Shown here: piece after piece, positions 1-35,811 of the stretch
Numbering within the stretch: position 1 is the first letter of the stretch
Layout of the letters: each line of letters starts with the position of its first letter
IMG/VR virus record: IMGVR_UViG_3300021963_006639
Coordinates: 1-35,811 of that record
Strand: one strand, 5' to 3'
DNA from: a virus
DNA: 35,811 nt
The notes under the pieces: generated by a model
Seen by the model: only the letters and a program-made list of their open reading frames with translations
Database searches by the model: none
Told to the model about the DNA's origin: nothing
Translations under genes and position numbers: made by a program

Positions 1-370
1 CACAAGGAGCTACGGGAGCACAAGGAGCTGTTGGTCCACAAGGAGCTACGGGAGCACAAGGAGCTGTTGGTCCACAAGGAGCTACGGGAGCACAAGGAGC
101 TACAGGTCCACAAGGAGCTACAGGTCCACAAGGAGCACAAGGAGCTACAGGTCCACAAGGAGCTACAGGTCCACAAGGAGCACAAGGTGCTACGGGTCCA
201 TTAGGTCCACAAGGTCCACAAGGAGCACAAGGTGCTACGGGTCCATTAGGTCCACAAGGTCCTACGGGAGCACAAGGAGCTGCTGGTTCTAACGGAGCAC
301 AAGGAGCACAAGGAGCTACAGGTACAGGAAACCAAGGAGCACAAGGAGCTACAGGTTCACAAGGAGCACC
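1..370 (+). repeat. In-frame collagen-coding tandem repeat
   Basis: Units of 9, 18, 27 and 36 bases built from cacaaggag, ctacgggag and ctacaggtc blocks encode Gly-X-Y triplets. The first 108 bases are close to three copies of a 36-base unit. Every unit is a multiple of nine, so gain or loss keeps both the frame and the triplet register. It continues upstream of the window. Confidence 0.9.
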
Positions 371-878
371 GGGTCCATTAGCGTGTCCTTTACAACTTTG
401 TGACGGTTCTGCGACAACACCAACATATTCATTCTCCGCAGATACTAATACGGGTATGTATAGAGTAAGTTCTGACATTATTGGGTTTGCTGTAGGTGGT
501 AACTACGGATTCGCAATGAAAAATACTGCAGGATTTGGAGACTTCTTTGCAAGTGCTAACATCATAGGTTTTGCAACGATGCCTTCAGATGAAAGATTGA
601 AGAAAAACGTTAAAAATCTTGAAAACGGTTTGGATATCATTGAACAATTAAGACCTGTATCATATACTTGGAAAGAAGGTATGGGTAGAGGAGATGACTT
701 TGGTTTGATAGCTCAAGAAGTTGAACAAATCCTTCCTGAATTAATTCATGAAACAGAAATGATACAAATAGAAGATGATGAAAAATATAAAACATTATCA
801 TATGAAAGATTGGTACCATTCTTAATCAAATCAATTCAAGAGTTAAACAATAAAATTAAAGAATTAGAAAAGAAATAA
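3..878 (+). CDS. Collagen-like tail fibre protein with C-terminal S74 chaperone (5' partial)
   Basis: The frame is open from the window edge, so this is the last 291 residues of a longer protein. Residues 1 to about 126 are Gly-X-Y triplets (GAT, GAQ, GPQ, GPL), a collagen-like shaft. A short stretch with the 'DTNTGMYR' pattern common before phage fibre tips follows. The C-terminal 97 residues start at SDERLKKN and match the peptidase S74 intramolecular chaperone, which trimerises fibres and then cuts itself off before the Ser of SDE (about residue 195). '[16 protein letters not shown]' is typical of the family. The end is a short coiled coil ending in lysines. Its probable role is host recognition at a fibre tip. 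Proline sits in the X position of the triplets and threonine in Y, so Thr is the likelier site for sugar. The internal ATG at 456 is not taken as the start because the collagen frame runs through it. Confidence 0.93.
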
Positions 879-879
879 T

Positions 880-1191
880 ATGGCAATAAAAGTAACAACA
901 CAGATAGGAACTAGTGGTGGTATCACAAGTCAAGCATATATAAGAATTGGGACTTATTTAATAGATAAGCCCAATTCTATCGTTAGATTTAACTTAGAGA
1001 TTTATAATCAAGAAAGTGATAAATCTAATAGAGAAAAATTGGTTACAAATAAAGAAATAGGTGCTTTTGTTTATGAAAAGGTAACAAGTTTTACACCATA
1101 CGAAACCGAAGATATTTTTACAGCTGGTTACGGAAAACTAAGAACTCATTTACAAAGTATTTACGGACCATCATCAACAGTTGATTGTTAA
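880..1191 (+). CDS. Small putative virion protein, 103 aa
   Basis: I do not recognise the family. The protein is polar, with no signal peptide or membrane segment, and has alternating hydrophobic residues suggesting beta structure (AYIRIGTYLIDK, VRFNLEIYN). It starts one base after the fibre stop (TAATATG) with no Shine-Dalgarno sequence and is followed six bases later by another small gene. That placement suggests a fibre-associated or baseplate accessory protein, but only by context. It ends in a single cysteine. Confidence 0.65.
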   Translation: MAIKVTTQIGTSGGITSQAYIRIGTYLIDKPNSIVRFNLEIYNQESDKSNREKLVTNKEIGAFVYEKVTSFTPYETEDIFTAGYGKLRTHLQSIYGPSSTVDC

Positions 1192-1197
1192 TAGAAT

Positions 1198-1830
1198 ATG
1201 GCAACACCTCCAGGACCAGCATCACCGAGTAATCCTATAAGTTTTGATGATTTAAGGTCACAAACTTACATTACACCTAATTCAGATATTGGTTTAGAAT
1301 TAATGGGTACCTATAAATTTGATGATGGATATATTAATAGTTATACTTTTTATATTAATAATTATCCACCAAATACACCACCATATCCTGATATAAAAGC
1401 CAATTTAAGTATAGGTGACTTTTATGATATTGAGACTGACCAAGGTACTGATTGTTCTTGGAATAGTGGTTCTATTCCTTGGGTTACAGATGTTTCAGTG
1501 ACAGCACAAGATGCTACACCTTTATATGCTGGTGGTAATATAGGGCCAAATCCAGCAACATCACCTCAAACAATAGCTAATTTTGGTGGTACGCCTGGAA
1601 CAATTGGTGATAATATAGAACATTGGTACGCAATCTTGGTTGAGGTAAATGTCCAAGGTATGCCACCTCCATCACCACCGTTTCCACCATCAAATAATGT
1701 TAACATAGAATATAAACTTGGTGGAGGTGCTTGGAATCAATTTTTTGGTTCACCATCACCAAATGGTGGTATATTTAGTGAAACATTAAATGTACCAAAT
1801 GGGGATACTTTATTTGTTCGTGTTAGTTAA
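1198..1830 (+). CDS. Proline-rich putative virion protein, 210 aa
   Basis: This has an N-terminal phage-structural flavour: 'SNPISFDDLRSQTY' resembles the 'PIS(F/M)xDIRxE' opening of many phage tail or fibre proteins. The middle is Gly/Asn/Pro rich with a proline cluster (about residues 158-165, PPPSPPFPPS), then a beta-rich end with 'GDTLFVRVS'. No catalytic motif was seen. It follows the previous gene by six bases in the fibre cluster. The proline cluster directly precedes the oxygenase genes, so this protein is a possible hydroxylation substrate (inference only). Confidence 0.65.
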   Translation: MATPPGPASPSNPISFDDLRSQTYITPNSDIGLELMGTYKFDDGYINSYTFYINNYPPNTPPYPDIKANLSIGDFYDIETDQGTDCSWNSGSIPWVTDVSVTAQDATPLYAGGNIGPNPATSPQTIANFGGTPGTIGDNIEHWYAILVEVNVQGMPPPSPPFPPSNNVNIEYKLGGGAWNQFFGSPSPNGGIFSETLNVPNGDTLFVRVS

Positions 1831-1857
1831 TATATTTCTTTATTAACATTTTTTTAT
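1826..1857 (+). terminator. Weak putative intrinsic terminator after the first fibre cluster
   Basis: A perfect 7-bp stem, GTTAATA at 1826-1832 with TATTAAC at 1841-1847 and an 8-base loop, is followed by a run of seven T. Only one G-C pair is in the stem, so it would be weak. The left arm overlaps the stop codon of the 1198-1830 gene. Confidence 0.4.
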
Positions 1858-1868
1858 ATTTTTAATCT

Positions 1869-2462
1869 ATGAGTTTACCAATATTTCCAACCAATCCAAA
1901 AATTGATATTTCAAAATATGCTTGTACAAACGAGTTTTTTAGTGAAGACGAAAGAAGTAATATTAATGAGTTAATTAATTCTTTAAATTTTGAAGACGCG
2001 AGAATTGTTAGTGATGGTGATGGTGGTCACCATAATGAAAAATATAGAAAAAGTAATGTGAAATGGATTTATTTTTCTGAAGAAACCAAATGGATATTTG
2101 TTAAATTAATGAAATTAATACAAGTCACTAATAATGAACATTGGGTTTTTGATTTAGTTATGGCAAGAGAACCAATACAATATACCGAATATACTGATGA
2201 TGGACATTATGATTGGCATATAGACGCAGGTGGTGGATATATGAATCAAAGAAAAGTATCCGTTTCTGTTTTATTATCAGACCCTAACGAGTATGAAGGT
2301 GGTGATTTACAAATTTGGCCAGGTGGTGAAATAAAAACCGCAGAAAGAATTTTAGGAGGTGTAACTGTGTTCCCGAGTTGTTTATTACATAGAGTTACAC
2401 CTGTTACAAAAGGTGTTAGAAAAAGTTTAGTATTTTGGGTAGGGGGAACTCCATATAGATAA
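1869..2462 (+). CDS. 2-oxoglutarate/Fe(II) oxygenase, prolyl-4-hydroxylase-like (copy 1)
   Basis: A 197-aa soluble enzyme of the 2OG-Fe(II) oxygenase class (P4H/PKHD type, 2OG-FeII_Oxy_3-like). The double-stranded beta-helix core is visible: iron ligands H117-x-D119 in 'GHYDWHIDAGGG', distal ligand H174 in 'LLHRVTP', and R184 ten residues later, which would bind 2-oxoglutarate. 'YEGGDLQIW' is the conserved strand seen in prolyl hydroxylases. Known members use O2 and 2-oxoglutarate to hydroxylate prolines or other residues. The next gene is a clear paralog. The leader holds TTTTTATA at 1851-1858, one mismatch from the TATTTATA element found before other genes here. The substrate is unknown; neighbouring fibre proteins are candidates. 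Confidence 0.9.
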   Translation: MSLPIFPTNPKIDISKYACTNEFFSEDERSNINELINSLNFEDARIVSDGDGGHHNEKYRKSNVKWIYFSEETKWIFVKLMKLIQVTNNEHWVFDLVMAREPIQYTEYTDDGHYDWHIDAGGGYMNQRKVSVSVLLSDPNEYEGGDLQIWPGGEIKTAERILGGVTVFPSCLLHRVTPVTKGVRKSLVFWVGGTPYR

Positions 2463-2487
2463 TCTAAACTTTATTATTTACATATCT

Positions 2488-2495
2488 TATTTATA
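2488..2495 (+). promoter_or_regulatory. TATTTATA element before the second oxygenase
   Basis: TATTTATA lies 8 bases before the ATG at 2504. It is one of seven such elements placed just before genes in this window and is a candidate phage promoter element. Confidence 0.45.
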
Positions 2496-2503
2496 TTTTG
2501 AAT

Positions 2504-3091
2504 ATGGATTTAAAACCAATTTTTCCGCCAAAAGAAGGTATTAATCAAACTAACTATTATTGGTTTGAAAAAGGATTTTCAACTCAAGAAGTTGAAACAA
2601 TTGTTAGTGGTTCATTAGAATATGAATTCCAAAAGGCTATTATTGTTGATGAGAACAATACTGATAGATTTAGAAAAAGTAACATAAAATGGTTACCTTA
2701 TGATTCTAAATGGGAATGGGTTATTGATAAAATAATGTCCCAAGTTATTGAAGCAAACAACGCTATTTGGAACTTTGAATTAAAATCAATAATTGATAAC
2801 ATTCAATATACCGAATATGAGGGAAATGGTGGTCATTATGATTGGCATTTAGATATTGGTCCTGGTAGTATTTCACATAGAAAAATATCTGTGGTTATAC
2901 AGTTATCTGAACCAAATGAATACGAGGGTGGGGATTTACAAATTATGACAGGTAGTGAATATGTGACAGTCCCAAGAGGAAAAGGTAATGTTGCAATATT
3001 CCCATCGTTTTTATTACACAGGGTGGTCCCATTAACAAGTGGAAATAGAAAGAGTTTGGTTTTATGGATAGGAGGGGACCATTACAAATAA
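2504..3091 (+). CDS. 2-oxoglutarate/Fe(II) oxygenase, prolyl-4-hydroxylase-like (copy 2)
   Basis: A 195-aa paralog of the preceding gene, alike along its whole length (RKSN(V/I)KW, QYTEY, GGHYDWH, NEYEGGDLQI, FPSxLLHRV, RKSLV). Iron ligands are H115-x-D117 and H172; R182 is the probable 2-oxoglutarate anchor. I chose the ATG at 2504 rather than the TTG two codons upstream, because ATG fits every neighbour and sits at a set distance from a TATTTATA element. Tandem duplication followed by divergence suggests two substrates or two positions in one substrate. It is followed after one base by a third oxygenase-like gene. Confidence 0.9.
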   Translation: MDLKPIFPPKEGINQTNYYWFEKGFSTQEVETIVSGSLEYEFQKAIIVDENNTDRFRKSNIKWLPYDSKWEWVIDKIMSQVIEANNAIWNFELKSIIDNIQYTEYEGNGGHYDWHLDIGPGSISHRKISVVIQLSEPNEYEGGDLQIMTGSEYVTVPRGKGNVAIFPSFLLHRVVPLTSGNRKSLVLWIGGDHYK

Positions 3092-3092
3092 T

Positions 3093-3677
3093 ATGATTAT
3101 ATCTTCAATTATAGTGGATGATTTTTATAATGACCCACACGAAACAAGAGAATTTGCATTACAACAAGAATTTAATGTAATTGGTAATTATCCAGGATTT
3201 AGGAGTAAACCATTTTACAATGAAAGTGTTGTTAATTTAATACAAGATATTGTGTTTTTTGCCGGTGGTAAAATAACAAAATGGTCGACAGATGAATATA
3301 ATGGTTCCTTTCAATATGCGACACAAAGAGACAGGAGTTGGATGCATGCTGACCAAACAACAACATGGGCAGGGGTTTGTTATTTAACACCAAACGCACC
3401 AATTACTTCAGGTACGGGTTTATTTAAACATAAAGAAACAGGAATACATACCGCACCAATAAAAAGTGATGGAACATATGATTTTGAAATGTTAGATAGA
3501 TTATATTTAGATTCTCAAGACATGACGAAGTGGGAAATGACTGACATGTTAGGAAATAAGTTTAACAGATTAGTATTATATAGGGCGGATTATTTTCACA
3601 CATCATTAGATTATTTTGGTAGAAATTTAGAAGATGGTAGATTATTTCAAACATTCTTTTTTGATACTGAAAGGTAA
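3093..3677 (+). CDS. DUF6445-like 2OG-Fe(II) oxygenase
   Basis: A 194-aa protein resembling the DUF6445 family, which has a 2OG-Fe(II) oxygenase fold. Visible ligands are H85-A-D87 in 'SWMHADQTT', H169 in 'YRADYFHTSL', and R183 in 'GRLFQTFFF' as the probable 2-oxoglutarate contact. 'WAGVCYLTP...GTGLFKH' is the typical strand pair between the metal ligands. It starts one base after the stop of the second oxygenase, so the three oxygenases form one transcription unit leading into the glycosyltransferases. DUF6445 members are frequent in marine and freshwater phages; no substrate is known to me. Confidence 0.82.
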   Translation: MIISSIIVDDFYNDPHETREFALQQEFNVIGNYPGFRSKPFYNESVVNLIQDIVFFAGGKITKWSTDEYNGSFQYATQRDRSWMHADQTTTWAGVCYLTPNAPITSGTGLFKHKETGIHTAPIKSDGTYDFEMLDRLYLDSQDMTKWEMTDMLGNKFNRLVLYRADYFHTSLDYFGRNLEDGRLFQTFFFDTER

Positions 3678-3682
3678 TTTAT

Positions 3683-4936
3683 ATGAAGACTAAGAAACCA
3701 ATTGCCATCTTATATAATTGGTATAAAAAAGGTGAGTTTACTTTACGTTCTGAGATTTATCATGAAGAACATCTTTATGATGAAGTGATTGTTTATTCAT
3801 TAGATTCTACTGATAATATTTTTAATGATATTTCAAACATTAACCCTGATATTATAGTATCGTTTGAGATTCAATTAGAGTTAAATAATAAAGTATTAAA
3901 TGAAAAATATGTTTATTATCCAAACCTTATTGATGAAATTGTATTGGCAAATGATATTGTAGTTCAAAGTACTTTTAGAAATTGTAAGTATACCCGACCA
4001 AAGTTTTCAATTTTTACACCAACATATAATACGGGAAATAAAATATTAAGAACATATAAAAGTATTAATAACCAAACATTTAATGATTGGGAATGGGTAG
4101 TACTTGATGATTCAACAACGGAAGAAACATGGGAAATACTTTCTGATATTGCTAAAAAAGACTTTAGGGTTAAAGTACATAGAATATTACCAAATAGTGG
4201 TGGTAATGTTGGTTTAGCAAAGAATAGAGTTGCATCATTGTGTGATGGTGAATGGTTAGTTGAGTTAGACCATGATGATGAATTATTAACAAAGTGTTTA
4301 GAATATTTAGATAAAGCATCGTCACAATTTCCCGATGCGGGATTTATGTATAGTGATGTAACCGAACAATATGAAGATGGTAGTCCGAAATTTTACGACC
4401 ATAATTGGTCGGGTAATTGGTATGGTAGAGAAGATAACTTTTTTGATTTTGGATATGCGGGACATTCTTGGGTAACTGAAGATAATAAACAATTATTGGC
4501 TCACCACTATCCTGATATAAATCCATTAACAATAAGATTTAATATTAGTATGCCATCACATGTTAGGGTGTGGAGAAGAGATGTTTATTTAAAAATTGGT
4601 GGACATAACAAAAACACACCTGTTGCCGATGATTTTGAACTCATAGTTAGAACATTTTTAAACACAAAAATGATTCACATTAAGAAAGTTTTATACATCC
4701 AATGGAATAATAGAAATACAACAACAGATAATAATTCAATTGATATTAACCGTAGGTCAAGATTGATTAGAGACTATTATGATAAAGAAATACATCAAAA
4801 AATAATTGATATGGGAAAAATAGATTGGAATTGGGTTGAAGACGAAGGATGTTCACAAAAATTCCAAAATCATATTTTTATTAGAAAATATCATGAAGAA
4901 GAACAAATATTAAATTACATATATGACAACAACTAA
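3683..4936 (+). CDS. GT2-family glycosyltransferase with N-terminal extension
   Basis: A 417-aa protein. Residues 1-105 are an unrecognised alpha/beta region ('KPIAILYNWYKKGEF'). Residues 106-340 are a GT-A fold GT2 domain: 'KFSIFTPTYNT' opening strand, 'WVVLDDST' nucleotide-sugar binding, metal site D196-H-D198 in 'VELDHDDEL', and acceptor-side 'VADDFELIVR' as the catalytic-base motif. No membrane segment, so it should act on a cytoplasmic acceptor. It begins five bases after the oxygenase stop, and its last 14 bases overlap the next glycosyltransferase, implying translational coupling. Donor and acceptor are not deducible from the sequence. Confidence 0.9.
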   Translation: MKTKKPIAILYNWYKKGEFTLRSEIYHEEHLYDEVIVYSLDSTDNIFNDISNINPDIIVSFEIQLELNNKVLNEKYVYYPNLIDEIVLANDIVVQSTFRNCKYTRPKFSIFTPTYNTGNKILRTYKSINNQTFNDWEWVVLDDSTTEETWEILSDIAKKDFRVKVHRILPNSGGNVGLAKNRVASLCDGEWLVELDHDDELLTKCLEYLDKASSQFPDAGFMYSDVTEQYEDGSPKFYDHNWSGNWYGREDNFFDFGYAGHSWVTEDNKQLLAHHYPDINPLTIRFNISMPSHVRVWRRDVYLKIGGHNKNTPVADDFELIVRTFLNTKMIHIKKVLYIQWNNRNTTTDNNSIDINRRSRLIRDYYDKEIHQKIIDMGKIDWNWVEDEGCSQKFQNHIFIRKYHEEEQILNYIYDNN

Positions 4937-6068
4937 TAGACCAACACTTTGTTTTGCAACAATGTGTAAAAATGAAGAACACTGTATTCAAAATACATTA
5001 GAGTCCGTTTACAAATACATTGATTATTGGGTAGTGTGTGACACAGGTTCAACAGATAGAACATGTGAAATTGTTAAAACTTTTTTTGAAGAAAAAGGAA
5101 TACCAGGTGAGTTACATGTTGACGAGTGGGTTGGTTTTGATAAGAACAAAACCTTAATGATGTCAAGAGCCAAAGACAAAGCGGACTATGTAATGCATTT
5201 AGACGCTGATGATTTGTTAGTTGGTGATTTTAAGTTTACAAATGAAGATAAAGGATATGATTCATATTTTATATCTGTTAAACGAGGTGTGTCTGAATGG
5301 AAGGCTCGTATTATCTTTAATAACAGAAATACTTGGAAATTTTGTGGAGTTGCTCATACAACAATTAAATGTTTGGAAAGACCTCACATATCAACAAAAG
5401 ATATTAGTGGTAATGGTTTTTATATTTCAGGAGAAGGAATTGGTTCAAGAGCGTTTGACCCTAAAAAGTATTTTTATGATGCTGAAAAATTAAAAAAACA
5501 ATTTTGGGATACATTGATTGATGACCCTGATGAGTTAAATATGCGTTCAATATTTTACGCCGCCCAAAGTTATATGGATTGTGATATGATTGAGGAAGGT
5601 TTAAAATGGAATAAGTTGTATCTTAAAATTAATGATGGGTGGATTGAAGAAAAGTTTGAAGCACAAATGAGAGTTTCAAAATGTATGATGTCACTTGATT
5701 ATGAAATTGAGAGAATTGTTGAGGAAATGGAAAAAGCCATTTCAATTTTTCCTGATAGGGCGGAACCACTATATCATTTAGGAGCATATTGTAATAAGAT
5801 TGGTAGACATGATTTGGGGTATAAGTATTTAACAAAAGCATTATCAATTGACATTAATAAAGTTAAAGAAAAGTATATCTTATTTGTTGACGAACAATGT
5901 TATGGAAAATACATATATGATGAACTTTCGGTTGCTTGTTTTTGGACTAATAGATATAATGAAGGTTTACAATATCTATTACAGATTATTGATGATGAAA
6001 CTTTTTCACATCATAAAGAAAGACTTCTCCAAAATAGACAACATTTCCGTGATAGAATGGGTAAATAA
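4923..6068 (+). CDS. GT2-family glycosyltransferase with TPR-like C-terminus
   Basis: A 381-aa enzyme. Residues 8-220 are a compact GT2 domain of the type with 'CFATMCKNEE', 'CDTGSTDRT' and metal site D94-A-D96 in 'MHLDADDLL'. This arrangement occurs in peptide/protein glycosyltransferases such as the SunS group, whose GT2 domain is followed by helical repeats. Residues 225-380 are helical with TPR-like pairs ('AEPLYHLGAYCNKIG', 'YKYLTKALSID'), fitting recognition of a protein acceptor. The ATG overlaps the preceding gene by 14 bases, and its stop shares bases with the next ATG (TAATG). Protein O-glycosylation is plausible but unproven. Confidence 0.9.
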   Translation: MTTTNRPTLCFATMCKNEEHCIQNTLESVYKYIDYWVVCDTGSTDRTCEIVKTFFEEKGIPGELHVDEWVGFDKNKTLMMSRAKDKADYVMHLDADDLLVGDFKFTNEDKGYDSYFISVKRGVSEWKARIIFNNRNTWKFCGVAHTTIKCLERPHISTKDISGNGFYISGEGIGSRAFDPKKYFYDAEKLKKQFWDTLIDDPDELNMRSIFYAAQSYMDCDMIEEGLKWNKLYLKINDGWIEEKFEAQMRVSKCMMSLDYEIERIVEEMEKAISIFPDRAEPLYHLGAYCNKIGRHDLGYKYLTKALSIDINKVKEKYILFVDEQCYGKYIYDELSVACFWTNRYNEGLQYLLQIIDDETFSHHKERLLQNRQHFRDRMGK

Positions 6069-7315
6069 TGAAACAAGAAATTGATATATTGATTATTGGA
6101 GCTGGTATAACAGGACTTTCGTTGGCCTCTTTTTTGGGCACAGATGATTATCTAATTATTGAGAAGGATTCTGAAGTTGGGGGGTATTGTAAGACAACAA
6201 TTAGAAACGGTTTTGTTTGGGATTATTCAGGACATTTTTTTCATTTCAACAATAAACAAATTAAAGATTATGTGTTGGAAAACATTGAATGTGATATCAA
6301 AACGGTAAGAAAAAAAAGTCACATATCTTACAAAGATAGGTATATTGATTTCCCATTTCAAAATAACATACACCAACTACCCACAAATGAGTTTATTGAG
6401 TGTTTGTATGACTTGTATCATCGTGGAAATGAGAAGGTTAATACATTTACAGATTATGTAGTTAATAACTTAGGACACTCAATATGTGATAAATTCATTA
6501 TACCATATAATGAGAAACTTTATGCTTGTGATTTAAACAAATTGGATTACGATGCCATGGGAAGGTTTTTCCCAAAACCAACAATGTTTGAAGATTTATT
6601 GTCTGAATTAAGAAACAATAACAAAACCGAATCTTATAACGATACCTTCATTTATCCCACAGGTGGGAGTATTGAATTTGTTAAGTCATTGTACAAACGA
6701 GTTAATGAGAAAAATGTTTTGTTAAATACCAAAATTATTGGTATTGACCTTGAAAACAAAATTGCCCAAACAAATAACGGATATATTAAATTTAACAAAT
6801 TGGTGAATACAATGCCGTTTGATACTTTTATGGAATTGACAGGTAAAAAGGTTGACCATCTATCATCAAATAAAGTTGTTGTGTTCAATTTGGGGTTTGA
6901 CCTACCGACAGACATTGAATCAAATTGGGTGTATTATCCAGGTGACGAGATATTCTATAGAGTTGGGTTCTATAATAACATCTTTAATACTGATAGAATG
7001 AGTCTTTATGTTGAAATTGGAATGGAAAAAAACCAAGAAGTTGATGAGGTAATGTTGTTGGAAAAAGTATTGGAGGATTTAACAGGGGTGAGGGTTGTAA
7101 CTAATCATACTTTGGTTGACCATCAAATGATTGTTATGAACCCAGCGTATGTTCACATTACCAAAGAATCAAAGGAAATTTATAATGATTGGGGCAAAAA
7201 AAATAACCCTAATGGGTTATTTTCTATTGGTAGGTATGGTTCTTGGACTTATTGTTCTATTGAGGACAATATTATGCAAGCAAAAGAATTATTTAACGAT
7301 TATCTATGTGAATAA
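6068..7315 (+). CDS. UDP-galactopyranose mutase-like FAD-dependent oxidoreductase
   Basis: A 415-aa flavoprotein. The Rossmann FAD motif G11-A-G-I-T-G16 opens the protein, followed by 'IIEKDSEVGGYCKT' and 'GFVWDYSGHFFH', as in the UDP-galactopyranose mutase / protoporphyrinogen-oxidase-like family (NAD(P)-binding_8, amino-oxidase fold). 'FIIPYNEKLYACDLNKLDYDAMGRFFP' and 'PTGGSIEFVKSLYKR' are typical of the UGM-like proteins in O-antigen clusters. The end 'GLFSIGRYGSWTYCSIEDNIMQAKEL' is the second FAD contact. Probable role: interconversion or oxidation of a nucleotide sugar for the neighbouring transferases. True mutase activity is uncertain. Its 3' end overlaps the convergent gene at 7293 by 23 bases. 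Confidence 0.85.
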   Translation: MKQEIDILIIGAGITGLSLASFLGTDDYLIIEKDSEVGGYCKTTIRNGFVWDYSGHFFHFNNKQIKDYVLENIECDIKTVRKKSHISYKDRYIDFPFQNNIHQLPTNEFIECLYDLYHRGNEKVNTFTDYVVNNLGHSICDKFIIPYNEKLYACDLNKLDYDAMGRFFPKPTMFEDLLSELRNNNKTESYNDTFIYPTGGSIEFVKSLYKRVNEKNVLLNTKIIGIDLENKIAQTNNGYIKFNKLVNTMPFDTFMELTGKKVDHLSSNKVVVFNLGFDLPTDIESNWVYYPGDEIFYRVGFYNNIFNTDRMSLYVEIGMEKNQEVDEVMLLEKVLEDLTGVRVVTNHTLVDHQMIVMNPAYVHITKESKEIYNDWGKKNNPNGLFSIGRYGSWTYCSIEDNIMQAKELFNDYLCE

Positions 7316-8018
7316 TGACTTGTCTATAATATTCTAAAAAATGTTCATTCCATAAGTCCCATTTAATATCAATATTATCAACAGAGTAAACTTCATAATT
7401 GGTGAATTGTTTTAAATAAACATCTCTAAATTCTCTAAATTTCGCAACATAATCATGACCCTGAAGTTGTAAGTGCCACTCACCCGTAATTTTTTTAACA
7501 TTATTTTTAATCCAATCAAGGTTTTCCAATGTAAATATATCAAATTCACCACCCTCACAATCAGTTTTTAAAAAATCAATTTTTTCAATACCACATAAGT
7601 CAATGAATTTTTGAAAAGTAATTGATTCCATTTGTTCTTCACCACCAAATAAATGGTCGTTCATCACTATTGAATTTACGTTTGAAATTCCTTTATTTAT
7701 AGGTGTTACAGGATAACCTAAAATATTTTTTACAAGTGTTTTGAATTCACTTTCACTAGGTTCAAAACAAAATACATGTTTTGGTTTTTTATGTAAGATA
7801 GAATATGTAAAAGGACCAACACTGGCACCAACATCCAATACAATGTCATTTTCTTCTACTTCAAAAAATCTTTCATAACATTTATCTATAAAAATTTCTT
7901 GAATCATAGAATCTTTATGGTACTCGCCCATACTTTTATGGGTTCCATCGGGCATTATGTGATAACTTTCAGATGATTTGTCCATCCAACCCCAATCAAA
8001 GGTTTCTAAATTTTTCAT
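7293..8018 (-). CDS. FkbM-family SAM methyltransferase
   Basis: 241 aa. SAM-binding motif I is 'DIVLDVGASVGPF' (about residues 58-70), the acidic ribose-binding residue lies in 'VFCFEPSE', and the FkbM hallmark 'IDFLKTDCEGGEFDIF' spans residues 147-162. FkbM enzymes O-methylate sugars or small molecules, and in phage and bacterial glycan clusters they typically cap sugars. It is the second gene of a two-gene minus-strand unit; its ATG overlaps the stop of the heptosyltransferase gene (ATGA), so it probably acts on the product of that enzyme. Its 3' end runs 23 bases into the plus-strand flavoprotein gene. Confidence 0.88.
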   Translation of the reverse strand: MKNLETFDWGWMDKSSESYHIMPDGTHKSMGEYHKDSMIQEIFIDKCYERFFEVEENDIVLDVGASVGPFTYSILHKKPKHVFCFEPSESEFKTLVKNILGYPVTPINKGISNVNSIVMNDHLFGGEEQMESITFQKFIDLCGIEKIDFLKTDCEGGEFDIFTLENLDWIKNNVKKITGEWHLQLQGHDYVAKFREFRDVYLKQFTNYEVYSVDNIDIKWDLWNEHFLEYYRQVIIHIDNR

Positions 8019-10318
8019 ATTGGTAATAAATTAAATACTGTTAATGGTGAAATTGATTTTTGACAAATGTGTTGTTTGTCAGTACCCTCCCAAATTGGAC
8101 ACCAATTCCAATTTCCAGGGTCAAATTTAAAATTAATGTTAGACCAACAAGAATTACAAGAATGTTCATTTTGTATTCTTGTTATATTTGTGGTAAATTC
8201 ATGATGTTTTGGGGTAAAACCACTTATCATGACCGTGTGTTTTCCTAATGCCCAATTTATCCAAGATAGACCTGAACTTAATCCAATCATAAATTCTGCG
8301 TGGTATAAAATATTCATTGCTTCTTCTAAACTCCTACCATATGCATTTGGAACATTTTTGATGTTATATTTTTTACTTGTTAGAAGTATTGGTGTATACC
8401 CATTTTCTTTTAACAATTTTGATAATAACACCCAACTATCATAAGTCCATTCTTTACAACCAGCTGTTGACTCAGGTGCTAATATAACATAATTACCCAT
8501 GTAAGGTTTATTTTTAGGTGTAAAATTTATGCCTAAATTTAATTCTTTAAACTCTAATCCTAAAATATCGGATGCGGTTTTTTGTAATTCTTGGGTATTA
8601 GGGTAGTTTGGATAACAATCAAATTTATCCCATTTATTATTATCTGAACGCATCCAACCAACCCTATATACGACATCACAATTTGTTAATTCACCTGGTT
8701 TAATAAATTCAATATCCTTATAATTTTCATGACCCTCAAACCAAGAATTATGAAAAGTACTAAATATAACTTTACAATTATGTTTTTTTGAAAATTCAAC
8801 AACATAAGGTGCCCATGCAATTGTATCACCAATTGATTTAGATTCCATTGAAATTAAAACTCGTTTATTTGTTAAATCAAACTCATCAATAATTTCACCA
8901 TCAACTCTAATTTTCCATTTTGTGTAGTATTTTCTACCACATGATGTCCACATATTATTTGAAATTTTTGTACCATATACGATATTGTCAGATTCATCTA
9001 AAAACTCAACTGAATATTGTTTATAAACATCACCAACTATTTCAACTTTAGGTCCTTCAAAATAAGATACTTTAATTTTATTTGGTATTTTATTTTCATT
9101 AAATTCAGGTGTATTTATTTTATTATAAAAATCAGTAATTGTATCATAACCAATTTTACCAATTTGTTCCCAACTAAAATTATTTCTTAAGTCAATTGAT
9201 TCTTTAAAAGATTTTTCTTTACATAAATCATAATTTTCATAAACATATCTCATAACTTTGGATAGGTGATTAAAATCAGGTTCATAATAATTTCCTGGTA
9301 ATTCACTCATAACGTATCTACCGTAGTCATTAAGATTTGCGGCTTTTTCACCAACAATATTTACAGGAAAACCTTTTCCTTCGGCAAATTCAAGTTGAGC
9401 ACAACAATTAGAGTATATTGAAGGGGTACCACAAGCCATTGCTTCAATTAATGGTAAATTCCAACCTTCCGACCTGGCACACGATACAAAAACATGACCT
9501 GTTTTTAAATATTTAACATAATCTTCACGAGAAGGAAAATGAATTATCTTAATTCTTGGGTCAATAAAACCATAAGCGTTTAATCGTTCCTCAGTTGTTT
9601 TGTATCCATCCATTTGTTCGCCCCACATATTATCAATTGATACAACTAAATCAACTGGTTCATCGGCAGAAAATGTTTTTAAGAAGGTCTCAATTATTTC
9701 TTTTGTTGATTTGCGATAATCCCAACGACCCATCAATAAAAACTTAAATCTACCATCAGTGTATTCATCAAGTAATTCTACTTTTTCAGGATAAAAAGTG
9801 TCAACATCAACACCTTCAGGAACAACTTTAATTTTATCGGAGTCATATCCTTGGGCAACTGTACATTCTTTTTGCCATTTTGAGGGTACCCACAATTCAT
9901 CAAACTCTTTTAATTTATTAAAAAAAGTTTCAGGTTGTAATGTTGATTCCCAAACATTATAAGCAATTTTTGGTCCCAAATAATTTTCATAAAATAAATG
10001 ATGATTTGTTTCATTTAAAACTATGTTAAAATCGGGAAAAAAATCTTTTTTTTCGGATGGATAGATTGTAAAATCTTCCATTACACCATCACCAACCCAT
10101 AATCTTTGTTTATATAAAATTGATTTATCGGTATCATTCAGATAAGGTTCATTATCATGTGGTGTTAAACTATTACCTGACCAAGAATCTCCAACTGTAA
10201 AATTTCGTACTTTAACTTGAGCGTGTTTAGATATCTCTCTAAAAAAATCCCTTGTGTGATTGTTATATCCTGTGTTCCCAACGTAAGAACCATGAACATA
10301 AATTTTTGGTTTTATCAT
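8015..10318 (-). CDS. Fused GT4 glycosyltransferase and autotransporter O-heptosyltransferase-like enzyme
   Basis: 767 aa with two catalytic modules. Residues 1-400 are a GT4 GT-B enzyme: 'VVPEGVDVDTFYP', 'FLLMGRWDYRKS', and the EX7E motif E284-E292 in 'SEGWNLPLIEAMACG'. Residues 412-767 match the strand-loop-strand autotransporter O-heptosyltransferase group (TibC/BAHT-like, GT9-related): 'KVSYFEGPKVEIVGD' lead-in, 'SKSIGDTIAWAPYVVEF', 'LAPESTAGCKEWT', 'GLSSGLSWINWALGK', and a metal finger of C721, C724, C740 and C752 within 'HSCNSCWSN' and 'NWNWCPIWEG'. Known members transfer ADP-heptose to serine in adhesins. An HldD-like ADP-heptose epimerase lies at 16434. Few GT4-BAHT fusions are known to me, so substrate and order of action are inferred. 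Confidence 0.88.
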   Translation of the reverse strand: MIKPKIYVHGSYVGNTGYNNHTRDFFREISKHAQVKVRNFTVGDSWSGNSLTPHDNEPYLNDTDKSILYKQRLWVGDGVMEDFTIYPSEKKDFFPDFNIVLNETNHHLFYENYLGPKIAYNVWESTLQPETFFNKLKEFDELWVPSKWQKECTVAQGYDSDKIKVVPEGVDVDTFYPEKVELLDEYTDGRFKFLLMGRWDYRKSTKEIIETFLKTFSADEPVDLVVSIDNMWGEQMDGYKTTEERLNAYGFIDPRIKIIHFPSREDYVKYLKTGHVFVSCARSEGWNLPLIEAMACGTPSIYSNCCAQLEFAEGKGFPVNIVGEKAANLNDYGRYVMSELPGNYYEPDFNHLSKVMRYVYENYDLCKEKSFKESIDLRNNFSWEQIGKIGYDTITDFYNKINTPEFNENKIPNKIKVSYFEGPKVEIVGDVYKQYSVEFLDESDNIVYGTKISNNMWTSCGRKYYTKWKIRVDGEIIDEFDLTNKRVLISMESKSIGDTIAWAPYVVEFSKKHNCKVIFSTFHNSWFEGHENYKDIEFIKPGELTNCDVVYRVGWMRSDNNKWDKFDCYPNYPNTQELQKTASDILGLEFKELNLGINFTPKNKPYMGNYVILAPESTAGCKEWTYDSWVLLSKLLKENGYTPILLTSKKYNIKNVPNAYGRSLEEAMNILYHAEFMIGLSSGLSWINWALGKHTVMISGFTPKHHEFTTNITRIQNEHSCNSCWSNINFKFDPGNWNWCPIWEGTDKQHICQKSISPLTVFNLLPI

Positions 10319-10356
10319 ATTGATAATATAAGATAAATGACTAATATTTCAATATT

Positions 10357-11001
10357 ATGGCAAACGGTGTTTATAAAATAACTGATGATTTTGAAAAAGA
10401 ACTTGCGAGATATACGGGAGCTCCGTATGTTGTAACATTAGATAACATGAGTAATGCTTTATTTTTGGCGTTGTACTATGAAAAAAATATTACCAAAAGA
10501 ATAAAAGATGAAAAAATTGGTATACCATCAAGAACATATCCTTCTGTTCCTTGTGAAATTATTCACGCCGGTTTAAAAGTTGACTTTATACCTGTTGAAG
10601 GTAGAACAATAAAAGGTGCTTACCAACTATTAGGTTCAAATGTTTGGGACTCGGCATTATCATTTACCGCTGACATGTATATACCAGGTAGTCATATGTG
10701 TATTTCATTTACGGGGCCATACAAACATTTTAAATTGAGTAAAGGCGGTGCAATTTTAACAGATAGTTTGGACGCTTATCATTGGTTTAAAAGAGCTAGA
10801 TATAGTGGTAGACGAGAGTGTTCTTATCATGATGATAATCTTGATATGTTGGGTTGGAATTTTTATATGATGCCTGAGTTGGCTGCTAGAGGAATGTTGT
10901 TGATGAATCAGTTTTATAATCTTGACGGTTCAAAAAAACATAATCAAGATTTAGAGTTACCTTATCCTGACTTATCTAAATTTGATGTTTACAAACAATG
11001 A
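10357..11001 (+). CDS. Short DegT/DnrJ/EryC1/StrS-like sugar aminotransferase
   Basis: 214 aa, resembling the PLP-dependent DegT/EryC1/StrS sugar aminotransferases but far shorter than their usual 360-400 residues. Seen: 'ELARYTGAPYVVTLDNMSNALFLAL' (phosphate/PLP-binding start), 'IGIPSRTYPSVPCEIIHAGLKVDFIPV', 'NVWDSALSF' in the place of the Asp that contacts the pyridine nitrogen, and 'CISFTGPYKHFKLSKGGAILTD' with the probable Schiff-base lysine. The C-terminal domain after about residue 195 is missing. The stop overlaps the next ATG (ATGA), and I see no leftover aminotransferase sequence downstream, so it is a compact form rather than a frameshift. With the next gene it suggests amino-sugar synthesis. 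Confidence 0.78.
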   Translation: MANGVYKITDDFEKELARYTGAPYVVTLDNMSNALFLALYYEKNITKRIKDEKIGIPSRTYPSVPCEIIHAGLKVDFIPVEGRTIKGAYQLLGSNVWDSALSFTADMYIPGSHMCISFTGPYKHFKLSKGGAILTDSLDAYHWFKRARYSGRRECSYHDDNLDMLGWNFYMMPELAARGMLLMNQFYNLDGSKKHNQDLELPYPDLSKFDVYKQ

Positions 11002-11576
11002 AAAAGGCTTTAGTTGGGTATGGTGGCCACGCTAAAGAAGTAATGGCTCAAATGGGAATAGAATTAACTTGTTTTGTTGATGACAAATATGTTGTAGAAG
11101 GAACAAGACCATTATCAGAGTTTGACCCTAAAGAATATGTTCTAATGGTTGCGGTTGCTGATTCGAGAGACCGATTTGACATTATTCAAAGACTACCCAA
11201 AGAGACTAAATATTTTAATTGGGTTCATCCAACAGTGTTAATTATGGATGACAACATTGAAATTGGTGAAGGTAGTTTTGTTGGTGCGTATTCAATACTA
11301 ACCACAAATATAAAAATAGGTAAACACGCTATTTTAAATAGAGGTAATCATATTGGTCACGATTGTGAAATTGGTGATTACTTTAGTGCGATGCCTGGGG
11401 CTATTGTATCAGGGAATGTAAAAATACACGACCTTGTTTATATGGGTAATAATTCCTCAATCCGAGAAAAAATATCAATACATAGTTTGGTTACAATTGG
11501 TATGAATAGTGCGGTTGTTAAACACATTGAATCACCTGGTGTGTATGGAGGCGTCCCAACAAAGAATATTAAATAA
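10998..11576 (+). CDS. PglD/NeuD-like sugar O/N-acyltransferase
   Basis: 192 aa. The first 65 residues form the small Rossmann-like sugar-nucleotide domain ('KKALVGYGGHAKEVMAQMG', 'CFVDD'). The rest is a left-handed beta-helix of hexapeptide repeats ('IEIGEGSFVGAYSILTTNIKIGKHAILNRGNHIGHDCEIGDY' region), ending 'PGVYGGVPTKNIK', as in PglD and NeuD. The histidine of 'HIGHDCEI' is at the place of the catalytic base. PglD N-acetylates the amino group installed by a DegT-family aminotransferase, and here the two genes overlap by four bases, which strongly suggests a coupled pair making an N-acylated amino sugar nucleotide. Confidence 0.9.
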   Translation: MKKALVGYGGHAKEVMAQMGIELTCFVDDKYVVEGTRPLSEFDPKEYVLMVAVADSRDRFDIIQRLPKETKYFNWVHPTVLIMDDNIEIGEGSFVGAYSILTTNIKIGKHAILNRGNHIGHDCEIGDYFSAMPGAIVSGNVKIHDLVYMGNNSSIREKISIHSLVTIGMNSAVVKHIESPGVYGGVPTKNIK

Positions 11577-12580
11577 TGAAAGACTTAATTTTAATAACAG
11601 CATATTGTCCTGACGATTATCGTGAAAACGTGTTGAGGGGTTTGGTTAATTCATTGTACAACTTTAAAGAAAAGTATGATACTATGATTGTCAGTCATAC
11701 TGTGATACCAACTGACATTCAGAAAAAAGTTAACTATTGTTTTTACGACAGTAAAAATGAAATTCTAATTGATTGGGATTTGTTAAACCAACCTTGGTTT
11801 AACCCAAATAATGATAGAAGAATTCAATCATCATTCTTAAGTAAAAAAAATACTCATTTAGCAATTTGGAGAATGATGATATTAGGGTTTTCTCTATCAA
11901 AGAATATGGGGTATAATAAAGTTCACCACATTGAATATGATTGTGAAATAAAAAATGATTCTGAGTTTGATGAAAATTCAAAATTATTAGATGAACATGA
12001 TTCAGTTATTTATATCGACAACAATGATAAAAATATTGATGAAATTTTATTAGGAAGTTTCCAATCATATTTTATTCCTAAATTGGATAGATTTATGGTT
12101 AATTTGGATGAAGATAAAATTAAAGAAATGATTAGAAGGGCCTCAAGTAAATCTCCTGAATTAATGCTTCAAAAAATATTAGAAGAGGGTGGTAAAGTTT
12201 TTAGAAAAGATAGAAATGTTTTAGAAAAAAATGGGAATAATTTCGGAATAGTTGATGGTCAAGTCAGTGTGAAATTTATTCCTTGGGCGGTACCATTTTA
12301 TGATAGATTAGAAGATACCATAGGGTTTGTTGTTTGGAATACAAAGAATGAAAATGGTGTTAGACATAGCATTATTATTAATCACGAAAAAGTTATACAA
12401 ATCCCTGAGACACTTTTAGGTCATTGGAGGATGATTAATTTGGGTAATTTCAATGATATTAGTCACATATTAGTTATTGAAAATGATGAGATTAGAGATA
12501 AATTCTTATTAACTACTGAAGAAGAAAAAAAAATTTTTAAGTTGAGTAGTTTTAGACATAAAGAACCTTTAAATATATGA
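11576..12580 (+). CDS. Putative GT-A-like glycosyltransferase, 334 aa
   Basis: I do not recognise a named family. The N-terminal 170 residues resemble the gene at 14611 ('LILITAYCP', 'KVNYCFYDSKNEIL' against 'IALISTFC', 'LCDYFFYTKDNEL'), so the two are distant paralogs. Both have a Rossmann-like start and an acidic motif following a histidine/tyrosine pair ('VHHIEYDCEIKND' here, 'YHIIYDLEIDD' there) where GT-A enzymes carry the DxD metal site. No membrane segments. It starts by overlapping the acyltransferase stop (TAATG) and ends overlapping the next acetyltransferase (ATGA). The glycosyltransferase call rests on fold-level resemblance and context. Confidence 0.6.
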   Translation: MKDLILITAYCPDDYRENVLRGLVNSLYNFKEKYDTMIVSHTVIPTDIQKKVNYCFYDSKNEILIDWDLLNQPWFNPNNDRRIQSSFLSKKNTHLAIWRMMILGFSLSKNMGYNKVHHIEYDCEIKNDSEFDENSKLLDEHDSVIYIDNNDKNIDEILLGSFQSYFIPKLDRFMVNLDEDKIKEMIRRASSKSPELMLQKILEEGGKVFRKDRNVLEKNGNNFGIVDGQVSVKFIPWAVPFYDRLEDTIGFVVWNTKNENGVRHSIIINHEKVIQIPETLLGHWRMINLGNFNDISHILVIENDEIRDKFLLTTEEEKKIFKLSSFRHKEPLNI

Positions 12581-13131
12581 GTATAGAAAACATACATCTT
12601 TGGCACGCAGATAGGGGGACCTATTTTGACCGACACGTAAACATAATTTCTTGGAGTGACCAATACCACGTTAGGATTGGTAAATACAATTCAATAGGTA
12701 GAGATTGTAATTTCTTTCTTCACGCAAATCATAAACCCGATTGGGTAACAACATCATCTCAATTATGGGGTCCTGTGACTCACGAGATTGCTCAGATGCA
12801 TATGGATATGGGACACCCATCTTGTAAGGGTGATATTATAATTGAAAATGACGTTTGGATTGGAGCTAATGCAACTATAATGTCAGGTGTTAAAATTGGT
12901 GATGGGGCGATTGTTGCCGCTGGCTCTGTAGTTACTAAAGACGTACCACCATATGCGATTGTTGCTGGTAATCCTGGAAAAATTGTTAAATATAGATTTG
13001 ATGATGAACAGATTGAAAAATTGTTATCAATTGCTTGGTGGGAGTGGGATGAACAAAAAATTAAAGACAACGCTATGAGTATGTGGTCAGATGATATAAA
13101 TGGATTTATAAATAAATTTTATGGAAATTAA
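12577..13131 (+). CDS. Hexapeptide-repeat (CatB/XAT-like) acetyltransferase
   Basis: 184 aa with a left-handed beta-helix of the xenobiotic acetyltransferase/CatB type. 'IGKYNSIGRDCNFFLHANHKPDWVTT' carries the catalytic-type histidine, followed by 'GDIIIENDVWIGANATIMSGVKIGDGAIVAAGSVVTKDVPPYAIVAGNPGKIV', the hallmark of acetyl-CoA-dependent sugar O-acetyltransferases, and a C-terminal helical segment with 'WWEWDEQKI'. Acetyl-CoA is the likely donor and a sugar of the glycan the likely acceptor. It overlaps both neighbours by a few bases, so it is embedded in the island's operon. Confidence 0.9.
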   Translation: MSIENIHLWHADRGTYFDRHVNIISWSDQYHVRIGKYNSIGRDCNFFLHANHKPDWVTTSSQLWGPVTHEIAQMHMDMGHPSCKGDIIIENDVWIGANATIMSGVKIGDGAIVAAGSVVTKDVPPYAIVAGNPGKIVKYRFDDEQIEKLLSIAWWEWDEQKIKDNAMSMWSDDINGFINKFYGN

Positions 13132-14614
13132 AAAAATAATATTTGCTAGTGATGATTCATATTTCTTAGACTTTTGGCCCGTACAAGCAAGGATGGTTAA
13201 AGAGTTGTTTGGATGGGAACCAGTTCTATTTAAAATTGATAGTGAGGATAGTGATTTTTATGATGATGGTAATGGACTTGTTAAAAAGGTTAAAAGTGTT
13301 GAGGGTATTCATACCGCGATTCAGGCTTGTACAGTAAGAATGTATGGTACAAAATATTTTCCTGATGAGGTTTGTATTTGTGGGGATTTAGATATGTTAA
13401 TGATTAATAAAAATTATTTTATTGAACAATTAAAACATTATTCAGAAGATTCGTTGGTGATAATGTCAAGTGATGCTTACGACTTATCAAGACCCGAATC
13501 TCAAAAGTTATTTCAAGACGAACCATTACCATTTAAACAAGAAATGTATGGATACGTGTATAACGTTGGTAAAGGAAAAACGTTTACAAAAATATTAAAT
13601 TCCGATTGTACATTTGATGAATTTATGAATAGACATTCAAACTACAAAGAGGGGTATAAAATTATGTGGTTAATTGATGAATTTTATTTTTCGGACTGTG
13701 TAAATAATAATAACCACGGTATCGAAATAATAAAATTAAAAAGAGGTCACTATAGTAATTTTTTAACACCAAGAAGAATTGAGAGACATAATTTTCCTGT
13801 TGATTTAGTTTGGGATGGTGAAATTGAAAATCAAAAAAAATATGGTGTCTACGATTTAGAAAAACTTAAAAATGGGTATTACATAGATGTTAATTGTGCA
13901 AGACCATATAGTGACTACAAAAAAGTGATTGATGATGTTATTGAGATTGTTTTAAATAACCAAAACAATAGTGATATGTATGGTCTTGGTTTAAAATATA
14001 ATACTGATAAAGTTTTAGAACATAAGTACGATAAAGTTTATGAAAAATTTTTAGAACCGTTAAGAAATAAAAACATTAAACTTTTTGAGATTGGAAGTGG
14101 CTCTGAGGCGGCATCATTTAATATGTGGATTGAGTATTTTAAAAATGGTCAAATATTTGCTATGGATATTTCTGAACAACGAAACCAAGAAAGAGGTGTA
14201 ATGTATTCGGGTGACCAAAGTAAAATTGATGATTTAAAACTTATGGTTGAAAAAATAGGTGAGTGTGACGTTATTATTGATGATGGGAGTCACCACCCAC
14301 AACACCAAATAGATACTTTTAACTTTTTATTTAAAAATATGTTAAAAAACGGTAGTATCTATATCATAGAGGATATTGAATGTAACTATTGGAACCCAAA
14401 AGAAAGTATCTATGGATATGAAATTGGGAATTATAGTATTATGGATTATTTTGCAACTACACCACATAAAATAAATTCAGATTTTAGTAAGATTAAAAAT
14501 CATTTAGATATTGAATCAATTACATATTATAAAAATTGTATTATTATTACAAAAAAAAGTGTTGAAGAAACATTAGGTGTTAAAAAAGAATATAGATTTG
14601 ATTTTATGATATGA
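13121..14614 (+). CDS. Fusion of GT-A-like transferase and class I SAM methyltransferase
   Basis: 497 aa. Residues 1-270 look like a nucleotide-sugar transferase: opening 'KKIIFASDDSYFLDFWPVQARMVKELFGW', and an acidic metal-type motif 'CICGDLDMLMIN' at about residue 86. Residues 285-497 are a class I SAM methyltransferase similar to macrolide-sugar methyltransferases of the MycE type: 'GLKYNTDKVLEHKYDKVYEKFLEPLRN', motif I 'LFEIGSGSEAASFNMW' near residue 320, and 'DVIIDDGSHHPQHQ' near residue 382, a metal/acceptor-binding pattern. A single chain could add a sugar and methylate it. It overlaps the preceding acetyltransferase by 11 bases and the next gene by four. The N-terminal assignment is less certain than the C-terminal one. 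Confidence 0.78.
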   Translation: MEIKKIIFASDDSYFLDFWPVQARMVKELFGWEPVLFKIDSEDSDFYDDGNGLVKKVKSVEGIHTAIQACTVRMYGTKYFPDEVCICGDLDMLMINKNYFIEQLKHYSEDSLVIMSSDAYDLSRPESQKLFQDEPLPFKQEMYGYVYNVGKGKTFTKILNSDCTFDEFMNRHSNYKEGYKIMWLIDEFYFSDCVNNNNHGIEIIKLKRGHYSNFLTPRRIERHNFPVDLVWDGEIENQKKYGVYDLEKLKNGYYIDVNCARPYSDYKKVIDDVIEIVLNNQNNSDMYGLGLKYNTDKVLEHKYDKVYEKFLEPLRNKNIKLFEIGSGSEAASFNMWIEYFKNGQIFAMDISEQRNQERGVMYSGDQSKIDDLKLMVEKIGECDVIIDDGSHHPQHQIDTFNFLFKNMLKNGSIYIIEDIECNYWNPKESIYGYEIGNYSIMDYFATTPHKINSDFSKIKNHLDIESITYYKNCIIITKKSVEETLGVKKEYRFDFMI

Positions 14615-15597
14615 AAAAAATTGCGTTAATTAGTACATTTTGTGATACTGATGAAAAAATAAAAATTCTTGAAGAAAATGTAATTAAGATTAAAAGTTTA
14701 GGTATCGATGTTATTGCGATAAGTCCTATTCCCGTACCTCAAAAAATTGTGGATTTATGTGATTACTTTTTCTACACTAAAGACAACGAGTTACTTAAAT
14801 GGCCAATTAGAATGTATACACATTGGTATGAAATGCCAATATCAGACGGTAGAATAACAACACTTCAAAGAGGATTAGCAGATTATGGATGGGCAGCTTT
14901 ACATCAAGTTAAAAAATTATCGCAAATTGCATTAACATTCGACTACGAAAGGTTTTATCATATAATATATGATTTGGAAATTGATGATGTTATTGAGGCT
15001 GAGTTTTTATCAAACGATATTAACATCATACACCCAAGGAGAGACCCTCATCACCCTGATGTACTTTGGGAGACAACATTACATTTTATGGCTTTTGACC
15101 GAGAACTAATGATTAAAGTTGAAAAGGAAGTTACCTTAAATGAATATTTGAGAACAAATGGTATGGCTGAGGGGGAGGTGCTAAAATGGAAAAATAAATT
15201 TAACATCCCAACATCAGGACATCCAGTAAAAGACAAAGTTTATTATTGGGGTGATTTTGATTTTTTTAATTATTCACCATTTGAAGATTTTAAAATGTTT
15301 ATTTCTAAAAATGAAGAAATTGATATATGGGTTGGTGAAAATGAAAAGACCCGATGTGAAAAATTAACAAGTAACCTTAGAATTGTGTTTCATTCTTTTG
15401 AAAATATGGGTGAAATTGATGTAATAATTAATAATGTAACCTATACTATTAACCCTAAAAAATGGGAAATAAATGAGTTTCCTGTTGATTCACAGTCAAT
15501 ACATAGTATTAAATTTAACTATAATGGCTACGAAGTTGATTATACAGGGGAGTTTAATAACATTATGATGAACCAAGTTTATTACAACTATAGATAG
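14611..15597 (+). CDS. Putative glycosyltransferase, 328 aa, paralog of the 11576 gene
   Basis: The N-terminal two thirds have a Rossmann-like start ('KKIALISTFCDTDEKI', 'IDVIAISPIPVPQKIVDLCDYFFYTKDNELLKW') and an acidic motif 'YHIIYDLEIDDVIEAEFL'. This organisation occurs in phage- and cluster-encoded proteins usually labelled glycosyltransferase. The C-terminal 90 residues are beta-rich ('IDVIINNVTYTINPKKWEI') and may be an added binding domain. Start and stop overlap fits an operon (ATGA with the fusion gene upstream). I cannot name a family with confidence. Confidence 0.6.
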   Translation: MKKIALISTFCDTDEKIKILEENVIKIKSLGIDVIAISPIPVPQKIVDLCDYFFYTKDNELLKWPIRMYTHWYEMPISDGRITTLQRGLADYGWAALHQVKKLSQIALTFDYERFYHIIYDLEIDDVIEAEFLSNDINIIHPRRDPHHPDVLWETTLHFMAFDRELMIKVEKEVTLNEYLRTNGMAEGEVLKWKNKFNIPTSGHPVKDKVYYWGDFDFFNYSPFEDFKMFISKNEEIDIWVGENEKTRCEKLTSNLRIVFHSFENMGEIDVIINNVTYTINPKKWEINEFPVDSQSIHSIKFNYNGYEVDYTGEFNNIMMNQVYYNYR

Positions 15598-15600
15598 TTT

Positions 15601-16431
15601 ATGAGTGATTTAATCAAAATAAAATATGAACAAGGGATTAAAATCAACACTTTCAATTTAAGTGAGGTTTTTGGAGAAGAGCAGTTACCGTTAAAATTTA
15701 ATTTTGTTCGTTCAGTAAATGGGAATAAATTATGGGATACTGAACTAAATAGTAACTCTTGGGCGGCGTTTCCTGATAATGAAATTGTTGATGTAATTGT
15801 CTTTGACAAACTAAATAATTTAGTTTATGTTAAAAAATGGAATGTATTAATGAATGGTACGTTCATTTATAAAAAATTATGGAATTACTGTTTAAAAAAC
15901 AAAAATAATAAAGGTGTTGTTATTGGAACACACAATGGTGAATTTGGTGAATGGGTTCCTGTTGCAATTGATAAACTGTCTGATATTATTTTGGTGGAGG
16001 CTAGTCAAAAACAATTTTCATCATTAGTTAAAAACTATAGTGATTATGATAATCTTAAATTTGTTAATGAATTAGTTACAAAAGATGGTGGAAATGTGAT
16101 ATTTTATGAAGGTGGTAAGGGATATACCAATACCGTTGTAAAGCGTGTGATTGATTATTGGGAAAAAGAACCAATAACTGAAACTGAAAGAACATCAATT
16201 AAATTTTCTGATTTAATTACTGAAGATGTTAATTGGATACACACAGATGTTGAAGGTATTGATTATGAATTAATAATGTCTTTATCCGACAACCAATTAT
16301 CTCACCTTGACATCATTATTTATGAATACAACAATTCAACACCTGACGAAAGAGAGTTGATTAATAACTATCTAATTGAAAAAGGTTATAAAACTCATAG
16401 AGAGAATGGTGTGTCAATAGCATATAAATAA
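15601..16431 (+). CDS. FkbM-like SAM methyltransferase with N-terminal beta domain
   Basis: 276 aa. The first 90 residues are an unrecognised beta-rich segment ('LPLKFNFVRSVNGNKLWDTELN'), resembling the beta-rich tail of the preceding gene. Then comes a methyltransferase domain: 'KGVVIGTHNGEFGEWVPVAI' in the place of SAM motif I, 'IILVEASQKQFSSL' with the ribose-binding Glu, and the FkbM signature 'WIHTDVEGIDYELI'. Motif I is atypical (GTHNGEFG), so activity should not be taken for granted. It lies three bases after the preceding stop. Probable role: sugar O-methylation in the island's glycan. Confidence 0.75.
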   Translation: MSDLIKIKYEQGIKINTFNLSEVFGEEQLPLKFNFVRSVNGNKLWDTELNSNSWAAFPDNEIVDVIVFDKLNNLVYVKKWNVLMNGTFIYKKLWNYCLKNKNNKGVVIGTHNGEFGEWVPVAIDKLSDIILVEASQKQFSSLVKNYSDYDNLKFVNELVTKDGGNVIFYEGGKGYTNTVVKRVIDYWEKEPITETERTSIKFSDLITEDVNWIHTDVEGIDYELIMSLSDNQLSHLDIIIYEYNNSTPDERELINNYLIEKGYKTHRENGVSIAYK

Positions 16432-16433
16432 TT

Positions 16434-17234
16434 ATGGAAAAAATTATAATAACAGGTACTAAAGGTTTTATTGGTTCAAACCTCAAAAAAGAACTTGAAG
16501 GTAAATACGAAATCATTGAGATTAACGAAGATATATTCAAGAATATATCATGGAAAGACGAAGTGTCAAAATATTTTTGGTTAAACATTTCAGGGGTTTT
16601 CCATGTCGGAGCTTGTTCTGACACATTGGAAACAAATGTAAATTATATGATGTTGGTAAACTATGAATTTACTAAACATTTAATGGATTTATGTAAATCA
16701 AAAAAAGTCCCAATGATTTATTCGTCATCCGCAGCAAACTACGGAACTAATAATGAACACCCATCTAATTTATATGGTTGGAGTAAATATGTTGCTGAAG
16801 ATTATGTTACTAATGGTGGAGGTATTGGATTACGATATTTCAATGTATACGGACCAGGAGAACATAATAAAGGAAAAATGGCTTCAGTTGCATTTCAGAT
16901 GAATAAAAAACATAATAACAATGAAGAAATAAAATTATTTCCAAAGAAACCAAAGAGAGATTTTGTTTATGTTAAAGATGTTATTTCGGCAAATATTCAC
17001 GCCTTTGAAAATTATAAAACTTTAAGTGGAAAGTATTATGAGGTTGGTTCAGGAACTGCAAGGATGTTTGAAGATGTTATGAAAATTATGAATATACCTT
17101 ACCAATACCATGATGAAAATTTGATACCAAAAGGATATCAATTTTTTACTTGTAGTGATACAAAAAAATGGATGACAAATTGGAAATCACAATGGTCTTT
17201 AGAAGATGGGTTAAAAGAATATTTTAATTTATGA
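16434..17234 (+). CDS. HldD-like ADP-heptose 6-epimerase / SDR sugar epimerase
   Basis: 266 aa, an extended short-chain dehydrogenase with NAD(P) motif G8-x2-G11-x2-G14 and catalytic Y114-x3-K118 ('YGWSK') plus S98/S99. Several stretches are diagnostic of ADP-L-glycero-D-manno-heptose 6-epimerase (HldD/RfaD): 'FHVGACSDTLETNVNYMM', 'GLRYFNVYGPGEHNKGKMASVAFQM' and 'KRDFVYVKDV'. HldD is about 310 residues, so this is a shortened form. HldD makes the L,D-heptose donor; the BAHT-like heptosyltransferase at 8015 would be its user. It starts two bases after the FkbM-like gene and overlaps the SET gene by four bases. Confidence 0.88.
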   Translation: MEKIIITGTKGFIGSNLKKELEGKYEIIEINEDIFKNISWKDEVSKYFWLNISGVFHVGACSDTLETNVNYMMLVNYEFTKHLMDLCKSKKVPMIYSSSAANYGTNNEHPSNLYGWSKYVAEDYVTNGGGIGLRYFNVYGPGEHNKGKMASVAFQMNKKHNNNEEIKLFPKKPKRDFVYVKDVISANIHAFENYKTLSGKYYEVGSGTARMFEDVMKIMNIPYQYHDENLIPKGYQFFTCSDTKKWMTNWKSQWSLEDGLKEYFNL

Positions 17235-17620
17235 TTTATAATTCAAAAATATACATAGACCAAAGTCCTGTTCATGGATGGGGTGTGTTTGCAAAAGAAT
17301 TGATTAAAGAAGGTGAAATTTTTGAAGAATGTCCTGTAATTACCTTACCGATTAATAAAGGTGAATCATCATCATTATTAATTGATTATAGATTCAATTG
17401 GCCACAAGGTGTTGAATGGGAAGAACAAGTATTTGCATTTGGGTATGGTGGGCTATACAATCACAGTGAAAATGCCAATGCTTATTGGGTTTCAAATGCT
17501 GAAAATAAAACATTCAAATTTATTGCCAATAGAGACATACAACCAAATGAAGAAATATTTGTTTGGTATGGTGATGTAAGTTATTGGAATGACGGAAGAA
17601 ATCACACAAATGTTATTTGA
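17231..17620 (+). CDS. SET-domain protein
   Basis: 129 aa, consisting of little more than a SET domain. Visible: 'HGWGVFAKELIKEGEIFEECPV' (start of the fold, residues 15-36), 'GGLYNHSENANA' with N77-H78, the SAM-contacting NHS motif, and 'NRDIQPNEEIFVWYG' with Y113, the catalytic-type tyrosine. SET proteins methylate lysines of proteins. Compact SET proteins of this kind occur in bacteria and large phages with unknown targets. It overlaps the epimerase gene (ATGA) and is the last gene of the island before the LamG fibre genes, so a virion or host protein target is equally possible. Confidence 0.88.
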   Translation: MIYNSKIYIDQSPVHGWGVFAKELIKEGEIFEECPVITLPINKGESSSLLIDYRFNWPQGVEWEEQVFAFGYGGLYNHSENANAYWVSNAENKTFKFIANRDIQPNEEIFVWYGDVSYWNDGRNHTNVI

Positions 17621-17624
17621 TGGG

Positions 17625-17632
17625 TATTTATC
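17625..17632 (+). promoter_or_regulatory. TATTTATC element before the first LamG fibre gene
   Basis: TATTTATC ends 4 bases before the ATG at 17637 and directly after the SET gene stop. It belongs to the recurring TATTTAT(A/C) set, a candidate phage late promoter. Confidence 0.5.
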
Positions 17633-17636
17633 TTAA

Positions 17637-18650
17637 ATGTCAAACCCAATCAAATATAACACAAGTGCTGAAACACAGGCAATTAAAAAGGGTAATTTTT
17701 ACATTGGAAATAATTCAATTAGTAAAGGTCCAACATCTATAACAGGATTTTATAATGGAATTACACCACCATCAGGAGGATACACAATTTACATTAATAA
17801 AGCAAGTGGCGGACCATCAATATATACTGTATCAAATGATGACCAATTAGTTGGGTTAACAAATTCAATCGCATCGGCATCTTATACTACTGCTCAACAA
17901 TGTTTTGACTATTATGCAGAACAGTCCGATAAATTTTTAACAACACAAGATTACCCAACAACATTTCCATATATTGTATTAGATGGTCTTGTTGTTTACT
18001 TTGATGCAAATATCAATCAAAGTTATCCTGGCTCAGGTGGAGTATGGTACGATATAAGTGGCGTAGGTCCAAAATCAAGTTTAAACATGAACGGCAACAA
18101 TCCAACATTTTCAACTGTGAATAATGTTAAATGTTTTAAAACTGACGATTCACGTGGACAAGGTTTTGGAAGCAATATTAATGGAAAAATGCCTTCAACA
18201 GACGCAACTTTAGAATCTTGGGTATATGCAAATTCAACAAATTTAACTAGTGCTGATAGAGGATGTATAATATTATTAGCTGGTATGTCAATATATCAAA
18301 GTTGGAATTTGGATAATAACAATTTAAGTAATTATTGGTATAATCATTCTCCTGAAGGTTATTTTGAACCAAACATTGCTTTAACAAGACAGGTATGGGT
18401 TAATTTAACTTCGGTATGGGAATACAGTACATCAACATTAAAACAATATATAAATGGTAGCTTAGTTGCTACTCATACAACACAAGGTACCGCATCTACA
18501 GGTAATTATCTACAAATAGGGTATGAAGGGTGTTGTGGTGATAGAAATTTTCCTGGATATATATCGGTAATTCGTATTTATAATAAACCACTAAGTGCTG
18601 CAGATGTTTTACAAAATTATAACGCTCAAAAATCAACATTTGGATTATGA
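17637..18650 (+). CDS. LamG-like (concanavalin-fold) fibre protein 1
   Basis: 337 aa. Residues 1-105 are a phage module seen again in the gene at 18820: 'IKYNTSAET', 'KKGNF', 'SKGPTS(I/S)TGFYNGITPPSGGYTIY', 'GGPSIYTV'. It is probably an attachment or trimerisation module. Residues 115-337 are a LamG/concanavalin-type domain ('GLVVYFDANINQSYPGSGGVWYD', 'LQIGYEGCCGDRNFPGYISVIRIYNKPLSAADVLQNYNAQK'), the carbohydrate-binding jelly-roll common in fibres and Bacteroidota adhesins. Glycan recognition on the host is the likely role. Its stop overlaps the next small gene (ATGA). Confidence 0.83.
   Translation: MSNPIKYNTSAETQAIKKGNFYIGNNSISKGPTSITGFYNGITPPSGGYTIYINKASGGPSIYTVSNDDQLVGLTNSIASASYTTAQQCFDYYAEQSDKFLTTQDYPTTFPYIVLDGLVVYFDANINQSYPGSGGVWYDISGVGPKSSLNMNGNNPTFSTVNNVKCFKTDDSRGQGFGSNINGKMPSTDATLESWVYANSTNLTSADRGCIILLAGMSIYQSWNLDNNNLSNYWYNHSPEGYFEPNIALTRQVWVNLTSVWEYSTSTLKQYINGSLVATHTTQGTASTGNYLQIGYEGCCGDRNFPGYISVIRIYNKPLSAADVLQNYNAQKSTFGL
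17647..17676 (+). repeat. 30-base direct repeat, copy 1
   Basis: Thirty bases near the start of the first LamG gene are identical to 18830-18859 at the same place in the second LamG gene. They encode IKYNTSAET. This is a trace of recent duplication or recombination between the two fibre genes. Confidence 0.85.
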
Positions 18651-18808
18651 AATATAAATTAGATATAATAACAAACAGTGAGGGTATTACGATATATTGG
18701 GTACTTTGTGGTGCATATGCTGTTGCAAAATTTTACACATTACAAGATGCAGAAAATTGGATAATAAATAATCCTGATTGGGATTGTGATAAATGTGATA
18801 ATTGTTAA
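18647..18808 (+). CDS. Small 53-aa protein with C-x2-C-x2-C tail
   Basis: A short gene between the two LamG fibre genes. The ATG at 18647 overlaps the stop of the upstream gene (ATGA), and the frame is open to TAA at 18806. The protein is MKYKLDIITNSEGITIYWVL followed by a central 'TLQDAENWIINNPDWD' helix and the tail CDKCDNC, a possible metal knuckle. I do not know the family. Coupling to the fibre gene suggests an assembly or chaperone-like accessory, or a small virion part. The A/T-rich codons match the neighbours. Confidence 0.6.
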   Translation: MKYKLDIITNSEGITIYWVLCGAYAVAKFYTLQDAENWIINNPDWDCDKCDNC

Positions 18809-18819
18809 TTTACCGTATA

Positions 18820-19827
18820 ATGCCAAACGCAATCAAATATAACACAAGTGCTGAAACACTATCATTGAAAAAAGGAAACTTTTGGATTGGTACTGGTGAT
18901 GTTTCAAAAGGACCAACATCAAGCACAGGTTTTTATAATGGAATAACTCCACCATCAGGAGGGTATACAATTTATCTTAATAAAGCAACAGGTGGACCAT
19001 CAATATATACGGTAACAAGTAACGCTCAACTTATTACATTAACAAATCAAATTGCTGGAGCGTCTTACACAACAGTAAATGAATGTTTTAATTACTTTAA
19101 TGGACAATCAGATAAAATGGTTGTTCAGAGAGATTATGAAGGTATTACAACAAATGGTTTAGTTTTTAATTATGATGCTGGTTTTATACCTTCTTACCCA
19201 CAGAATGGAACAACATGGAATGATACATCAACTAGTAGTAATAATGGAAGTTTAATTAATGGACCTACATGGAGTTTAAATGGTGGTGGTACAATAACTT
19301 TTGATGGTGTTGATGATTATATATCAACAACAAGTTCATCATCTTTACAAATGTCGTCTAATATAACCCTTTGCGTTTGGTTTAGAATACCTCAAAACGG
19401 ATTAACCGAAAGACAGTGTTTAATTGGAAAATTATATTGGGAATATGAATTAGGAATATATCCTAATGGGGGAATACATACCTATACTGCTAGAGGAAAT
19501 GTTTGTGATGGTTCGTATGATGAAGGTATTTTTGTTTATAATCCTTTAGGTGACTGGATTGCAAATACATGGTATTACGTTGCTTGGACTCTTAATGGTG
19601 CAATTGAAATATGTTATTTAAATGGTTCAAATATTGGGACAACAACAAAAGGAACCGCTGGAACTTGTTCAGCTGGTAGTAATCCAGTTAGAATAGGTGT
19701 AAGAAGTGGTCCTGGTGATTTACAATTTAAAGGTGATATACCAATAGCACAAATTTACAATAGAACGTTATCTGCAACTGAAATCACTCAAAACTTTAAT
19801 GCCCAAAAAGGAAGATTTGGATTATAA
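18820..19827 (+). CDS. LamG-like (concanavalin-fold) fibre protein 2
   Basis: 335 aa from the ATG at 18820; an upstream TTG at 18802 lies inside the previous small gene and is less likely. Residues 1-105 repeat the N-terminal module of the 17637 gene almost residue for residue. Residues 115-335 are a LamG/concanavalin domain: 'GLVFNYDAGFIPSYPQNGTTWNDTS', 'GGTITFDGVDDYIST', 'ITLCVWFRIP', 'IAQIYNRTLSATEITQNFNAQKGRFGL', the classic LamG_3 layout. The LamG halves have diverged much more than the N-terminal halves, as expected if the head meets different host glycans while the base docks to the same virion site. Confidence 0.87.
   Translation: MPNAIKYNTSAETLSLKKGNFWIGTGDVSKGPTSSTGFYNGITPPSGGYTIYLNKATGGPSIYTVTSNAQLITLTNQIAGASYTTVNECFNYFNGQSDKMVVQRDYEGITTNGLVFNYDAGFIPSYPQNGTTWNDTSTSSNNGSLINGPTWSLNGGGTITFDGVDDYISTTSSSSLQMSSNITLCVWFRIPQNGLTERQCLIGKLYWEYELGIYPNGGIHTYTARGNVCDGSYDEGIFVYNPLGDWIANTWYYVAWTLNGAIEICYLNGSNIGTTTKGTAGTCSAGSNPVRIGVRSGPGDLQFKGDIPIAQIYNRTLSATEITQNFNAQKGRFGL
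18830..18859 (+). repeat. 30-base direct repeat, copy 2
   Basis: This is the second copy of the block at 17647-17676, identical over 30 bases. Confidence 0.85.
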
Positions 19828-19830
19828 AAC

Positions 19831-19838
19831 TATTTATC
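19831..19838 (+). promoter_or_regulatory. TATTTATC element before the 89-aa gene
   Basis: TATTTATC ends 3 bases before the ATG at 19842, just downstream of the LamG stop. Same recurring set. Confidence 0.5.
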
Positions 19839-19841
19839 ATT

Positions 19842-20111
19842 ATGTCAGACCCATACGTAAATAGAGAATTTATGATATTCAATGTTTCAGAGTTGAATAA
19901 GATTAACTTTAATGAGGTTTTAGAAACTTCAGAAGATACTGTTAGAAAATCAGTTGATTTAACAAAAACATTTGTTAAATGGAACGGTACAACACCACCA
20001 TGTGTTCAAAGTTTAACAACAAGTGAAGGACCTTATACTTACAATGAAATGTTAGATATTTTGGCAACACCTGAGTGGACAGACCCAAATCCACCAATGG
20101 GAATGATTTAA
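19842..20111 (+). CDS. Small hypothetical phage protein, 89 aa
   Basis: I do not recognise this acidic protein. The N-terminal 45 residues look alpha/beta ('EFMIFNVSELNKINFNEVLETSEDTVRKS'), and the end is loop-rich with prolines ('WNGTTPPCVQSL', 'PEWTDPNPPMGMI'). 'VRKSVDLTKTFVKW' suggests a binding strand. It has its own TATTTATC element, follows the LamG fibre gene and faces a minus-strand small gene two bases after its stop. A virion accessory role is a guess from context. Confidence 0.6.
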   Translation: MSDPYVNREFMIFNVSELNKINFNEVLETSEDTVRKSVDLTKTFVKWNGTTPPCVQSLTTSEGPYTYNEMLDILATPEWTDPNPPMGMI

Positions 20112-20113
20112 GA

Positions 20114-20281
20114 TTACTTCTTTTTGTTAATCTGATAAAAGGTTTTCATCAATTTTAAACTGTCTTTATAATTCTTTTCAAGACGGTCCAATTCTTTTTC
20201 ATCAACAACAGATTCCAGTGCTTGATTATAAGCCTCCTCAGATTCCTTGATTAATTTTTCTATTGTTTTAAGTAATTTCAT
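20114..20281 (-). CDS. Small minus-strand coiled-coil protein, 55 aa
   Basis: A short minus-strand gene in the only gap between the LamG cluster and the second glycan block. ATG at 20281-20279, TAA at 20114. The sequence starts MKLLKTIEKLIKESEEAYNQ, continues with 'DEKELDRLEKNYKDSLKLMK' and ends in lysines: one long charged amphipathic helix or coiled coil. TATTTATA read on the minus strand ends four bases before its ATG, the same geometry as for plus-strand genes, which supports its being real. The function is unknown. Confidence 0.65.
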   Translation of the reverse strand: MKLLKTIEKLIKESEEAYNQALESVVDEKELDRLEKNYKDSLKLMKTFYQINKKK

Positions 20282-20285
20282 TAAC

Positions 20286-20293
20286 TATAAATA
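20286..20293 (-). promoter_or_regulatory. TATTTATA element for the minus-strand small gene
   Basis: Read on the minus strand this is TATTTATA, four bases before the ATG at 20281. It is the only minus-strand member of the set and shows that the element points with the gene. On the plus strand the same bases read TATAAATA, the T4 late-promoter consensus, so orientation needs care. Confidence 0.5.
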
Positions 20294-20381
20294 TTTCCAT
20301 ATAAATATAAAAGACAAATATTTCTTTATATTCACTTCATTATACAAAATCTTATATTCATGTATAAACGGAATTATTATA

Positions 20382-21647
20382 ATGAAACCAAAAAAAAACT
20401 CAAAAATTTTTGTACAGATTGCGTCATATCGTGACCCACAATTGGTTCCAACAATTAAGAACATGTTGGAGAATGCTAAAAACCCTAAAAACTTAGTTAT
20501 TGGTGTTGCAAGACAATTCAACCCTGATGATAAATTTGATGATTTATCTGAATATGAAAATGATAATAGATTCAGAATTTTAAATATTCCATATCAAGAA
20601 GCCGAAGGTGTTTGTTGGGCAAGACACTTGGTTCAACAATTATATAAAGATGAGGCATACACACTTCAAATTGATTCACATATGAGGTTTGCACCAAATT
20701 GGGATGAAGAGATGATTAATATGGTTAAACAACTTCAAAAGAAAGGACACAAGAAACCATTATTAACAGGATATGTGTCATCATTTGACCCTGATAACGA
20801 CCCAGCAGGCAGAGTACAAGAGCCTTGGAGAATGGCTTTTGATAGATTTATTCCTGAAGGGGCAGTATTCTTCTTACCTGAAACAATTCCAAATTGGAGA
20901 GAAATGACCGAACCAATACCTGCAAGATTTTACTCAGCACACTATTGTTTCACGTTAGGACAATTCTCAAAAGAAGTCCAACATAACCCACACTATTATT
21001 TTCATGGTGAAGAGATTTCAATTTCAGCAAGAGCGTATACCTGTGGTTACGACTTGTTCCATCCACACAAAGTATTGATTTGGCACGAATATACTCGTAA
21101 GGGTAGAACCAAACAATGGGATGATGATAAAGAATGGGTTAGAAGAAATAACCAAGCTCATTTATTAAACCGAAAATTATTTGGTATGGACGGAGAAGTT
21201 CAAGAAGGACATGACGGACCTTATGGATTTGGAACCGTTAGAACATTAAGAGATTATGAAAAATATGCTGGTCTTATATTTGCAAAAAGGGCGGTACAAC
21301 AATATACTTTAGATAAACATTATCCACCAAATCCACAAGAATTTGAAAGTGAAGAAAAATGGTTGGAAAGTTTTGCTAGTATATTTAAACATTGTATTGA
21401 TGTTGGATTTTCATCAGTACCTGAAAAAGATTATGATTTTTGGGTTGTTGCCTTTCATAACGAACAAGATGAAACAATTTATAGAAAAGATGCCGATAAG
21501 GCTGAAATTACTCGTATGATGAATGACCCTGATGGATACTGTAAAGTATGGAGAGAATTCCAAACTGCTCACAAACCAAAATATTGGGTTGTTTGGCCTC
21601 ACTCAGAATCTAAAGGATGGTGTGAAAGGATAACTGGTAATTTATAA
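20382..21647 (+). CDS. GT60-type GlcNAc-transferase (Skp1 hydroxyproline GlcNAc-transferase family)
   Basis: 421 aa. The sequence follows the GlcNAc family (PF11397; Dictyostelium Gnt1-like) closely: 'IFVQIASYRDPQLVPTIKNML' at the start, 'EGVCWARHLVQQLYKDEAYT', metal motif D98-S-H100 in 'LQIDSHMRFAPNWDEEM', then 'FHGEEISISARAYTCGYDLFHP' and 'WHEYTRKGR'. The characterised eukaryotic member adds GlcNAc to 4-hydroxyproline of Skp1 in the cytoplasm. No signal or membrane segment here. I chose ATG 20382: the frame can be extended to 20247, but that extension overlaps the minus-strand gene and reads as low-complexity Ile/Phe/Tyr. It opens the second glycan block and overlaps the next gene (TAATG). 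Confidence 0.9.
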   Translation: MKPKKNSKIFVQIASYRDPQLVPTIKNMLENAKNPKNLVIGVARQFNPDDKFDDLSEYENDNRFRILNIPYQEAEGVCWARHLVQQLYKDEAYTLQIDSHMRFAPNWDEEMINMVKQLQKKGHKKPLLTGYVSSFDPDNDPAGRVQEPWRMAFDRFIPEGAVFFLPETIPNWREMTEPIPARFYSAHYCFTLGQFSKEVQHNPHYYFHGEEISISARAYTCGYDLFHPHKVLIWHEYTRKGRTKQWDDDKEWVRRNNQAHLLNRKLFGMDGEVQEGHDGPYGFGTVRTLRDYEKYAGLIFAKRAVQQYTLDKHYPPNPQEFESEEKWLESFASIFKHCIDVGFSSVPEKDYDFWVVAFHNEQDETIYRKDADKAEITRMMNDPDGYCKVWREFQTAHKPKYWVVWPHSESKGWCERITGNL

Positions 21648-22591
21648 TGAAAAAAATTGCGTTTCATACAAATCAACTTAGTATTAGAGGTACTGAAGTT
21701 GCTCTATACCAATATGCAAAATATAATGAGGAAATTTTAGGGAATAAAAGTGTTATTTTTACATTCCCTAATAGAGACATGTCCGCATATGACAAGTTCA
21801 AAGAAAGGTTTGAAGTTGTTATTATGGATTGGTGGAATTATGAACAATACTTAATTGATAATAATTTTGATTATTTATACTTAATTAAAATGGGTAATAA
21901 TGATGGTTATTGTTTAAGTAAAATTCCAACTTTAGTTCATTCTGTTTTTAGATTTAATGAACCACATGGACATAGATATTTTTATGTTTCAGATTGGTTA
22001 GCTAAAGACCAGGGATATGACCCTGAAACACATTCACTACCACATATTTGTGAAAAATTACCAAAATCTAAATATAATTTTAGAGAAAAACATGGAATAC
22101 CACAAAATGTAACAGTATTTGGTGGGTACGGAGGGTCAACCGAGTTTAATATAGAATCGGTTAAAAATGCTATACGTGATGTTGTTGCAAAACGTAATGA
22201 CATATATTTTATTTTTATGAATTTCACACCATTTGTTGAACACCCACAAGTTAAATTCTTTCCTGGTAATTATGATTTGGAAGAAAAATCATCATTTGTT
22301 GATGCTTGTGATGCTATGATACATGCTAGAAGTGGTGGTGAAACTTTTGGATTGGCAGTTTCTGAATTTGCTTTATCAAATAAACCTATTATTACGTATG
22401 GACTTTCAGGTGAAAATAATCATTTAGAAATATTAAAAGAACGTGCTATTATATATAAAGGTTACGAAGATGTTTTAGACATTTTTGAGAATTTACCTAA
22501 TTATATAAAATACTCAGACTATGATACACCTTATAAACAATTTAGTCCTGAGATAATAATGGAAAAATTTAATAGAATACTTTTATCGTGA
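21647..22591 (+). CDS. GT4-like GT-B glycosyltransferase
   Basis: 314 aa. N-terminal Rossmann half starts 'KKIAFHTNQLSIRGTEVALYQYAKY', the usual GT4 opening with the donor/acceptor glycine region. The C-terminal half has 'FGGYGGSTEFNI' and the EX7E-type motif in 'ARSGGETFGLAVSEFALSNKPIITYG'. Slightly shorter than typical GT4 enzymes (350-400). No membrane anchor is seen. It shares bases with the GT60 stop and overlaps the next gene's GTG (GTGA), so translation is probably coupled. Substrates are unknown. Confidence 0.85.
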   Translation: MKKIAFHTNQLSIRGTEVALYQYAKYNEEILGNKSVIFTFPNRDMSAYDKFKERFEVVIMDWWNYEQYLIDNNFDYLYLIKMGNNDGYCLSKIPTLVHSVFRFNEPHGHRYFYVSDWLAKDQGYDPETHSLPHICEKLPKSKYNFREKHGIPQNVTVFGGYGGSTEFNIESVKNAIRDVVAKRNDIYFIFMNFTPFVEHPQVKFFPGNYDLEEKSSFVDACDAMIHARSGGETFGLAVSEFALSNKPIITYGLSGENNHLEILKERAIIYKGYEDVLDIFENLPNYIKYSDYDTPYKQFSPEIIMEKFNRILLS

Positions 22592-23331
22592 AAATCCTAT
22601 TTACAATTTTATCAATATCAACAGGAAATGATTTTTATTTAAATGCGTCCAAAAAATTAATTAACGAGTTACTAACAAATAGCAATCACGATATTTTATT
22701 AACAACTAATAATGTTGAATATTTTGATGACGTAAAAAACAACCGTTTTATTATAAGAAACAATGTTCCCGACAGTTCAATTTTTTTATATAGGGGAGGT
22801 GCTGAGTTTAATTACAATATAAAATATTTGGCTTTTAAAGATTTACCTGAAGGATATGATGTTGTTTTTTATATTGATGGTGATATCAAAAATCAATTTT
22901 GGAATCAAGTTTCTGAAGATAGGATACATTCTCTAATGAATACATATGACTGGATTGCGACTAGACTTAATTGTGTGTTAAAAAACGAAGTCATACAATA
23001 TAATAATACTGGTAATTGTTTATTTAGTCATAAAATTAAATCATATGATGTTTTAACTTGGGATACCGATGACGATTTAATGGAATCTTGTTTACCTAGT
23101 GAACACTTTTTAATTTTCAAATATAATAAAGAAAAACTTAAAAAGTTTGCAAATAAATGGGAAGAATTAAACGAAATAATGCAAAACCAAAATGGTGGTA
23201 ATGGTAGTTGGGGTGATGGTTTTGAAATGGGTATATCAGCAAGGTATGCGGGGTATAATAATATGTTTGATTTAAATCATGGTGATTTAGAACACGATTT
23301 TGGGTTTATATTTAATGGAAATAAAGAATAA
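22588..23331 (+). CDS. Putative GT-A-like transferase, GTG start
   Basis: 247 aa. It begins with GTG overlapping the upstream stop (GTGA); no ATG lies near. A Rossmann-like start 'KILFTILSISTGNDFYLNASKKLINELL' and a metal-binding type motif 'VVFYIDGDIKNQFWNQ' (about residues 91-105) resemble GT-A enzymes of the GT6/GT8-like type, and 'SWGDGFEMGISARYAG' is a plausible acceptor-site loop. I cannot assign it to a family with certainty. It stands between the GT4 and FkbM genes, which supports a glycan role. Confidence 0.62.
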   Translation: MKILFTILSISTGNDFYLNASKKLINELLTNSNHDILLTTNNVEYFDDVKNNRFIIRNNVPDSSIFLYRGGAEFNYNIKYLAFKDLPEGYDVVFYIDGDIKNQFWNQVSEDRIHSLMNTYDWIATRLNCVLKNEVIQYNNTGNCLFSHKIKSYDVLTWDTDDDLMESCLPSEHFLIFKYNKEKLKKFANKWEELNEIMQNQNGGNGSWGDGFEMGISARYAGYNNMFDLNHGDLEHDFGFIFNGNKE

Positions 23332-23335
23332 TAAT

Positions 23336-24127
23336 ATGATAACTTTAAAAGTAGAAACAGATAATTTCACAATTAACACATTACCTAATGATTGGAGTGG
23401 TGTTAGTATCCATAGTAGTAAATCATGGGAACCCCACATCACCCAAATATTAAAACGAAATTTTAAATCGGACTCAGTATTTGTTGATATTGGTAGTAAC
23501 TATGGATGGCACTCAATTAAAAGTTCACCATTTTGTAGTATTGTTTATAGTTTTGAACCTCAAAAATATATCTATGAAGTTCAAAAAATGAGTATTGATG
23601 AAAATAACATTTCTAACATTCACCTATATAATTGTGGTATTGGTGATAAAAATGAAAATAAAGAAATGTCACCTATCGATTATAATCATCCAAGTATTCA
23701 CATGGGTGATTTAAGTGTTGGTGTTGGTGGTGAAACTATTGAAGTAAAAACATTAGACTCACTTCAAATACCAAAAGTTGATTTTATTAAAATTGATGTT
23801 CAAGGGTATGAAAAATATGTATTAGAAGGTGCTGTTAATACAATTGAAACTTCTAAACCAACAATTATCATTGAAATGGAAGACCACCAGCTTAGAAGAT
23901 TTAATTACGGTGTGGTTGAATTGTTTGAACAATTAAGAAATCTTGATTATTACATTTATTTTTTAGATTATCATTATCCATCTGACCATCTTTGTGTTCA
24001 TAAAGATAAATTAAATGAATTTATTGATAAAAATTATCAATATATAAAACCATTGACTGAGAGTAACAATTTGAATCGTAATCTTGAAAATGGTGTAACT
24101 GAAAAAATTGTTTATGAAGAAAATTAA
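23336..24127 (+). CDS. FkbM-family SAM methyltransferase (second glycan block)
   Basis: 263 aa from the ATG at 23336, preceded by AATAATAAT and no Shine-Dalgarno sequence. Upstream in-frame starts at 23300 (TTG) and 23315 (ATG) lie inside the previous gene. SAM motif I 'VFVDIGSNYGWHSIK', 'VYSFEPQKYIYEV' with the ribose-binding Glu, and the FkbM signature 'VDFIKIDVQGYEKYVLEGA' are all present, then 'PTIIIEMEDHQLRRF'. This is the most canonical of the FkbM genes here. Probable sugar O-methyltransferase. It overlaps the GT10 gene by 14 bases. Confidence 0.9.
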   Translation: MITLKVETDNFTINTLPNDWSGVSIHSSKSWEPHITQILKRNFKSDSVFVDIGSNYGWHSIKSSPFCSIVYSFEPQKYIYEVQKMSIDENNISNIHLYNCGIGDKNENKEMSPIDYNHPSIHMGDLSVGVGGETIEVKTLDSLQIPKVDFIKIDVQGYEKYVLEGAVNTIETSKPTIIIEMEDHQLRRFNYGVVELFEQLRNLDYYIYFLDYHYPSDHLCVHKDKLNEFIDKNYQYIKPLTESNNLNRNLENGVTEKIVYEEN

Positions 24128-24974
24128 AGTATTAGGTAATTGGGACACTTCTGAAAATATTACTGAACGACTTTTAAAACAATTTAAAACACCTGAAATT
24201 GATTTAACCAATATTCAATTTGTTTATGATGACACATATGATATAATAGTATTTTTAAATCATATTTGTTCAGATATCAAAGAAGGTAAAAAATCATACG
24301 TATTTCCGCATGAACCAAGTTGGAATGGTTCTCACCAAAAACATTTTAATGATGGTACAATTGTTTTTGGATTTAAAAATGATTTATATATCGGTAATTG
24401 TATTGAAACATTAGCACATACTTTTTATGGTGGAAGAGGGCCGTGGATGGACCCACTATCGTTTTGGAACTACGAAAATCTAATCTCAACAAATTTTATT
24501 AAAACTAAAAACATTTCATCATCTGTAACTAAAACAGAATTGGATTATGGTGGAACATGTTTATATCCACAAAGAACTAAAATTGCCTCAATGATTGAAA
24601 ATTTAAAATTTGTTGATGTGTTTAATGGTGGTAATAGTAGTCCAAAAAGACATGACGCTTTAGTTGACTATAAATTTAATATATCAATAGAAAATGAATA
24701 TCAAGATAATTGGGTAAGTGAAAAATTTTATGACTGTATTTTAACAGATACAATACCAATTTATTTTGGATGTAAAAATATCAAAAACATTTATCCTGAA
24801 GATGGATATATTTTGATTGAAGATATTAATAATGTTGACCAAATAAATAAACTATTAGATTACATTGAAAAAAATGCTGATGAAATCTATCAACAAAAAA
24901 TTAACGGGTTAAAAAAAATCAAAGAAAAATACTTTAAAGAGTATAATTTATTGAAAAAAATAGTAGAATTATAA
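24114..24974 (+). CDS. GT10-like fucosyltransferase
   Basis: 286 aa. The C-terminal half carries the alpha-1,3-fucosyltransferase (GT10) donor-binding signature: 'YKFNISIENEYQDNWVSEKF' (residues 186-205, with E193-N194 and E203-K204) followed by 'DTIPIYFGCKNIKNIYPEDGYI'. The N-terminal half has 'DIIVFLNHIC' and 'SYVFPHEPSWNG', also usual for this family. Start ATG 24114 overlaps the FkbM stop; a TTG two codons earlier is less likely. GDP-fucose or a related GDP-sugar is the expected donor. No GDP-fucose synthesis genes are seen in the window, so the host must supply it. Confidence 0.88.
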   Translation: MKKIKVLGNWDTSENITERLLKQFKTPEIDLTNIQFVYDDTYDIIVFLNHICSDIKEGKKSYVFPHEPSWNGSHQKHFNDGTIVFGFKNDLYIGNCIETLAHTFYGGRGPWMDPLSFWNYENLISTNFIKTKNISSSVTKTELDYGGTCLYPQRTKIASMIENLKFVDVFNGGNSSPKRHDALVDYKFNISIENEYQDNWVSEKFYDCILTDTIPIYFGCKNIKNIYPEDGYILIEDINNVDQINKLLDYIEKNADEIYQQKINGLKKIKEKYFKEYNLLKKIVEL

Positions 24975-24975
24975 T

Positions 24976-25605
24976 ATGGAATACGAAGATAAAGTTTTTA
25001 AAAAATCAAGTTTAGAACATAATGACAGCATATCAACTTACAATGGTTGGGGTGCCCAACAAAACCCAAATGCGTTTGAGGTATTTTATCATTTTTTAAA
25101 TGAAATTAAACCATCAAGAATATTAGAAATTGGTACATCATTGGGTGGGTTTACATCGTTTTTAGATTACGCAGCAAAAAGATTAAATATACCTTGTCAC
25201 ATTTTATCTTATGACATTTACTACAAAGAATGGTATGATGATATGATTAAAGATGGTATTGATGTTAGAATTGAAAACGTATTTAATGATAATTATACCG
25301 AGGTAAAACAAGAGGTTATTGATTTTATTAATGAAGGTGGGGTTACATTAATACTTTGTGATGGTGGTAGTAAAATACACGAATTTAAACTATTATCTAA
25401 TTACATGAAAATTGGTGATTTTATTATGGCTCACGATTACTCAGAAGACAGTGAAACCTTTAAAAATAATGTGTACATGAAAATTTGGAATTGGCACGAA
25501 ATATCTGATAATGATATTCAAGAAGCATGTGATAAAAACAATCTCTTCACATATAATAAAGAAACCTTCAACAATATTGCATGGGTTTGTAAAATCAAAA
25601 AATAA
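24976..25605 (+). CDS. Class I SAM methyltransferase, CmcI/rhamnosyl-OMT-like
   Basis: 209 aa. 'SRILEIGTSLGGFTSFLDYAAKR' is SAM motif I, followed by 'LSYDIYYKEWYDD' and 'ITLILCDGGSKIHEF'-type spacing ('VTLILCDGGSKIHEFKLLSNYMKIGDFIMAHDY'). This arrangement is found in the CmcI / rhamnosyl O-methyltransferase group (PF04989-like), where the 'CDGG..H' and 'HDY' segments bind a divalent metal. The likely role is metal-dependent O-methylation of a sugar. It begins one base after the GT10 stop and ends two bases before the next gene. Confidence 0.8.
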   Translation: MEYEDKVFKKSSLEHNDSISTYNGWGAQQNPNAFEVFYHFLNEIKPSRILEIGTSLGGFTSFLDYAAKRLNIPCHILSYDIYYKEWYDDMIKDGIDVRIENVFNDNYTEVKQEVIDFINEGGVTLILCDGGSKIHEFKLLSNYMKIGDFIMAHDYSEDSETFKNNVYMKIWNWHEISDNDIQEACDKNNLFTYNKETFNNIAWVCKIKK

Positions 25606-25607
25606 TT

Positions 25608-27278
25608 ATGTCAATAACTTTAGTTACAGGACTTTGGAACATTAAGAGAGACCAGTTAAATCAAGGGTGGTCAAGGTCGTTTGACCACTACCTTCAAAAA
25701 TTAGAAGAATTATTGAAGGTTGAAACTAATCTTATTATTTTTGGTGAAGAAGAAATACGAGAGTTTGTTGAGAGTAGAAGAAATGGTAATAATACTCAGT
25801 TCATCGCTAGAGATACTGAATGGTTTAAAAATACTGTTCCATACGATAAAATACAAGAAATCAGAAATAATCCTGATTGGTATAATCAATCAGGATGGTT
25901 AAAGGAGTCCACTCAAGGTTCTTTAGAAATGTATAACCCATTGGTTATGTCTAAAGTATTTTTGTTAAATGACGCCAAAATAATGGATAAATTTAACTCA
26001 ACACATCTTTTTTGGATTGATGCTGGACTAACTAACACTGTTCATCTTGGTTATTTTACTCACGATAAAATACAAGATAAACTACCTAAATTATTTAACA
26101 AATTTGGTTTTATTGCATTTCCTTATGACACAAATTCTGAAATTCATGGATTTAGTTATCCTAAAATTAACGAATATGCTAAAAATGATGTTAAGTTAGT
26201 TTGTAGAGGTGGATTGTTTGGTGGTAGAAAAGATGCCATTGGTGATATAAATGGTTTGTATTACGATTTACTACACACAACCATTAATGATGGTTATATG
26301 GGTACCGAAGAATCTTTATTTAGTATTTTACTCTATAGACACCCTGATTTAATTGAATATGCTGAAATAGATTATAACGGTCTTATTAGTAAGTTTTGTG
26401 AGGATTTAAAAAATGATACTGTTGATGTTAAAACTAAATCACCCGTTAACAATAATTTAAAGTTAGAATTAACTAACACCGCATTATACGTTATTACATT
26501 TAATAGTCCAAAACAATTTGAGACTTTAATAACATCCATGATTGATTATGATACGGACTTTTTGGATAAACCTAAAAAGTTTTTATTGGATAACTCATCA
26601 GATTTGTCAACTACCGAGAAATACTTGGAACTTTGTAAAGAATATGGTTTTGAACATATTAAAAAAGATAATTTAGGTATCTGTGGGGGTAGACAATTTA
26701 TTGCCGAACATGCCGACGAAAACAATTTTGATTTTTATTTCTTCTTTGAGGATGATATGTTCTTTTATCCAAAGAAAGGTGAAGTTTGTAAAAACGGATT
26801 CAATAGAACTGTAAATAATTTGTATATTAATTCATTAGAGATTACTAAAAAAGAAGACATTGATTTCTTAAAGATGAATTACACTGAGTTTTATGGTGAT
26901 AACGGAACTCAATGGTCATGGTATAACGTACCTCAACATGTTAGAGAAGAATTTTGGCCAAACAAACCAAATTTACCTGTGATGGGATTAGACCCAAATG
27001 CACCAAGAACTAATTTTAAAAAAATACTTTCGTATAAAAATATACCGTATGCTTTGGGTGATGTTTATTATTGTAATTGGCCACAAGTGGTTACAAAATA
27101 TGGTAATAAAAAAATGTTTTTAGAAACAAAATGGGCAAGACCCTTTGAACAAACTTGGATGAGTTTTATTTATCAGGAAACTAAAAAAGGTAACATAAAC
27201 CCAGGATTGTTGTTATTAACACCAACCGAACATGACCGATTTGATTTTTACGACGGTTCTTTAAGAAAAGAATCATAA
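25608..27278 (+). CDS. HtrL/YibB-like transferase fused to GT2-like domain
   Basis: 556 aa with two transferase-like halves. Residues 1-280 match the HtrL/YibB (WlaTC-like) family: 'ITLVTGLWNIKRDQLNQGWSRSFDHYLQKLEELL', 'NLIIFGEEEIREFV', 'PLVMSKVFLLNDA', 'HLFWIDAGLTNTV', 'CRGGLFGGRKDAI', 'GTEESLFSILLYRHPDL'. Residues 290-540 are a GT-A/GT2-like domain: 'ALYVITFNSPKQFETLI', 'FLLDNSSD', 'NLGICGGRQF', and metal motif 'FYFFFEDDMFF' at about residue 380. HtrL/YibB proteins occur in LPS and capsule clusters. The fusion should deliver two sugars. It ends the second glycan block. Confidence 0.83.
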   Translation: MSITLVTGLWNIKRDQLNQGWSRSFDHYLQKLEELLKVETNLIIFGEEEIREFVESRRNGNNTQFIARDTEWFKNTVPYDKIQEIRNNPDWYNQSGWLKESTQGSLEMYNPLVMSKVFLLNDAKIMDKFNSTHLFWIDAGLTNTVHLGYFTHDKIQDKLPKLFNKFGFIAFPYDTNSEIHGFSYPKINEYAKNDVKLVCRGGLFGGRKDAIGDINGLYYDLLHTTINDGYMGTEESLFSILLYRHPDLIEYAEIDYNGLISKFCEDLKNDTVDVKTKSPVNNNLKLELTNTALYVITFNSPKQFETLITSMIDYDTDFLDKPKKFLLDNSSDLSTTEKYLELCKEYGFEHIKKDNLGICGGRQFIAEHADENNFDFYFFFEDDMFFYPKKGEVCKNGFNRTVNNLYINSLEITKKEDIDFLKMNYTEFYGDNGTQWSWYNVPQHVREEFWPNKPNLPVMGLDPNAPRTNFKKILSYKNIPYALGDVYYCNWPQVVTKYGNKKMFLETKWARPFEQTWMSFIYQETKKGNINPGLLLLTPTEHDRFDFYDGSLRKES

Positions 27279-27294
27279 AAAACAAACTTTTGAT

Positions 27295-27302
27295 TATTTA
27301 TA
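27295..27302 (+). promoter_or_regulatory. TATTTATA element before the large fibre gene
   Basis: TATTTATA lies 7 bases before the ATG at 27310 and 16 bases after the stop of the transferase fusion. It is a candidate late promoter for the fibre cluster. Confidence 0.5.
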
Positions 27303-27309
27303 ATGTAAT

Positions 27310-30102
27310 ATGGCACTAGTTAATAGGTATTTTTATCAATGTTGTAACCCTTTGGGGTCTGGTGCTCCAATTTATAGAACATTTGAAATTGATACCGCAG
27401 GTACTTGGGTAGCAAACGTAAGTACTGTAATTTATACTGGTGATGGCAGTTGTTATTACTATACCACCACTAGTTCTTTAGACCCTTCAGAACAATCATT
27501 TTCAAGTGAACAATATAGCACTTGTCCAGTATGTGATGCCGCAAATCCAAATGGATGCTATTATACTTTTTCAGCTTGTTGTGATGGTAGTACCTTTAGT
27601 ATTAGAAGAGGTGATTTTGCTTTTGAAAATACATATGGACCATTAACCGTTGGTGAAATATGGAGATTTTCTGTGGCTACAGCCACAACGAGCCCTCAAA
27701 CATTTGCTTTCGTTGGATGTGCATCCTATATTACGGGAGTGACTGGCTCAACAATTTACGTTCAGACAGGTCAAACAACAGTAAGTGTTACTACACCTGG
27801 TTCTTGGTCCAATTGTAATGATTGTTTAACAGCTTATCCTTGTTGTGTTTCAGGTACTGTTGATAATATACTTTGTTCATATACTGATTGTTGTGGTACT
27901 TTTGTAAGTGGCGGTAGTATTAATGATGTTGTATGTTTTAATCCTAATTTACCACATAGGGGGTTAGTTACATCATATACCGACGCTTGTTCACAAGTTT
28001 GTCCAACACCTACACCTACGCCTACAAATACCGTAACACCAACTAATACCGTAACACCAACAGTGACTCCGACAAAAACAGTCACACCAACAGTAACACC
28101 AACAGTAACACCAACCAATACGGTTACACCGACCAATACTGTTACTCCTACCAATACTGTTACTCCAACCAATACTGTTACGCCAACTATAACACCAACT
28201 AATACGGTTACACCAACTTTAACACCTTCCAATACTCCAACTCCTTCAGTAACAGCTGGTCCTACTGATTATCAATTCAGGGCTTGTTGTTCACCGAATG
28301 AAATTTTTGTTGTTGATGATTATGTTGGAACTATAAATGTTGGTGAGGTATATTATATCACAGGAAGTGGTTTTACAGGTTGTGCCGAAGTAATACCAAT
28401 GACAGGTTTTGGTGAAAAATATGTTATCGTTGGTTTAACAGGTCCATATGATAATTGTTCGGTTTGTACTGACGACTATAGTTGTTGTGGACCGGGAAGT
28501 AACTGTATTGAGTATCAAATTAATAATACTGAGGAGTTTCCTGCAACTGTAACATATGTAGATTGTAATGGTGATAATCAGAATTTAATTGTACCTGAAC
28601 TTAGTGAATTAAATATATGCGCATGTGAATATAGTGTGATTGTACCTGATGGTGTGTTCGTTACTGTAATTGGTGACTGTAATCAAATAACACCAACACC
28701 TGAACCAACACCAACACAAACACCAACGCCAAGTCCAACACCGGTGTATGGACTATGTAATACTGAATTTTGTTTATATACAAATTTCTCAGGTACATCA
28801 ATGTATGATGGAAATTATACATCAGGTGGAACTTACAATGGAAGACCATATTGGACAGGCTCCACATCAGGTACTGTTTTTTACGATGGAACTAAATGGT
28901 GTTTGGGAGCAACATTAGGTGGTACTTGTATTTTAGCGGGTAAATCACCTTGTTTTTCAAATTGCCCTGATTTGGATAATTTATTTTGGTCAGAAGGACC
29001 TTGTCCAACACCTACGCCAACACCAACAACAAATGTATGTTTGAATGTAAATTTCAACGCATTTTTTGATTGTGATTACGAACCTGAACCAACTGTTACA
29101 TGTTTAACTCCAACACCAACAATTAGTGTAACACCAAGCCCAAATCCTTGTGCATTTGTTGATGCTGACATTACTGTAGAAGATACAACTCCAACTCCAA
29201 CACCTACGCCAACTGTAACACCAACACCAAGTTTACAAAGAAATGTCAACATATCAGGTTCAACAACCTATACAATTAATGACACTGAATTTGAATGTGT
29301 ATTTGTTCGTAAGATTCAAGATTGTTCTGATAATGAAATTTATTATGTGAATCAGTCAATGAGAACTTCAGGTGAAACAATTATAAATACAGGTCAAACA
29401 TTTAGTGCTGAAGTATCAGGAACAACTAAATGTTATACTTATTTGGATGTTGTATATGACCAAAGTCCAACATTAACACTTAATACAATTATTGCGTCGT
29501 ATGTGAGTTGTGTAAGTTGTCAAAATAGTTTAACACCAACACCTACTCCAACTAAGACTGTAACACCAACGGTAACACCAACTAATACGGTAACACCAAC
29601 TAATACGGTAACACCAACGGTAACACCAACAAATAGTGTAACACCAACGGTAACACCAACGGTAACTAAAACCGCAACACCTACAAGAACACCAAACTTA
29701 TCACCGTCAAAGACACCTACACAAACTAAGACACCTACACAAACACCAACACCAACTGTCACAGTAACTCCATCGGTTACTATGACTAAGACACCAACTA
29801 GAACACCTACATCTACTCCAACCAACACACCTACCTTAACTAAAACTCCAACTCCTACACCAACTAAGACACCTACACAAACACCAAGTAACACACCTAA
29901 ACCCGCTAAATATATAGTAGAAAGTTGTACATCAGGTATTCAAGTTGCAGTTTCCAATAATGGTTTACTGAATGTAAGTATTGGTGATTTTGTAAAATTA
30001 AGTGGAACAGGATATTCAGGATGTTGGGAAGTTATCGGAGGTGTATTGGGTGGAACCGCTACATCAATAATCTCAGTACATACTAGTTGTGCTTGTACAT
30101 AA
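27310..30102 (+). CDS. Modular cysteine-rich, Thr-Pro-rich fibre/adhesin-like protein
   Basis: 930 aa built of small cysteine-rich modules joined by Thr-Pro linkers. Type A modules ('CC...', 'GE(I/V)[15 protein letters not shown]', 'GPYDNCSVC') occur near residues 6-75, 80-175, 320-395, 650-740 and 866-930. A 'CIEYQINN...TYVDCNG...CACEY' module lies near 397-458 and a '[11 protein letters not shown]...GRPYWTG' module near 481-565. Mucin- or extensin-like linkers of [10 protein letters not shown] lie near 234-317, 460-478, 567-575, 603-640 and 740-865. No signal peptide, so it should be a virion part, not a secreted protein. I infer a fibre or capsid decoration. The Pro/Thr linkers are prime candidate targets for the oxygenases and transferases upstream. 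Confidence 0.82.
28003..28250 (+). repeat. Thr-Pro-coding minisatellite 1
   Basis: Repeats of 6, 12 and 18 bases (acaccaaca-, accaataccgtt- type) encode [20 protein letters not shown]. Synonymous third-base differences (acg, act, aca) are spread through the copies, so the protein pattern is held by selection rather than only by recent copying. Confidence 0.85.
29527..29900 (+). repeat. Thr-Pro-coding minisatellite 2
   Basis: About 370 bases of the same kind (acaccaacggta-, acacctacacaa- units) encode [11 protein letters not shown] and [10 protein letters not shown] segments. The first half is more uniform at the DNA level than the second and than minisatellite 1. Confidence 0.85.
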
Positions 30103-30112
30103 TTAAATAAAA

Positions 30113-30328
30113 ATGGGAAGACAAATAACAATAAATTCAATCAACGCAGCTCAAGGGTATAATGTTTATATCTGTGATACCACATTGGTTACTTGTGTGT
30201 ATTTGGCAACGATTAACGACTCTGATTTACCATATAGCATTGAGGTTCCATCACCGTATGATACGATGACTGCCTTTAGTGTTAAAATTGTTGATACCAA
30301 TAACTGTGAAATAATTAAAACATTCTAA
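30113..30328 (+). CDS. Small fibre-cluster protein, 71 aa
   Basis: A beta-rich 71-residue protein ('QITINSINAAQGYNVYICD', 'YSIEVPSPYDTMTAFSVKIVDTNNCEI') with three cysteines. The 'VPSPYD' string also occurs in the next, larger gene, hinting at a shared module. It starts ten bases after the previous stop in an A-rich leader and overlaps the next ATG (TAATG). Probably a small virion or fibre-tip part; no family recognised. Confidence 0.65.
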   Translation: MGRQITINSINAAQGYNVYICDTTLVTCVYLATINDSDLPYSIEVPSPYDTMTAFSVKIVDTNNCEIIKTF

Positions 30329-32121
30329 TGTCAACTATAATATATAACGACTGTGGTGTAACAACAATTTTACCTTTGGGTGTAAATTGTTATTCGGTAA
30401 ATGCCTCAACACCTGATAGTAATGATGGTAGAATTTATTTAACAATTACGGGCGGTTCATCACCGTATTCAATTACGTGGAGCAATGGTTTAAAAGACCA
30501 AAATATTAAGAATTTAATACCTGGTGAATATACCGCAACTACGGTAGATTACTATGGTGATTATACAGCAACTACGGTATGTACTGTTGAATCAACACAA
30601 TTTTATGTTGATTTATTTGCCGATTGTGCCAATGAGTACAACTTATATCTTACAGGACTAACAACAACTTTTGTTGAGGGTGGAATATATAAATTTACAA
30701 CATCTGATTCTACTTTAGATTTGGGTTGTTTTACTTATTCAGGTAAGACATTGAATGGTAATAATTTCTTATCAACAGCTGTTTTGACTGAGGGACCATT
30801 TGATACTTGTGATGAGTGTGACCCACCACCAGTACCACTACCTGATTATCCTACTGAACTTTGTTTATATACTAACAGTACACCATTCGAAGCCTATCCG
30901 TTTACGTTTTATAATTTTGTTAATGACAGACCGGCCTATACTGGAACATCATCTTCAAGTTCCGCATTTACAATTTCTTGGGTTACAGCGACAACATTTA
31001 CCAATTGGTTGGTATTAGGTAGAGTAGGTAATACTTTAAAAAATCCTTCAGATACCTTTGACCCAACAGGTGGATGGATTGAAGAGGGAACATTAAATAC
31101 ATGGACGGCAATATCAGGAGCATGTCCATCATCACCTGTATTAAGTTTTGATTTAACAACGACTAATGAATCTTGTGAGGGTTTATGTAATGGAAGTGTA
31201 ACAATTAAAGCCAATGGAGGTTCAGGTGGATACCAATATAAATTACTTAACAGTACTTACCAACCATCACCAACGTTTAATAACTTATGTCCACAAAACA
31301 ATACTCAATTCTTTGTTAAGGATAGTAGTGGAACTGAAGTACAAGGGACATTTACAATTTTACCCGGAACCAAAAAGGTTACATATACATTATCATTGGA
31401 GGCCAAATCATATTTTACAAAACAAGATTATGGCAATCAAACAATTAAAAATTTAGATTATCTTATTAAAGTTAGTCCTGAATTACCTGACGGTGTTACA
31501 ATTAACATTCCTTTATATGTTTCAGTTAATGATTCAATGTCACAACCGGGAAGTGCAACAACAGTATACACACCTGTATTATATTCAGGTACATCAACTG
31601 TATCACCAACATCAAATTCATTAACATCAACTCAGGTAATTGTACCTAGTCCATACGATTATAATTATCCGTATCCAACCATATTAAAAACTCATAGTGT
31701 TCAATATCCTACAATTACATTAAAGAAAGGTTTAACAGTATCGGGTACTGTTACATCAACAATAACTAAAATAAGTAATGGCACATCAACATGTACATGT
31801 AGTTCATATTTTATTGAAAATCCTGGACTTAACACTTTAACATATAACTGGGTTAACTGTACAGGTGGTACTGAAAACAATTATAATTTATTTGGTGGAC
31901 AATCAGTTAGTGTTTGTGCTTGTAGTGTCTCAAAACCATCAGGTAGTCAATTAATAATTACAAGTGGTGCTGGCTCATTAAATTGTGGAGCTGCGATTGT
32001 GGATGCAAATGAAAAAATTAATGTTGGATTTAACGGACCATCAATTAGTGATAACTGTACATTATTTAAAGTTTTAACCCCACAAACTGAACAATTAATA
32101 AACACATTGTATCAACAATAA
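30328..32121 (+). CDS. Modular fibre/adhesin-like protein with SprB-type repeats
   Basis: 597 aa. Residues about 17-90 ('NASTPDSNDGRIYLTITGGSSPYSITWSNGLKDQNIKNLIPGEYT' region) and 275-345 ('NESCEGLCNGSVTIKANGGSGGYQYKLL') follow the SprB repeat pattern known from Bacteroidota gliding adhesins. Between them lie a type A cysteine module (about 90-165) and a 'LCLYTNSTPFEAY...RPAYTG' module (about 170-270), and near 490-560 a 'CTCSSYFIEN...NCTGG...CACSV' module; all three types also occur in the 930-aa protein. No signal peptide. It probably forms a fibre or decoration together with the upstream proteins. The name of the virion part cannot be given. Confidence 0.8.
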   Translation: MSTIIYNDCGVTTILPLGVNCYSVNASTPDSNDGRIYLTITGGSSPYSITWSNGLKDQNIKNLIPGEYTATTVDYYGDYTATTVCTVESTQFYVDLFADCANEYNLYLTGLTTTFVEGGIYKFTTSDSTLDLGCFTYSGKTLNGNNFLSTAVLTEGPFDTCDECDPPPVPLPDYPTELCLYTNSTPFEAYPFTFYNFVNDRPAYTGTSSSSSAFTISWVTATTFTNWLVLGRVGNTLKNPSDTFDPTGGWIEEGTLNTWTAISGACPSSPVLSFDLTTTNESCEGLCNGSVTIKANGGSGGYQYKLLNSTYQPSPTFNNLCPQNNTQFFVKDSSGTEVQGTFTILPGTKKVTYTLSLEAKSYFTKQDYGNQTIKNLDYLIKVSPELPDGVTINIPLYVSVNDSMSQPGSATTVYTPVLYSGTSTVSPTSNSLTSTQVIVPSPYDYNYPYPTILKTHSVQYPTITLKKGLTVSGTVTSTITKISNGTSTCTCSSYFIENPGLNTLTYNWVNCTGGTENNYNLFGGQSVSVCACSVSKPSGSQLIITSGAGSLNCGAAIVDANEKINVGFNGPSISDNCTLFKVLTPQTEQLINTLYQQ

Positions 32122-32145
32122 TACGGTCAATAAATCAAATAACAA

Positions 32146-32153
32146 TATTTATA
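32146..32153 (+). promoter_or_regulatory. TATTTATA element before the 734-aa virion gene
   Basis: TATTTATA ends 4 bases before the ATG at 32158, in the 36-base gap after the fibre gene. Confidence 0.5.
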
Positions 32154-32157
32154 TAAA

Positions 32158-34362
32158 ATGGCATACATAATAAAAGATACAACCGCTCTAATAAACACCC
32201 AACTAACTGATGTTGGAAGAAGAAAAATTTCTCAAGGTAACTTTAATGTTGCTTATTTTCAGTTAGGTGATAGTGAGGTTTGTTATGATTGTATCAGCGG
32301 TGGTAATCTAACAACATTACAAGTTTTAGTTCCTGAATTTAATTATCAAAATAATACAGGAGTACCACAAAGTAATAAGATGGGAATCAAATACCCTACT
32401 TACTTATCAAGTTCAACAGGTGAAACAAATACATTTGGTATTCCATTCCAAGATTCACAAGTTGTACCAATTTTCAACACAGCCGAACCAAGAGGATTTT
32501 TTACAGGTTCAACAGGAGTGTTCAGCGCGTTTACAAGTTCAGCACTTACAGTAACCGCAAATTATAAATTTAATTTATCAGCATTAACAAGTGGAAACAC
32601 ATTTACAGTGACAGTTAACAACTGTGATGCGAGTGTAACAGGAACACCACAAACTGGACAGTATGTCGTATTATATTTAAACAACAATAATAATTGTGGT
32701 AACAATTTAACATACCCATATCCAATTTTAACTTATAGAGTTGAAAACGTGGTAGGTAGTACAATAACAGTTGATAGACTATTACCTAATTTTACTTCAT
32801 TTACTGGTACAGGTAGAGCGTTTTTCTATCCATCAGGAATGACACCGTATTTTGATAGTTATACACCAACACCTTACTATGATGGAGGTGTATTTTCATT
32901 TGAATTGAATTGTGAAATTCAACAACAAAACGTAATGGTTTGGAATATGAATCAACCTTGGACTGAATCACCAGCAGGTTTATCATATACATTCTATAAA
33001 GATTTTAGTGAATTTGGTTCAAGTGCTTATACATCAACAAAAGAATTCTTAGGATACCAAACTAAAGGTGGTCAAATATTTGAAGACGTAAATTATAATT
33101 CAGGAACAACTGACACATATTACTACAACTCATTTGATGAACAGATTTATGTTGAACCAGAAGAACAAAAAGTTATTGGTTTAATACATTATACAAATCA
33201 GGGTATTGATAATTTTTATGGTGAGAAATTCGCAACAGAACCATTTGATTTAGCAAATTCAGGAGCAACAGGACAAGCAAGAAACTTTAAACTTGACTTA
33301 CCAACTTTGATGTGGCACAAATCAAACACAGGTGTTATGGGTGAAACATTCTATGTTGACCCTGATGGATTTGATGATTTGGATTTATGTCAACCACATT
33401 ATATGTTATCAACTGAAAATGATAATATGAACTACCCTGGTTTACGTTACTTCCATTTATGGGATACACATGCAAATGCTAATGGTTATCCAAACAGAGT
33501 GGGTAAAGTATTTCCTGACTTAAAAATGATTGCAATTGATGATGAGGAATTATCTGCGGCAATGTCATATAAGTCAAATAGAAATTATACATTACCAGCA
33601 CCAAGATTGGGATTGGTAATTCCAAATACATTTAACCAAAACATTGCGGCAACAAGTGGTATATTAACCGCTGATACTGAAACAATGTTTGTTACATATA
33701 GATTTGAAAACACTGGCTCAACAAACGGAATACACTGTAACTACTATTCAAAAATCGCAGGTTCAACTGTAAGTGGACAAACTGATGATGTTATTGTTAG
33801 ATTTGGTAATGAGTTTCCGTTCTTAATTGAAGAGATGGGTTTACAACCATCAGGATTTACTTGTACAAATGTTAAGTTGATTTGTCAAATTGTACCAACA
33901 GGTGAAAGACCTGATTCAATGCAATGGAGAGAGATTGACGTAACATCGGCAATTACCGCAAACACAGGTTCAATCAACATAGGTCCAATGGAAATAAGTG
34001 GAACAACATTCCAAATTACCCAAGACGCATATGACAACGCTAATTATTACAGATTGGAAAGTTATATTAATCTACCATTGATTAACTATAACACTGGTAT
34101 GACATTTGGTGATGAGTATTTCTTTTATGGAACAGTTCATTCAGATGTCCAAGCAACAATATACGAGATGAAGTACTTGGTTAACCTTGCAGATTCACAA
34201 TATATCCGTTCTTCAAATCCAAAATGGTCGTTAGGTAAAGATGTATATTTTACAGAAGTAGGTTTATATAACTCAGATAAGGAACTTTTGTTAATGTCAA
34301 AATTACAAAACCCTGAAAAGAGACAAGGTGTACAACAAATTACAGTAAAATACGATTTTTAA
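32158..34362 (+). CDS. Tail/baseplate-like virion structural protein, 734 aa
   Basis: The opening 'ALINTQLTDVGRRKISQGNFNVAYFQLGDSEV' resembles the N-terminus of large structural proteins in T4-like phages of marine bacteria ('KLTDxGRKKL...ALGDSE'). The C-terminus 'KDVYFTEVGLYNSDKELLLMSKLQNPEKR' resembles the baseplate/tail-fibre-attachment domain in which a new element is tied to 'EVGLY'. The middle is beta-rich with Gly/Thr/Ser repeats. No enzymatic motif and no signal peptide. It probably links fibres to the baseplate. It follows the fibre genes and is the last structural gene in the window. Confidence 0.78.
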   Translation: MAYIIKDTTALINTQLTDVGRRKISQGNFNVAYFQLGDSEVCYDCISGGNLTTLQVLVPEFNYQNNTGVPQSNKMGIKYPTYLSSSTGETNTFGIPFQDSQVVPIFNTAEPRGFFTGSTGVFSAFTSSALTVTANYKFNLSALTSGNTFTVTVNNCDASVTGTPQTGQYVVLYLNNNNNCGNNLTYPYPILTYRVENVVGSTITVDRLLPNFTSFTGTGRAFFYPSGMTPYFDSYTPTPYYDGGVFSFELNCEIQQQNVMVWNMNQPWTESPAGLSYTFYKDFSEFGSSAYTSTKEFLGYQTKGGQIFEDVNYNSGTTDTYYYNSFDEQIYVEPEEQKVIGLIHYTNQGIDNFYGEKFATEPFDLANSGATGQARNFKLDLPTLMWHKSNTGVMGETFYVDPDGFDDLDLCQPHYMLSTENDNMNYPGLRYFHLWDTHANANGYPNRVGKVFPDLKMIAIDDEELSAAMSYKSNRNYTLPAPRLGLVIPNTFNQNIAATSGILTADTETMFVTYRFENTGSTNGIHCNYYSKIAGSTVSGQTDDVIVRFGNEFPFLIEEMGLQPSGFTCTNVKLICQIVPTGERPDSMQWREIDVTSAITANTGSINIGPMEISGTTFQITQDAYDNANYYRLESYINLPLINYNTGMTFGDEYFFYGTVHSDVQATIYEMKYLVNLADSQYIRSSNPKWSLGKDVYFTEVGLYNSDKELLLMSKLQNPEKRQGVQQITVKYDF

Positions 34363-34369
34363 AAAAAAG

Positions 34370-34400
34370 TTTGTATTTATCAAAATATTCACTATCTTTG
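34370..34400 (+). promoter_or_regulatory. Bacteroidota-type promoter (TTTG-N19-TATCTTTG)
   Basis: The -33 box TTTG at 34370-34373 and the -7 box TATCTTTG at 34393-34400 are 19 bases apart, an exact match to the Bacteroidota housekeeping consensus TTTG / TAnnTTTG. Expected transcription start is about 34404-34408. TATTTATC (34374-34381) lies in the spacer, so a late-type element may overlap the host-type one. Confidence 0.75.
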
Positions 34401-34404
34401 TATT

Positions 34405-34523
34405 ACGATAGTGGTAGGTCACACCAAACAAAGAAAGAGACTCTGAAGAGTACAGATTTTACTCGGGTTGTAATACCCCAACCGTTTGGTGAAAATATAA
34501 GGTGGGGAAACCCACCTTTTTTT
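34405..34523 (+). ncRNA. Candidate structured small RNA or leader RNA
   Basis: About 119 bases between the promoter and the intrinsic terminator, with no credible reading frame. A perfect 8-bp helix CACCAAAC (34422-34429) / GTTTGGTG (34484-34491) closes an inner region holding ACTC-TGAA-GAGT (34440-34451) or the alternative GAGTA (34448-34452) / TACTC (34460-34464), and GGTTG (34466-34470) / CAACC (34479-34483). CCCCAACC (34476-34483) could also pair with GGTGGGG (34501-34507) and break the terminator. The boundaries are inferred. I do not recognise a known RNA class. It could act in trans as a small RNA, or as a leader controlling 34545-35684. Confidence 0.55.
34499..34523 (+). terminator. 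Strong intrinsic terminator
   Basis: A perfect 8-bp stem AAGGTGGG / CCCACCTT with a GAAA loop is followed by seven T (34517-34523). Five of eight pairs are G-C, far above the local base content. It ends transcription from the promoter at 34370-34400, before the gene at 34545. Confidence 0.88.
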
Positions 34524-34532
34524 ATTTCAAGG

Positions 34533-34540
34533 TATTTATA
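34533..34540 (+). promoter_or_regulatory. TATTTATA element before the 166-aa gene
   Basis: TATTTATA ends 4 bases before the ATG at 34545 and lies just after the terminator, so the gene would have its own promoter. Confidence 0.5.
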
Positions 34541-34544
34541 ATTA

Positions 34545-35045
34545 ATGAAGTTATTAAGTATTGCCAATAGTTTAATTTTAGAAGCAACAGAGTATGTAAG
34601 AAAAATTACTATGGGTAGAAGAGTAATCAAGTTATATACTCAAGAACACCAAGAAGAAAATGTATTTGATACGTCAGAGTTAGAAGATATTGAAAAAGTA
34701 TTCAGTAGTAGAATTAGAAGAAGATTACCATCACCATTAATTGCAAATTCAATCAGGGATAATTTTGATAGGATTTGGGAAAATGCTGACGGTATACTAA
34801 GAGGATGTAGTTATAAATCATGTAGAATTTTATTTATTGACAATTATAAAGGGTTAGGTCAAATTGAATACATATTACAATTTTATAGAAATACAAAAGC
34901 ACAAGTTGAAACAATAAATGCCGTTATAATAACATCGGCAATATCAAAAGAAGGGGACGACTTCTTAAAGTCCATGAAAACACCAACACCAAAAGTTAGA
35001 TTATCAGAATCCAACTGTGACGAGATGAAAGTTGTTTACTTATAA
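34545..35045 (+). CDS. Hypothetical phage protein, 166 aa
   Basis: I do not recognise this family. The N-terminus is helical and basic ('MKLLSIANSLILEATEYVRKITMGRRVIKLY'), then a charged stretch 'SELEDIEKVFSSRIRRRLPSPL', and an alpha/beta C-terminal half ('CRILFIDNYKGLGQIEYILQFYRN', 'INAVIITSAISKEGDDFLK'). The many Lys/Arg and the position just before a resolvase and primase suggest a nucleic-acid role, but no motif proves it. It is preceded by a terminator and a TATTTATA element. Confidence 0.68.
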   Translation: MKLLSIANSLILEATEYVRKITMGRRVIKLYTQEHQEENVFDTSELEDIEKVFSSRIRRRLPSPLIANSIRDNFDRIWENADGILRGCSYKSCRILFIDNYKGLGQIEYILQFYRNTKAQVETINAVIITSAISKEGDDFLKSMKTPTPKVRLSESNCDEMKVVYL

Positions 35046-35078
35046 GTTTTTATTCATAAGTTCTATAAAAAAACTTGC

Positions 35079-35684
35079 ATGGCTAAAAAACAAGATTTAA
35101 AAAATTCACCTAAAGTTTTGGGTTTGGACATTAGTACCAAAACAATTGGTTGGGCGTTGTTTGACATTCAATCACAGAAGTTGTTAGAATTAACACACTT
35201 TTCACCAGTGATTAAACCACAACCTGAAGAGAAAATTGAAGAACTGATATTAAAGGTAAATTCTTTTATTAAAAAAATTGAAGACTATAAAAATCTTGGA
35301 ATCACCAAAGTAGTAATTGAGGAACCATTGTTAGGTTCAAACAATATTCATACTGTTGGTACGTTAATGAGATATAACGCAATGATTACAAAAGCCATAT
35401 ACGATGCGTTAGGGATTGTGCCAAACTATATTTCAACTTACAACTCAAGAAAATTTGCTTGGCATAACTTGATGGGTAAAAATGACAAAAATCGTGAAGT
35501 GTTATTTGGTGGTTATCCAAAAGATGTAGACAAAAAACAAGTGATTTGGGATATGGTAGCAAAAGAAGAACCACAGATTACTTGGTTATACACAAAGAAC
35601 ATGACTCTTAAGAAAGAGTGTTACGACCAAGCAGACGCATATACCTGTGTTAGAGGGTATATGAAAATGAATAAGTTCTGGTAA
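35079..35684 (+). CDS. RuvC-like Holliday junction resolvase/nuclease
   Basis: 201 aa with an RNase H fold. The acidic catalytic residues are visible: D17 in 'VLGLDISTKTIGWALFD', E81 in 'KVVIEEPLLGSN', and D183/D186 in 'CYDQADAYTCV'. Phage RuvC-like proteins resolve branched DNA in replication, recombination and packaging. It lies 33 bases after the preceding gene. I see no clear promoter consensus there; an A-rich run precedes the ATG. Its neighbour downstream is a primase, so this is the edge of a replication module. Confidence 0.88.
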   Translation: MAKKQDLKNSPKVLGLDISTKTIGWALFDIQSQKLLELTHFSPVIKPQPEEKIEELILKVNSFIKKIEDYKNLGITKVVIEEPLLGSNNIHTVGTLMRYNAMITKAIYDALGIVPNYISTYNSRKFAWHNLMGKNDKNREVLFGGYPKDVDKKQVIWDMVAKEEPQITWLYTKNMTLKKECYDQADAYTCVRGYMKMNKFW

Positions 35685-35715
35685 TTTGATTCTTAGTAAT
35701 TTTTTATTATCTTTC
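35685..35715 (+). promoter_or_regulatory. Bacteroidota-type promoter before the primase gene
   Basis: TTTG (35685-35688), a 19-base spacer, then TATCTTTC (35708-35715), one base off TAnnTTTG, the same spacing as the promoter at 34370. It ends 4 bases before the ATG at 35720, so the mRNA would be leaderless or nearly so. Confidence 0.6.
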
Positions 35716-35719
35716 TATT

Positions 35720-35811
35720 ATGGAAGATAATGCTCTATTAGTGGAGTTACTTGACGGAGTGTTTGGTAAGCACAAATTACACTACCCGTCAAAGGGACAG
35801 ATAAGTTACGA
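35720..35811 (+). CDS. DNA primase-like protein, N-terminus only (3' partial)
   Basis: Only 30 residues are in the window: MEDNALLVELLDGVFGKHKL and then 'HYPSKGQISY'. The 'HYPSKGQISY' lead-in matches the start of the zinc-binding domain of phage DnaG-type primases, in which a C-P-x-C motif follows at once. The rest lies beyond the window, so the call rests on a short stretch. Context (RuvC-like gene upstream, host-type promoter) fits a replication gene expressed early. Confidence 0.55.
   Translation, partial: MEDNALLVELLDGVFGKHKLHYPSKGQISY

Follow-up and report, generated by a model that had tools for sequence, protein, structure and literature searches.

Two putative gene kits for fibre decoration in a freshwater bacterial virus

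When a phage encodes prolyl-hydroxylase-like oxygenases, a GT60-family glycosyltransferase and a Thr-Pro-rich protein, do they belong to one pathway or to several? The question is raised by a stretch of 35,811 nucleotides of viral DNA (positions 1 to 35,811 of the IMG/VR record IMGVR_UViG_3300021963_006639), hereafter the window. The first-pass annotation had proposed for it a copy of the Dictyostelium Skp1 pathway on a virion fibre, in which the oxygenases would hydroxylate prolines of Thr-Pro linkers, the GT60 enzyme would add GlcNAc, and a GT10 enzyme would add fucose. Instead of such a single hydroxyproline-sugar pathway, two gene kits for fibre decoration appear to be present. The main reading, to which a probability of about 0.5 is assigned, is that of two separate fibre-modification modules: A, direct addition of HexNAc to the Thr-Pro-rich protein, and B, the action of the oxygenases on a collagen-like stalk. 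Gene content, conserved catalytic residues, predicted folds and gene linkages (Table 1 and below) form the direct side of the evidence, and from them we infer substrates, sugars, linkage residues and virion location.

Table 1. Features of the window assigned to the two putative modules or lying beside them
Coordinates	Strand	Feature	Basis
3..878	+	Fibre with collagen-like (Gly-X-Y) repeats and an S74 chaperone domain at the C-terminus; module B candidate acceptor	PF01391, 63.8 bits (cut-off 27.2); Peptidase_S74 PF13884, 69.1 bits (cut-off 22); PHROG tail fibre families
1198..1830	+	Small protein, in part Pro-rich, encoded between the fibre and the oxygenase genes	No PHROG match
1869..2462	+	2OG-Fe(II) oxygenase A, prolyl-hydroxylase type	PF13640 2OG-FeII_Oxy_3, 55.1 bits (cut-off 27); catalytic residues conserved
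2504..3091	+	2OG-Fe(II) oxygenase B, prolyl-hydroxylase type	PF13640 2OG-FeII_Oxy_3, 56.3 bits (cut-off 27)
3093..3677	+	DUF6445 protein, probable third 2OG oxygenase	PF20043, 48.8 bits (cut-off 24)
3683..4936	+	GT2 glycosyltransferase, stalk module	PF00535, 75.2 bits
8015..10318	-	GT4 domain + TibC/Aah-type protein O-heptosyltransferase	TIGR04414, 217 bits (cut-off 200)
16434..17234	+	Probable ADP-heptose 6-epimerase (HldD-like), donor-sugar enzyme	TIGR02197, 203.8 bits, under cut-off 274.6; PF01370, 104.1
20382..21647	+	GT60 polypeptide alpha-GlcNAc-transferase-like enzyme, module A	PF11397 GlcNAc, 239.3 bits (cut-off 21)
24114..24974	+	GT10 fucosyltransferase-like enzyme, optional extender	PF00852, 53.1 bits (cut-off 23.9)
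25608..27278	+	Two-part HtrL_YibB / GT-like protein, constant GT60 partner	PF09612, 65.8 bits
27310..30102	+	Probable fibre rich in Thr-Pro and presumed virion protein; module A candidate acceptor	
27985..28269	+	Thr-Pro tract 1 (95 aa)	
29518..29913	+	Thr-Pro tract 5 (132 aa)	

Linkage of the oxygenase and GT60 genes in related phages

The GT60 survey took the best 80 of 292 relatives, forming 52 clusters, and the oxygenase survey 75 loci, forming 53. The HtrL query returned 80 loci, of which the 78 newly fetched ones were used (51 clusters), and the collagen query, restricted to the best 80 of at least 523, yielded 79 loci (69 clusters). Whole-record searches covered 50 GT60 records, the shortest two, L012 and L053, being omitted, and 50 hand-chosen oxygenase records, mostly longer ones and not strictly non-redundant. 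The oxygenase tree has 52 rows, L086 being represented by the window's two genes; three loci with alignments shorter than 150 residues were left out, and 11 rows with less than 5 kb upstream were counted as uninformative.

Every enzyme of the proposed Skp1-like pathway is present in one phage, the GT60 family includes the Skp1 Gnt1, described as requiring hydroxyproline (PMC6939170), and the modelled oxygenase fold matches prolyl hydroxylases, that of Dictyostelium among them (Z 16.8). However, the co-occurrence in related phages on which the proposal had been staked is largely absent from both the locus and the record surveys. No oxygenase relative lies within 10 kb of GT60 in the 52 non-redundant GT60 loci (best 80 of 292), nor does GT60 lie within 10 kb in any of the 53 non-redundant oxygenase loci. 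PF13640 occurs anywhere in the record in 5/50 GT60 records, which include one near-copy of the window; conversely, 5/50 oxygenase records have GT60, at a distance of at least 84 kb in all five. In the GT60 record G042, a PF13640 gene and GT60 are about 4 kb apart, and bacterial genomes with GT60 have a PF13640 match somewhere in 3/3 checked. In the window, the oxygenases and GT60 are about 17 kb apart, and 17 genes are predicted between positions 3677 and 20382; the window's combination of oxygenases, GT60 and other genes was found again only in near-copies of this phage.

Other observations also speak against the Skp1-like proposal. The cultured phages XacN1 and RAS14 possess GT60 and Thr-Pro tracts, and a PF13640 search over their whole records gave no match. 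A strict Thr-Pro stretch was found within 10 kb in 0/75 oxygenase loci (0/53 non-redundant), and GT10 accompanies GT60 in just 17 of 52 loci (best 80 of 292 relatives). A Skp1-like fucose step is not supported: the fucosyl step of Skp1 is attributed to GT74, not GT10, in the account of PMC8724618. The Skp1 enzyme is a bifunctional GT2/GT74 galactosyl-fucosyltransferase, and the profile search of the window, in which GT74 had no model of its own, gave a GT10 match only. Since oxygenases and GT60 fail to travel together, hydroxyproline formation followed by GlcNAc addition on Thr-Pro linkers is unlikely; on the co-occurrence counts, the coupling of oxygenase, GT60 and GT10 is rejected as the main reading, and the pathway as a whole is considered very improbable.

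GT60, its partners and the Thr-Pro-rich protein

The individual components named by the first-pass annotation, whose open reading frames were all found at the positions given, fared better than their coupling. The GT60 assignment is secure, its profile match lying far over the cut-off, and the GT10 match is likewise over its own. GT60 residues D98, S99 and H100 (DSH) are invariant in 28/28 and probably form a DxD-like metal motif, as in GT27. With the predicted model (pLDDT 78.8), the first 28 VIA rows were all polypeptide GalNAc-transferases (Z 19.1 to 16.8), while a sequence search against solved structures gave no match at E up to 1. The modelled fold is nearest to ppGalNAc-transferases; a fold shows no function, and polypeptide alpha-GlcNAc transfer is a prediction. 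GT60 is described as a family of polypeptide alpha-GlcNAc-transferases starting mucin-type glycans in protists (PMC8724618).

The long Thr-Pro linkers are equally real. The encoded protein (930 aa, 195 Thr, 97 Pro) contains five tracts that together comprise 310 aa, 119 of them Thr and 70 Pro; the richest 60 residues of the protein are 72% T+P, the next highest value among the 36 proteins of the window being 33%. The tie of GT60 to such proteins is borne out by a strict Thr-Pro stretch within 10 kb in 37/52 GT60 loci, the nearest one upstream of GT60 in 28 of these 37 at a median of 2.05 kb, and 15 loci being devoid of a strict stretch, four of which have a weaker one (all for the best 80 of 292). 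At the level of records, the Thr-Pro DNA pattern occurs in 40/50 GT60 records and is missing from 10/50; among the 50 oxygenase records, at least five pattern matches were found in 5/5 with GT60 versus 2/45 without. XacN1 gave 51 matches and RAS14 gave 22, with 0 for the reversed-pattern control; over the 320 kb of XacN1 that were examined, 15 open frames were rich in Thr-Pro. The tracts do not adjoin GT60 in RAS14 and in record G054, and the nearness of GT60 to a tract is modest in a combined test over five long records (p = 0.012). The Thr-Pro-rich protein is a candidate acceptor for GT60; the fibre to which the oxygenases are tied is the collagen-like stalk.

HtrL was found in 50/52 non-redundant GT60 loci (best 80 of 292 relatives), and GT60 in 48/51 HtrL loci by tblastn (47 by HMM). 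A role of HtrL as a DNA or nucleotide modifier was considered and set aside: the C-terminal half is weakly like phage HMC-glucosyltransferase (E 0.0007), and the similarity to TAGT (E 0.0049) is below the cut-off. The window's 32158 protein was tried as a neutral lineage marker and proved useless as a control, because its loci are few (merely 10) and all closely related.

In module A, GT60 would transfer HexNAc straight onto Thr (or Ser) residues in the Thr-Pro-rich protein in the style of a mucin initiator, with no need for hydroxyproline, and the two-part HtrL_YibB protein, GT10 and further variable enzymes would lengthen or modify the glycan. For this module, the reading that fits best is direct glycosylation of Thr. 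Dictyostelium PsA, with its PTVT repeats, could serve as a model acceptor. It might be argued that the sugar enzymes do not modify phage proteins but alter glycans of the host surface or envelope, or produce a free glycan, given that the window has NeuD-like and HldD-like genes, an FkbM-type methyltransferase gene and further carbohydrate genes resembling those of surface polysaccharide clusters. This is unlikely in our estimate: the studied members of GT60 and TIGR04414 act on polypeptides, and GT60 and TibC-type genes adjoin repetitive structural-type proteins across many phages.

The oxygenases and the collagen-like stalk

The two tandem oxygenases are located where the first-pass annotation had placed them, and both match PF13640. 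The iron triad and the basic 2OG residue of oxygenase B (H115, D117, H172, R182) are invariant in 34/34. The claim of a third 2OG oxygenase stands as regards the HxD, distal His and Arg (H85, D87, H169, R183), invariant in 32/32 relatives, a pattern expected of such an enzyme, but not as regards the profile match, which is to DUF6445 only; the DUF6445 gene is present in 32/53 oxygenase loci. The model of oxygenase B (pLDDT 89.6) was matched to PHD2 with Z 20.2 (rmsd 2.8, 180 aligned), of which the PDB holds many entries, followed by Trichoplax PHD (Z 20.0), P. putida P4H (19.5), PiuC (17.6) and PBCV-1 collagen prolyl hydroxylase (17.5). While the PDB relatives nearest by sequence are PiuC-type hydroxylases, the fold is nearest to prolyl hydroxylases, in agreement with the original label; Pro hydroxylation itself is predicted from the model.

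The fibre gene to which these oxygenases are linked is the collagen-like one, represented in the window by its 3′ end, the 5′ end being lost at the window edge. Lying just 5′ of the oxygenases, it was absent from the first-pass finding. In the oxygenase tree, the window's clade has a Pro-bearing collagen-like stalk nearby in 19/21 informative rows, and the other large clade is collagen-linked in 1/18 rows; the stalk lies upstream on the same strand in 19/19 cases measured. Gly-Ser/Thr-Ser repeats would likewise be scored as Gly-X-Y runs, and the GT60 records were therefore searched with a DNA pattern specific for Pro: it was found in 3/50, namely in 2/5 with PF13640 and 1/45 without (p = 0.023), and in the third of these records, G032, the stalk is at the contig end.

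The sugar enzymes of this block follow a similar distribution. GT2 relatives were found in 11/19 oxygenase loci with Pro-collagen versus 2/34 other oxygenase loci, and the TibC-type enzyme in 17/28 loci of the fibre-linked clade versus 0/25 others, TIGR04414 being above the cut-off in 8/8 tested relatives. Together with a collagen-like fibre, the TibC-type enzyme occurs in 11/19 oxygenase loci versus 0/59 oxygenase-free collagen-query loci (best 80 of at least 523), two locus sets that were sampled differently. Elsewhere it was seen in 3/52 GT60 loci (best 80 of 292) and 4/51 HtrL loci, and in phage Mel-JY01 it stands beside a Gly-Ser-Ser/Gly-Thr-Ser stalk with no oxygenase nearby. The window enzyme matches TibC in the PDB at 1.4e-33, and in the alignment with 4rap the four iron-finger Cys are aligned, reported for TibC as Cys-339, 342, 358 and 370 (PMC4358343).

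In module B, the prolyl-hydroxylase-type oxygenases would modify the collagen-like stalk of the neighbouring fibre, whose gene lies directly upstream, and GT2 and the TibC-type O-heptosyltransferase would probably glycosylate this fibre. Collagen P4Hs favour Y-position Pro. In the window stalk, Pro occupies the X position in 32% of 41 triplets and the Y position in 2%, and the longer stalk copy L086 has Y-position Pro in 0% of 130 triplets, so that this substrate feature of animal-type collagen P4Hs is found in neither. Lysyl hydroxylation was discarded as well, Lys being absent from the counted triplets of both stalks. Measured on L086, the stalk contains 0.01 Ser per triplet, and TibC is reported to have modified Ser and not Thr (PMC4358343); Ser acceptors may lie in other parts of the fibre. 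For a stalk almost without Ser, one may invoke hydroxylation-dependent glycosylation, in which the oxygenases would make hydroxyproline and GT2 and TibC-type enzymes would glycosylate the new hydroxyls; if true, this quite improbable variant would be the general idea of the first-pass annotation with other enzymes and another acceptor.

A more serious, though still rather doubtful, alternative to module B is that the substrate of the oxygenases is a host protein or another phage protein, such as EF-Tu or the 1198 product, and that adjacency to the fibre gene reflects lineage history. The P. putida P4H–EF-Tu complex is among the best folds, EF-Tu being the substrate of that enzyme; the second oxygenase clade (19 rows) is almost without collagen nearby; and the cyanophage relatives reside amid metabolic, DNA or other genes in 3/4 inspected phage neighbourhoods (S-H38, CRP-810, S-MS29). 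Moreover, in the sibling G002 an 1869-type oxygenase lies next to a Gly-Thr-Ser stalk devoid of Pro, as is also the case in L139, and G002 retains an 1198 homologue adjoining the oxygenase. It also counts against module B that an oxygenase is absent within 10 kb from 59/69 collagen-query loci (best 80 of at least 523). Yet the 10 of the 69 that do carry one, the window's own copy included, are to be set against 0/103 GT60 and HtrL loci, and the place of the stalk in the clade, upstream and on the same strand in all 19 cases measured, speaks against another substrate.

Relation to known systems and biological meaning

Read as two modules, the locus resembles several known systems in part. With the mucin-type GT60 of protists and the GT27 ppGalNAc-transferases, module A shares the PF11397 family, the predicted fold and Thr/Pro-rich low-complexity acceptor candidates, but the window enzyme is phage-encoded and cytoplasmic and has an HtrL_YibB partner. 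Likeness to the Skp1 pathway consists in the presence of a prolyl-hydroxylase-type oxygenase and GT60 in one genome, whereas the phage enzymes are unlinked in relatives, GT10 replaces GT74, and each enzyme has its own candidate acceptor. The closest cultured parallels are Xanthomonas phage XacN1, whose ORF334 is a GT60 enzyme with 47% identity accompanied by an HtrL-type protein (40%), and RAS14, with GT60 and an HtrL-type protein (38%). The XacN1 virion is reported to contain at least two glycoproteins (PMC5852040).

As in module B, a prolyl-hydroxylase-type enzyme accompanies a Gly-X-Y protein in B. anthracis (P4H/BclA) and in PBCV-1 (collagen prolyl hydroxylase); the B. anthracis P4H is described as hydroxylating Pro in the X as well as the Y position of synthetic peptides (PMC8968730). 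The phage differs in having a tail-fibre stalk with Pro nearly all at X, two to three tandem oxygenases and a TibC-type heptosyltransferase nearby. The latter resembles the TibC/AAH heptosyltransferases (BAHT) also in an aligned GD segment, but is fused to a GT4 domain and lies beside a phage fibre with an almost Ser-free stalk. No paper joining a phage collagen-like tail fiber with a prolyl hydroxylase or oxygenase was found in a search that mostly left out subscription journals and preprints.

Genes for prolyl 4-hydroxylase-like proteins are a common find in phage metagenomes, and a study of Baltic viruses calls their viral use cryptic (PMC9301287); the collagen-stalk tie of one oxygenase clade gives a concrete candidate substrate. 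The GT60-HtrL-Thr-Pro module is a candidate phage system for mucin-type O-glycosylation of proteins and, since it has cultured representatives in XacN1 and RAS14, is accessible to virion glycoproteomics now. Glycosylation of the fibres could influence host range, stability and receptor recognition.

Gene content and the separation of the oxygenases from GT60

In the 35.8-kb IMG/VR virus record, 36 genes were translated. Profile matches bear out the two PF13640 oxygenases, the GT60 enzyme and the GT10 enzyme named in the first-pass annotation, and the Thr-Pro-rich protein is real. The conserved residues of the claimed third oxygenase (Table) suggest that it is indeed a 2OG oxygenase, and the PHROG label of its family, "minor coat protein", may be wrong. 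Several window genes are matched at 100% identity in the near-identical contig IMGVR_UViG_3300021962_008205 (44.5 kb).

Table. Features of the window
Position	Strand	Assignment	Details
3-878		End of collagen-like fibre with S74 chaperone domain	Truncated by window edge; upstream of the oxygenases, two small genes in between
1198-1830		Small protein	Pro-rich PPPSPPFPPS segment; adjoins 1869 oxygenase
1869		PF13640 oxygenase	
2504		PF13640 oxygenase	
3093-3677		DUF6445 protein	HxD, H, R invariant in 32/32 relatives
3683-4936		GT2	
8015-10318	minus	GT4 domain fused to TibC/AAH-type protein O-heptosyltransferase	TIGR04414, 217 bits (cut-off 200)
10357-11001		DegT-type aminotransferase, 214 aa	Covers only profile positions 24-98 of 360
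16434		Like ADP-heptose 6-epimerase	Score under the model's cut-off
17231-17620		Stand-alone SET-domain protein	PF00856, 59 bits; within sugar-gene block
17637-18650, 18802-19827		Tandem Laminin_G_3 proteins	Immediately upstream of GT60
20382		GT60	
24114		GT10	
25608-27278		HtrL_YibB-type protein	HtrL_YibB N-half; C-half weakly like phage HMC-glucosyltransferase (E 0.0007)
27310-30102		Thr-Pro-rich protein, 930 aa	Five Thr-Pro tracts (119 Thr, 70 Pro)
30328-32121		SprB repeats	PF13573, 44 bits; directly after Thr-Pro protein

In the sibling record G002, the homologue of the small protein at 1198 has lost most of its Pro-rich segment, with the neighbouring oxygenase retained, and the aminotransferase homologue is 91% identical over 214 aa, so the short form is conserved.

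Among 292 GT60 relatives in viral contigs, the best 80 were retrieved and gave 52 non-redundant loci; the oxygenase survey gave 75 loci, 53 of them non-redundant. No relative of the window oxygenases lies within 10 kb of GT60 in these 52 loci from the best 80 of 292 (tblastn, HMM agreeing), nor does a GT60 gene lie within 10 kb of the oxygenase at the 53 loci (75 before reduction). This absence of pairing within 10 kb is a firm result, and the proposal that oxygenase and GT60 act in one Skp1-like pathway is thus not borne out. When whole records were searched, PF13640 was found in 5 of 50 GT60 records (from the best 80 of 292), at ~17 kb from GT60 in the near-copy G001, ~24 kb in G002, ~37 kb in G035, ~209 kb in G007 and ~4 kb in G042, where the gene is divergent and is not detected by the window proteins. 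Reciprocally, GT60 occurs in 5 of 50 oxygenase records, at least 84 kb away in all five. Record-level absence of either gene is weak, because many records are fragments.

The GT60 enzyme and its candidate Thr-Pro-rich partner

An HtrL_YibB-type protein is encoded near GT60 in 50 of the 52 loci. Within 10 kb, 37 have a stretch that passes the strict Thr-Pro criterion (at least 60% T+P over 60 aa), and 4 of the remaining 15 have a weaker one (all from the best 80 of 292). The nearest stretch is upstream of GT60 in 28 of the 37, at a median of 2.05 kb. Reciprocally, 48 of 51 HtrL loci have GT60 nearby, and the three without it have no Thr-Pro stretch; at the 75 oxygenase loci none was found within 10 kb, even at the weaker setting. 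At the DNA level, a Thr-Pro pattern was detected in 40 of 50 GT60 records. In the oxygenase survey (50 records), five or more matches were present in 5/5 records with GT60 versus 2/45 without (p = 1e-5), and any match in 5/5 versus 11/45 (p = 0.002), a contrast inflated by the length of the GT60-bearing records. Four of these five (all except G054) have a Thr-Pro tract no more than about 2 kb from GT60 (p = 0.012 for the five combined).

Among cultured phages, tblastn detected GT60 in three records (XacN1, CM1 and RAS14), and XacN1 and RAS14 encode HtrL relatives (40% and 38% identity). A shorter Thr-Pro pattern gave 51 matches in XacN1 and 22 in RAS14 (reversed control, 0); 320 kb of XacN1 hold 15 Thr-Pro-rich open frames, and the RAS14 tracts lie elsewhere in the genome, with none in the 15 kb around GT60. 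A profile search of both whole records for PF13640 alone gave no match, nor did the window-type oxygenase HMM against the 320 kb of XacN1 at E up to 1. For XacN1, two or more glycoproteins have been reported (PMC5852040).

The GT60 model (28 sequences, pLDDT 78.8) was compared with known structures (VIA): the first 28 rows are all polypeptide GalNAc-transferases (Z 19.1-16.8), followed by RmlT (16.8) and other GT-A enzymes. A review (PMC8724618; see also PMC6939170) states that mucin-type O-glycans in protists are started by GT60 polypeptide alpha-GlcNAc-transferases, which are related to GT27, and counts the Skp1 enzyme among their relatives. Given the Thr and Pro content of the tracts, direct glycosylation of Thr by GT60 is the simpler reading. 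The HtrL protein, as a near-constant partner of GT60, may add a second sugar.

GT60 relatives were also seen in Bacteroidota and proteobacterial assemblies (L249-L252, L254), including the isolate Niabella aurantiaca (49%); an HtrL relative adjoins GT60 in L249-L252. Laminin_G_3-like proteins of the 17637 and 18802 types are found near GT60 in 10/52 and 11/52 loci, and relatives of the SET-domain protein, possibly a lysine methyltransferase, in 2/52 (all from the best 80 of 292) and in 5/51 HtrL loci.

The oxygenases, the collagen-like stalk and the heptosyltransferase

A Gly-X-Y stalk was counted as Pro-bearing when it had at least 6 triplets, with Pro at 15% or more of the X positions; such a stalk is encoded in 19 of the 53 oxygenase loci, always upstream and on the same strand, 0.8-9.9 kb away. 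In an oxygenase tree of 52 rows, the clade with the window genes (30 rows, the window counted as two) has the stalk in 19/21 informative rows versus 1/18 in the other large clade (p = 6e-8). Explaining the stalk label on this tree takes 11 changes, compared with an average of 16.1 after shuffling; it is clustered, yet not confined to one clade. Conversely, the collagen query gave 69 non-redundant loci from the best 80 of at least 523, and 10 of them carry an oxygenase, including the window's copy, two weak matches (E about 5e-6) and L301, which has no Pro-bearing run, versus 0 of 103 GT60 and HtrL loci, two partly overlapping sets (p = 7e-5). With nearly full flanks, the proportion is 5/26 (same best 80 of at least 523). 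Thus, the enzyme clade follows the stalk, whereas the stalk mostly occurs without the enzyme.

The two exceptions in the window clade, L139 and G002, have Gly-Ser/Thr-Ser stalks. G002 resembles the window in GT60 (96%), in the Thr-Pro protein (86%) and in its S74 fibre end; its stalk is Pro-free (Gly-Thr-Ser), its 1869-type oxygenase is kept (63%), and no separate 2504 or 3093 relative was found in the 18 kb examined. This pattern shows that an 1869-type oxygenase can persist without a Pro-bearing stalk and is consistent with 2504 being tied to one. In the second clade (19 rows; L128 and relatives), collagen is almost absent nearby; the L128 oxygenase has a DUF6445 relative nearby on the opposite strand and a 411-aa gene, which we take to resemble a glycosyltransferase.

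The oxygenase model (pLDDT 89.6) aligns (VIA, Z) with PHD2 (20.2), Trichoplax PHD (20.0), P. putida P4H with EF-Tu (19.5), algal P4H with a Ser-Pro peptide (18.5), PiuC (17.6), PBCV-1 collagen prolyl hydroxylase (17.5) and Dictyostelium PHD (16.8). By sequence, PKHD-type hydroxylases come closest in the PDB (Sbal_3634, 1.1e-8; PiuC, about 4e-6). The residue that would be hydroxylated may be Pro or another.

The heptosyltransferase half of the 8015 protein matches PDB TibC at 1.4e-33, with the four iron-finger cysteines aligned. It recurs in 17/28 fibre-clade oxygenase loci versus 0/25 others, and all eight relatives tested score above the TIGR04414 cut-off; relatives of the GT2 are present in 11/19 Pro-collagen oxygenase loci versus 2/34 others. 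Outside oxygenase loci, TibC-type HMM matches occur in 3/52 GT60 loci (from the best 80 of 292) and 4/51 HtrL loci, and in Microcystis phage Mel-JY01 a TibC-type enzyme lies 2.4 kb away from repeats of the pattern Gly-Ser-Ser/Gly-Thr-Ser, with no window-type oxygenase close by. TibC itself heptosylated Ser, not Thr (PMC4358343), whereas the stalk of the window phage is nearly Ser-free (0.01 per triplet in its longer copy, L086); the remaining acceptor candidates are therefore Thr, hydroxyproline or a different region of the fibre. One uncultured phage record of 735 kb (L085, L287) encodes a window-type oxygenase (48%) and, ~95 kb apart, a TibC-type enzyme with Ser/Thr-type Gly-X-Y repeats nearby.

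The original idea of fibre modification is partly supported, but as two modules, each with its own candidate fibre, rather than as a single Skp1-like pathway. From linkage, family and fold, on which we base every substrate assignment, each module plausibly modifies a different fibre.
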